A DNA stretch of 64,000 nt. Origin: Panax quinquefolius (Eukaryota; Streptophyta; Magnoliopsida; Apiales; Araliaceae). Of this stretch, positions 1 through 64,000 are shown one piece after another. Location of the stretch: the NCBI GenBank assembly GCA_020205615.1, contig CM035166.1, positions 78,950,679 to 79,014,678 on the forward strand, read 5' to 3'. Numbering within the stretch: the first letter of the stretch is position 1; each line of letters starts with the position of its first letter. A program made the position numbers and the translations under genes. The notes beneath the pieces are model-generated. The model did no database searches. It saw nothing but the letters and a program-made list of their open reading frames with translations, and had not been told where the DNA came from.

Positions 1-1757
1 CCCAAAAGCCCAAAATTTTCTGAAAATTGTAGCTAGCCCCGAATTTTCCCTTAGGGTCAGCAGTTCACAATTTTTTTCGGTTTCTAACATGTTTATTTCG
101 CGACCTTACGATTTTCATATCTCACTCAATATAGCTTCGATCCGAATGAAATTTGGACATGTTATACCTCATGCTACATACTATTTTACAAAATTATTAC
201 ATGCAACAAATGAATTATCTAAGACATGATTTCGAGTGACCAAAAATCCTGAAAAATCATGCAACTAGTTTAACCCAACTTTTGAGAAAATCATGATTTT
301 GATTCTAGCATGCATGGATTTGATTCCTACTGTCCAGACCACATTTACTAACATATATACACATGTTACAACAATCAAACTCTCTAACTTTTCATGTTTT
401 GATCAAATTAGCAACTAAGAGGCATAATATCAAACACTTAGCATGCAAGGCATAACTCTTTGGATTTTTAAAGCATACCTGGCATGATTTGTCCAGAACT
501 TATGTTCTTATTACACCATAACAATCAGACCACAATTACACAACATCACATACTCCAAAACAAACCATTTATAAAGGTCTCCTATGCATATTCTCTCATA
601 GTTTTGGAAGAACATAGAGAATGGGTTCATAGCTTACCTCTTAGCTTAATTCCTCTTGATTGGAGCTTGATAACCACCTCCTTGCTTGCAAGATTCTCCA
701 AAATTGTAGCCCACCTTGAACCACTCTCAAACTCTCAATATTTTCTTCTCTTTTCTATTATTATCTCTCTTAGTTGTATTTTATCAAAGTAAAGAAATGT
801 TTGAGTTGGGTGTATATGTATATATGTATAACTTGATAGAGCTGCTCTCTCCAGCCCCTTCACCACTCCCATCATCAGTTACATGCATAATTATCCCACT
901 TGAATATAGTTATGGGGTGGGGGGGGGAAGTTAGGAACATGAAAAGGTTTGCATATTATGTATGGTTTAATAAGGAGTTATCACCTTTCTTCCTCCTTAT
1001 TGCTATATACGAATATACTCTCCCTCCTTGTCCCATATTATGTGTCACAAGACCCCACCAGCTGCTGTCCAATTAAACAAATGCATTATAATGTTATTTT
1101 AATCATTTAAATACCGATTTTGACCGTTTTGCCCTCCGTAGCCACACGTGTCGATACTTATATCGATTCCTACTAAAAGTCGACGCCCCGGACGTCATGG
1201 AACCCTCCGCTTAAATCAAACTCAACTTCAAAATTAAGTAGTTGACAATTAAATCACCCAAAGTGTGTTTTGGGCTAAATTTAAGATAATATTATATCTA
1301 ATAAAGTTCAAGAGAAGAGATTTGTTGTATGTGATATTTTACGTCATGAAACTTCCAAGTTCATATATCTATAAATAAGAGCATTGTAAAAGAGAATGGT
1401 GGATATATAAAAATATTATGAGACATGTCTCATTTTCGTGATACATTTTCGTGATTCACGATCTATCATCTGCCTAATTTCGACGTTTGGACTCAAATAC
1501 GCATGAGCCGCGTCTCTAAATTCCGCTCCAAACTCAAACTCATATTTGTAAGTCATCCCACGAAATTAATTAGAATTAATTTCATCCTTAACCAATTTAA
1601 ATAATTGGCCTAACCGTAACAACCATTACTATGCATCTTATCACATAACATATAATAAAAATAAATAATTCATCTAAAAATAATTGTCACATAAGAATTT
1701 CACATAAGTTTGTTTATTGAAATTATTTAATTACATGGAAAAATCTAGGATATTACA
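1..1757 (-). mobile_element. Ty3/gypsy-type LTR, family D, cut by window start
   Basis: The right edge reads TATTACA on the plus strand, so on the minus strand the repeat starts TGTAATATCCTAG, a common start for plant gypsy LTRs. It abuts copia coding sequence abruptly at 1758, so it is an insertion in a copia element. The other end lies outside the window, so I cannot tell a solo LTR from part of a full element. The candidate TSD half is GTCGC at 1758-1762. A Stowaway-like CTCCCTCC motif lies near 1020, but I found no matching partner. The short ORFs at 484-934 look like chance. Confidence 0.6.
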
Positions 1758-2114
1758 GTCGCCCCTGTTGTTAAGGGTGACAAATTTGGCTCATATTAAT
1801 GTTCTAAGAATCAACTTGAACGTGATCAAATGAATCTTATCCCTCTATGCTTCTGTGGTTGGGAGTCTTATGTATGCTCAAGTTTTTACACGTCCAGATA
1901 TATCGTATGTAATTGGCATGCTTGGACGTTATCAGTCAAATCTAGGTTTGGATCATTGGAAAGCAGCCAAAAAGGTTTTACGCTACTTACAAGTTACCAA
2001 GAATTTTATGCTTACATTCAGAAAAACAGATAACCTTGAAGTTGTTGGTTATTCTGATTCTGATTTTGCTAACTGTAAAAACGAGAAGAAATCTACATCA
2101 AGGTACATCTTTAT
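1758..2114 (+). pseudogene. Ty1/copia pol fragment (end of RT / start of RNase H)
   Basis: A decayed copia polyprotein fragment. The readable segments are typical of copia RT/RNase H: a VVKGDKFG-like stretch at about 1766-1792, VGSLMYAQVFTRPDISYVIG from 1858, then LGRYQSN, LDHWKAAKKVLRYLQ and SDSDFAN. It ends at KSTSRYIFI, where family A LTR sequence begins. The fragment is cut on the left by the family D LTR and on the right by the family A LTR at 2115. The next residues of the copia protein (MLSGGPISWRS) are found on the minus strand from 37985, next to the other family A LTR. The frame is interrupted before 1855. It is a retroelement relic, not a host gene. Confidence 0.85.
2110..2114. repeat. 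TSD half TTTAT of a family A insertion
   Basis: TTTAT lies immediately left of the TG start of the family A LTR. The sequence right of this LTR (AGTTA, 4559-4563) does not match it. The partner is ATAAA at 37984-37988, the reverse complement of TTTAT, beside the inverted family A LTR. Confidence 0.85.
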
Positions 2115-4558
2115 TGAAAAACCCCAACTTTTTGAATAGAGATGAATTTTCTATAAATATTATTTTTAAATATTATGGAGTGAAATTGATATAATATAGT
2201 TGTGGGTAATAGTTATAAATTTTGCAAAATACGCAAGTTGTTATATAATATTCGATTGGTCGGGGAATATTCGTTTTAACAGGGAATATTCGTACAACGG
2301 CACAATCATTGGTGGACCCCACAACGGAATTATTGTCGGATTGAGAAAACGACAAAAATACTTTATAAAAATAAGGGCGGAAGTTTTACAGATTAATCTG
2401 TTGAAACACTGGTGTTAAAAAATACGAGAATACGCGTGGTTGCGTAGTAAGAGTAATACGCGGTATTAATTATTGATGCTTACGTGATAAGTCACTCAAT
2501 TTTATTGGTATTATTAATGTAATAATACGTAAAAATCTTTTATATAAAAATGTAATACTTTTATAAAGTTATTCTATAAATAGAATATATTATATTCTAT
2601 TATGCATAGTGTTGCATAGTGTCTGCATAGTATTTTGCATAGTAAAATCTTTTTATATAAAACAAAATACTTTTATAAAGTTATCTGTTTTATTAGACAA
2701 TAATTAGAATATATTATATTTTATTATGCATAGTGTTTGCATAGTGCCTGCATAGTGTTTGCATAGTAAAATCTTTTATAAAGTTATTCGTTTTATTAGA
2801 TTATAAATAGAATATATTATATTTTATTTAAAAGATTTTGCTTTAAATATGGACCGTCAGATTAAAGTAGATTAACGGGACCGTTCATGAGTTAATTACT
2901 ATCTTGATCCATTTTTCTATAATAGAAGCTCATTCCTTCATTATTTTCTTACTTAATTCATTTGAAACTAGAGAGATAAACTATAGAGAAAGAAGAAAGT
3001 ATTCGCTACTTCACTACTTATATATCCGATTACTCTTCTTCTTAAGGTAGGGAATATTATTTGTTGTACTCAGTAAAAGGTGTTATTCTTTTGTATTCAT
3101 GAAGAGAACTTACGTTATTTCATTCTTTATTATTCTCTTTGGAATAACCAAAGATATCTGTGACTACCCTATACTTGGTGACATTCTTCTAATATTCCGT
3201 CTTTTACTATTACATTGGAATATCCTATCTCATACATGCTTTTTTCTGTGGGACCGATTCCGTCTTTACTATACATTGGAATATCACATGCATGCTTTTA
3301 CGCGGACTGATTAAAATCTTTATTATTTTGTTGGAATATCATGTACATGCATTTTTCCGGACCGATTACATCTTATTAGTATTACGATGGAATAACTTTG
3401 TCATCACAAGTACCCATGCATGGTGATTTACATTGTTATTCCATTCTTTATTATTCTGTTGGAACATCACCTGCCGGCTTGCAAATTTCACCGACACGGT
3501 TCCGTTATTTAGTATTCTATTGGAATAACATGTCTATGCGAAGTACCGCATGCATGGTGATTTCTTTTATTATTCCATTCTTTATTATACTCAGTTGGTT
3601 AAAGTTTTGACTTCTATACTCCATGAAATTAGTGGAATATCCTTGATAATTGCGCTTCATCCAGTATCTTTTCATAGAAATATTCTTCTGCGCATTCTTG
3701 AATTTTACTCTACAAAGCAGTATCATGTTGACAATTTGGACGTTATTGGTTCTTGGAAAAATTAATTCTTGAACTTGTTTTATTGAATTCTTATATCATT
3801 GTCATCATCCTCATATTTATATTTTTTGAAAGTCATATATGTATTTTGTAGTGCATAGATGGACTTGGTATGATTATGACCGAGGATTATTGATTGTAAT
3901 CATGACCGTAATGTTACAAATGATGTGGTAAAAGTCCTCATTGGCCCGTAGTGCATGGATAATTGTGGTCGTGATACTAAAGAATATCCTTGACCGTAGT
4001 GCAGGGGTGATTGGATGATGTGAATTATTTATTAAGCTGAGTCCCAGTGATAAAAGTGATAAAAAAAACCTTTTAAATCATAAAAGATAGTAGATTTTAT
4101 TCTCTACTTGACTCTTCTAATGGATTGCTTGTTCCGCTTGATTAAACTTGATAGTTATTATATTTTATCGTTTAACATCTTTGTTGAAGGCTAACGATAA
4201 ATTATTCTCGCATTATCTTAGTCATAATATTTTTTCTTGGGCTAGTTGAGCTCACCCTTTCTTTCTTTTGTTCTCTTGTGAAATGACAATGTAGTGGGAC
4301 TAGTCTGGGAAGCAGTGATGGTCCTAGATGGTGCATTAGTAGTTCTCACTATTTTGTGAAATAGTGTGATAATAATTGTAATGAGGACTCCTTTTGAGTT
4401 TGTATACTCTAGTAGACAATATTTGTATTCAAACTCACACGACCTATGTTTTGTCGTATTTTACACATAATCGTTGTATAATTAAGTTGTATTTGAATCG
4501 TACCATGTATTTGGCGACTCAAGATGGGTGATGTATACCTAATTTTGGGGGCGTCACA
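2115..4558 (+). mobile_element. Solo LTR, family A (plus copy), inversion-border copy 1
   Basis: A 2444-bp LTR with ends TGAAAAACCCC and GGGGGCGTCACA. The first part holds AT-rich repeats with GCATAGT motifs (about 2580-2790) and a TATA-like CTATAATAG at 2917-2925. The middle (about 3099-3600) is a run of imperfect modules built on TTATTATTCTGTTGGAATA. The last part contains CCGTAGTGCATGGAT motifs and ends like the other copies at 8152-10657 and 37989-40493. No primer-binding site or coding region follows. The two flanks do not form a TSD, which is unusual for an intact LTR and is explained by the proposed inversion. ORFs inside it are chance. Confidence 0.85.
2580..2790 (+). repeat. GCATAGT-rich repeat block inside family A LTR
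   Basis: The units GCATAGTGTTTGCATAGT and AAAATCTTTTATATAAAA recur several times between AT-rich TATTCTATAAATAGAATATA segments. The same block is present in the other family A copies, for example minus strand around 5270-5470, 9940-10110 and 39880-40080. Confidence 0.7.
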
Positions 4559-5634
4559 AGTTATTCCCAATGAATAATAAATAATGGAACCAGTCCCAGC
4601 ATAAACGCATGCATGCGAGGATATTAAGCGTAATAATAAATAATGGAACCAGTCCGGTAAGCAGAAACGCACGTATGTGATATTATTACGTAATAATAAA
4701 TAATGAAACCAGTCCGTCAGAAAAACACGACACAAGATAATCCGACGGAATAATAAATAACGGAATATTAGAAGAATTTCACCATGTATGCAAGACTTAA
4801 GATAAACAAAGTTATTCCAACATAATAATAAAGAATGGAATAATGAAGAAGAATTTCACCAAGTATAGGGTAGATCACAGATATCAAAAGTTATTCCAAT
4901 GTAATAATAAATAATAATAATATCCTTTACGAGTACGACAATTATATCCCTACCTTAAAAAGAAAAGTATTCGACCGGTAGGGTGGGAATATACCGAAGA
5001 AAACTTCAGACTACGCCAAAGCTTTCTTAAACTATAAAGAAATACGCCAAGATTATAGAAGAAGAACTCTCTATAGTTTCTCTCTAGAGTTTCAAGAATT
5101 CGTAAGAAATAATGAAGGAATGATCTTCTATTTATAGAAAAATGGATCGTATAGTAACTAACTCATGAACTATCTGAGATTGATTTATTTTAATCGACGG
5201 ACCATATTTAAAGCAAAATCTTTTAAATAAAATATAATATATTCTATTTATAATCTAATAAAATGAATAACTTTATAAAAGATTTTTACTATGCAAACAC
5301 TATGTAGGTAATCATAAAACACTATGCATAATAAAATATAATATATTCTATTTATAGAATAACTTTTTAAAAGTATTACATTTTTATATAAAAAGATTTT
5401 ACAATGCAAAACACTACGCAGTATACACTACGCAACACTACGCATAATAGAATATAATATATTCTATTTATAGAATAACTTTATAAAAGTATTATATTTT
5501 ATTACATTAATAATACCAATAAAACAAAACTTAGTGACTTATCACATAAGCATCAATAATCAATACCGTGCTATTTACCAAAATAGAGAAAAAAAAATTG
5601 AATACTTTTATTTCATAAAATTCGGGGTCTCACA
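4559..5634 (-). mobile_element. 5' part of LTR A' (minus), split by the inversion
   Basis: On the minus strand it starts TGTGAGACCCCGAATTTTAT at 5634 and is cut at 4559, where the plus-strand family A LTR ends. The first 40 bp resemble family B; the rest, with GCATAGT-type repeats, resembles family A. Its continuation is at 40494-43236 on the plus strand. It sits inside family B sequence: AATAA at 5635-5639 is the reverse complement of TTATT, which follows the A' end at 43237-43241. The 4559-4563 AGTTA is the TSD half of the family A copy that had inserted into A'. Confidence 0.75.
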
Positions 5635-6651
5635 AATAATATATTTTTCTTAAACTTCCTACACACCCCAATTTAGTTCAAACATCAGCCACACCTCAAC
5701 AAAAACCACCAAAAATGTTTTTCTCAAATAAATCATTTAAAACTTCAAAAAAATCAATTATTCCGGAACTTCAATAATTCATAATAAATAGCCCTTTTAT
5801 CAGAAAAATTTGAATCTTATGTCCTTCAATATGAAATTCAATTCTCTACAACTTTGTAAGTTTAAGTTTTTCCAAATTCCAAACAAAAATTGACCGAAAT
5901 CCACATACGAACGATTTTACAGACTATAATATATCAAATAATGACAATCACAATAATGACAATCAGACCGTTCCTAGGAAAGAAGGGGCTTTCCAATAAA
6001 GATTTCTCCTTACTGGCGCGCAATTAGGTGACCAAACCTCTCCTTAGACAGAACTTTCTAGACATTGTCAATAATGTTATCTATTAATATTATTAAAATA
6101 ATATGAATTATTGATCTGATAATGGGAAATACTGTGTAGTGACAATTATTAAAACAACAATAATATAAAATATCAACGTAGCAATTTTTGAATCAATAAA
6201 ATAAAATACTGAACAGTAATTACTGTAACAATTATTGAGTTGCGACTTCTTACGTAAGAATCAATAATTCAAAAATATTGTGCAATATCGTAATATCTTT
6301 GTGTAACATCGCAGATTATTTTACTTTACCCACCGTGTATTCCAATGTTGTTAATTGTGAACGATTACGCCAAGTTATTTATAAAAACTTAAATTTGTCA
6401 TTTTCTTCATCCGATGGTTATTCTATTATGGGGCCCATAAATGGTCGCTACTGGCCGCATTTAATATTCCCGACAACAAGAATATTCCACGACCAAACGA
6501 ATATTCCCCGACAACAATGAATATTTTATAACCACTTGCTTATTTTAAAAAATTTGCACATTTCACCCATAACTTTAAACTTTTATCAATTTAACCATTT
6601 ACTAAATAGAAAAATTGAATACTTTTATTTCATAAAATTCGGGGTCTTACA
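5635..6651 (-). mobile_element. 5' LTR of family B element, first part (minus)
   Basis: On the minus strand it starts TGTAAGACCCCGAATTTTAT at 6651, as does the complete family B LTR at 49010. Similarity to 49010-50296 continues to 5635, where A' is inserted. The rest of this LTR is at 43237-45738 and 48513-48676 on the plus strand. The flank TCTAT (6652-6656) is the reverse complement of ATAGA, which follows the 3' end of the family B element at 52974-52978. Confidence 0.8.
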
Positions 6652-6656
6652 TCTAT
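6652..6656. repeat. TSD half of family B element (ATAGA, minus)
   Basis: TCTAT directly after the B start; its reverse complement ATAGA is found at 52974-52978, next to the other end of the same element more than 46 kb away. Confidence 0.8.
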
Positions 6657-6983
6657 GCCGTTCGTTTTTCTATAAAAACAATAAACAACTGTCAGATTGC
6701 TATCAATTTTTGTGTAATAATTCAACTCGATTAGATAAATCAAGTGCAAAATGTTAATTTTATTTATAACATATAAAATGGAGAGAAAAGATAGAAAATA
6801 AAATCTAAAAATGTATTAAAACATTTTTAACCATTCTTTTTACACTATTTGTAGCATTGTTCTTAATATTAGATTTAAAAAATATATATATATATAGTGA
6901 GATTTATATCAATGAAAATAATTATAGTATTTGTTAGTAACCTTTAAAGGAAATTATATATATATTTATATGAAGAAATAATA
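6657..6983. other. Intergenic, AT-rich, no gene seen
   Basis: Probably the original host DNA flanking the family B insertion. It has a short (TA)n run near 6885. I see no coding or RNA feature. Confidence 0.5.
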
Positions 6984-8025
6984 TGTCAAGGCTAGTACTT
7001 GGTACTATGTCCTTAAGACAATTATGCCTTTCATATGGTGCTCAGAGTTGCTAGCACTTGTCTCCCAGGATACAATGACTCCGTATACCTTAGCAGCACT
7101 ACAAAAGGTATACACAACGAACCAAAACTGAAAGCTCTAACTCTCTCTCTTTTAGAACTATAAAAATGATGAATATAAAATACTAAAATGACTATTAATG
7201 TTAATTGCTTATGTGAATTGAAATGAGTAAAAATGGTTGGCCCCTCCTATCTATTTATAGGAGGGTTAGTAACCCTTCGGATGGGTGTCTAACCCTTTGG
7301 AAGGGCATGAGATGCCACTGAAAAGGCATATATGACATCCATTAGTCAAGACGACGTAGTTTTGATCATATACAGTATAGGCGCGTCCATTCAGACATAT
7401 AAAACGACGTAGTTTCAGTATTAACAGAACCAAAACTACGTAGTTTTAGTTTAGTAGAAAAGGCGAGACCAAAACGACGTAGTTTTGGGCCGCCCGTTCA
7501 GACTTATACCCTTTCAGCAAATACCGCTTCTCAAAATGACACAGTTTTAATAAATACTGCTCTTCAAAACAACACAGTTTTGATAAAAAGAATTAAATAA
7601 ATAAATTTTAATTAAAATATTTAAATAAATTTTGTCTAAAAAATTATATACAGGACCCAGACCCACGTGCCAAAGCGGCTGGACGGCGGCGCGCGTGTGG
7701 GTTCGAACCTAACATTAGCTAGATCATCTCCCTTCCACATAAGTGGGGTGCCCCTTGGGGCCCAAACCCAAGAGCACTTTCTTTGTATATAAACATATAG
7801 AATATTTAATTCTTAGTCTATGTGGGACTTGATTTTTCCCAGATGTATTTATTATCTTTTATCATTTCCAAGTGTGCTCTTTGAGAGTTAATATCTCATT
7901 CATTACTTCATGAATTTGAGCTTCCAAATACTTAATTTAATCTACCCATAGAATAGAATACATTAATATATAGAATCATTAAAATTAATTAATGATACCC
8001 ATTAAATTCGGCTCAAATTCCAACA
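6984..8025 (-). mobile_element. Probable Ty1/copia LTR (minus)
   Basis: On the minus strand it starts TGTTGGAATTTGAGCC at 8025 and could end TTGACA at 6984, giving an LTR of about 1.04 kb. A TATAAATAG box lies about two thirds of the way in (plus 7250-7260), and a pyrimidine-rich leader follows. The five bases beyond the ends (TAATA-type and CTACT) do not form a TSD, and no PBS or PPT is seen next to it. It is an old solo LTR or a fragment, and the boundaries are uncertain. It contains the ACGACGTAGT motif cluster at 7350-7585. Confidence 0.5.
7350..7585. repeat. Cluster of AAAACGACGTAGTTTT-type palindromes
   Basis: Near-palindromic 16-mers of the type AAAACGACGTAGTTTT occur at about 7350, 7401, 7433 and 7471. 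Two degenerate copies (AAAATGACACAGTTTT and AAAACAACACAGTTTT) are at about 7534 and 7567. Related motifs with ACGACGTCGT are at 54523 and 55059. The ACGT core is the bZIP-type core, but any binding is only a guess. Confidence 0.6.
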
Positions 8026-8146
8026 CTACTTTAGATGTATAATTAAGAAAAAAGGTAAAAAGAAATACATTAATAATTGTAGTTAGAAAGTAAGTTATCC
8101 CCTTCCCCGCCTAGACTCCGCCCCCTAGTTCAGGATAAATTATTGT

Positions 8147-8151
8147 ACTAC
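8147..8151. repeat. TSD ACTAC, left copy
   Basis: Identical to 10658-10662 on the other side of the solo LTR. Confidence 0.9.
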
Positions 8152-10657
8152 TGTGACGCCCCCAAAATTAGGTATACATCATCCATCTTGAGTCACCAGA
8201 TACATGGTACAGAATTCAAATACAACTTAATAATACAACTATCGTGTACAATATGACAAAACATAAACTGTGAGTTTGAATACAAATATTGTCTACTAGA
8301 GATTATACAAACTCAAAAGGAGTCCTCATTACAATTATTATCACACTATTTCACAGAATAGTGAGGACTATCTAGGACCATCACTGTTCCCGACTAAGTA
8401 GTCCCGGCCCACGTTCTCATTTTCTGAAGAGAACAATGAAAGAAAGGGTGAGCTCAACTAGCCCACTAAGAAATATTATGACTAAGATAATGCAGAATAA
8501 TTTATCGTTAGCCTTCAACAATGTTAAATTGATAAAATATAATAAATATCAAGTTTAATTGCAGCGGAACAAGCAATCCATTAAAAGAGTCAAGTAGAGA
8601 ATGAAATCTACTATCTTTTATGATTTAAAAAGTTTTTCATCACTTTTATCGCTGAGACTCAGCTCAATAAATAATCCACATCATTAAATCATCCCCGCAC
8701 TCATGTGCCAAGGATATTCTTTAAGTATCACGACCACTTAATTATCCATGCACTCACGGGCCAAAGATAATCGTGTTTTCATCAACAGTCCCGATCATGC
8801 CATAAAACAATTCATCTTTGGTCCCTTGGCAAGAGAATCCATAGCCATAATCATACCAAAAACCGTCCATCAATGTGTACTACGGCCAATGAGGACTTTT
8901 AATTTTCACATCATTTGTAACATTACGATCATGATTATACCGAATAATCCTCGGTCATAATCATACCAAGTCCATCTATGCTTCACAAAAGCCATGATGA
9001 CTTTCAACATAATATAAACATGAGGATGATGACAATGATATAAGAATTCAATTAAACAAGTTCAAGAATTAATTTGTCTAGGAACCAATAACGTCCAAAT
9101 TGTCAACATGATACTGCTTTGTAGAGTAAAATTCAAGAATGCTCAGAAGAATATTTCCATGAAAAGATACTAGATGAAGCGCAAATATCAAGGATATTCC
9201 ACTAATTTCATGGAGTATAGAAGTCAAAAATTTAATCAACTGAGTATAATACCGAATGGAATAACAAAAGATATCACCATACATGCGGTACTTCGCATAG
9301 ACGGTTATTTCAACAGAATAATAATAACGGAACCAGGTCAGGTGAAATTCACACCGACAGGATATTCCAACAAAATAATAAATGTGGAATAATAAATGAT
9401 GGAACCAAATCCCGATATAACATGAGCCAGGATATTCCACAAAATAATAAAGACGGAATAATAAAAATGGAACCAGTCCCCAGATATACATGATGAGGAT
9501 ATTAATACGTAATAATAAAGACGAGAATAATAGAAGAATGTCACCAAGTATAGGGTAGGCCAGCGTATCTGAGTTATTCCAATGAGAACAATAAAGAAAT
9601 GGAATAATGAAGTTCTCTTCTTGAATACAAAAGAATAATATCCCTTACAGTACAACAAATAATATCCCTTCACCGTAAAATAATACTTGATATAAGAGTA
9701 GTGAAGTAAGAGAAAACTTTTCTTCTATCTCTCTATAGTCTCTCTCTATAGTTTCTCTCTCTAGAGTTCAAATTGAATTCGTAAGAAAATAATGAAGGAA
9801 TGAGCTTCATTTATAGGAAAATGGAATGCATAGTAACTAATCCATGAACTATCCAGATTGATTTACTTTAATTTGATTTGGTTCATATTTAAAAAAAAAT
9901 GTTTTAAATAAAATATAATATATTCTATTTATATAAAAGATTTTTTACTATGCAAACCTTATACGCAAGACTATTATGCAAACACTATGTATAATAAAAT
10001 ATAATATATTATATTTATAGAATAACTTTAATAAAAGATTCATTTAATATAAAAAGACTTTACTATGCAAAACACTACGCATAATAGAATATAATATATT
10101 CTATTTATAGAATAACTTTAATAAAGTATTCATTTTATATAAAAGATGTTTCATTTTATTACGTTAATAATACTGAATAAAACAAAACTTTTAAATCAAC
10201 AATAATTGAATCAAATAATGTGAGATACTACGCAAAGAACTATTGTAGCAATAATTGAACAAAACCGGTGACTTCTCACATAAATATCAATAATCAATAC
10301 TGAGTGTGCTACTTGTCGCAACAACGCAGACATTCTTTACTTTTACTACCGAAAGTAGTTCAATAGTATCAACGGTTAAAACTTACCGTTATTTTCAATA
10401 AAATATTTTTGTCATTTTCTCAATCCAGATAATAATTACATTGTGGGTCCACCAATGATTGTATCTGCCGTCGCACGGATATTTTTTTCACACAAAGAAT
10501 ATTTCCTGACCAATCGAATATAATATGACAACTTGCATACTTTGCAAAATTTATAAATACTACCCACAACTATAACATTATATCAAATCCACACCATAAT
10601 ATAAAAAAAATATTTCGGGAAATTTAAATCTTTATTTATAAAATCTGGGGTCTCACA
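8152..10657 (-). mobile_element. Solo LTR, family A (minus), intact
   Basis: A 2506-bp LTR. On the minus strand it starts TGTGAGACCCCAGATTTTAT at 10657 and ends GGGGGCGTCACA at 8152. Both sides carry the perfect 5-bp TSD ACTAC (8147-8151 and 10658-10662), so this copy is a normal solo LTR produced by LTR-LTR recombination. It is the reference for what an undisturbed family A insertion looks like here. The 137-aa ORF on the minus strand at 9078-9491 lies in the modular repeat part and shows no protein family. Confidence 0.92.
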
Positions 10658-12217
10658 ACTACCCTTTATTTCAAAACTAGATATACAATTTAATTTTTGA
10701 GGTCAAACGACGACCTATTAAATTTTAAATTGATGTGAATTTATTTAATTTTAGTTAATACAATTATTATAATTGTATAGTGAATATATACAACAAAAAT
10801 TATTAGTCGTAAAATTTATTTTATTCAAAATTTTTATAAGTTATACTAATTTTAAAATTTAATATATAAATCATTTTATCTCAAAAATTAAATTATATCT
10901 CTAATTTTGGAATGAAAGTTTATGTTTAGAAATGTGATTATGACTGAAGGCATTCATGTGAATTTTAAATAAGAAATTACTTAAGCTACCAGCATTTCTA
11001 GAATATGACCTCCTGATTATTTGACTAATCCTTATTATATATAGGCTATAATATTGTTTGGCAGCTTTAAAGTTGTGTGATTAATTATTGATGATTGCTA
11101 TAATTAACTTTTTGTTTGTATTAAGGTCAATGAACACACTCTATATGTTGATGGGTCTTGAGCATTTGTGAGTGATCATTTGGACGGACTATCAATTATA
11201 AATAACACAGTTAGTGCCATCACTTTAAGTTTCTACAGCTGTTATACACCTGTGCTTGATCGAGTTTCCTCCACAATCAAATATTCTTTTCATTAAATAT
11301 ATTAGAAATTTTCAATTAATTATTAAACAAATGTATTAGAAATTTTAAAATCAAATAAGTTGGCTTTAATAGTATATTTTATATACTTTATTATGATAAT
11401 AATTGTGTCTATATATAATAAATTTAAAAATAATTTTTATTCTAAATATGATTAATTTGACCATAAAAATTAATTAAGATAAATAAAACTGGACAGAAAT
11501 AGTACAATATTTTATTAGTTAAGGGTTGCATAAATAAACTAAATAATCTCCGCGCACACAATAAAAAATAAAAAAAAATTGGCATCATATGGAAAATTCT
11601 TTAATATAATACTTCTAGTGCGTGTGTTTATAAAAGTTATAATTATAATTAAGCAATATCTAGTCGTGCTAAGTCTGTTATGGTCGATTTTATACAAATA
11701 TATTTTTTAATTTTTTCACGCGATCCCTCTCATATGAATAATGAACGAGTCTTATTCATATAAAAGAGACTAATATAAAAATATCAATTTTCTTTTCATA
11801 AGCAAGGTGGGCAATGTAGATGGGTAGCGTCCATGGACCGAATGTGTGCTCCTATTACGTACACGGTACATAGATTGTAACACAGGTAGAGAGAATCTTA
11901 ATTTTAATACTATTTAAAAAAATTTAACTTAAAATTAATTGGGTAGCTATGTTTGAAATATTGTAGAAATAAAGGTGTTAATGGAATAATTCATTCTCAA
12001 AATTGTGATCGGTTGTTCTATTGGAATGAAATGGATCATTCTTATTTTTATCAAAATTGTTAATTTTATGTTTTTTGGAGGAGTGTATGGAATTAATGAT
12101 TCATGTCAGCCATGAATAAAATGAATCATTTCATTTATTATTCCATTCCCTTCTCAATTTCATTCGTTTACCAATTTCATTCTTACACTTCAAATTGCAG
12201 AAGTGAAAAAATCCCTC
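10658..12217. other. Intergenic stretch with a GGAATGA-rich repeat near its end
   Basis: Very AT-rich and without coding potential in any frame. 10658-10662 is the second TSD copy of the neighbouring solo LTR. From about 11980 to 12190 there are GGAATAATTCATT and ATTCCATTC segments in inverted orientation, which could be an old MITE. I could not define clean ends. Confidence 0.4.
12213..12217. repeat. TSD CCCTC, left copy, of Tat element
   Basis: CCCTC directly before the LTR; identical to 23299-23303 after the other LTR. Confidence 0.95.
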
Positions 12218-12899
12218 TGTTAACGCCAAGATCTTTCGTCACGTCCCAATCACCTAAAACGTCCTGATCCTGCAACGTAAACACAATAAACACCACAAGC
12301 TTGACGGCGGTTCCGTCGGGGGATAACTCAGGCGTGAGAATCAGTATGTGAATTCACAAGGTTTTCGAAAACGGAGGCTATATCACCTAGTATATTGATA
12401 TCAAGAGATAATTAATTTTCTCCGTGAATATCGATTATAATTGAAGAAGTGTATGAGAGCGTCTTCTCTCTGGTGGAGACTTCCTCGCCAAGTTATACCT
12501 CCTTGCTTGAATTACCGTACACCCACTACTACCCGACACATTCCCTTTACCCGATGGGTTCTGCCATTGTATGTATGTAGTGTATCCATTGCTTTTTGGT
12601 CATTGCTTTTCCACCACCTACGTGGGTTATGATCCCATCCACATTAATGCATGGCGTGTTCTTTAGTCAACCGACATGCTTTTTTCATCATTACTGGTCA
12701 AAGATTATAGATATTTAAAATGCCTAAATGATTGATCCATTGACCAATCTTGCCTCTTATAAGTTTGAAATGAAAATAATATGATGATTGGGCTTAATGA
12801 TTTTCATAATTCAATAATAGAGGCCCAATAGAATAAAAATAATAAAAATAATAAGCCCAATATATTTGGCCCAAAGGGATAAAATATCACGACCCAACA
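12218..12899 (-). repeat. 3' LTR of Tat element
   Basis: 682 bp; on the minus strand TGTTGGGTCGTGATA to GGCGTTAACA. It is alignable over its full length with 22620-23298. A TATA-like CTTATAAGAGG lies near plus 12755. The 63-aa ORF at 12441-12632 is chance. Confidence 0.95.
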
Positions 12900-12912
12900 T
12901 TGCCCCCTAGTT
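12900..12912 (-). other. Polypurine tract of Tat element
   Basis: On the minus strand AACTAGGGGGCAA directly before the 3' LTR start TGTTGGG. This is the expected place and composition for plus-strand priming of reverse transcription. Confidence 0.8.
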
Positions 12913-13166
12913 TTTTGTTGAACAGAATGTTTAATAGAAAACTATAAACAATCCATGATATTTTACTGAGAATCAATAAATGACAAGATGTAATTAAAAA
13001 CGTACCCATTTATTGTCCATGAAATGAAATGAAAGGAAGTTAAGGGCCCAATTCAGAAAGACTCTATCCATTAAGTACCAGGACCCGAAACCGGACGCTT
13101 CTCATTCAAATTCCAAATTATTACTAGCATTTAATGCACCCGTCTTGAACACTGTGTAACCGTCAG

Positions 13167-13174
13167 TATAAAAG
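13167..13174 (+). promoter_or_regulatory. TATA box for the antisense ORF
   Basis: TATAAAAG about 100 bp before the ATG at 13270, followed by a CT-rich leader (TCTCTCTCTCTCTG, about 13240). It suggests that the antisense ORF has its own RNA polymerase II promoter, facing away from the 3' LTR. Confidence 0.6.
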
Positions 13175-13269
13175 GATAACTTTACCAAATTTGACAGTTT
13201 TACCTGTTCATTTGAAATTCGAGCGCCTTCTAAAATTTCTGATCTCTCTCTCTCTGCAAATCGTTACAA

Positions 13270-15722
13270 ATGGCTTCTCAAAACCCTGATCAAAGTTCTC
13301 CCATACTTGTAACACCCATCACTGTGGTTCCACCAAACCCTAATCTTCATGAGGGGACTTCAGGTACGAATCCCAAACAAAAAACCCAGAAAACCCCCTC
13401 TGACTATTATAGGAGTACAGAGCGATTCTCGCATGCCAATACTCCTTCTATCATAACTGAAGCTGAACTGAAGAGGGTTCGAACTCGGTTCCACATCCCA
13501 GATACTCATGCTGTCAGGGTACCTCGTTCTGGAGAGAAGATGTATCAATGGCACAAGGATGGATCATTGTTCGGTGACTTTACCGGGAGAAGGGGTTCGT
13601 TTCCCTCTTCACGTCTTCATAGTGACCCTACTGGGGTTTTTGGGTGTAGGATTTTCACAACTGGTGCCGAACTCCTACATCCACATTCTGGCCTTCGTGG
13701 CCTTCTGCCATGAATTGGGCGTCGAGCCCTCCTTGGACTTCTTCTTCACTGTCTACAAGATAGTTCAATCCAGGAGAAGGGGTTCAAGGCCCTCAAAGAA
13801 ACATTCTCCAAGTCCGGAGAAAAATTTGACAGACGTCATTTGGTGAACACCCTTCAAGCAATAGGGGATGGCACGAGAAATGGTTCTTCGTCAAAGGCCA
13901 CGAAATCTCTTCTCTTCCGAATCGGGCAACCGGACGAAAAAATATCTCACGACTTGGAGATGTTTCAAGAACGAGAAGTGGAGATGATGGAGCTATTTGA
14001 CAACTTCCCAAGGAGGGTGGAAATACGGACTCCTCTCAAGCGAGCATGGTTATATGACCATAAACGTAAGTACCAGCTTATTTCATATATATGTATATTT
14101 TTTGAAAATATTCCATAAAATATAATTATAACATGGAATTGTTTGATTTGGCAAGATCTTTGATCGAATGAGAGCTCTGTAGAAATAAAAGAACTTGAAG
14201 ATTTCTTGTCTGGGAAGTCTTCGGAAGCAATTGAGGCTACACCCACCGAAGCTACCCCCGAAGTATATCCAACACCAGAAATTCATACGGATGAATTTCA
14301 AACAGAGGAAACAGAGGCCGAAGAGGTTCTCATACCAGAAGAGACCCTTCACCCTCGACAAAAGAGGAGAGCTACCAGAAAACCAAGGTCAGTCCCTCTA
14401 GTAAATCCTCCCGAACCCACACCAGAAACAGAACCAACCCCCAAAACCATTCCTCGATCAGGCGGCTTACTTGATCGTCCTGATCGAAGGAGTATACTTA
14501 GGACCAAAAAACTAAAAACAAAAATAACCCCATTAACCGCCGAAGAGCTCAGGGTTCCTCAGTCTTCGGTCATTCCTCCCTTCGTGCCCCCTGTAGAAAT
14601 ACAGATCGAAGAGGATGGTGACCAGGACGAAGGGATTCCGACGTTATCCAGGAAGAGGAAACGTACCCCTGAGAGTCATCCAAGTTCTGCATCCGCTTCA
14701 ACACCCAAAGAACCTACTTCAAACAAATCTCCCGTAATCGAAACCATTCACGCAGACCCTACACCTCCTGAACAGCCCACTCTTTCCCCTGAAAGGCCGA
14801 GACCCTCTCCCGAACGGCCTGGTCCTTCAGGTCAAGGTTATCATGCCGAAGCTGTGGGATCTCCGACCTTATGGCCCAGGTTCAACGCCAACTTTCCTTT
14901 CGACCTCTTTGGAGCTTTCGTTCGACACACTGACGACCACCGATTCAGTGATCACACGGACGGAAATCTTCTCGACGAGGGTATGAGTTATTTGGCCAAG
15001 GTAAATAACAATCACTCCTTCCTCTACATTTCTATTTTCCTTCGAGCATTTTATACGTTTAACTTGATTGTCTTGAAAATATGCAGGCTAATGCTGTCTT
15101 CGGACGACTGCGTCCGAGACACATAAATGGAGAGGCCGAGGAAGATTTCATGCGCCAAGAGATAAACATGCTGAAATCGACCTTGGATCGAGAAAGAGCT
15201 GGTCAAGAAGATGCTTTTCATACCATCAATGGTCTTCAAATAGAATTGGATCGAGCCAAGATGGATTTGAAGACATCTGATGACGAACTAAGGGCTACAA
15301 GAGATGAGTTGGCTACGTCCGAAGCCAGCCAACAAAATCTGACCAACCTGAATGCTGGCTTGGTTGAAGAGAACTTACTTCTGAAGGCGAAAAATGAGGA
15401 GTTCTCTTCAGCCAACCGAAGCCTAGTCCTACAACTTGGTGAAGCTGAGACGAAAATTCAGGATGAAGCTCGAAGGCATAAGGCCAAGCGTCACAAGCTT
15501 CGCCATAAGATAAAGGACCTTGAGGGACGAGGCCCTGTTCTGACTGAAGAGCTTCGGAAGCAGATTCAGGCAGAGTATAGGGACTCGGATGAAATTAATG
15601 TCGAGATCATGAAGGTCTATTCGGAGGGATATGAGGACTGTCGGGAACGAGGGAAAGAGAAGCTATCAGCTGCTCAGTTGGACCCGGCACTGCTCAATTC
15701 CGATGATGAAGGCGGTGCCTGA
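13270..15722 (+). pseudogene. Antisense ORF of Tat element (gypsy-type Transposase_28-like protein), three exons
   Basis: Opposite in strand to gag-pol. Exon 1 is 13270-14065, intron 1 14066-14182 (GTAAGT...AG), exon 2 14183-15000, intron 2 15001-15086 (GTAAAT...GCAG), exon 3 15087-15722. Exon 1 carries a segment such as RFPLHVFIVTLLGFLGVGF and FCHELGVEPSLDFFF, which I recognise as the 'putative gypsy type transposon' domain (Pfam Transposase_28). Exon 2 is rich in Pro, Glu and Thr with basic patches (KRKR). Exon 3 is a long acidic and basic coiled coil. The conserved segments of exon 1 lie in different frames: changes are needed near 13590, 13775 and around 13865-13950, so the copy is broken or the sequence has indels. 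Such antisense ORFs are known in Tat elements, but their role is not established. Introns phase 1 and phase 0 keep the frame. Confidence 0.8.
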
Positions 15723-16110
15723 ATATATATCATGTTTTTGATTCTATGTAAATATTTAACTTTTTATGTTCATGTAATTAATCGACTTAAATGAAATGAA
15801 CATTTTATGCTTATTGATAAATCTTTAACTGTCTTGAATATAACTTCTGTCCCGATCAGTTTCTTGTCAATAATTTAGTATCAATAAGATGAACTATTGA
15901 ATTAGATATGGCATATAACAGTTAACTCATGCAATGAAGTGAGTTGAATTTTACGGACAGGATTCAAGTTAACTGAACTAATGAACTGAACTCAACACTT
16001 AAACAAAATAAATAACTTATACTCATCGGTATCGAAGAGTGAGATCAATCATACGTGAAGTAAATTTGGGACGACAAGCAGATAAGTACCAAGACATAAG
16101 GATTAATAAC
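15723..16110. other. Spacer between antisense ORF and tandem array
   Basis: AT-rich, with no ORF. It probably holds the 3' UTR of the antisense transcript; no clear AATAAA signal was seen. Confidence 0.4.
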
Positions 16111-16594
16111 GACCATTGACTTACCACCCTGATAAGATCAATATAGGACCAAAAGGACCTGGGGCTACCATCGAATGGCCAGCGAGTCCTACCATACCTC
16201 CTTACACCATAGTGACCATCGGACCAATAGTGACCATTGACTTACCACCCTGATAAGATCAATATAGGACCAAAAGGACCTGGGGCTACCATCGAATGGC
16301 CAGCGAGTCCTACCATACCTCCTTACACCATAGTGACCATCGGACCAATAGTGACCATTGACTTACCACCCTGATAAGATCAATATAGGACCAAAAGGAC
16401 CCTGGGCTACCATCGAATGGCCAGCGAGTCCTACCATACCTCCTTACACCATAGTGACCATCGGACCAATAGTGACCATTGACTTACCACCCTGATAAGA
16501 TCAATATAGGACCAAAAGGACCTGGGGCTACCATCGAATGGCCAGCGAGTCCTACCATACCTCCTTACACCATAGTGACCATCGGACCAATAAG
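16111..16594 (-). repeat. Tandem array, 4 x 121 bp, in the Tat 3' untranslated region
   Basis: Units start GACCATTGACTTACCACC at 16111, 16232, 16353 and 16474, an exact 121-bp period. The copies are nearly identical; the third has CCCTGGG where the others have CCTGGGG. It lies between the end of the integrase and the antisense ORF. Tandem arrays at this place are known in Tat/Ogre elements and can seed satellite DNA. The 106-aa ORF on the minus strand (16431-16751) is a product of the repeat. Confidence 0.95.
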
Positions 16595-16689
16595 ACCAGT
16601 GATAATTTGTGAAAAAGTGATCTTTTATTGATATCAAACAGTTGTGTACAGACTTCCGATAAACTGACTTAAACTTCATTGAAAATACT

Positions 16690-19600
16690 TCCGAAGCCTG
16701 CCAGCCAAAGCCTGCCAGCATGCCAAGTATTCTTGATCTCGGAACCGTCAAGTGCCTTTAATCGATAAAGCACGGCTTTCAGACTTGATCACTTCATATG
16801 GCCCTTCCCAATTTAAGCATTAGCTTTCCGTGTTTTGAGGTGTAGAAGCTTCGGCTTCTCTGAGAACGAAGTCTCCCACTTCGAATCTACGAAGTTTGAC
16901 GCCCTTGTTATAATGTTTGGCCACTCTTCGTTGATAAGCAGCCAATTTGATTAAAGCTCCCTCTCTGACTTCGTCTAGCAGGTCCAAGTTAGCCTTCAGT
17001 CCTTCATCATTGTAGATTTCTTTGAATTGACTTCACCAAGACTTGGAGATCCGATCTCGATTTGGGACTAAGGCATCGCATACCATAGGCCAATCGAAGG
17101 GCGAATCCTCGTAGTAGTCCTCGGCGTAGTTTCGGTATGCCCACAAAGACGCCAAAGAATTCTTCCGCCATCTCCCCTTAGCTTCATCCAATCTACGCTT
17201 TATTCCATTCGCCAGTCATCTCGTTGGTCACCTCAACTTGCCCATTCGACCGTGGATGAGCCACGAAGTCTTCTTGTCTTTGAATCCCCAAATCGCTCAA
17301 AAATTCTTCAAATTTTGAACCCACGAATCTGGCGCCCATTGTCCGATATCAATACCTTAGGGATCCCGGTTAAACACCACAGACTCTTTTAAAACTTTAA
17401 GCACTTCGCTCACATTATCGATCAAGTGGTTTCGCCTTCTACCCACTTAGTCATATAATCAATAAGAACTATGACGAAGCTAACGACCTTTAGCTTTAGG
17501 TAACTGGTCCCAATATATCCACCCCCAGATGACAAATGAAGGGTATAGGAGATAGAATCGAGTATAACTCTTGGAAGGTGGGACGATGGGACCGGACTAT
17601 CGAAATGGCATTTTCACATTTCTTGACGTATCAGAGCTTCTTCTTTGAAAATTGTCACCAATAGTAACCTTGTCGAAGTACTTTATGTGCCAAAGACTTG
17701 GCAAACCATATGATCACCGCATAAATCCTTCATGAACTTCCCAAGAGCATACTCATTTCGGACGGAACCAAACATTTCAATAATGGTGAGAAAATGCCAA
17801 TCGATAAAGATCCCCATCAATAAGATGAAGTTAGTACTCTTGTACTTGATCTTCTTTGCCAAAGATCTCGATCCGGAAGGAAGGACGCCATCCGCCAAAT
17901 ACTCAATGTGGGGTCATCCAACATTTGTTCATTTCGATGCACATCATCGTTTCATCGTTGAACACTTTCGGTTCTTTCGCAAAATTTCCAAATACACCGA
18001 TCCATGAAAGACATCTGCATCCGTAGTGGCCAATTTTGACAAAGCATCAGCAGTAGAATTGTCGTTGCGCTCTATACCCTGAAACTCGTATGAAGCAAAA
18101 AATTGAAGTTGGTTTCTTAACTCCGCCAAATATTTGATCATTTGGGTCCCCCGAGCTTCATAATCTCCCGACAGCTGTTTAACGACCAACTGAGAATCAC
18201 TATAGATAATCAACTGTTGGACTTCGAGACTTTTCGCTAATCGGACACCGCTAACATCGCTTCGTTTTACTTCAAATTTCATTATTCGTTGCTTTAAACC
18301 CGAATCGATGGGCTTCTTGAACCTTAAATCCTCCGGACTTATTAGAATAATTCTCGCCCACTAATGATCATTGTAGAGGATCCATCTGCATACAACGTCC
18401 ACACCTTCTGACCCTGCTGAATAACGGCCACTGATCGATCAGAAGATTCAGCTTCCGGTAACTTCGCATCGGCTTCGGTGAAAGAGCATTCTACCATGAA
18501 GTCAGCAAGGGCTTGGCCTTTAATGGCAGTTCGGGGATGATATTCGATAAAAAACTGGGACAACTCCATAGTCCATGCTGCTAGTCTACCCGAGACCTCC
18601 GGCTTGCCCATCACTTTCTTTAATGGTCGATCCGTAGGCGACCGAGAGAGTCGACCTTGAAAATACTGCCGAAGCTTTTACTAGCAATTATTAAAGCAAA
18701 AGCAAATTTCTCAATGTTAGGATACCTGGTTTCAGCATCTCGTAGGACATGGCTGACGTAATAGACCGGATGTTGCTTCCCACTGATCTCCCGAATCAAA
18801 ACTGCTCCAACTGCTAAGGAACTCGCCGCCGGTACAAATATAAAGTTTCATTGGGACAGTTTGACCAATAAAGGAGCCGAAGACAGATACGTCTTTATAC
18901 TTTGGAAAGCGTCTTCACACGCGGAAGTCCACTGGAATGTCTTCGCATTCTTTGGTCCCTTCAATGTGTCAAAGAAAGGAAGACATCTCTCTGCAGATCT
19001 GGCGACGAACCTCCTTAAAGCCATGAATCCTACCAATCCGATGTTGAACGTCCTTGAACGATCGAGGAGTTTTCATGTCGAGGATGGCCTCGAATCTTTT
19101 CTCGGATTGGCTTCGATGCCCTTCGGTCGACGAGATAACCCGTAAATTTTCCAAAGACCAAGGCCGAAAGTACATTTGGTCGGATTAAGTCGCAGTTGTC
19201 GATGGCGAATAGTTTGAAAGCTCTCCTCTAGATCGTCCAAATGTTTCTGAATTTGCATACTCTTCACAATCATATCATCTACATAAACCTCCATATTCCT
19301 CCCCAGCTGTCTATTGAATATGAAGTTCATCATCCTCTGATAAGTAGCTCCAGCATTAATGAGGCCAAAGGTCATTTTTTTGTACGCATACAACCAAATC
19401 TGTGTAATGAATCTTGTTTTTGGAATGTCTTCTTCATGACATGGATATTTGATGATAACTGAAAAAGCATCCATAAAACTTAATAATGCATACCCCAAGT
19501 GGCATCGATGAGTCGATCGATGTGGGGGCAGAGGATAAAGTCCTTCTGGACGAAGCTTTGTTGAGGTCGGTGTAGTCGATGCAAACCCGCCACTTTCCAT

Positions 19601-20520
19601 TATGCTTCTGCACCAATACTACATTTGCTATCCATTCCGGGTAATCAATCTCGTAGATGAAGTCAGCAGCCAGCAATTTTGCAACCTCTTCATCGATGAT
19701 CTTTTAACGTTCTGGAGCAAATATCCGCCTTTTCTGACGAACTGGCTTCTTCGAAGGATCTATCTCTAGTTTATGCTCAGCAACCTTCCGACTAACTCCA
19801 GGCATGTCTTGTGGTTCCCATGCAAAAATATCGACATAGCATCATAAAAGTTCCATAAGATTCGTCCGAAGAGGTTCTGGCAAACCCGAACCAATCCTCA
19901 CTGTCTTATCCGGCTTTCCGACAACCAATTCAATCTCCTCCGTCCCCCCAGCGGGGACTACCAAGGGTTCTGAGCTACTCTCGGTGAAGGGTTCAATTTC
20001 AATTGCCATCATCTTTCTTTGTTTACTGACCCCCATTCCGGATGAAATGATGTAATTCGATAACATCTCGGGCCAGATCCAAGTCACCCATCACCCTCCT
20101 ACTCCATGTCTTTGTGGGGAACTTGATTTTGAAATGTGGGATGGAAGTTCTGACTCAAGAGTCAACGTAGGTCTTCCCAAAATGGCGTTGTATCTTAGAA
20201 TCCACATGCACAACATAAAATTTACAAGTTATCTCCACTTGTTGAGTAGTCTGTCAAGATGATGACGGGGAAGTTCAATAGTGCTCGCCACTTTCGATGG
20301 ATCGTTCTTTGAAACCATATAGAGGAGCCTCCTGTCCGACCTCCATTTTGTGCTCATCGAGATGCATTCTCTGATAAGCATGGGCATAAAGAATGTCCAC
20401 CGAAGATCCGTTGTCTATCATCATGCGTTTCACATCCACTGAGCCCACTTGTGCTGTGATCACCAATGCTCCTTCATGTGGTTCAATGGGCTCCGAAGGA
20501 TAATCCGCATCCGTAAATGA
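16690..20520 (-). pseudogene. Tat pol: protease, RT, RNase H, second RNase H, integrase
   Basis: The polyprotein that copies and integrates the element, read on the minus strand. Protease: MMIDNGSSVDILY with the D-N-G-S-S active site at 20401-20415. RT: HNGKWRVCIDYTDLNKA near 19590-19650, FGLINAGATYQRMM, and the catalytic YVDD at 19274-19285. First RNase H and connection: FQWTSACEDAF near 18920 and a TIKGQALADF-like TAIKGQALADF near 18510. Second RNase H: TLYADGSS near 18385, IYSDSQLVVKQL near 18190 and STADALSKLA near 18040, so the key acidic residues are visible. Integrase: a core with IDYMTKWVE near 17450 and a C-terminal WEGPYEVIKSESRAL near 16770-16815. Stops and frameshifts break it into many short frames, so it is not active as written. 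Confidence 0.88.
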
Positions 20521-20639
20521 AATAACAGTTCATGGGAATGGCCTGTCAACCTTCAAAGTAGCATCTGTTACTGACATAACTGAATCAAGATAAGACCTCC
20601 TCTTCTTCCCTACTAATTTCCCAACAGACCCACCAGTTA

Positions 20640-22563
20640 TTACATCAACGACTTGCCTTGGCGGTGGTGGAGCATTTTGAACAAAGCGGTATTGAGGCTG
20701 TTTGAGCAGACGATTGATAACTCGCTTGATTTTGACGGTCTCTTTCGACCACATATTGAATCAAGAAGCCACTTTTAATCTTGTTTTCTACAAAATCCTT
20801 TAAATTACAACATTCATTAGTGTCATGACCCAGCAATTTTGATGATAACCACAATATTTACGAGGGTTGCCATGTCCCGCTTTTGTAATTATCACGAGGT
20901 GGTTCAAAGAAAGGCTGGTTTCGGATCTGATCCAAAATTATCGACCTCTCTGTATTCAACTGGGTGTAAATTTTATTAACCTTCGGGGTAGGAACAGTGC
21001 ACGATCACGCTTTGTCGCCACGAGTTATTGTACTTCTTCGAACTACCTTCTTCCCTTTGGTTGTAACCTCCCCCTCTTCTCTGATCAACATCAGTCTTGG
21101 GAACCTCTACCTCCTTTAATTGGCTCAAAGAAGGGTTCTTCAGACTGTTCATAGCCTCTTCCACAACAATATAGCCCTCTGCCTTGTCGAAGGCTTCTGC
21201 TAGGCTCTTCGGATGGTGAAACATCAATTTCTTTACCAATTTCTCCGATTTAACCAGATCCAGCCATTCCATTCTGGAATAATCCAACAGCTTGGAGATC
21301 ATTAAGATCGGACACCGTCCACCGCTTCCCTAAACCTCTTTACATATTGGCCTAAAGATTCATTGGTGAAGAACTGGGACTTGTCTTAAAGAGCTCAGAA
21401 GCTTTCCCCTTCTTCGGTTACTTCCAAAACGGGCATGGAACTTATCACAAAGTTCAGTCCACGAGGAGATAGAATCCGATGGTAAAGTCCCCATCCATTG
21501 TCTGGCGTCTTTTCTCAAAGTAGTGACAAAAGTGTGACATTTAGCAGCATCAGTAAAGTCATAGTAATCCATCAGTCGGTCAAACGCCTGACTATGGTCA
21601 TAAGGATCTCCTGACCCATCATAGCTTTCCATGCGAGGTAACTTTTTGGTAGCATCTGCTTTCTCCCGGAGAATATCAGAGGAAAAGGGGGACGCCTTCT
21701 TACCAGAAGTATCTTTCACCTGTTGTACCTCAGCCAATTGTTTCCGGAGTTCTTTCAACTCTCTTACCAGAAAATCAACACCTTCGGGTTGTGATGAGAT
21801 CTCCTTCGGCTGGCGACTTAGGTTTTGGAATGGATCGACCCTTCCCTGCCGATCTTACTACCCTTACGGGACTTCTTGATTTAATAGGTCGTAAAATTTC
21901 ATCCTCATGATGAGAACGATTGTGACGGTATTCTCCCCTTCGGGTTTCTGACATAATTTCTCTCGACCTGCTTCTTCGTCTTTCATCATTGTAATGAATT
22001 GATCTAACGACTGTCAGTGCCTTCTTCGAGGCCGAAGGCGTTCTGCTCCTCGATTTCCTCCTACTACGAGAATGATCCCTGGACACATGCATAGAATGTT
22101 CCGGCTCCTTACCCTTCCGACGGGGTACTTCCTTATGCCTACTTTGTCCTTCGGAATGAATATGGCTAGATGCTTCGTCTCTCAACTCATTCACCCGAAG
22201 CATTTGTTCGGCTATATCTTCCCTCTGTCTTAACAGAACCTCCAAAGCCTTATCCGCTTCGTCCGCCATCCTCGCCAACTTGGTAGCTCGGTTTTCTTGA
22301 CCACTTCGGCAATGAGTCCTGGTTGGCGAACCGCCTACCCGTTCCGGATTGGGATCACGCCCCTTATCAGCGTTGAAGACTAACTTCCGTCTGGCTCCAC
22401 CATGGATCTTCGGACGAAGTTCTTCTGAATTGTTCTTAGAAGCCGTGCTCTCACGAGCACTTTTAGTAGGACCCAAGCGATCCTTTACTGAAATACGAGG
22501 CAGTGATGAACTAATGTACCATCGCCGCGCCTTCCTAGGTGTTCCATCTCTACTCCTCATCAT
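20640..22563 (-). pseudogene. Tat gag
   Basis: The structural protein that packages element RNA. The likely start is the ATG at 22563, downstream of the PBS; the longer frame runs back into the LTR and is not used. The N-terminal part is basic and Arg/Ser-rich (RSRRKSRSRTPS near 22050). The Retrotrans_gag domain is at about 21660-21380 (YDGSGDPYDH, FVTTLRKDARQWMGTLP, FHARFGSNRR). A further segment is at 21302-20976. A GHDTNEC-type zinc-binding region lies near 20830. The frame is lost between 21775 and 21758, near 21330 and near 20900. Confidence 0.85.
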
Positions 22564-22601
22564 CTTTCGAAGCAAATTTAAACAATTGTGATTGAAAAGA
22601 G

Positions 22602-22618
22602 CCCTCCTTCTAGCGCCA
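22602..22618 (-). other. Primer-binding site of Tat element
   Basis: On the minus strand TGGCGCTAGAAGGAGGG, one base after the 5' LTR. TGGCGC starts are usual in Tat elements. The tRNA used cannot be named without comparison with the tRNA set of this genome. Confidence 0.75.
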
Positions 22619-22619
22619 A

Positions 22620-23298
22620 TGTTAACGCCAAGATCTTTCGTCACGTCCCAATCACCTAAAACGTCCTGATCCTGCAACGTAAACACAATAAACACCACAA
22701 GCTTCGATTTACGGTTCCGTCGGGGGATAGCTCAGGCGTGAGAATCAGTATGTGAATTCACAAGGTTTTCGAAAACGGAGGCTATATCACCTAGTATATT
22801 GATATCAAGAGATAATTAATTTTCTCCGTGAATATCTGATTATAATTGAAGAAGTGTATGAGAACGTACCTCCTGGTGGAGACTTCCTTGCCAAGTTATA
22901 CCCTCCTTGCCTGAATTACCGTGCCACCCACTACTACCTGACACATTCCCCTTTACCCGATGGGTTCTGCCGACTGTATGTAGTGTATCCATTGCTTTTT
23001 GGTCACTGTTTTCCACCGCCGGCCGGTTATGATCCCATCCACATTAATGCATGGCAGGTTCTTTAGTCAACCGACATGCTTTTTCATCATTACAGGTCAA
23101 AGATTATAGATATTTAAAATGTCTAAATGATTGATCCATCGATTCAATCTTGGCCTTATAAGTTTGAAATGAAAATAATATGATGATTGGGCTTAATGAT
23201 TTTCATAATTCAATAATAGAGGCCCAATAGAATAAAAATAATAAAAATAATAAGCCCAATATATTTGGCCCAAAGGGATAAAATATCACGACCCAACA
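22620..23298 (-). repeat. 5' LTR of Tat element
   Basis: 679 bp, same ends as 12218-12899. It differs from the other LTR mostly by small indels and a few clustered changes. Confidence 0.95.
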
Positions 23299-23303
23299 CC
23301 CTC
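23299..23303. repeat. TSD CCCTC, right copy, of Tat element
   Basis: Identical to 12213-12217. Confidence 0.95.
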
Positions 23304-23708
23304 AAATATAAACTCCCTTCATTCTATGATATAAGATTATTCTTGACTTTTTAAAGTAAACTTGCGATATTTTTAAACTCAGAATGACATAATTTTTTTT
23401 AATTTTAATAGATACAATGATGAATATTGTGAAGTATAAATACTAATCATTGTAAGATTTATTGTTACATAATTTTTAAGAAATCATGCATCTCAACTCA
23501 ATTTGAGTTTTAAAATATTTTAAATTGAATTTTTAAAATTAATAATAATCTTATATTTTAGAACCTAACAATAATGAATTTTAAGATCTAATTATTTAAT
23601 GTGAGATTATGAATCTTAACAATCTATAGAGGATTAGTGAAAAGAAGAAAATTAAAAGTTGAATATATTAGTTCATTACTCTTACAAATATATATATATT
23701 AAAAATGG
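23304..23708. other. Intergenic, no gene seen
   Basis: AT-rich, stops in all frames, with no repeat structure apart from a short (TA)n run near 23690. Confidence 0.5.
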
Positions 23709-23957
23709 TACTCTCTCCGTCTTCAAAATAATGACGCAAGAAATTAACAAATATGTAAAGTATAGAAATGAGAATAATTTTTTTTAAATTTATCTTTACT
23801 GGTCCCATACACTTATAAAAAGTGATGAATACTTATTTTTATATATTAATAGATCTCATTAAATAATATATTTATTCTCTATTTTATATATCTTTAGTCA
23901 TTCTTTTAAAAATAAAAAAATTATATATTTAATCACCTTTCGAGGACGTAGGGAGTA
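23709..23957. mobile_element. Stowaway-like MITE, 249 bp
   Basis: The left end reads TACTCTCTCCGTCTTC and the right end GAGGACGTAGGGAGTA, giving an inverted terminal repeat of the plant Stowaway type (Tc1/mariner). A TA lies at each border. The inside is AT-rich and non-coding. Confidence 0.8.
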
Positions 23958-24360
23958 AATGATTAATTGGCAAAAGATTAGGTCATGAAATTTAAGCAAT
24001 TGCACGCATAGAATATTGGAAATCCTACGTGCCCCACATTTGCAAAAGTTGGTCTAGCACTTAAAAATTAATTGCCACGAAGATAACAATATAGCTGACG
24101 TGGATGGTGGAACTTGACCTTTACAGAATTCCAATAACTCGACATGCAAGGCTATAGAAATTTCATGCAATTGCACCAAAGTTTTGTACGTGTTAATAAC
24201 CTAGTAGCTGGTGGTTAAATTAATTTTATTTCATAATTTCACGTCCAATGGGGCGTCGCTACGTGTCCTTTGTTTGCCTAAAATAACTAAAATTTTGTGC
24301 CTCTTTCCCATTATTTATTTCTAATTCTTGTCGGATTTTTATTTTTTAATTATATAGTAG
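23958..24360. other. Intergenic, no gene seen
   Basis: No ORF or RNA gene can be supported. GC content is a little higher near 24010-24130. Confidence 0.5.
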
Positions 24361-24709
24361 TATTCCATCCATTTATTAATATAAATCCTTTTAGATAAAT
24401 ATTTGTATCTATTAATATAAGTTGTTTGAAGATTAATTGTTTTTAAAAAGCGTATTAAATATAATTTTGTTCACTATTTTTTCAATAAATACCCCAATAT
24501 AAGCAATATTAAATATACTATATTTAATATTTTCTCATTTCCTTAATTATTTTTCTAAAACGAACTCGCTATCTAATAAATAACACACTAATTTTCAAAT
24601 AAATAAAGGACAATATAAATAATTAATACAATTATTTAATATTTTCTAACCATTTTCTTAATTATTGTCTATAAATCTAAAAGAAACTATATTAAGGAAC
24701 ATAGGAGTA
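24361..24709. mobile_element. Degenerate Stowaway-like MITE
   Basis: The left end TATTCCATCCATTTATTAAT is similar to the reverse complement of the right end (TTACTCCTATGTTCCTTAAT). TA borders are present and the size is usual for the family. The ends have diverged, so this is a tentative call. Confidence 0.45.
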
Positions 24710-26519
24710 ACTTTAGACAGGGAAAAAGGACAAGAAGGCGGCGGGGTGGGAGAGTATTTAAAGGACCTAAGTGTAGTGAGGAATTTGATAGGGACTAGTA
24801 CTACGGAGAAAAAAGAATTTGGCCGGGAGAAGTTTTTGCATGACTTTTACTCAAGAGGAAAAGTATCGAATTAATTTATAAGGTGAATTCCCTCTCATTA
24901 ATTTGATCATGGCTAGCTCTTTTGATGGTTCATTTTGTTCATATGTATATGATTTTTTTTACTTGCATTGTTGTAATAATATGTTTGTAAAATGCTATGC
25001 TGGTTTCTGCATATGCACGTTCATTGTACGTGTTCATATTGTTGGTTTCTCTTTCACAATATACTATTCATGCATGGTCATGCATGTGGTTGAAGTTTAT
25101 TTTTCCTCCCGACACGATACGCCTAGGGTTTGCAGCATTAATTTGACGTGTTTGAACTTCCAAATACACTGCATTTTTTTTGGTGTATGTATTATTTTTA
25201 ATTTTTAAACTCCAAAGTTACGTTTATAAGTTAAATAAATTTTGTTAAAATAAATTATTTGTAAATAAATAATATTTTTGAGTGTGTTCAAATATACGTA
25301 CAAAAAAAACTAAGCGCACCAGATGCTCTCTAACCAACAAACTTGGTGCCCACACTTGAGCAATCCACTTTATGTTGAGCACACATGATATATGGTTACC
25401 TTGTCATTTGCCCACATATTCTTAGACAAAACAAAAGGAATGCCAAAAATTGTAAGTGCTTTTCATTTTATTGATGGATATTTTTGAGATGGTAAATATA
25501 TAGTTAGGTACTATTTATAAAATTTAGATACATTCATTGTTTAAGTTTTACTCAGCAAATATAATAAATATTCAACCATTAGTTTTTTTGAAGATTCAAC
25601 ATTCAATCAGAGTTAGTTTTTATTCACATTTAATGTTATTGTATATCTGATTCACGTTAAAGTTTATAAAAATTTTAATATATTTTGATTTAACGCCAAT
25701 CAATAAAGTTGAAATTCAAAATGTGATAAGAATTAATGAGTACTTAACTTATTCATTAATTTTATATTGTGGTTATATATGAAAAATTTATGTTAAAATT
25801 ATTACTTCTAATTTTCTTAAACTAGAAAATGTAAATGAGTTTATAATATATAAAGACTTATAAGAAACTATTTTAAATAGTCTTTGCACTTTATAGAGGA
25901 TATATATGGAGGCGAAGTATACATGTACAGATTAAGTTTTACTTGGCAAATAAGACCACGAGACTATAACAATTTATTACCTTTTTTTAATATGGTTTAC
26001 AAATTATCATTTAAAGTAATTTTTCTTCACCACTCATTTCTTTTTAATGTGAAAGAATTATTAATTCCTCAGGGAAACGTAATTTTCGATAGCTATTAGA
26101 TTACTTATTAATTAATTATATTATCATAGTTATTGTAATTAATCTTTTAATGTAATAATAAATTTTATTGAAATTTCTCACATAAACGTTTTAATTAATG
26201 ATTTTAGTGCATAATTTTGGGACCAAATTAGTAAATGATTGATATGTTGACTTGTTCAACTTGACGTACATCTGATGAATCCTTAATTCTGGTGTGTGTG
26301 TATTATTTTATAGCATTATGGTACTGGCTAATTTGATCGTATAACGAATGGCTAACTTTTCCATATAGTTTTTATAATTTAAAAATATAAAAAGAATTAA
26401 TTAGCTCAAAAATCATATACTTTTGTATTAACAAAATTAAAAGTAGCTAGTGAGACAATTTTATCAAGTTGTAAATCCTATTATCTTAAAAGATTTTATC
26501 AAGTTGTAAATCATATTAT
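24710..26519. other. Intergenic, possible distal upstream region of the MATE gene
   Basis: AT-rich. Two short frames (24665-24874 and 24903-25208) have no recognisable content and no codon bias I could see. I saw no clear repeat. Confidence 0.45.
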
Positions 26520-26580
26520 TTTGCAAAGCAAGAGGACTTGGGTTAAATCCCACCCCCAGAATTAAAAAAAAAAAAAAAAC
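26520..26580 (+). repeat. SINE-like tail with box-B-like motif and poly-A
   Basis: GGGTTAAATCCC, close to a tRNA-type B box, is followed by ACCCCCAG and a run of 17 A. Just before it a 38-bp segment (TTTTATCAAGTTGTAAATC) is repeated. It could be the 3' end of a tRNA-derived SINE; the head is not recognised. Confidence 0.3.
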
Positions 26581-26664
26581 TTATAATTTGAGCTTAGATT
26601 GAGTTTTAACATTTATTTAATGAAAAAAACTAATTTCCCAATGAAGCTAATTCAACAACTCCAA

Positions 26665-26925
26665 CCATTTCAAGAATTATGTGGTTGATCATCAATGTGC
26701 ATCTATACAAGATTATAAAAAGATACTAACAAATTGTTGCATGCAATTTCAGAAATTAAGGTATAACTCTTAATTCACACTTTTTAATTGAAATAAATTT
26801 CAATCTTTTGGTATTATTGGATTGATTTTGAATGTTTTTTATTATTTAAGTTAAAGGGTGATCAGTTTCAATGGACTTGTTTTTTTACTAGTTAATTGAC
26901 ATTTTTTACTAGTTAATTGGTTTTG
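26665..26925 (+). repeat. Diverged upstream copy of the MATE leader exon region
   Basis: It aligns with 27733-27990 over exon-like and intron-like parts: TTTCAAGAATTATGT, GATCATCAATGTGC, AGAAATTAAGGTAT, then TTGATTTTGA and TTTTTACTAGTTA. Both copies keep the donor AAG/GTAT (26760/26761 and 27831/27832). The copies are about 1.07 kb apart. Confidence 0.75.
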
Positions 26926-27100
26926 TTTTTCTTCCTGCATTCTGAGTCATCTGTTTATATTTTTATTAGTTGGATTTAATTATTCGGTATGTTATAAAGT
27001 ATCATTTATTTTAAACATAGCGTATCATTTATTTTATTTACTATCACGTTATTTATAATAAAAAAAATTGAGACTTTTAAAGACTTACTAGTATAATAAA

Positions 27101-27463
27101 TATCTTTCTGTCCAAGTTTATTTGTCTTAATTTTTTTTAATTTGTTCAAGTCTATTTATCATCTTTCTTGTTTTTTTAATGCTATTTTGAACTCACTTTT
27201 CCTATGTTACTCTCATTTAATTTTAAATTTTTTTTTATCGAAAACAACAGAATATACATTGAAAAAAGTAATATTATTAATTATCCCACTTATTTTTTTT
27301 TTTTTTCTTCTCTATTCTATTTTATTGTTTCAAAAAAAGTTAGGAGATTAAATATATAATACAAAAAAGACGATAATAGAATATTTAAGATTTGTAATTT
27401 GGAGCCAATTTTTTTAATACTGTACTTTTAAATTATGTCAAGTAAACCCGGACGAATGAAGTA
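27101..27463. mobile_element. Stowaway-like MITE between the two leader copies
   Basis: The left end TATCTTTCTGTCCAAGTTTA pairs imperfectly with the right end, which on the minus strand reads TACTTCATTCGTCCGGGTTT. The interior is T-rich and non-coding. The borders are approximate. Confidence 0.55.
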
Positions 27464-27579
27464 ATTATTTATTTTATTTTCGTTTGATAAAAATATTTTA
27501 TGTAATGGGTATTTAGATATTGCTGGGTAAAGAGAGGAGTGTCAAGTGTGTATATTTATTATATGGAAATTTCTGTAGA

Positions 27580-27831
27580 GCTCAAAACATTTCAATGGAA
27601 ATATCACATTTTGTTTTCTCCCAAAACCCAACTGGTCTCTCTTCGTTGTTCTTGCTGGCAATGAAAGAATCTTTACCCAAAATCAGTCAGTTCTGTAGAA
27701 ATTCTTTTCGTATTGAGAAAATGAAAAAGAATTTCAAGAATTATGTTGCTGATCATCAATGTGCTTCTGTACAAAACTATAATAAGATCAAAAATTGTTG
27801 CATTGAAGCCCAGAAATTAAGGTATATCTGT
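27580..27831 (+). other. Probable 5' untranslated exon of the MATE gene
   Basis: The segment ends in a donor AAG/GTATAT at 27831/27832. The next likely acceptor is TTTCAG at 29259-29264, leading to the exon with the start codon at 29335. Family genes often have a leader intron. The frames here (for example 27520-27834) are not part of the conserved protein. If transcribed they would be upstream ORFs. The exon start is a guess. Confidence 0.45.
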
Positions 27832-29264
27832 TAACTGGTCTCCTCTATTTAATTGTAGGTGAATTTATCCTGGTATTATTGAATTGATTTTGAGTGTTTT
27901 TTATTGTTTAGATTAAAAGGTCAGTTTCAATTGACTGGCTTTTTGACTAGTTATTTGACATTTGTTGGAATTTTAGTACATTGGGATTGAGTAGTTTCTT
28001 GTTGAGTTCATATCTTAGGTTTAACTGATGTTTTTTTTTCTTATTAATTATTATTATTTCTGATGCATTTGTTTATGCAAATTCTCACATTTTCATTTGA
28101 ATATGGGGTCCATAATTCAAGGTTCAAGCTGATAATTTGGGGTTTAACTGGGGGAGAGAGAGAGAGAGAACAAATCTTTGAAACGAGGAAAAGTTTATCA
28201 CACATGACAGAAGGTCTCTCTCTTTCTATCTCCAAATTGTGTCGTTTTTTTGATGATAAGAAGATGATAATTTATTTTAGTATTTTTAGTTTTTTACCTG
28301 GCTCTGCTGTTATCAGGGGAATGTTGAACTGAGGAAGGTCCATGTGATTCCTTAATAATGTTAATTTGTTAGGTTCCAAGAACTACTAAATCGACATTTT
28401 ATAATTACTATCAAATTTAGTATTACTTGCCTACGCCTGCATTTGTGCCCCCCCCCCCCCCCCCCCTCCTATTGATGTGACTATTACGAGGATATTTCGT
28501 ACAAACTTGAAATTTAGATATTCAGAGCTAGCAGAACTGTTGGCTTAATATTAATAGAAGACTTTTTTGTTTAATTAATTTTTTTTTCAAAGCATATTTT
28601 GAAATGTACAATAAGATTAAAAGTAAATCGAATTATTAAAAGTATTGTACTTATGTACAACTTTTAAACAAAATGGACAGCACTGTCCGCTACAAGTCTG
28701 CATTTTTACATTATAGAACTTGAATTCAGTTTATTTTTCGCCTAAAGTTGGGGAAATTTCAACTGCTGACGTTGAATAGTTGAATCAGAGGGACTTCTGT
28801 TGACTGTCTGTTGCCTAAACAGAACTGAGGGAGGTTTTATTGTCAGTAACTTGAGAGTTAATAAGTATTTAAGGTCTCCTCCCCTTTGTTGTTCACATAC
28901 TTTCCTTGGTTTTTCTAAGTCTTTAATCCACCGACCACTATTCCTATTTGACATACCTTAGTTTAGAGGTTAGCCTAAGTTGATTTCTACCACATTGTTT
29001 CTTATGTTTGCTTTGTGTGCTTGGAACGAGATTACGTTTCATTAAAATTCTTTTAAACTCCCCACTAGGATTTCATTTCTTTTATCATTAAAGGGATTTC
29101 ATTAAATTTAAACTACCTCGACTGGTATCGTCTTCCTCGGGATTTCATCTTTGCTCTTTCTAGTATTTGGAACTACATTATCACATATAACATACCCTTG
29201 CATTCTGAACTCTTATACGTTCTACATTTTATGGATCTGAAGTTGTGAAAACTGATTCTTTCAG
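27832..29264 (+). other. Probable leader intron of the MATE gene
   Basis: AT-rich with no conserved coding content. It contains a GAGAGAGA run near 28155 and a run of about 20 C from 28447 to 28466. The frames at 28044-28332 are chance. Confidence 0.4.
28447..28466 (+). repeat. Poly-C run of about 20 bases
   Basis: An uninterrupted C run. Its exact length is unreliable in most sequencing methods, and the minus strand is a G run. Confidence 0.9.
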
Positions 29265-29334
29265 GTGGTGCTATAAGTTTGGTTGAATCAGTTGCATTAT
29301 TTATCTACCCTTTAGATTTTTGACCCTCATTATC

Positions 29335-32300
29335 ATGGCCGAGGATGGTGTTGTGCATTCCCCGCATAGGAAATGGAAGATGCCTCTTTTCATTTTCTTC
29401 AGAGATGCAAGGTACTTTTTTTTTTTTTGCTAATTTCCGCGCACACACCCAAAGAATCGAACCCTTGACCTCATGGAACCATGAGGCAAGAGTTACCGCT
29501 GTTTTAATATGTTTCATTTGCAAGTTTATTCTGAAGCTATGCTGTTTGTATGTCAAGAGAGATATTGCGAATGTTTCTGCTAATTATCATTTCTTGATGA
29601 AAGCTCTACTCTCGGAAGCTGTTTGTTTTAGATTGAGGCTTAGTAGAATGATATTCTTCTTTTACTATTTTGAGACCAATCAAACTTTGAATCATTTATG
29701 TTTGATGATTTTAATCTTTATTGGTTATTTTGGACTACTGATGTCTGTAAGATGGACAAATGTAGAGGAAGTTTGCTCTCCTAATATTGGTACTTGTTTT
29801 GTGCATTGCTTTATAGGCTTGTCTTCAAGATGGACGCACTTGGATCAGAGATATTACGTATTGCATTTCCAGCAGCATTGGCATTAGCTGCTGACCCTGT
29901 GGCTTCTCTAATTGACACAGCGTTCATTGGCCGTTTAGGTAAGTCTTTGTGTTCTTAGTTTGTCTGAGTGAATTGATGTTAAGCTCTAGAAATAGGTGTA
30001 ATATTTTACATCCTTAGATGTAACGGTATTTTAATCTCTCCTAGACCAAGTGTTCTCCTGTTGTTGTTTGCCATTCATCAAGTAACTTTTGGTCTCAAGA
30101 TGAGAGATATAGACACACCGTTACATCTAAGGTAGTGAATATTCACACATCGGAATAAGGGAAAATTACTTTTTGATGTCTTACTAGTATGCTTCTGTAT
30201 CTGCTTCCTCACATTTTGTAGAATGAGATGCCTTATCTAGCTACTGGTTTTTGCAGATTAACAAAAAGTTTTTTTTATGTTAGCTTGTTTAACAAACGTA
30301 GGTTGATATCAATTTTTCGTCTTTTTGGATAGGTGCGGTGGAGATTGCTGCTGTAGGAGTTTCTATTGCTATTTTCAATCAAGCATCAAAAGTTACCATA
30401 TTTCCTCTTGTCAGTATAACAACTTCTTTTGTTGCTGAGGAAAATACTGTAGGAAGAATAACTTCAGAAATGCAAAAAGTTGACAACTCTGAGAAAAGTA
30501 ACGTCAAGAACAATGGAATGGAAGCTTTAAAACCGGAAGATGTTATGCTTGAGAATATGGAAAAGGGTTCAGCCACAAACAGTGAAACAAAAGAATCGAC
30601 GGCAGAAGGTGGTAGTTTTTCTTTCTCTCTCCATGTTTGTTTTATAATTAGGAACTAGGATAAATTAAAGAGCAATAAGTCTAGGAAAGAGACTCCCTTA
30701 CTGAGCAAGAAATCAAAAGTTCTTATGAATGTTTGTTATTACTTAGTTATGTGTTGACAAGTTATTTGCTGGTTTTCTGCAGAGAGTTCCAGAACAACTG
30801 CAAATAAGTCTGCAAATGTTACTAGTAGTAATTCTAATAGTACTCAACTTAAAAGTGAGAAGCAAGTTATTCCTTCAGCAAATACCCTAGCGACTCCACT
30901 TAAAAGTGAGAAGCCACATATTCCTTCAGCATCTACGGCATTAATTATAGGAGCTGTACTTGGCCTCGTCCAAACCCTATTTCTCATATGTCTAGCAAAA
31001 CCGTTACTGGGAATTATGGGTGTGAAATCGGTAAGTCTCCTACTGGATTCTTCGAGGGTCTAATTTGTTTTTTTGTCAAGTGGTGGCTGTCTAAATAATA
31101 TTGGCATGCACTTTTAAATATCATTTATCATTGTGGTATAAGATAATTTTTGTGAAAAAATATCAGAACTAAATTCTGTCCCCTTTCCTTTTCATTAATG
31201 TTATAGGGATCTCCTATGCTAGGCCCAGCAAAAAGGTACTTGACACTAAGATCACTGGGCGCTCCAGCAGTTCTTCTCTCTTTGGCCATGCAAGGAGTTT
31301 TTCGAGGTTTCAAAGATACCAAAACTCCATTATATGCCACTGGTAAAGATTATTTTATTTTGAACCCACTCCTCATGAATGATAATTTTTTATGCACTGC
31401 CATTTTATATATTGAACTGTTTAAAGTGTGTTACTGCTCTTCCATCACAGAATAAGTTCATAGCATACTGTATTGTGAAACATGCATAAAGTTCAGTACT
31501 TCATCAATTAGAAAATAATTTATGATTATGGTTATTACTCTATATTAAGGTATCTTTCATTGCATAAAGTTCAATTGATTAGGGAGGGTTATTACTCTAT
31601 ATTTATTTAAAACTAATAATCTTATGAATGAATGACTAGAAAATAATTTGCGTCTAGCACTAGGAGCGTACCACAAAGCATATGTTTAGGGCTTTGCCCA
31701 TGCCTATTTGAGGGGACACCTTGGCACGGAATTAGGTTACGTGGTCTCGCCTTGATGATCCTGAGGTTTAAAGATTAATTATGGAAAATCCTTACCACAA
31801 TCAGCATTTAATTGTAAGACCATTTCTCAGAAATTATGTATCTGAAATAATCTTTTGGTAAATTTGATTTATAATAAGTGAGCATGTTCCAGGCATGATG
31901 ACAAAAATATCAAAAATACTGAGAATTTGATACCATAGGTGATGATGTTTTTATAGATTTATATTTATATTAGAGCATCTTATATATTGCGGTTTTGTAC
32001 TGTAAAATGTCACATATCTAGGAAAAAGCTTGTCCAACTCTAACAACTTTCTTATAAAAGGGTTTTTATATTCATCTAAGACCGCTGCATCTTTAATATA
32101 GTTGCAGGAGATCTAGCAAATGTTGTTTTGGACCCCATTCTTATCTTTGTTTGCCATATGGGAGTTGGTGGTGCAGCAATTGCACACGTGCTGTCCCAGT
32201 AAGTATAATTATTCCCTTTGCTGAATATTTTTCACTTATTTCCTTCAAAATACTTGATGACTAGAGCATTTGGCTTGTTTATTTTAATTTTCATTGCAGG

Positions 32301-35292
32301 TACTTAATTTTGGTGATCCTCTTCTGGAAATTGATGAAACAAGTTGACCTAGTACCTCCAAGTATGAAAACTTTGCAGTTTGGTCGGTTTCTGAAAAATG
32401 GTAAGGGTATTTGTGCATAATATACCAGGAAGTTTATGGATACTTGAATTTCAGTGGCATAAACATATGATATTATTGGCTAGCTGCCTCATCTGCATCA
32501 GACTTTTATAGTGAACAAATACTACGTATAACTCGTGATCGTAAACCACTTCTCTAAATATAGAATAGGACCGCATATCACTTCCCAGCAAAGGATCCGC
32601 CATTACAAACAGGGACGAAACCAGGATTTGATCTTGCGAGGGGCCAAAATTTTTTTTAATAACATAATATATATTTATCATTAAAAAGTAAAGTTCCACC
32701 ATTACAAAACATATTTTTACTAAAACAAAGATAATATAGTAATAAATTTGTTTTACCAAAGACAACAAAACATAACAAAAAAAGTCTTTTAGAACATAGT
32801 ATGTGATTTTCCCATGATTCTAAAACAAAAAATAAAAAAATTCAACTTTAGAATATACATAACATTTTTTATTGTGTATGCGTATTGGTGCTAAGATATT
32901 CACTCATTAGTATCAACCGTGCTAGAGCTCTTAAACACTTAGAAAGCCTAGTAGACTAGTACAGAGGTAATAATATCTCATGGTATAATTAATAGTGTAA
33001 AATAGGTCCTTTTTTTACGGTTAATTATACTTTAAAAGGTACAATTTTTCATTAATAATTGTAGTTTAAGGGAGAAATTTGTTAATTAATTAAATTTATG
33101 AATGAAAACGTCACACAGTCACAAAAAAAGTTTTGTATTTTAGTACTCTTCTAGTTTTGAAAATGGAAACTGCAAAAAGATGACATCAAAACACAAATGT
33201 TAAGCTAATCCATATATACACCTTAGAAATAGTCAGACATCAAAACCTTAACCATTGCAAATTGATTTATAAAAATATGTATGTATATGTCTGTGGATGA
33301 CTAACCGAGATCGGAAGTATCTGAGGGAAGAATATTGGGCCAGGTCTTGAACAATAAAATATATTATTGAACAAGTGAGCCTAAAAAATTGTTCACATCA
33401 CTTGGCAAAAAAAATATTAAAAAAAAAATCAGATCTTGGGGGGGGGCCATGGCCCCCTGCAGCCCTTAGTCAGTTTCGTCCCTGAGTACAAATATAATGA
33501 CAGAACTAATGTTCATTTATAGTACCTGTTACTTTGTCCTCTCCATATTCGCATAGAATTAGATGGATTTGATGCTCACCTTCATTATCCATTTTGTTGA
33601 TCAAGCCTTATGAACTAGCGGCTTGTTAAAGTACGTACTTAACTTGCAGTTGTCTAATAAAAGTACTATAGAAAGATTACAAAGTCCCTCTTGTTTGTTT
33701 GAATGGTGAATAATTATATTCCCAAGTTTCAAATTTCTGGTGTACATTTTACACGGCTTTTGAATAATTATTGTCAACTCTTCTCGCTTTTGTTGGTGGC
33801 TAGAAGATTGTGAGTTTCACTTTCCCCTTTTAACTTTCTCTACATGTATAAACGCAGGATTTTATTTATTGGGAAGGGTAATAGCTGCAACATCATGCGT
33901 CACTTTGGCTGCATCATTGGCCGCAAGATTGGGTTCAACTCCTATGGCGGCATTTCAGATTTGCTTACAGGTCTGGATGACATCGTCTCTTCTAGCTGAT
34001 GGTTTGGCTGTTGCGGGACAGGTAACTACTTCATGTTGATAAATTAAAAATCATTAAGTAATTCAAGAAAATACTTGATCAATTCATATTGTGTGTTCTC
34101 TTCATCCCACTCGTTTAGGCCATCCTTGCTTGTGCATTTGCTGAGAAGGACTATCAGAAGGCAACAACTACTGCCTCCCGAGTATTACAGGTTTGCTTCT
34201 CTAATATTTCCACGTGCCATTTGCTTTATATTCTGAAAAATTATTTGATGACATCGCGATCATATAGCAACCTCCTTCTGTAAAAATTACTTGATGACAT
34301 CGCGATCATATAGCAACCTCCTTGTGTAAAAATTATTTGATGACATCATGATCATATAGCAACCTCCTTCTGTTAGGATAATGCTAAGGGTCTCAAATTT
34401 ATTGTCTCAAATGATGTGACATTGAATAAAATAAATTGTTTTTTATGTCAGCCAATCACAAGAGATACACTCAACCAATGTAACGATACCACATTATTTT
34501 CGACAAAAAATTTGAGACCTCTAGCATTACCCTTCTGTTTATCTTTCTGATATGCTTTTGCATTTGATGCTGTTTCCAAAATTTCATGCTCAGTTGAGAA
34601 TTCTCTTTTGCAGATGGCATTTGTACTGGGTTTAGGTCTCACTCTTGTTGTAGGACTTGGGTTGCAGTTTGGCTCTGTAGTCTTTTCGAATGACAAAAAT
34701 GTTCTTTGCCTCATAAGTATAGGCGTCCCGGTAATTCTCTTTTTCCAAGAACATGAAAGACATTCCTTCTAAATCCTTAATATTTCACTTTTTATAATGA
34801 ATTTTTGCAATATCAGTTTGTAGCAGCTACACAGCCAATCAATTCCTTAGCCTTTGTTTTCGATGGTGTTAACTTTGGAGCTTCTGATTTTGCTTATTCT
34901 GCATACTCTATGGTATGTTGGCAAATCATTCATATATATTGTACACTTACCTCAATTTACTCCCATCTTTATTGTTTATTTATATATTCGTATTTCTTCA
35001 GGTTCTAGTAGCTATAGTGAGCATTGCATCCCTGTTTGTTCTCTCTAAAAGTAGTGGTTTTGTTGGAATATGGCTTGCTTTGACCATTTATATGAGTCTC
35101 CGCACATTTGCAGGCGTCTGGAGGTAAATTTCTTTCATTTAGAAGGATTTTGCACTTTCTGTAAATATTATGCCCTGAAGCTGATTGAACTGAGAATTCA
35201 TGCATGTTTTGACTAAAAATTAATATATTGTTTGCAGAATGGGGACTGGAACTGGACCCTGGCGCTTTCTCAGGGGCCGATTGTTAACATAA
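29335..35292 (+). CDS. MATE family transporter, FRD3/DTX42-type (citrate transporter-like), 13 coding exons, 558 aa
   Basis: A membrane antiporter of the multidrug and toxic compound extrusion family, in the plant clade that contains Arabidopsis FRD3 and DTX42, which release citrate for iron loading of xylem or aluminium tolerance. Exons: 29335-29411, 29817-29938, 30333-30608, 30783-31030, 31207-31342, 32108-32198, 32300-32400, 33858-34021, 34119-34190, 34614-34730, 34817-34912, 35002-35123, 35238-35292. All introns are GT-AG and the 1677-nt frame is open. Clade marks: MPLFIFFRDARLVFKMDALG at residues 16-35, then FPAALALAADPVASLIDTAF, GRLGAVEIAAVGVSIAIFNQ, TSFVAEENT, RSLGAPAVLLSLAMQGVFRG, LDPILIF, QVWMTSSLLADGLAVAGQ, FVFDGVNFGASDFAYSA and a C terminus RFLRGRLLT. 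A hydrophilic loop of about 110 residues (roughly 90-205) between the second and third membrane segments is long even for this clade and has a 17-residue repeat. The start follows the family's usual N terminus. Substrate and tissue are inferred only from the clade. Confidence 0.93.
30847..30938 (+). repeat. 51-bp in-frame tandem repeat in MATE exon 4
   Basis: The unit starting ACTTAAAAGTGAGAAG at 30847 recurs at 30898, a period of 51 bp or 17 codons. The protein reads LKSEKQVIPSA then LKSEKPHIPSA (residues 181-191 and 198-208). The second copy joins the third membrane segment as in family members, so the first is the extra copy. Confidence 0.9.
32610..33484. mobile_element. hAT-like non-autonomous element in MATE intron 7, 875 bp
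   Basis: Terminal inverted repeats CAGGGACGAAAC and GTTTCGTCCCTG. The flanks ATTACAAA (32602-32609) and AGTACAAA (33485-33492) form an 8-bp TSD with one mismatch, as expected for hAT. Near the right end there is a GC-rich GGGGCCATGGCCCCC palindrome, and the left has GAGGGGCC. No transposase frame is seen. It makes intron 7 the longest intron of the gene (1457 bp). Confidence 0.85.
34234..34372 (+). repeat. 46-bp tandem repeat, 3 copies, MATE intron 9
   Basis: The unit contains TTGATGACATCGCGATCATA followed by TAGCAACCTCCTTCTG. TTGATG starts at 34245, 34291 and 34337, an exact 46-bp period. The copies differ at a few bases. Confidence 0.92.
34376..34532. mobile_element. MITE, 157 bp, MATE intron 9
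   Basis: The left end GGATAATGCTAAGGGTCTCA pairs with the right end, which reads GGGTAATGCTAGAGGTCTCA on the minus strand, an inverted repeat of about 30 bp. The flanks TTCTGTTA (34368-34375) and TTCTGTTT (34533-34540) are an 8-bp TSD with one mismatch, pointing to a hAT-type MITE. It inserted directly at the end of the 46-bp array. Confidence 0.8.
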
Positions 35293-35760
35293 GATATAAA
35301 GTTCCTCGAGTTATTAGGATTTTTTTTTGTTTATTTTCTAGCGGCTGTCATGTTGTATTATGGAGAGATTACTTGTGCTCATTTCCTATTGTTGTCTGTA
35401 ATCTGAATAATAGCATTAGTAATACTCTTCACTTTCCTCCCATGAATTTAGCCTATGCAACTCATTTATGGCTCCGAACACCTACTTTGTGTATGCTATA
35501 AATCAACAGAAATGCAGGAAAACCACTTTCCTGCAACACATGTTGCTGACTGGCATATATGGGCAGTAGGAATTTGTCGTGACATGCCCCAAACCCAAAC
35601 TCTAGAGATCAAAAGACTTTGTAGGTTGATTTATCAAGTGAGAAAGTGTAATAACACAATAAAGAAAGGGGTCACTATTTTCACATGTAATTTTGAGTTT
35701 ATTTTTATATGAAATTGAGATCCACTCTATACTTGAATAAAACACGCATACCAGATGAAT
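35293..35760 (+). other. Probable 3' UTR and polyadenylation region of the MATE gene
   Basis: AATAAA-type signals are at 35660-35665 (CAATAAAG) and 35736-35741 (GAATAAAAC). The short frames in this stretch have no family content. I cannot place the cleavage site. Confidence 0.45.
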
Positions 35761-36828
35761 TTTGAAAATTCCTACACCCACAAAAAGAATCCACATCATC
35801 TATTGGACATATGCGGCAAACCAACAATAGTGGGAGACATACCACCCGAACAAATCATACCAAATTTCTCAATACAGAAACTCGCTATATATAAAGAGAA
35901 TGGTTAGCATGAAGTAAACTTTATCGTAAGTTCATTTCATGATCAATACAGTACTGACATACAGGCGGAGAGTGAATTTATCTACAAATGTGAATTTATC
36001 TTAATATTATATTAGACATGAAGTGAATTTATCATGAAGTTCACTTCATTTTAATCCAATTCATATACTAAGGAGTTTCCTATAAATGTGCAATTTTTTA
36101 AAAATAAATAAATAAAATGGATGCTGATTGATGTGGTGAATGTCTCTTGAAACCAAGCAAAACCAAAAAAAAAAGTATTGCCGACCATTTGAAGGACACT
36201 TTCTTAGTCAGATTATCAACAACCATTTTGTCATTCCTCAAGACCCTGTTTGCTTACAAATACAATAAAGTCCAAACAACTTTACTACGAGAGATGAGTG
36301 GTTGGACTCCATTAAGGTACACCATTCACCTTGCCAACTAAAATCAAAGACAGAACTCTAAATCAGGATGAAAAATTATCCATGTGATCTTCTATAATCT
36401 ATCCTAGTGTTGACAAGAATCCAAATGCGCGTGAGACAGAGAGAGAGGTGCATCTTACGGGATATTTTATAGTTAAAAATTATTTTAAAATCTAAATATA
36501 ATAAAACTAAGTAATATTTATGATTTATGGGTTTCATCAACAATATGATTATTATATAAATAATTTAATACAAATATGATATTTAAGCATTTAATATTAA
36601 GATAGAATATTAAAATTTATACAATTACATATCCAAAATAAAGTATTTTATAACAAATATCAATATATAAGTGTATTCAAATACACAAGTACTATAATAC
36701 ATAACTCCGCTATGTAAATAAGAGTCTGGTAAGCACCATATGGGAAAAGAGAAAAGGATGAAGGAAATATTAGATAAATTATATTGGAACGTGCTATTAT
36801 ATAGAATAAAATCAATTAATTAATTAGG
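35761..36828. other. Intergenic, no gene seen
   Basis: It has several GAAGTGAATTTATC-type short repeats in both orientations near 35910-36055, otherwise AT-rich sequence with stops in all frames. Confidence 0.45.
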
Positions 36829-37188
36829 TGTTTATATGAATTGAGAGAAGACATCTTATATGTATCACGTTTCTGCTGTACTTAAGAGTGAATGTTTTCA
36901 ATTGTCTCTCTCAATCTTATGATGGATATATAGGTGTGTATAAAGTTCTTGAGACGACAATTGTGACCAAACACTAACGGTTTTATTTATAGAATAGCTA
37001 AGAGTCATAATCGTCCATCAAGATTATGAAACCTCATGACTCATTATGCCAAATACTATTAGAAATATTATTTATAAGACACATAATTAATTACCAAACC
37101 CATAAAAAAGTAATTAAATTAATACAATATGTAAGCCCAATAATTACATAAATATTAGATGCCGCATAAAGAATAAAATATTCTAACA
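36829..37188 (-). mobile_element. 3' LTR of the split copia element (minus)
   Basis: On the minus strand it starts TGTTAGAATATTTTATTC at 37188, directly after the PPT CAACTGGAAGAA (37189-37200). A TATAAATAAA motif lies near plus 36980-36990. The left end at 36829 (minus ...ATAAACA) is an estimate. It belongs with the RNase H fragment at 37640-37988. Confidence 0.6.
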
Positions 37189-37200
37189 TTCTTCCAGTTG
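37189..37200 (-). other. Polypurine tract of the split copia element
   Basis: On the minus strand CAACTGGAAGAA, similar to the usual copia AAGTGGGAGAA tract, placed between the pol end and the LTR. Confidence 0.65.
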
Positions 37201-37639
37201 GCCGAAATACTATTTATATACAAAACATAACACTTCCAATCATTAATTTGGCCAAGTATTATTTAATGTCTACATCTTGTTCAAATAAAAACACCAATAC
37301 AAATTAATACAATCTTTGTGTCACTATTAACACAAGATCCCCATTATAAGTAACAGAATTAGTACTTTTATTAGAACGAAGATTAACATTAAACATAACA
37401 GGTATGAATAGAGTTACATAAGTGGTAATAGATTAAACTCATTCATATGGTCCAAAACATAACTGTTTGCTTACAAGTTCTCAAGTGTGTACAATAAAGA
37501 GAATAGCAAATCATAAACATAATGTGAAGTTCAAAACAACGAGCTCAAAAAATATTGGCTTACATCAAAATAACTCACTAATTAAGACTACCAATTAAAC
37601 TCATTCCGGTAACATGTTCTAAAAAGAGTTTGGGTGGTA

Positions 37640-37988
37640 AGCCTTTCGTAAGTCAATCCGCTAACATATCATGCGTACTAATATACTTAATGACAACGCT
37701 TTGATCTTCAACTCTTTCCCTGACAAATACGTATTTAGTGTCGAGGTATAGTCCAGCACCACTCGAACTGGTACTGTTGGAAAAAGTAACAACATAATTA
37801 TTATCACAAAATACTTTCAATGACCTTGAAATGAAATATACAACCTTAAGTTTTGAAATAAGATTCCTCAATAATACGACGTGACAAGTAGCATGATAAC
37901 AAGCCACATATTCTTCCATCATCGTAGAAATGATAGTTAACTCCTGCTTATGACTTCTCCACGAAATAGGGCCTCCTGAAAGCATAAA
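37640..37988 (-). pseudogene. Ty1/copia RNase H, C-terminal part
   Basis: Minus-strand frame from 37985: MLSGGPISWRS, HKQELTIISTMMEEYVA, then a FCDN motif and HDMLADLT-like end, typical for copia RNase H. This is the direct continuation of the fragment at 1758-2114 on the plus strand: the last residues there (YIFI) and the first here meet at the TTTAT duplication. Both pieces are in inverted orientation 36 kb apart. The fragment is a relic of a retrotransposon. Confidence 0.88.
37984..37988. repeat. TSD half ATAAA (TTTAT on minus) of a family A insertion
   Basis: Next to the end of the inverted family A LTR; it pairs with TTTAT at 2110-2114, not with its own right flank TAACC (40494-40498). 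Confidence 0.85.
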
Positions 37989-40493
37989 TGTGACGCCCCC
38001 AAAATTAGGTATACATCACCCATCTTGAGTAGCCAAATACATGGTACAGAATTCAAATACAACTTAATTATACAACAGTCGTGTAAAATACGACAAAACA
38101 TAGGCTGTGAGTTTGAATACAAATATTGTCTACTAGAGAGTATACAAACTCAAAATGAGTCCTCATTACAATTATTATCACACTATTTCACAGAATAGTG
38201 AGGACTACTAATGCACCATCTAGGACCATCACTCCGTTCCCCGACTAGTCCCAGCTACGTTCTCATTTCCTGAAGAGAACAGTGAAAGAAAGGGTGAGCT
38301 CAACTAGCCCAGTAAGAAATATTATGACTAAGATAATGCAGAATAAATTATCATTAGCCTTTAAACAATGGTTAAAGCGATACAATATAACAAACATCAA
38401 GTTTTACTGCAGTGGAACAAGCAATCCATTAAAAGAGTCTAGTAGAGAATAAAATCTACTATCTTTTATGATTTAAAAGGTTTTTCATGACTTTTATTAC
38501 TGGGACTCAGCTTAATAAATAATTCACATCATCGAATCACCCCTGCACTACGGCCAAGGTTATTCTTTAGTATCACGACCACAATTATCCATGCACTACG
38601 GGCCAAGAATATTTGTGTATTCATTAATGGTTATGATCATGCCAACAACTGTCCATCAATGCACTACGGGCCAATGAGGACTTTAACCACATCATTTGTA
38701 ACATTACGGCCATGATTACAATCGAATAATCCTCGGTCATAATCATACCAAGTCCATCTATGCACTCATGTGCCACAGATGACTTTCAAAAAATATAAAT
38801 ATGAGGATGATGACAATGATATAAGAATTCAATAAAACAAGTTCAAGAATTAATTTTTCCAAGAACCAATAACGCCCAAATTGTCAACATGATCATTGCT
38901 TTGTAGAGTAAAATTCAAGAATGCTCGGAAGAATATTTCCATGAAAAGATATCTTTGGATGAAGCGCAAATATCAAGGATATTCCACTAATTTCATGGAG
39001 TATAGAAGTCAAAGTTTTAATCAATCGAGTATAATAAAGAATGGAATAACAAAAGAAATTACCATGCATGCGGTACTTTGCATATGTAAAGTTATTCCAA
39101 CATAATACTAAATAACGGAACGAGTCGGATTTAAATTACATGCAGACAAGCTGTGATGTTCCAAATGAATAATAAAGAATGGAATAACAATGTAAATCAC
39201 CATGCATACGGTGACTTCAGATGAGCGAGTTATTCCAATGGAATACTAATAAGGATTGAATCAGTCGGCGTAAAATGCATGAACGAGGATATTCCAATGT
39301 AATAATAATAAAGATGGAACCGAGGTACAGTAAAACGCATGCAGACGTGATATTTGACCGAGAATAATAAAGACTTTGAATCAGTCCAAAGATAAAAGCG
39401 TCTGATGAGGATATTCCAATGAGAATAGAAAAGGCGGAATAATAGAAGAATGTCACCAAGCATGTGGTAGCCAGCGTATCTGAGTTATTCCAAATGAATA
39501 ATAAAGAATGGAATAACATAAGTTCTCTTCATGAATACAAAAGAATAACACCCCTTACGAAAGTACAACAAATAATATTCCTTACCTTAAGAAGAAGAAA
39601 GTAATTGGATATATAAGTAGTGAAGTAGCATAATACTTTCTTCTTTCTCTTTATAGTTTATCTCTCAGAGTTTCAAATTGAATTCGTAAGAAAATAATGA
39701 AAGAATGAGCTTCTATTTATAGAAAAATGGATTTGCGATAGTAACTAACTCATGAGCGGTCCAGATTGATTTACTTTAATCTGACTATCCATATTTAAAG
39801 TAAAATCTTTTAAATAAAATATAATATATTCTATTTATAATCTAATAAAGCGAATAACTTTATAAAAGATTTTACTATGCAAATCTTATACGCAGCACTT
39901 ATGCAAACACTATGCATAATAAAATATAATATATTCTAATTATTATCTAATAAAATGGATAACTTTATAAAAGTATTACATTTTATATAAAAAGATTTTA
40001 CTATGCAAAACACTATGCAACACTATGCATAATAGAATAACTTTATAAAAGTATTACATTTTATATAAAAAGATTTTTCGTATTATTACATTAATAATAC
40101 CAACAAAAGCGAGTGACTTATCACGTAAGCATCAATAATTAATACCGTAGTGCTACTATGCAACCACGCAGTATTCGTATTTTTTAACACCGTGTGTTTC
40201 AACAGATTAAGCAGTAAAAATTCTGCCGTTATTTTCATAAAGTATTTTTGTCATTTTCTCAATCAAACAATAATTCCATTGTGAGGTCTACTAATAATTG
40301 TCTTAGTTTATGCGAATATTCCCTGTGAAAACAAATATTTCCCGACCAATCGAATATTATATAACAACTTGCATACTTTGCAAAATTTATAAATATTACC
40401 CACAACTATAACATTATATCAATTTCACTCCATAATATTCAAAAATAATATTTATAGAAAATTCATCTTTATTCAAAAAGTTGGGGTTTTACA
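37989..40493 (-). mobile_element. Solo LTR, family A (minus), inversion-border copy 2
   Basis: A 2505-bp LTR. On the minus strand it starts TGTAAAACCCCAAC at 40493 and ends GGGGGCGTCACA at 37989. It is the closest match in the window to 2115-4558, in opposite orientation, and has the same GCATAGT block, modular middle part and TATA-like motif. Its flanks (ATAAA and TAACC) do not form a TSD. Together with 2115-4558 it bounds the proposed inversion. Confidence 0.87.
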
Positions 40494-43236
40494 TAACCTG
40501 TCGGTGCAGTCTATCGCACGCATGGTGAATCCTTCTGTTATTCCATTCTTTATTATTATGTTGGAATAATATGTCTATGTGGATTACCACATTCATGGTG
40601 AATGATCCTTCGTATTCATATGAATAGTATTTTTATTAAAAAAGGGTTTCTGCCAGGGGCAGATTCGTAATTTTTCTGACCCTCAAAAATTCTGAAAAAA
40701 TTTGAAATGATAATTTGATGAGTTTTCTAGATTGTGTCCAAAAATGGCCATTTTTGGATGTATATATTTAGAGTTATAAATTTTATGGGAAAAGACTGTT
40801 TTAAAAGTAAACCCTTATAACTCCTTGTGGTTAACTCCAAAATTAGTAAAATTGTTAATGGGAGTACATGTATATAACAGGAGTATACCCTGTAAATTTC
40901 GGAATTTTTGGACAAAAGTATAATTTATGATAAATGTCTAAATATTCGGCAGTTTTATCCATATGAAAAATAGTAAATGAATTTTAAAAATTCTAAGAAA
41001 AATATATGTTCAAGATGGGACTATATTATGCTAAATCCCAGAAAATAAATATTTTTGGGACTTATTTGGTATTTTTTTCATGAAAATGAACTAGTTATTA
41101 GTAAATGAATTAAATATGTTATGTGAAGTAATAAAATTGGAAAATAGGATTTTATGGCTTGAGAATCCTATATAGGGTATATGCAGATTTTTGATGAGTA
41201 ATTTGATTATTGATGATGAAATCTTATGAGTATGGCATTTTTGAATGATTAAATGCATTATTTGATAAAGTGTAAATAATTGAAATAAATTGTTTATAAG
41301 TTTAAGAAATGATTAAAATATTGTTATAATATTAATGATATTAGATTATGAGATTATTAAGTGATTGATAACATTTGGTTTTTATTGAACGCTAGATAAA
41401 TTGTATTATAAATGTTTAATATTTATCATTTATCTCATTTGATTGATTCTTATATCATTGTCATCATCCTCATGCTTATATGTGTTGAAAGTCGTCTTTG
41501 GCCGTAGTGCATAGATGGACTTGGTATGATTATGACCAGGGATTATTCGGTATAATCATGACCGTAATGTTACAAATGATGTGGAAAAAGTCCTCATTGG
41601 CGTAGTAGTGCATTGATGGACGAGTTTTTGGTATGATTATGGTTATGGATTCTCTTCGGCCAAGGGTGCAAAGATGAATTGTTTTATAGCATGATCGGGG
41701 ACCGTTGATAAAAACACGATTATCTTTGGCCCGTAGTGCATGGATAATTTGTGGTTGTGATCTTAATGAAAAAGTCCTCATTTGCCCGTAGTGCATTGAT
41801 GGGACGATTTTTGGTATGATTATGGCTATGGATTCTCTTGACCAAGGGTGCAAAGATGAATTATTTTATGGCATGATCAGGATCGTTGATGAAAACACGA
41901 TTATCTTTGGCCCGTAGTGCATGGATAATTCGTGGTCGTGATACTAAAGAATATCCTTGGCCTGTAGTGCAGGGATGATTCGATGATGTGGATTATTTAT
42001 TGAAATGAGTCTCAAAGAATGAAATATTAATTCATGGATGTGATAATAATGAATATCTTTGGCCGTAGTGCAAAGATGATTTAATGATTACGAGCATGAA
42101 TTGTGATTTGGTATAACCATGATTTTTGATGTTTCAAGTGAAGATATGTGATAAAATTATCTTCGTCCTAGGTGCGAAAAAGAATTTAGAATCACAATTA
42201 TGATTATGAGTTATTCATATGATTGTGGACAGGAATTGTTGATTGATGTTACAGGGATAAAAAATTATTGGTCGACTTTTAACATGGAGAAGATAATAGA
42301 CCTGATGGTCTATTTGACTCTTTTAATGGATTGCTCGTTCCACTGCAACTATGGTTGAAAAGTTTTATCATCTACCATATGTTCTAAATCTCTGATTTAT
42401 TATTAATGAAAGCTTTTGATAATTTAATTATCTTTAGTCATGATATTTTTTACTGGGCTAATTGTGCTCACCCTTTCTGCTTCACAATTCCTTTCAGGTA
42501 ATAAGAGTGTTCTTAGGGTAGAGCGGGGATAACGAGGGAATAGAGCATTGGTCTCTAAATGTGAAGATTCTCCCTAAACAAGATAGAAAAAGTGTGTTGT
42601 ATTCTATACAACATTTAGTAGTTATATTTGGTGAATCAAATAGGGTGAGGTGAACCCAACTTTGGAAGGGTATTTTTCCACTATCATACAAGATGTCTAA
42701 TGACATACAACCTCGTGTTATCATAAAGACGGGTTATGCGCATCCACTTCTTTGAAGTATATCTACGGGCACTACCTATATGATCTTGGAGTTGATTTAA
42801 AAAAATAATATTCACTTGGAAATAGTGGAGATAGTTATATGTCAAGAGAAGACTCGCCATTGGAAAGAAGATGATAGTAATCTTCTCATTTTTCTTTGGG
42901 GTCTATTGGGTCAACCAAGGATAATTCTGTGGCCATATGATATCTATTATAACCTAGACGCATGACCTCCCATGTACGAAGGTTTCCTTGAGCACTTCCC
43001 AAATATTTTAATTTCTAAAATAGTCTTTGACTATACTTTTATGTAAAGTACCATTGTAAGGTTGTGGTCGAGGCACCATGAGAGTTACATACATTTGTAT
43101 CAAAATTCACAGTTAACTGTGGTCGTATTCTATACGACAGCTCAACCGTTGTATTAATGAAGTTGTATTTGAATTATGTACCATGTATCTGGAGACTCAG
43201 AATGGGTGATGTATACCTAATTTTGGGGGCGTCACA
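40494..43236 (+). mobile_element. 3' part of LTR A' (plus), split by the inversion
   Basis: It begins in the middle of an LTR (TAACCTGTCGG, the family A modular region), changes near 40660 to family B-like sequence (GTAATTTTTCTGACCCTC, as at 43527) and ends like family A (TTTTGGGGGCGTCACA). With 4559-5634 it makes one LTR of about 3.8 kb. TTATT after its end (43237-43241) matches AATAA at 5635-5639. ORFs such as 41530-41853 (minus) lie in CCGTAGTGCA repeats and are chance. Confidence 0.75.
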
Positions 43237-44130
43237 TTATTATTTATTAAATTTTCTGCTTTGGTGTTCCAAGTATTTTCCTATAAATAGGATGCTTAGG
43301 TTAGAATTGAAAATCACACCAGAAACTGAAGCTTTCTCTCTCTATAATATCGAGCATATTTTTATGAGTATTTAAATATCTTGAGTGTCGTTATACGGTG
43401 CAAGTTCGTTCAGCGTTATATCCGACATTCCAATCAGAAGTGCTGCTCTTTTGAGATAAGGGATATTGTCATTATTATGGTAAGGGATAGTAAGGGATTG
43501 TAAGGGTTATTATGTTTTTCAGTTTCGTAATTTTTCTGATTCTCAAAAATTCTGGAAAAATTTGAAATGATAATTTGATGAGTTTTCTAGATTGTGTCCA
43601 AAAGTGACAATTTTTGGATATATAGATTAGGAGTTATGAATTTTATGGAAAAAGACTATTTTAAAAGTAAACCCTTATAACTCCTTGTGGTTAACTCCAA
43701 AATTGGTGAAATTGCTATTGGGAGTACATGTATATAATAGCAGTATACTCTGTAAATTTCAGAATTTTTGGACAAAAGTACAATTTATGATAAATGTCTA
43801 AATATTCGGCAGTTTTGGCCATATGAAAAATAGTAAATGAATTTTAAAAATTCTGATAAAAATATATGTTCAATATGGGACTCTATTCTGCTAAATCCTA
43901 GAAAAGAAAATATTTTGAGACTGATTTGGTATTTTTCATGAAAATGGACTAGTTATGAGTAAATGAATTAAATATGTTATATGAAGTAAGAAAATTGGAA
44001 AAATAGGATTTTATGGCTTGAGAATCCTAGGTATATGCAGATTTTTGATGAAGGTTTTGGTTATTGGCGATGAAATCTTATGAGTTTGGCATTTTAGGAT
44101 AATTAAATGCATTAATTAGTAAAGTGTAAT

Positions 44131-44252
44131 TACTATTCATGAGTTACTATTCACGAGTTACTATTCACGAGTTACTATTTATGAGTTATTATTCATGAGT
44201 TACTATTCATGAGTTATTATTCACGAGTTACTATTCATGAGTTACTATTCAC
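44131..44252 (+). repeat. 15-bp tandem repeat in family B 5' LTR
   Basis: About eight units of TACTATTCATGAGTT or TACTATTCACGAGTT. The 3' LTR has about six units at the same place. Confidence 0.92.
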
Positions 44253-44607
44253 AACAAAATTGGTTTGTTTTTCTAACCAAATTATCGTTGATTTATGAAT
44301 CTTACTCTTGAGATTAAATCTATATGTGTTGATTATATTATTTTTATTATCATATATAATATTTTTATTACCCTAATGATGATATTTCTCTTTGACTTGA
44401 GTGTAAAGATGGGTAGATTATTGGTATGATCGTGACTATGGGTTCTCTTTGGCCAGTAGTGCAAAGATAAATTGTTGACTGGTATGATCATGACCATTGA
44501 ATTTATAATTGAATATCTTTAGTTTAAGTGCAAAGGTGAATTGATCAACATGGTTATAATTATTGTTTATATAAATTCTGAAATGATTAGATATTTCTTT
44601 GAGATAT

Positions 44608-44755
44608 TAATATCTTTGGCTCGTAGTGCAAAGATGACCTGTTTTTGAATATCTTTGGCCTGTAGTGCAAAGATGACCTTTTGTTGAATATCTTTGGCCC
44701 GTAGTGCAAAGATGACTTGTTGATGAATATCTTTGGTCGTAGTGCAAATATGAAT
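44608..44755 (+). repeat. Hairpin-forming tandem repeat in family B 5' LTR
   Basis: About four units of AATATCTTTGGCCCGTAGTG plus CAAAGATGAC, spaced about 35-40 bp. CTTTG and CAAAG can pair around the middle. Confidence 0.85.
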
Positions 44756-45738
44756 TTATTAGTATGATTATGAACAGGAACTGTGATTTGGTATAACCAT
44801 GATATTCGATGTTTTAGGTAAAGACATGTGATGAAAATTATCTTCGTCCTGGATGAGAAGAGGAATTTAGAACCATAATTATGATTATGAGTTATTCATT
44901 TGATTGTGAACCAGAACTGTTGATTGATATTATAGGGATAAAACATAGTTGATGGACTTTTAAAATGGAGAAGATAATAGACTTTATGTTCTATTTGACT
45001 CTTCTAATGGATTGCTCGTTCCGCTGCAACTATGGTTGAAAAGTTTTATCACCTACCATATGTTCTAAATCTCTGATTTATTACTGATGAAGGCTATTGA
45101 AAATTTAATTATCTTTAGTCATAATATTCTTTACTGAGCTATTTGTGCTCACCCTTTTGCTTCATAATTCCTTTCAGGTAATAAGAGTGTAGCTGGGTCG
45201 AGCGGGGGTAACAGGAGAATAGAACGATGGTCTCTAGCTGTGGAGGTTCTCCCTAAACAGTATAGAAAAGTGTGTTGTATACATCATTTAGTAGTTATAT
45301 TTGGTGAATCATATAGGGTGAGGCAAACCCAACGTTGAAAGGATGTTTTGCCACTATCATACAAGATGTCTAATGACATACAACCTCGTGTTATCATAAG
45401 ACAAGGTTGTGCGCATCCACTTGCTGAGTATATCTACGAGCACTACCTATATGATCTTGGAGTTTATTTGAAATATAATTTTCAACTGGAGACAGTGGAG
45501 ATAGTTATATGTCAAGAGAAGACTCACCATTGGAAAGAACATGATAGTAATCTTCTCATTTTTCTTTGAGTTCTATTGGGTCAACCAAGGATAATTTTGT
45601 GGACATATGATATCTATCATAACTTAGACGCGTGGCTTTCCATGTACGAAGGTTTCCTTTAGCACTTCCCACAGATTTTAATTTCTAAAACAATTTTTGA
45701 TTGTACCTTTATGTAATGTATCAATGTGAGGTGTTGTC

Positions 45739-48507
45739 TGTGACACCCCCAAATTCGGGTACTTCAATTCCACAGGATTTGGTGTTCACTGTACAAATAT
45801 CATCTATCTATCTACCCATAATAAATGCAAACCATGCAATAGATAGAAATAAAATCTTCCTCTTAAGGGTTACAACATCCGAATAATAATACAATCCCGG
45901 GTTAAACTAACCTTAAACATCTGTACGGAATCATAAACAAATAAGTCTTAAACAACATCATTAACTCAGGTCTTAAACATAAATACATCATTTAATAAAA
46001 ATAACAAGTCTACATCATTTGCTAACTTTGCCCTTGTGTTTACTAGTGGAAGATTCATCGGTTCTTTCGTTCTTAACTGCAATGTTATTAATAAGCAAGA
46101 GTGAGCACTATTGCCCACAAGTATAACAATGAAATAATAGTATAATAACATGCGAGTGAATCAAAGATATCTGAATAAAAGCTCAACTTTTGAATCAAGA
46201 ATGAATAACAAGAATCAAAAGAATTCTGAGGGTCATAAGACCTTGAACTATGTCCTAGGTTATCAAGGGTTATACTTGAAACCTTTAACAGTCATAAGAC
46301 TATGGACCTTTCTTCTCGTACTTTGGGGGATCAGCCCTTAGTACCATACTGTGCACAATATCTTAACGCTAACGCATAAGTAAATCCCTTTACAAGGTTG
46401 TTCATCTCAGTTTGACATTCAAGTCCGCACCAAAAGAAGTTTGGTTTGGATAATTCAATAAGGGTTCTGAAATTTAGAACGTTCATCAACTAAGGACTAG
46501 TTGAATCAATAAAGTTCACTAGTTTAATAAGGTTCAACAATAATGATATTCAATTAGAATAATAATCTCAAGAAGTATACAATAGGACAATTATTGTATA
46601 ACTGAATCATGCTTTGAAAAGATAATCAATCTTTAATATAACATTTGAACTTGAATATAGTAATGATTAATTTACTCAAGTAAATAATAAACTTGAACAA
46701 TAATGACAAGTAGGGTTAGGAAACTTGCCTCGTGCGTAGATTACACTTTAACTAAGCACGTTCTTTGAATTTAATCCTACATACCATTCACATTCACAAT
46801 ACAAGTTAATTATAACTTAACTAATCATCATAAACTCATTCTCTTTGTTTACTTTGATTATTGACTATACTTAGTCCACTTTGTCACATAAGTTACACAT
46901 CATGAATAACAAGCTAATTATGTATTCAATAATTTAATCCACATGCAATTATGTTATTTACATGTTAAACAACTATTTTAACATCTCATTATACTTCTAA
47001 CATAATTTTATGTTCATTACATTAAGTTAACATCACATTCATGGACTTTAACACTTTAAAATTTTTGTTTCGAACTTTTCGAGAGAAGGTATGGCATACC
47101 ACTTTTTATTTAAGGCTTTTGGCACATGGCTTGCTGTAGTAGCTAATGGCTGCGATAAGCGCTCTGGCGTGGGACATAAGGCTTGAGACTAGCTTGCCAC
47201 AATACGAATGGCAAAAAACCTGCTCGCAATTCGTGAAAATTGCAGAACACAGCAAAAAAAACTCCAATTAAATTTTACTACACGAATTTAATCATACCCA
47301 CATGTTAGAATTCGTATATAAACATTACTCAGCATCTATAGAATGATTTTAACTAATTTAAACACTTAATTACAGAATTACAGCATGCGATTTTCACTGT
47401 CTTGATGTTCTTGAAGGTTTTGAAAATAAAACATGAAAATTGACACTACGGATTCGTTAAAACACCGAATCCGTTCCTTTAAACTTTGATCTCTTCGCAT
47501 CAACATGCATAATAATATACGAGTGTAAATTTTATGAAAACATTTATATTTGACATACAAAAATCACGTATAAGGCCATATGGCCAAAACCCAAACTCTG
47601 TAAATTTTTGAAATAGCAAGTCATCGTATACTGAAACTTATGATATGGAATCATATAAAATATATATAAAACATGTTATGCTACTCGAATTATTACATAT
47701 ATCCCTAACCCAATTTCCCAATTTACTGAAATTTCACAGAACTTGAATGAAAGCCATTTTCATAAAACTAACTGACGTAAAATATGAGAATTGGGTTGGA
47801 GAGAATTACCCAAAGTATAATTTAGAAGGGTGAGTAAAGATAACAATTCCTTTTTCAGATACTACTTCAATCACAGAGTTTTCCTCCCACAATTTCTCTG
47901 AATTCTCTCTGACTCTCAAATACTCTCCTTCTCTGTTTTCAGACTTAGAAATAATAAGAAAGAAAAAGGATACATATAATATAATAAAGCACTGACGCGC
48001 ACTATGGTCAGTTACCCATCATGGGTTAACTGCCCATAACTTCCCCTAAGGCCATGTTTGGCTAGTTTAATATATTACAAAACTATTTAATTTAATAAAG
48101 CTTTATCATATAGTTTAAAAATGTCACATTCCTTATAAAATAAATCCAATATTTTATTTAATTTATTTTAAATAAAATATAATAATTTCTCATAAATTCA
48201 CATAGTCACATAATTAAATTTCTCATTAATAAATAACGTCAAATTATTAACTCTCTAATTAATAATTAAATTAATTAAAATAACATCATGCTTAATTAAA
48301 TATTTCATTTAATTGAATAAGCTCACATAAATTCATACTTGAATAATAATTATTCTCTACATTAATTTAATAAATGTAACACATATAATTAAATTAATCT
48401 ACCATAATAACATCAATTAATTATTTAATCTAATAATTAAATCATCGAAAGTATTTATTTACTTCAATAAATATTAAAAATGAATTACAAAAATCTCGTT
48501 CGTCACA
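45739..48507 (-). mobile_element. Solo LTR, family C, inserted in the family B 5' LTR
   Basis: A 2769-bp LTR. On the minus strand it starts TGTGACGAACGAGATTTTTG at 48507 and ends ATTTGGGGGTGTCACA at 45739. A perfect 5-bp TSD TTGTC is at 45734-45738 and 48508-48512. Removing it restores the sequence seen in the other family B LTR at about 52795-52815. The orientation is set by likeness of its ends to families A and B. Confidence 0.9.
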
Positions 48508-48676
48508 TTGTCCATAGTTGGGACATGAGTCATAGTTGGTATTAAAACTCACAGTATATGTGTTGTTGTATTTTTCACGACAATTGTAGTAATAAAGTTG
48601 TAGTTGTTTTTCTGTACCATGTATTTGACGACTCATAATAGGTTGGATGTATTGAAACTATTTTGGGGGTGTTACA
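48508..48676 (+). mobile_element. 5' LTR of family B element, last part
   Basis: Similar to 52805-52973. It ends TTTTGGGGGTGTTACA at 48676. The first five bases are the second TSD copy of the family C insertion. Confidence 0.88.
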
Positions 48677-48678
48677 TT

Positions 48679-48690
48679 TGGTATCAGAGC
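48679..48690 (+). other. Primer-binding site, initiator tRNA-Met type
   Basis: TGGTATCAGAGC two bases after the 5' LTR end. Confidence 0.9.
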
Positions 48691-48996
48691 TTTGGGATAT
48701 TATCCCTGGCAGAGATCGGGGAATAGAACTAGGAGGGGAGAGACGAGTAAATCCTTCGCTAGTGTGTCCTACCTAAGCTTATTTGTTAGTCAGTCATAAT
48801 ATCGGGATATTATGTGATATGTTAATTTGTTCAATTAACCCTTGTTTTAAAGCTGTATTCTAGAATGATATCTGAAATATAGGAGATGAGCAATGGAGAA
48901 ATCATGATGACAGGGAAGATGAAATCTGAAATGAAATCAAGGTATTCTCAACTCTTTGAAATACTAGGTACGTAAATTTCGAGGACAAAATTTCAT

Positions 48997-49009
48997 AAGA
49001 AGGGGAAAT
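48997..49009 (+). other. Polypurine tract of family B element
   Basis: AAGAAGGGGAAAT directly before the 3' LTR start TGTAAGACCCC. Confidence 0.85.
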
Positions 49010-51192
49010 TGTAAGACCCCGAATTTTATGAAATAAAAGTATTCAATTTTTCTATTTAGTAAATGGTTAAATTGATAAAAGTGTAAAGTTATGGGTGAAA
49101 TGTGCAAATTTTTCAAAATAAGCAAGTGGTTATAAAATATTCATTATTGTCGGGAAATATTCGTTTGGTCGTGAAATATTAAATTTACCACAGTAGCGAC
49201 CATTTGTGGGCCCCATAACAGAATAAATTGTATGGGATGAAGAAAACGACAAATTTAAGTTTTTATAAATAACTGGCGTAATCGTTATCGTTATAACATT
49301 GGAATAGCCGTTGGGTAAAGTAAAGTGTCTGGCGTTTTGCACGACAGATGCATTACGGTATTGCACAAAGTATTTTTGAATTTTGATTCTTACGTAAGAA
49401 GTAACTACTCAATAATTGTTACAGTAATTACTGTTCAATATTTTATTTTATTGATTCAAAAATTGCTACGTTGATAGTTTATATTATTGTTGTTTTAATA
49501 ATTATCACTACACAGTATTTTTTATTATTAGATCAATAATTCATATTATTTTAATAATATTAATAGATAACATTATTGACAATGTCTAGAAAGTTCTGTC
49601 TAAGGAGAGGTTTGGTCACCTAATTGCGCGCCGGTAAGGAGAAATCTTTATTGAAATGCTCCCTCTTTCCTGGGAACGGCCTGGTTGTCATTATTGTGAT
49701 TCTATAATATTATTTGTGAATAATTAATTATTGATTTATATGATAAGAAAAATATTTATTTATGTGGATATAAATGGAGGAATTTTTAGAAAAGTGACAA
49801 TTGTTGAAAATTGATATTTTATCTTTTCTGATAAAATAATTTATTTAAATATATTATTATATTATGATAATATAATAATAGTGATATTTTTACAATGAAT
49901 GTGTGATATATGAATAAATGAGGAGAAAGAGTATTTTTGTTATAATAAATGATAAAAACATGTTAAACATGTCGGTGGACCCCATTTCTTGACTGAAATT
50001 TGATTATAGTCTGTAAAATCGTCCGTATGTAGATTTCGGTCAATTTCTGTTTGGAATTTGGAAAAACTTAAACTTACAAAGTTGTAGAGAATTAAATTTC
50101 CTATGGAAGGACATAAGATTTGAATTTTTCTGATAAAAGGGCTATTTATTATGATTTATTGAAGTTCCGGAATAATTGATTTTTTTAGAGTTTTAAATGA
50201 TTTATTTGAGAAAAACATTTTTGGTGGTTTTTGTTGAGGTGTGGCTGATGTTTGAACTAAATTGGGGTGCGTAGGAAGTTTAAGAAAAATATATTATTAT
50301 TTATTAAATTTTCTGCTTTGGTGTTCTAAGTATTTTCCTATAAATAGGGTGCTTAGGTTAGAATTGAAAATCACACCAGAAACTGAAGCTTTCTCTCTCT
50401 ATAATATCGAGCATATTTTTGTGAGTATTTAAATATCTTGAGTGTCGTTATACGGTGCTAGTTCGTTCAGCGTTATATCCGATATTCCAATCAGAAGTAC
50501 TGCTCTTTTGAGGTAAGGGATATTGTCATTATTATGGTAAGGGATAGTAAGGGATTGTAAGGGTTATTATGTTTTTCAGTTTCGTAATTTTTCTGACTCT
50601 CGAAAATTTTGAAAAAATTTGAAATGATAATTTGATTAGTTTTCTAGATTGTGTCCAAAAATGGCGATTTTTGGATGTATAGATTAGGAGTTATGAATTT
50701 TATGAGAAAAGACTATTTTAAAAGTAAACCCTTATAACTCCTTGTGGTTAACTCCAAAATTAGTGAAATTGTTATTGGAAGTACATGTATATAATAGTAG
50801 TATACTCTGTAAATTTCAGAATTTTTGGACAAAAGTATAATTTATGATAAATGTCTAAATATTCGGTAGTTTTGGCCATATAAAAAATAGTAAATGAATT
50901 TTAAAAATTCTGATAAAAATATATGTTCAATATGGGACTATATTCTACTAAATCCCAGAAAAGAAAATATTTTGAGACTGATTTGGTATTTTTCATGAAA
51001 ATGGACTAGTTATGAGTAAATGAATTAAATATGTTATGTGAAGTAAGAAAATTATAAAAATAAGATTTTATGGCTTGAGAATCCTATATAAGGTATATGC
51101 AGATTTTTGATGAAGGTTTTGGTTATTGGTGATGAAATCTTATGAGTTTGGCATTTTAAGATAATTAAATGCATTAATTAGAAAAGTGTAGT

Positions 51193-51287
51193 TACTATTC
51201 ACGAGTTACTATTCACGAGTTATTATTCATGAGTTACTATTCATGAGTTCCTATTCACGAGTTACTATTCATGAGTTACTATTCATA
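51193..51287 (+). repeat. 15-bp tandem repeat in family B 3' LTR
   Basis: About six units of TACTATTCAYGAGTT, the counterpart of 44131-44252. The unit number differs between the two LTRs. Confidence 0.92.
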
Positions 51288-51641
51288 ACAAAATTGGTTT
51301 GTTTTTCTGACCAAATTATCGTTGATTTATGAATCTTACTCTTGAGATTAAATCTATATGTGTTGATTATATTGTTTTTATTATCATATATAATATTTTT
51401 ATAACCCTAATGATGATATTTTTCTTTGACTTGAGTGTAAAGATGAGTAGATTATTAGTATGATCGTAACTATGGATTCTCTTTGGCCAGTAGTGCAAAG
51501 ATGAATTGTTGACTGGTATGATCATGACCATTGAATTTATAATTGAATATCTTTAGCTTAAGTGCAAAGGTGAATTGATCAATATAGTTATAATTATTGT
51601 TTATATAAATTCTGAAATGATTATATATTTCTTTGAGATAT

Positions 51642-51823
51642 TAATATCTTTGGCTCGTAGTCAAAAAGATGACTATTTTGAATATCTTTGGTGCGTAGTG
51701 CAAAGATGATGCATTGTTGAATATCTTTGGCTGTAGTGCAAAGATGACTGCATTTTGAATATCTTTGGCCCGTAGTGCAAAGATGACTTGTTGATAAATA
51801 TCTTTGGCCGTAGTGCAAAGATG
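51642..51823 (+). repeat. Hairpin-forming tandem repeat in family B 3' LTR
   Basis: About five units with CTTTGGCCCGTAGTGCAAAG-type cores, counterpart of 44608-44755. Confidence 0.85.
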
Positions 51824-52973
51824 AATTTATTAGTATGGTTATGAACAGGAACTGTGATTTGGTATAACCATGATATTCGATGTTTCAGGTAAAGACATGT
51901 GATGAAAATTATCTTCCTCCTGGATGAGAAGAGGAATTTAGAACCACAATTATGATTATGAGTTATTCATATGATTGTGAACCAGAACTGTTGATTGATG
52001 TTATAGGGATAAAACATTGTTGGTGGACTTTTAACATGGAGAAGATAATAGACTTTATGGTTTATTTGACTCTTCTAATGGATTGCTCGTTCCGCTGCAA
52101 CTATGGTTGAAAAGTTTTATCATCTACCATATGTTCTAAATCTCTGATTTATTACTGATGAAGGCTATTGAAAATTTAATTATCTTTAGTCATAATATTC
52201 TTTACTGAGCTATTTGTGCTCACCCTTTTACTTCACAATTCCTTTCAGGTAATAAGAGTGTAGCTGGGTCGAGCGGGGGTAACAGAAGAATAGAACGGTA
52301 GTCTCTAGCTGTGGAGGTTCTCCCTAAACAATATAGAAAAATGTGTTGTATACATCATTTAGTAGTTATATTTGGTGAATCATATAGGGTGAGGCAAACC
52401 CAACGTTGAAAGGGTGTTTTGTCACTATCATACAAAATGTCTAATGACATACAACCTCGTGTTATCATAAGACAAGGTTGTGCGCATCCACTTGCTGAGT
52501 ATATCTACGAGCACTACCTATATGATCTTGGAGTTTAATTGAAATATAATTTTTAACTGGAGACAGTGGAGATAGTTATATGTCAAGAGAAGACTCGCCA
52601 TTGGAAATAACATAATAGTAATCTTCTCGTTTTTCTTTGGGGTCTATTGGGTCAACCAAGGATAATTCTGTAGACATATGATATCTATCATAACCTAGAT
52701 GCGTGGCCTCCCATGTACGAAGGTTTCCTTGAGCACTTCCCAAAGATTTTAATTTCTAAAACAGTTTTTGATTGTACCTTTATGTAATGTATCAATGTGA
52801 GGTATTGTCCATAGTTGGGACATGAGTCATAGTTGGTATTAAAACTCACAGTATATGTGTTGTTGTATTTTTTATGACAATTGTAGTAATAAAGTTGTAG
52901 TTGTTTTTCTGTACCATGTATTTGGCGACTCAGAATAGGTTGGATGGATTAGACCTATTTTGGGGGCGTTACA

Positions 52974-52978
52974 ATAGA
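52974..52978. repeat. TSD half ATAGA of family B element
   Basis: Matches the reverse complement of TCTAT at 6652-6656. Confidence 0.8.
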
Positions 52979-53050
52979 AATGTTAAGAATTTTTAATGCC
53001 AAAAATACGTTTAACGATTTTAATCATTTACAATATTAATCACATTATTG

Positions 53051-53085
<35 letters not shown>

Positions 53086-53774
53086 GATCATTATTGTTAA
53101 CAAAAATATTGTGAATTATTATTATATAGAATTGAGGACAGTGTAATGAAAATGACTTAAAACCCTTCATTTAATTGACATATGGTATGCAAATTAAGAT
53201 AGCAACAATATGTTGGCATATACCAACAAGCATGGGTGGATCTATATAGACAATTGCCCCTATGAAATTTTTTTTTTATAGGTATAGAGCAGAGTAGATA
53301 TGTAAATTAATAAATTTAAATTGGCAGATTAAAGGAAGAGTTAAATTTAGAAGATACAAAATAAATTTTATAAATTACCAATTCTAAATGCAAGTACAAA
53401 AATCTTCTTAGTTTTAAGGCTTGATGAAATCTTAGAAATACAAAACTAGTTTATGCTTTAAAATTAATTCATGGTTTTGTTTGAATATAGAAAATAAATT
53501 TGGTTTGAGGCTTTAAATTGTATGTAAATGTTTTTTTATTTGATTTTTTTTTTAATTTGGATTATGAATATATTGCAATTTGTAATTATTATTGTGATTA
53601 GTTTAAATTCAACAAAAGAATTAGATTCTTGAATCCGCCCTGGCAGCTTGGTAAAGATTAGTGCATGCTAATTAGTGATGAAACAGTTAATGTTTAATAA
53701 CAATAAGTGCATACTTTGTGTTTATTGCATAAAAGGGCAAGAAAAAATTAAAATTTTAGAAGCTTAACACATAG
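52979..53774. other. Intergenic with (TA)n microsatellite
   Basis: A (TA) run of about 30 bp is at 53053-53082. The rest is AT-rich, with no ORF, and contains poly-T runs. Confidence 0.5.
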
Positions 53775-53847
53775 TGGTCCCGCGGGGCTCTAACCCGCGA
53801 CCTTCGGCTCATAAGACCAACACTCTAACCAACTGAGCTACGGGACC
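53775..53847 (-). tRNA. tRNA gene, anticodon UAU (Ile), possibly defective
   Basis: On the minus strand it can be folded as GGTCCCG acceptor, GCTC/GAGT D stem, TTGGT CTTATGA GCCGA anticodon arm (anticodon TAT), AGGTC variable loop and a GCGGG/CCCGC T stem. Box A (TAGCTCAGTTGG) is normal. Two oddities: the T loop reads TTAGAGC where TTCGAGC is expected, which weakens box B, and the acceptor 3' strand lacks one base opposite G7. It is either a decayed gene or has two sequence errors. A T-run follows on the minus strand about 10-25 bp downstream. No intron is seen. Confidence 0.75.
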
Positions 53848-54419
53848 ATTTACGAGTACATAATAAGAGCTTTTTTTAATCTTGTATGGTCTTATGAATA
53901 TATCATAATTCTTATGCAAATCTTATGAAGGATGCCTTTTTACGCGTGTCATACACAAGAAATCGTGTGTGCTTAATATTTTATTGAATTTTAAAATAAA
54001 TTAATTTAATTAATTAGCAGTACTGCATGCTACATTTTTTAATTTTCTATAAGATATTGGATCGTGTCCATTTTGGAAAAGTGGACCATTTAGTGGAGAT
54101 CGAGGTTAGTGTTGGTGCACAAGAAAAGAAAAGGGAGTTTGATGGTTTCATTCTCTAGTGAAAGTTGATACAACTTGGATGTAATATATATTAAAAACAA
54201 ATCTAACAAAACGACGTAATTTTGACAAATTATACACAAATAAAATATACACAATTATATATGACCATTATTCTCTATCTCTCTATATATCTGGTGATTA
54301 ATTAATGTATCAATGTATGTCTTATTGATCATATGGAATGAGTTTGAGTTTTGATGATATGGGATGATTTTAGGGTACAATTTAATATTATATATCTATC
54401 CGTTCAAGTTGAAAAAATC
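53848..54419. other. Intergenic, no gene seen
   Basis: AT-rich; an AAAACGACGTAATTTT motif occurs near 54210. No ORF can be supported. Confidence 0.45.
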
Positions 54420-55172
54420 GAATCCTCTATGAGGATTTCTCTGTGAGGGTTTTGTTGTGAGGTTGATAACACATCAAAAAGGAGATCTAATGGCTCACAA
54501 CTTTTTTTTTGTCTGTATATCAAAACGACGTCGTTTTGATAGGAATTTTTTTTTACAAGTTGACAAAAAATTAGAAGTCACCAAACCCCGTTTATTTTTA
54601 CATATAATTATTTTAAATTTCTTGATTATTCTGTATATGATTTTTTTTTTATATTTAATAATTTAGCTTGCTATTAATATTAGGATAAGTACTACAAGCT
54701 TGACTCAAAAAAATGAATAAATATATCGGTTATAATTATCGTTAATGTTTTCAACGTGGCTTTAGTTATTTTTCATTTATTATTGTTTTTGTTTGTTTGT
54801 TTATATTATTATTTATTATTATTATTATTATTATTATTTGTATTTATCTATTTCATAAAAAGAGTTTACTCTCACCATTGAAAATATTATTATTATTTAC
54901 TCTAACCATTGGGCCGGCTCAATGGAGACAATCATCGTCACAACTCAAATACTATTTTAAATGTACTCTTTTTACTTTACTTCGTTTGTTTTGTAAAAGT
55001 AAACTACGTTTGGTGACTTTCAATTTTTTGTCAATTTGTAAAAAAACATTCTTATCAAAACGACGTCGGTTTGATACACAGACAAAAAAAAGAGTTGTGA
55101 GTCATTAGATCTCCTTTTTAATATCTTGTCAATCCCACAAGATCCTCACAGAGAAATCCTCATAGAGGATTC
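54420..55172. mobile_element. Long-TIR non-autonomous DNA element (Mutator-like or similar), 753 bp
   Basis: The first about 185 bp are repeated in inverted form at the end: GAATCCTCTATGAGGATTTC opens both arms, followed in both by AAAAAGGAGATCTAATG, CTCACAACT, TTTTGTCTGT, ATCAAAACGACGTCGTTTTG (one change in the right arm) and GTCACCAAAC. The middle is AT-rich with an (ATT)n run near 54805-54840. A possible TSD is GAAAAAATC (54411-54419) and AAAAAAATC (55179-55187), but six extra bases (GGATCC) lie between the right arm and that copy. No transposase is present. Short frames in the arms are chance. Confidence 0.8.
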
Positions 55173-55404
55173 GGATCCAAAAAAATCATAGAAATCTTGC
55201 ATATTTTACGTCTTTATTAACATCATCATTAGTTGTAACGATTATGTATCTATATCGAGAAATAAAATAATTACACGATAAGGAGATAAATTTTATACAA
55301 AAGGGGCCCAGTCAGCTTAATAAACATTGTTCAATTTCAGTAATTTTACTTTTTCCCTTTTGTCCTTTTAATAAGGAAAAAATAATGAATCTGTCTGATA
55401 AAAG

Positions 55405-56676
55405 AAGAATCTACCACTTCTAATAAAAGAAGAGAAATGTCCTATGTGATTCGATAAATGACAACCCAGTAGTCCTTGGTTAAGCGAGAATAAAATTAGA
55501 AAGGATTTTCTAATTTGCATTATTTGAGTTGTGCATTTAAGAGTCGAAATACATATAATTAAATAAAATAAGACTTGTGGTAATTCCATGTCTTATATTT
55601 AATTGGGACATTGTATGGTGGAAGGATTGAATTATCAGTAACTATTTACTCAAAGGTTCTTTAATGATTAATGTTGAAATCTATATTATCCGGAAAGTCG
55701 TTGATCATTAGGGAGGCTTATCCCTATTGTAGAATAAATATTATTTATTTAAATAAATTAATTATTTAATTTATTTATTTAAATAAGATTAGAATTGTTC
55801 TAATTGATTTATTCACAATGTAGGTTTAATATGGAGAACTACAAAGGGTCATATCATAAAAGGAAGAATAATTATTTAAAAGTTAATGGCATAATCGTAA
55901 TAATATATTATGTATATTTAATTTAATCTATGGTGATAGAATAAATTAAATAGCTTAATATTTATTATTTAATATTTTAGAAATATTAAATATAAATTAA
56001 TAAGAGGAGTCTTATTAATATTATTACAATTATTATTATTTTAATTTCTAAAAGAGTTTAGGAATTAATTTAATATAAGTACTCTCATTTATTCCTAATT
56101 GGATTAGGAAGAAAAATTAGTTAAATGAGTTTAATTAATTATCTCTAATAAGATTAGGGAGCTTAATTAATTAAAAGAATTTAATTAATTAAATAAATCC
56201 CAATTCCTTAATTGTTAAGGTGGGTTGCCCACATCTATAAATAAGAGGAGTCTTATTATGGGTGGTGTGGTTGTTGACTTTTACAACATACATAATTCCA
56301 ATAGTTGGGAGAGTACGTCTTTTCTATAGAGATAGAAAAACTAGGGTTTAGCCAAACACCCCATCTTCTTGAATTCTTATTCTTCCTTGGTGGATCACCT
56401 CTAGAGGCCAAACACTTGGGTGGCTAACGTTGATCAAAGGAAGGAACCAAACCCGGTGGATTCAAGTTGAACGCGAAAGGATTGGAGGTGAACTTGTACC
56501 TGAGGAAGCTCGATCTTCAAGGGTATGATTTTATTCTTTATCTTTTCGTTTAATTAATAATTGTGCATAAAGGGTGATCCGGGTATATGGTTTGTAAAAA
56601 TTTTAAACTCTGATTTTTCCATGTTTCCGCACTTTTATGCAATTTGATTGCGTTCTTGAATATTACAAACCTAACA
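55405..56676 (+). repeat. 5' LTR (3' two thirds) of copia element
   Basis: Aligns base for base with 62697-63970 and ends CCTAACA. The counterpart of the first 612 bp of the other LTR (62085-62696) is absent; upstream sequence is unrelated. Confidence 0.9.
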
Positions 56677-56677
56677 G

Positions 56678-56690
56678 TGGCATCAGAGCC
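56678..56690 (+). other. Primer-binding site of copia element
   Basis: TGGCATCAGAGCC, one base after the LTR; initiator tRNA-Met type with one change (C for T at position 5). Confidence 0.8.
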
Positions 56691-56832
56691 AAACCTTTAT
56701 GCGAATTATTAATTGTTTGATTTAATATGTATATTGATATGTATTTAGAACAATTTAATTGGGCATAATTTTATTGTATTAAATTTAAAAAAAAAAAAAA
56801 AGATAGCCGTTTTTTTTTATCCTGAAATTCAT

Positions 56833-57019
56833 GTGGATTCCAAGATACCAAAATTGCAAAAAAAAAAAAAATCACTAATTGCAACGTGGATTGCTGTATG
56901 CTTGAATAACATACAAAAAAAAAATCACTGTGGATTCCAAGATACCAAAATTGCAAAAAATCACTAATTGCAACGTGGATTGCTGTATGCTTGAATCACA
57001 TACCAAAAAAAAAAATCAC
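56833..57019 (+). repeat. 97-bp tandem repeat, 2 copies, in copia leader
   Basis: GTGGATTCCAAGATACCAAA starts at 56833 and 56930. Each unit contains poly-A runs of different length. Confidence 0.9.
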
Positions 57020-57285
57020 TGTTTGTTTTCGGTTTCTTTTTATATTATATATATAGTACGGTTATTATATATAAATATATAATCTGCTTGTATTATATAA
57101 TATAATATTCTTAATAATTTTATTATTAAAATAAAAATTTTATTTTAATATTAAAATAAAAAATTTATTTTTATATTAAAATATAAAGTTTATTTTAATT
57201 TTAAAATTAAATTTCATGCTAACTAATTAGAGTTGGAATTGGATTCCATGATAACTAATTGGAGTTGAAATTGGATTTTATTTTT

Positions 57286-57565
57286 CCTTAAATAAAGGAG
57301 TTTATTTAGATATGAAATAAGATTTCGTATTATTCAAAATAAAAGAGTTTTCTTGTGAATAGGAAAGAGAATCCTAATTTCCTTAAATAAAGGAGTTTAT
57401 TTAGATATGAAATAAGATTTCATATTATTCAAAATAAAGGAGTTTATTTGTGAATAGGAAAGTGAATCCATGTTTCCTTAAATAAAGGAGTTTATTTATA
57501 TATGAAATAAGATTTCATATTATTCAAAAATAAAGGAGTTTTATTTTATTTATTTTTTTACATGG
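57286..57565 (+). repeat. 95-bp tandem repeat, 3 copies, in copia leader
   Basis: CCTTAAATAAAGGAGTTTAT starts at 57286, 57381 and 57476, followed by ATATGAAATAAGATTTC and TATTATTCAAAATAAA. AAATAAAGGAGTTTATTT-like pieces continue to about 57720. Confidence 0.9.
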
Positions 57566-58507
57566 AATTGGATTCCATAATTAATTAAAATAAAGGAGTT
57601 TATTTTGATTAAAGATTTTGATTAAAATAAAATAGTTCATTTTATTCAAAATTGGATAAATTAAAATAAAATAGTTTTATTTTGATTTAAATTTGGATTA
57701 AAATAAAAGAGTTTATTTTGATTCAAAATTAGATTTTATACTAACTAAATTTGCCCATTAAACGATATCAATATATATATTAAATGTTTATTATTCATAA
57801 GATGAATGTTATTTATTGATGCATATGATGATGTGTATGATAATAAATGGGATTGATTATGGACTATTGATTCAATGTGATTGAATTTTATTTTAGTTGG
57901 ATGCATGAATGTATGGATTTTATTAAATGGGGTCTGCAGTACCTGCGTCTTCTCTAATTTTTTCTTAATGTTAATTCTATCTCCTCCTATGTACTTCCCT
58001 CGATCACGATCAAGGTTTCTATTTATTTTAAATAGTTTTGTAATAGGAATAGTTAGAATTAATTTTAGAAAATTAGAGATCAAAGGAGCAAGGAGCGCGT
58101 GAAGACCCGTTTGTAATGGAGCCTGAGTTTAAATGTAATTGTTATATTTAAATATTATTTCTTGCACCCCTAGGGTTTGACCTTTTGGTTCACTTGGTGG
58201 CTCTAGTGAACCAAACTAGAATAAAAGTCCATAATCAATCCGGGTAGAATATAGTATTCTATATGTGCATGCTTATACTATATATATATATATATATTAT
58301 ATATTATGCAAACATGCTTCGCATGTTCATTAATATGACGCGTATTTTATATATATATATATGCATGCGCGCTAAACAAGATGAGACAAATTAATAACAA
58401 ACCCCTCAATTTTTATATTAAGTCCTAAGCGTTCAAAGATATTTGGAATATCGAACGTCGCCTTCTAGCATGATAAAATTAATAGAGTATTAAATATTTA
58501 ATATGAG

Positions 58508-58804
58508 TTTGTTGTGTCACCACAAGGCAAGTATTAAGTATTTAAGATGTTAATTTATCACATTTGATGCTTATAAAGAAAATTGAACAATATTGTTTTG
58601 TTGTGTCACCACAAGGATGATATTTTTCTTTTTAAATATATGGAGTGCTAGGTCGGACTTAACTTGGATAATTTTGATTTGGATGTGCCACCACTTGATC
58701 AAAATAATCTAAGAGGCAAAAAGAAAAGGAGTCAGATAGTTGATGTAATTGACAAAAGTTGTCTACCTATTTATTTATATATAGTTTGTTGTGTCACCAC
58801 AAGG
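58508..58804 (+). repeat. Three exact copies of a 20-mer hairpin motif
   Basis: TTTGTTGTGTCACCACAAGG occurs at 58508-58527, 58597-58616 and 58785-58804. TTGTG and CACAA can pair. Surrounding sequence differs between the copies. Confidence 0.9.
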
Positions 58805-59099
58805 CTATATACATTTGAAATGGGATCCTTATTCTCACTAGCAAATCTTTAATTAGATTTTGCCGAACTATATAAGTGAGGGTAATATAGTTTGAAGAAA
58901 ATAGTGGGAGATACCAATTTAAAACAAGACCTAAATTATTTTGGTAATTAATAAGAGAATGTATGTTAAAATGTTGTTAATTACAAATTCATTTACAGAA
59001 TTTTACAATGTCTAAAAATTACTATCACTGCGAAGCATATTAGATGCTAAATTAATCGTAATCAAATTAAACGGATTGGTTAAGAAAATTTGAGAATAG

Positions 59100-62070
59100 T
59101 TCTTATGGTGAAAAGTTATCTTATGTCCTTGTCACGCCTATCCTCCTGCAATGGTTGCGCATAATGCCTCCGAGGAAGACATTGCTACTTTTAGAAAGTG
59201 GCAAGATGATGCATGATCATTCAATGCATCATGCTCGCATCTATGAGTAACGAGCTTTAAGCGTCGGCGATGAAACTATGGATGCTTCTACTATATTTCC
59301 GCACATCAAGTAGTTGATGGTGAGGAAAGTGGGACCGATAGATATCGAGATATCTAAGGAGCTCTTTCGATCTAGAATGGCCAATGGCACTATAAGTATG
59401 CATAAAAAGTTCTTAACATAATCAATTTGATTGATCAATTAGACAACTGGTTTTGCCATGGAAGGAGAGTTGAGCCAAGATTTGATCTTGCACTCACTCC
59501 CGGACTCCTTTTCAATTGTTGTGAATTTTTCATATGAACAAGCTAGATATCGACTTTCACGATTTGCTTAACATGTTGAAAAATTTTGAGAGTCACTTTC
59601 AACCAAGAAAGACCATGTCTCTTCTGGGTAGGGAAAAGAAGAAACGATTCAAAGAAGGTAAGCAGAAAGGCGTAAACAAAGGATAATAAGAACAAAAGCG
59701 TCACGGATAAGAAAGGAGTTTGCTTCCACCGCAATAAGCCCGACACCTTTGGAAAGAAAGCATGAGAAGCATCTTGCAAAGGCTAACCAAAAGAAGCTTA
59801 GTGAAGTTTTGGTTATAAATACAAATTTGTTCATGATTTAAAATAAATTTTCTTTAAGTCAAGGTTCTACTTGGGTATTGGATACCGACTTTGGTTATCA
59901 TAAATATAGATTTATGAAGGGACCAAGCAAAAGTAGAAAGTTAAACAAGATAAGTAATCCTATGTGTGGGAAATGAAGCAAAGGTTGTCTTTGATTAGCT
60001 ATAGAAACTTATAGTTTAGCCGCCACAGCAAATCTATTAAGTCGATAAGTTGTTATTGTATTCTAATTCTTGTTAGAAACATTATTTCCATTTTATTGTT
60101 GGACAATAAAATTTTTGGTATTATAATTAAGAACAATTGTTGTTCTATTTATAATAATAATGTTTCGTATAGAACTGAAAGATTACTTAATGGATTTTGT
60201 ATACTTGACTTACGTGAAAAATATATTTTGCAAATTGAACAAACTAGTATAAGAAAAGGAGATGATCATTCAAAGAGTTGAATGTATGTATTTGTTGAAA
60301 TATAAGTGTGAATTATTTGAAAGGTTCAAAGAATTCAGAAGTGAAACAAATTGGCAATGTATTAAGATTCTTTGATTAGATCAAGGAATAAATACTTGTG
60401 CAATAAGTTTCTAGATCATCTCAAATGTTTTTCTCATAATGGACGCCTCCTGATATGTAATAAATGATTTATGTATCTGAAATGAAAAATCGTACCTTGT
60501 TGGACATGGTGCGGTCCATAATGATTTTACCGACATTCCAAAGATCCCTCAGTGGTCATGTCCTAGAAATGGCTACATATCTACGAAAATGGTAACCTCA
60601 AAATCCCGGCCCCAAGACTCCATAAAAATTATGGATGGGGAGGATTCTAATCTTAAGTATGTTAAGTTAAGGGGTTGTCAACTTATGTGAAAAGGTTTCA
60701 AAGGATAAGCTTGGGACAAGATTTTATAAGTGTCGATTTGTGGGACATCCTAAAGTAAGTTTAGGTATATGTTCTATAATCCTACTTAGCAAAAGGTGTT
60801 GGTTCATGAAACACACGCCTTCTAAGATAAAGGTGTTTATCATTGAAGGGGATAGTGGGAGGATAATTGATCTTGAAGAGTTCAAGAACCACAAAACACT
60901 ATAAATCAAATAAGAGGAACTCGTAGATGTAACTATTATACCACAAATCGAATCGTAATTCGAATAGTATCAAGATACTGGAGGTATGGATTCATCATAG
61001 ATGATGTTGATGAGGTACACATCATAGAAGATGATGATCCAGTTATATACGATGAGGTAAGTGTTGTAGACACTCAGAGAAATGGATTGAAGCAAGTTTC
61101 TCAAATATGGAACATTCTTTTTGATGAGGCAATCAAAAGAGTTTGATTTTATCAAAAATAAGAATGAACCTAGTGTGTACAAAAGGGTGATTGGGAGCAT
61201 CGTGACATTCCTAGTACTATATGTTGATATACTACGGATAAGGAATGACATACCAATGCTACAATCAGTAAAGATAAAGTTGTCTAAACATTCCTCCATG
61301 AATGGTTTGGAAGAGTATCTTAATTGGGGATAAAATCTATATAGATAGATTTAAGAGGATGCTCGACTTAACCCAAGGCGTATATTCATTTGATGCTAAA
61401 GTCGTTTAGCATGACAAACTCAAGAGATGTCTCATGTCGATGAGTTATGGGTGTATCTCTCTTAATAGTCCCCAAAGACTCCAAAAGAGAGATCACATGA
61501 GTAACTATCATGTATGCAATGAAATATACGAGACACGATGTTGATCGGTCATAATCTCGGAGAAGTTCAACGTGAGTCGTTGAAAACATCTTAAAGTTCT
61601 TAACCAAAGACTAAGGATGTGAGCATACATGGTGGGTCTTAATTAAAACTAGAGGGTTTAACAGACTCAAGTTTTTTTAGACAGACCAAGACGACCGAAA
61701 GTCCACTTTAAGGTAAAGTGTTACCTTGAACGGTGGTGCAGTGAATTGGAAAAGGTTCCAAACAGCAAAGAGTTGTTGGTTTAGTGATAAAGACAATGTA
61801 TATACCTATAAATGAAGCTACAAGTTGATTGTTTGGATTAAAAGTTCATTACAGAACTAGGAATAGTTCCTAAGTCTCATCTTGGATCTAAACATGTGTT
61901 GTGGCACTTTCATTTGATTATTAGAATCATTGAAAGATGAGAAATCACTATAGAGATAGTGGACTCTCATGAACAACATTACATATCCATTAACTAAAGC
62001 TTATCCAACAATGAAGATAATCGTCACTTAGAGAAGAAGAGTATGAGATACCATGACGATTGACTTTTAG
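59100..62070 (+). pseudogene. Copia gag-pol remnant
   Basis: Segments readable in three frames, in the usual order. Gag: EEDIATFRKWQDDA near 59170, LPDSFSI-like and FHMNKLDIDFHDLLNMLKNF near 59500-59585, and a decayed zinc knuckle GVCFHRNKPDTF near 59715. Protease: STWVLDTDFGYHK near 59865. Integrase: YVYLLKYKCELFERFKEF near 60286, FLDHLKCFSHNGR near 60410, NRTLLDMVRS near 60490. RT: FDEAIKEFDFIKN near 61120 and LYVDILRIRNDIPML near 61220, where one residue of the catalytic YVDD pair is lost. RNase H: MSMSYG-like near 61435 and TLNGGAVNWK near 61717. Many stops; the element is dead. Confidence 0.85.
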
Positions 62071-62084
62071 TGCAAGTGGGAGAT
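62071..62084 (+). other. Polypurine tract of copia element
   Basis: TGCAAGTGGGAGAT directly before the 3' LTR, the standard copia form. Confidence 0.8.
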
Positions 62085-63970
62085 TGAAAGTAGTATGCGC
62101 ACAAGCCAATCATGTTTGATGATAAAGCATATACTTTGTAACAATCTTATTCATTTAATAATAAAAGTATTAATTTATTAAAGGCTTTTAATTATCTACA
62201 TAATCGTTGTTTTATAATATGTGATAAACCCATAGTTTTAAGCAATGCTTTTAGAATAATGATGATGATCATTCTAATGAGATCTAAATTCTTAGAAAGC
62301 TTAAAACTAAAATAGTTCCCAATCATTGGATTACTAAATTGGGGATTAGTGAATCCGGATCCTATAGATTGGTACATACGTTGCTTGCTTTCATTGGATG
62401 AGGATGATTGATCTCATGATCATTTGTGTGGAGACACTAAAGCAAGTATGTAGGTGCTTATTAGAGAATAAGTTCACTGAACGTGGCTCGCTAAGGAATA
62501 CCTAATGGAGTTTAACTTGCCCGTCAATAGGAATTCCTGTAGTGATAGTAGTACAAGTAATCCTTGGACTTGAGATCATCATAGTATCTTGTGTATGATG
62601 AGTTATACTTTGACTTATTCCTTAAGACCCTTAGGGTATATCAAAGGATATGCTTGGGTATAACAAGTTGTACATGGAGATAATATATGATCAATAAAGA
62701 ATCTACCACTTCTAATAAAAGAAGAGAAATGTCCTATGTGATTCGATAAATGACAACCCAGTAGTCCTTGTTTAAGGCATAATGAAATTAGAAAGGAGTT
62801 TCTAATTTGCATTATTTGGAGTTGTGCATTTAAGAGTTTAAATACATATAATTAAATAAAATAAGACTTGTGAAAGTAATTCCATGTCTTATATTTAATT
62901 GGGACATTGTATGGTGGAAGGATTGAATTATGACAGTAACTATTTACTCAAAGGTTCTTTAATGATTAATGTTGAAATCTATATTATCCGGAAAGTCGTT
63001 GATCGCTAGGGGAGGCTTATCCCTATTGTAGAATAAATATTATTTATTTAAATAAATTAATTATTTAATTTATTTATTTAAATAAGATTAGAATTGTTCT
63101 AATTGATTTATTCACAACTGGGTTTAATATGGAGAACCTAAAGGGTCACACCATAAAAGGAAGAATAATTATTTAAGAAGTTAATGGCATAATCGTAATA
63201 ATATGTTATGTATATTTAATTTAATCTATGGTGATAGAATAAATTAAATAACTTAATATTTATTATTTAATATTTTAGAAATATTAAATATAAATTAATA
63301 AGAGGAGTCTTATTAATATTATTATAATTATTATTATTTTAATTTCTAAAAGAGTTTAGGAATTAATTTAATATAAGTACTCTCATTTATTCCTAATTGG
63401 ATTAGGAAGGAAAATTAGTTAAAGGAGTTTAATTAATTATCCCTAATAAGATTAGGGAGCTTAATTAATTAAAAGAATTTAATTAATTAAATAAATCCCA
63501 ATTCCTTAATTGTTAAGGTGGGTTGCCCACATCTATAAATAAGAGGAGTTTTATTATGGGTGGTGTGGTTGTTGACTTTTACAACATACGTAATTCCAAT
63601 AGTTGGGAGAGTACGCCTTTTCTATAGAGATAGAAAAACTAGGGTTTAGCCAAACACCCCATCTTCTTGAATTCTTATTCTTCCTTGGTAGATCACCTCT
63701 AGAGGCCAAACACTTGGGTGGCTAACGTTGATCAAAGGAAGGAACCAAACCCGGTGGATTCAAGTTGAACGCGAAAGGATTGGAGGTGAACTTGTACCTG
63801 AGGAAGCTCGATCTTCAAGGGTATGATTTTATTCTTTATCTTTTCGTTTAATTAATAATTGTGCATAAAGGGTGATCCGTATATGGTTTGTAAAAATTTT
63901 AAACTCGATTTTTCCGTTCGCCGCACTTTTATGCAATTTGATTGCGTTCTTGAATATTACAAACCTAACA
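62085..63970 (+). repeat. 3' LTR of copia element, about 1886 bp
   Basis: It starts TGAAAGTAGTATGCGC after the PPT and ends CCTAACA. The last 1274 bp match the 5' LTR with few changes. A TCTATAAATAAGAGG TATA-like box lies near 63533. Mutation of the usual TGTTG start is possible. Confidence 0.85.
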
Positions 63971-64000
63971 TGGCCGGCCTGGCCTGACTCGTGGCACGTG
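63971..64000. other. Short GC-rich tail after the copia LTR
   Basis: The 30 bases after the LTR contain GGCCGGCCTGGCC and CACGTG, quite unlike the AT-rich surroundings. They are too short to identify. Confidence 0.3.

Follow-up and report, generated by a model that had tools for sequence, protein, structure and literature searches.

Does the present order of a gene-bearing segment in Panax quinquefolius reflect an inversion between two LTRs of the same family? An earlier note, made from the letters alone, had proposed that about 36 kb was turned around between two inverted family A solo LTRs, leaving an order that was either derived or a mis-assembly. Events of this kind between retroelements, termed retrotransposon recombination-mediated inversion (RRMI), have been described at 49 loci between human and chimpanzee (PMC2603318). 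We analysed the whole 64,000-nt stretch (C16:78950679-79014678), here called the window, and searched the 3.565-Gb genome of 821 contigs with parts of it. The proposed breakpoints and the segment between them are as follows.

2115-4558, plus strand: family A solo LTR A1, left breakpoint, with TG...CA ends and mismatched flanks TTTAT/AGTTA
37989-40493, minus strand: family A solo LTR A2, right breakpoint, with mismatched flanks ATAAA/TAACC
4559-37988 (33,430 bp), minus strand: interior of the proposed inversion, carrying A3, the Tat element, the MATE gene and the right copia piece

In the present order, the flanks of A1 and of A2 each match at only one of five positions. When the flanks were exchanged, the A1 site read TTTAT/TTTAT (5/5) and the A2 site TAACT/TAACC (4/5), which confirmed the coordinates and 5-mers from which the pairing had been proposed. 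TSDs that mismatch in place yet match on exchange are a defining feature of RRMI, and this pattern was found here. Restoring the order also paired TTATT/TTATT at the LTR named A' and ATAGA/ATAGA at the element named B (both 5/5). Random 5-mer pairs from the window were identical in 0.2% of cases and agreed at four or more positions in 2.5%, and the joint chance of the four TSD pairings is ~2e-10 if they are independent. As in-place controls, three of four other elements had perfect TSDs: A3 (ACTAC), the Tat element (CCCTC) and the LTR at 45739-48507 (TTGTC). The fourth, X at 55396-63970, was flanked by CTGTC/TGGCC (2/5). X is an LTR element whose LTRs are 97% identical at aligned sites, and its flank mismatch is possibly another trace of recombination.

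A1 and A2 were recovered as inverted copies when the window was compared with itself. They are 2.4-2.5 kb long and share 88.9% aligned identity, or 11% divergence, with a longest exact match of 96 nt at 3741-3836. Each runs from TG to CA, and they align with one another in one piece. Both are single LTRs without an internal region, as solo LTRs should be, and the 5-nt TSD of a solo LTR appeared solely upon flank exchange (5/5 and 4/5), so that in the restored order A1 alone and A2 alone are each flanked by a paired TSD. As in RRMI, the two breakpoints thus carry kindred elements that face opposite ways, A1 (plus) and A2 (minus). The 284 kb around the locus contains zero N. Among the matches listed in the genome, the best relatives were 92% identical for the 5' part of A1, 95% for the 3' part of A2 and 89% for the 5' part of A2.

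Both breakpoints interrupt older elements, and the first of these is a copia element that lies in two pieces. The labels copia and Tat are names given in the earlier note.

1754-2114, plus strand: left piece, copia RNase H region, with the TTTAT TSD at its end
36829-37988, minus strand: right piece of the same copia element, ending in ATAAA, the reverse complement of TTTAT

Joining the two pieces with the TSD counted once gave a single open frame (...KSTSRYIF/MLSGGPISWRS..., with the slash at the join), which we take to resemble RNase H; joining the flanks of A1 in the present state gave no copia read-through. The claim that turning the interval back repairs copia therefore stood, in that the frame is open, while the proposed spelling YIFI proved to be a reading from before the join, the joined form being YIF/MLSGG. 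A Pfam scan of ten translated stretches, two with a match and eight without, found no match in the copia piece at 37656-38015. In a genome search with 36829-37988, 40 of 954 candidates were scored; this listed 39 copies beyond the window's own, with two short fragments excluded, and 27 of the 39 were fetched. In all 27 fetched copies, the sequence that stops at 37988 in the window runs straight into the reverse complement of the one that stops at 2114, the two sharing exactly 5 nt, the TSD. Because these copies join in this way, the exchanged flanks are the true neighbours in an uninterrupted copia element.

The left copia piece also borders a 0.86-kb repeat found at 903-1764 and, with 93% identity, at -6935 to -6088 relative to the window. 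The outer copy adjoins a family A LTR at -6936, and the window copy ends near 1754, the point where copia homology stops.

The second breakpoint lies within a nest in which A2 is inside A' and A' is inside B.

4559-5634, minus strand: 5' piece of LTR A', A-like, cut by the A2 insertion; TSD TTATT shared with 43237-43241
5635-6651, minus strand: element B, 5' piece of its 5' LTR, which includes the A' TSD (5635-5639) and makes an ungapped join with 43237 onward
6652-6656, minus strand: 5' TSD of element B, ATAGA, a lone ATAGA at the empty site on C7
40494-43236, plus strand: 3' piece of LTR A'
43237-48676, plus strand: remainder of the B 5' LTR, which includes the A' TSD (43237-43241) and is interrupted by the solo LTR at 45739-48507
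48677-49009, plus strand: internal region of element B, 333 nt
49010-52973, plus strand: 3' LTR of element B, 3,964 nt
52974-52978, plus strand: 3' TSD of element B, ATAGA, where the right flank, collinear on C7, begins

The B LTR starts with TGTAAGACC on the minus strand at 6651, and the internal region opens with TTTGGTATCAGAGC, presumably a primer site of the initiator-methionine tRNA type. Element B looks non-autonomous. Aligned to the uninterrupted LTR at 50133-50477, the restored B join was ungapped over 345 nt at 97.7% identity, and keeping the TSD twice introduced a 5-nt gap. Together with the exact ATAGA pair (6652-6656 and 52974-52978), this bears out the proposal that B regains its TSD and an intact junction. 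Of the four joins, that of A' is the least secure, as it lies in repetitive sequence and not every alignment favours the restored form: against 3498-3588 in A1 it was ungapped at 80.2% with the TSD once and had a 5-nt gap with the TSD twice, whereas against 4915-4778 there were 13 gap positions when the TSD was counted once and 8 when it was counted twice. The insertion of A' in family B was upheld by the exact TTATT pair; its description as a plain family A LTR was not, since A' is a 3.8-kb mosaic whose first 1.1 kb is A-like, followed by an alternation of B-like and A-like sequence and a B-like end.

The interior carries the following features.

8152-10657, minus strand: control solo LTR A3, with an intact ACTAC TSD; absent on C7
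12218-23298, no strand given: LTR element labelled Tat in the earlier note, with TSD CCCTC and an LTR pair at 12218-12899 and 22620-23298
29785-35124, plus strand: candidate MATE transporter exons, carried by the proposed inversion

Pfam placed a reverse transcriptase domain inside the Tat element at 19076-19618 on the minus strand and a MatE match at 31207-31452; it gave no match for four further candidate MATE exons. In the right flank, a tRNA-Ile with anticodon TAT was predicted at 53774-53848 on the minus strand.

Of 8 candidates scored for the MATE region at 29700-31450, one besides the window's own was near-identical, at C7:98869453-98871196 on the minus strand with 99% identity. We read C7 in two parts, from 98860001 up to 98872697 and from 98878000 upward, which lie 5.3 kb apart inside the block. 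C7:98863490-98863849 corresponds to window 1754-2114 (plus) and C7:98863845-98864754 to window 37988-37043 (minus); these overlap by 5 nt, a single TTTAT, and the copia element is uninterrupted. Pieces of window 35963-33553 and 33397-28189 come next, both minus, and in the second part there are pieces of 11901-10658, then 8151-8025 and 6932-6652, all minus. The A3 site, between the first two of these, is empty, with a 5-nt overlap. At C7:98880192 the B site is empty as well: window 6652 meets 52974 onward (plus) across just one ATAGA, and the right flank continues on the plus strand with window 52979-54191, 54190-54417 and 55179-55384, reaching 98882102. Thus, the interior at 4559-37988 is oriented opposite to the right flank on C7. 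An uninverted arrangement on a related chromosome, as expected for RRMI, was accordingly found on C7 in the two parts read. What we observed directly are the joins after swapping, the TSD pairings and, on C7, the order before the flip.

C7 lacks A1, A3 and B at these sites and therefore represents the earlier state. Because it keeps the order predicted by the TSDs with all three sites empty, the C16 order is, as far as the two assembled contigs tell, the derived one, the two differing in how the interior is oriented towards the right flank. This agrees with the first half of the earlier suggestion that the present order is derived or a mis-assembly, and together with the 27 of 27 fetched copia copies it supports the proposal of one inversion between inverted LTRs. 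The size of ~36 kb did not hold as given: the interior is 33.4 kb, and with the LTRs the flipped length would be 33.4-38.4 kb, depending on the crossover point.

The C7 copia copy was located by its position and lies outside the matches listed for copia. It is 91.4% identical to the window copy, and the other 27 copies are 89.3-92.6% identical, so that overall identity does not set it apart. Rare states shared by two copies averaged 0.46 over 406 pairs; the pair formed by the window and C7 has 5, more than any other. From position, orientation and these shared rare states, the two look like the same insertion. The C7 copy lacks about 1 kb of copia at the end nearest MATE. Elsewhere in the comparison, the repeat between 54417 and 55179 has no match at the C7 right flank, and ~1.1 kb at 6933-8024 is unmatched on C7 and is probably another insertion.

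These observations are best explained by a model in which two family A solo LTRs came to lie in opposite orientation on C16, one within copia and the other within A' nested in B. Homologous recombination between them would then have flipped the intervening 33.4 kb with A3, Tat and MATE, exchanged parts of A1 and A2 and thereby their TSDs, and left copia, A' and B each broken in two. The 96-nt identity at 3741-3836 would be a plausible crossover site, though conservation is general in that part of the LTR.

If a crossover took place, A1 and A2 should both be chimeric today. We counted sites at which >60% of 12 nearby copies side with A1 or with A2, and successive stretches of 2115-4558 gave A1:A2 counts of 18:11, 30:6, 23:31, 21:8, 8:9, 6:22 and 2:5. 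There is a shift from A1 to A2 along the LTR, with 2900-3350 running opposite, but the signal was lost on thinning clustered sites: the scan with the 12 nearby copies gave 0/2000 shuffles unthinned and 274, 290 and 500/2000 when thinned by 10, 20 and 40 nt. With 2900-3350 removed and 20-nt thinning, it gave 123/2000. Scans using A3 only gave 250/2000 shuffles (all sites) and 13/2000 (thinned) with one breakpoint, and 1/200 and 0/200 with two. Because the chimera signal fails thinning of clustered sites, we infer, rather than observe, that the crossover lay within the LTRs. Overall, a real inversion by recombination between the LTRs is very probably the right reading of the locus.

The sequence signature would be identical if the plant had the ancestral order and the assembler had switched from one LTR to the other. 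The draft P. quinquefolius assembly, reported as 3.57 Gb with a contig N50 of 0.87 Mb and an LTR assembly index of 7.99 (PMC8989883) and a scaffold N50 of 138.6 Mb (PMC8989883, PMC12549079), leaves room for such an error, and a later telomere-to-telomere assembly is described as showing many structural variants against it, inversions included (PMC12549079). However, the LTRs are merely 2.4-2.5 kb long and 11% different with no exact match beyond 96 nt, the draft, if it is the assembly analysed here, was built with Nanopore reads (PMC8989883), such reads usually span this length, and there is no N across 284 kb. We consider a mis-assembly unlikely; the LTR divergence, the ~2.5-kb length and the N-free 284 kb favour a real inversion, and on these grounds we infer that the event exists in the plant beyond the assembly.

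A real inversion could also have arisen by end joining or replication template switching, with the breaks landing in the LTRs by chance, and the loss of the chimera signal after thinning would fit that route. End joining at both breakpoints would be expected to lose or duplicate sequence, whereas each LTR extends from TG to CA and the two form a single alignment, as a crossover would predict; crossover is favoured, and the other route seems very improbable. Separate family A insertions in different copia or B-like copies could have produced the pattern with no inversion if the TSDs paired by chance, and these families are abundant, with 954 first-look candidates for copia and 7981 to 19114 for the family A pieces. 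Such an account would have to absorb the four TSD pairings, whose joint chance alone is so small, the 5-nt overlap seen in every one of the 27 fetched copies, and a MATE block that is turned round on C7; it is barely conceivable, and chance pairing without inversion is contradicted by the C7 order. Beyond a single recombination event, the LTR pair could form a reversible switch by which the 33-kb MATE segment flips both ways in the species. We regard this as very doubtful; if it were true, both orientations would be found in different plants or tissues, and the surroundings of the MATE gene would change with them.

In plants, solo LTRs without matching TSDs are known as traces of inter-element recombination. 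Those at this locus share the unmatched TSDs and differ in that both partners lie in one window, so that the exchange can be paired. In the published account of RRMI, same-type retroelements also lie in opposite orientation at both breakpoints, and TSDs that mismatch and match when exchanged likewise give the ancestral state (PMC2603318). Those elements are primate L1 and Alu, whereas these are plant solo LTRs, and here the nested elements supply additional broken joins; PCR confirmation belongs to the RRMI work (PMC2603318), while the present inversion is proposed from assembled sequence. The rice S1B locus, as described, has a ~45-kb inversion between inverted pectate lyase genes (PMC3053390). 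Both are plant loci of similar size with proposed inverted-repeat homologous recombination exchanging the flanks, but the rice repeats are genes rather than LTRs, and orientation there was compared between species rather than between contigs of one genome (PMC3053390). The event type and the TSD-exchange argument are thus already published, and the present locus is a further case, unusually well documented. If real, it would be a cleanly polarised plant example in which a pair of solo LTRs inverted a segment with a gene, nested insertions order the events and a second chromosome preserves the earlier state. Where paired solo LTRs have mismatched TSDs, a check against uninterrupted copies of the elements around them could expose inversions without an outgroup assembly, and the same check could flag inversion errors in draft genomes.

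The copia element is common to C16 and C7. Since C7 lacks A1, A3 and B, their insertion and the inversion that followed would have occurred on the C16 side, if there was no precise loss on C7. The pieces of the B LTRs differ by K2P distances of 0.0427, 0.0445 and 0.0937, or 1.6-3.6 My at a rate of 1.3e-8 (from PMC8989883). Between C16 and C7, K2P was 0.034-0.057 in intergenic sequence and 0.012-0.016 in the MATE region. The inversion would postdate B and go back at most, roughly, to the time when the two chromosomes split, which gives an upper bound only.

P. quinquefolius is described as tetraploid with 24 chromosomes in the haploid set (PMC8989883, PMC12549079), and each of the contigs C1-C24 carried matches beyond 30 Mb. 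Three family A searches, with the best 39 matches each besides the window's own, gave 117 matches, 8 of them on small contigs. Among these best-listed matches, 108 of the 109 on C1-C24 fell within one set of 12 contigs (C1, 10, 12, 14, 15, 16, 17, 19, 20, 21, 22 and 24), a set defined from the same match lists. C16 is inside this set and C7 outside it, and C7 is therefore most likely the homeologue of C16 in the other subgenome. The distribution of the best-listed matches suggests that family A is a subgenome-specific LTR family; the PgDel2 family is reported to mark half of the chromosomes in tetraploids (PMC5567358). Of the copia matches listed on C1-C24, 12 of 35 lay inside the 12-contig set.
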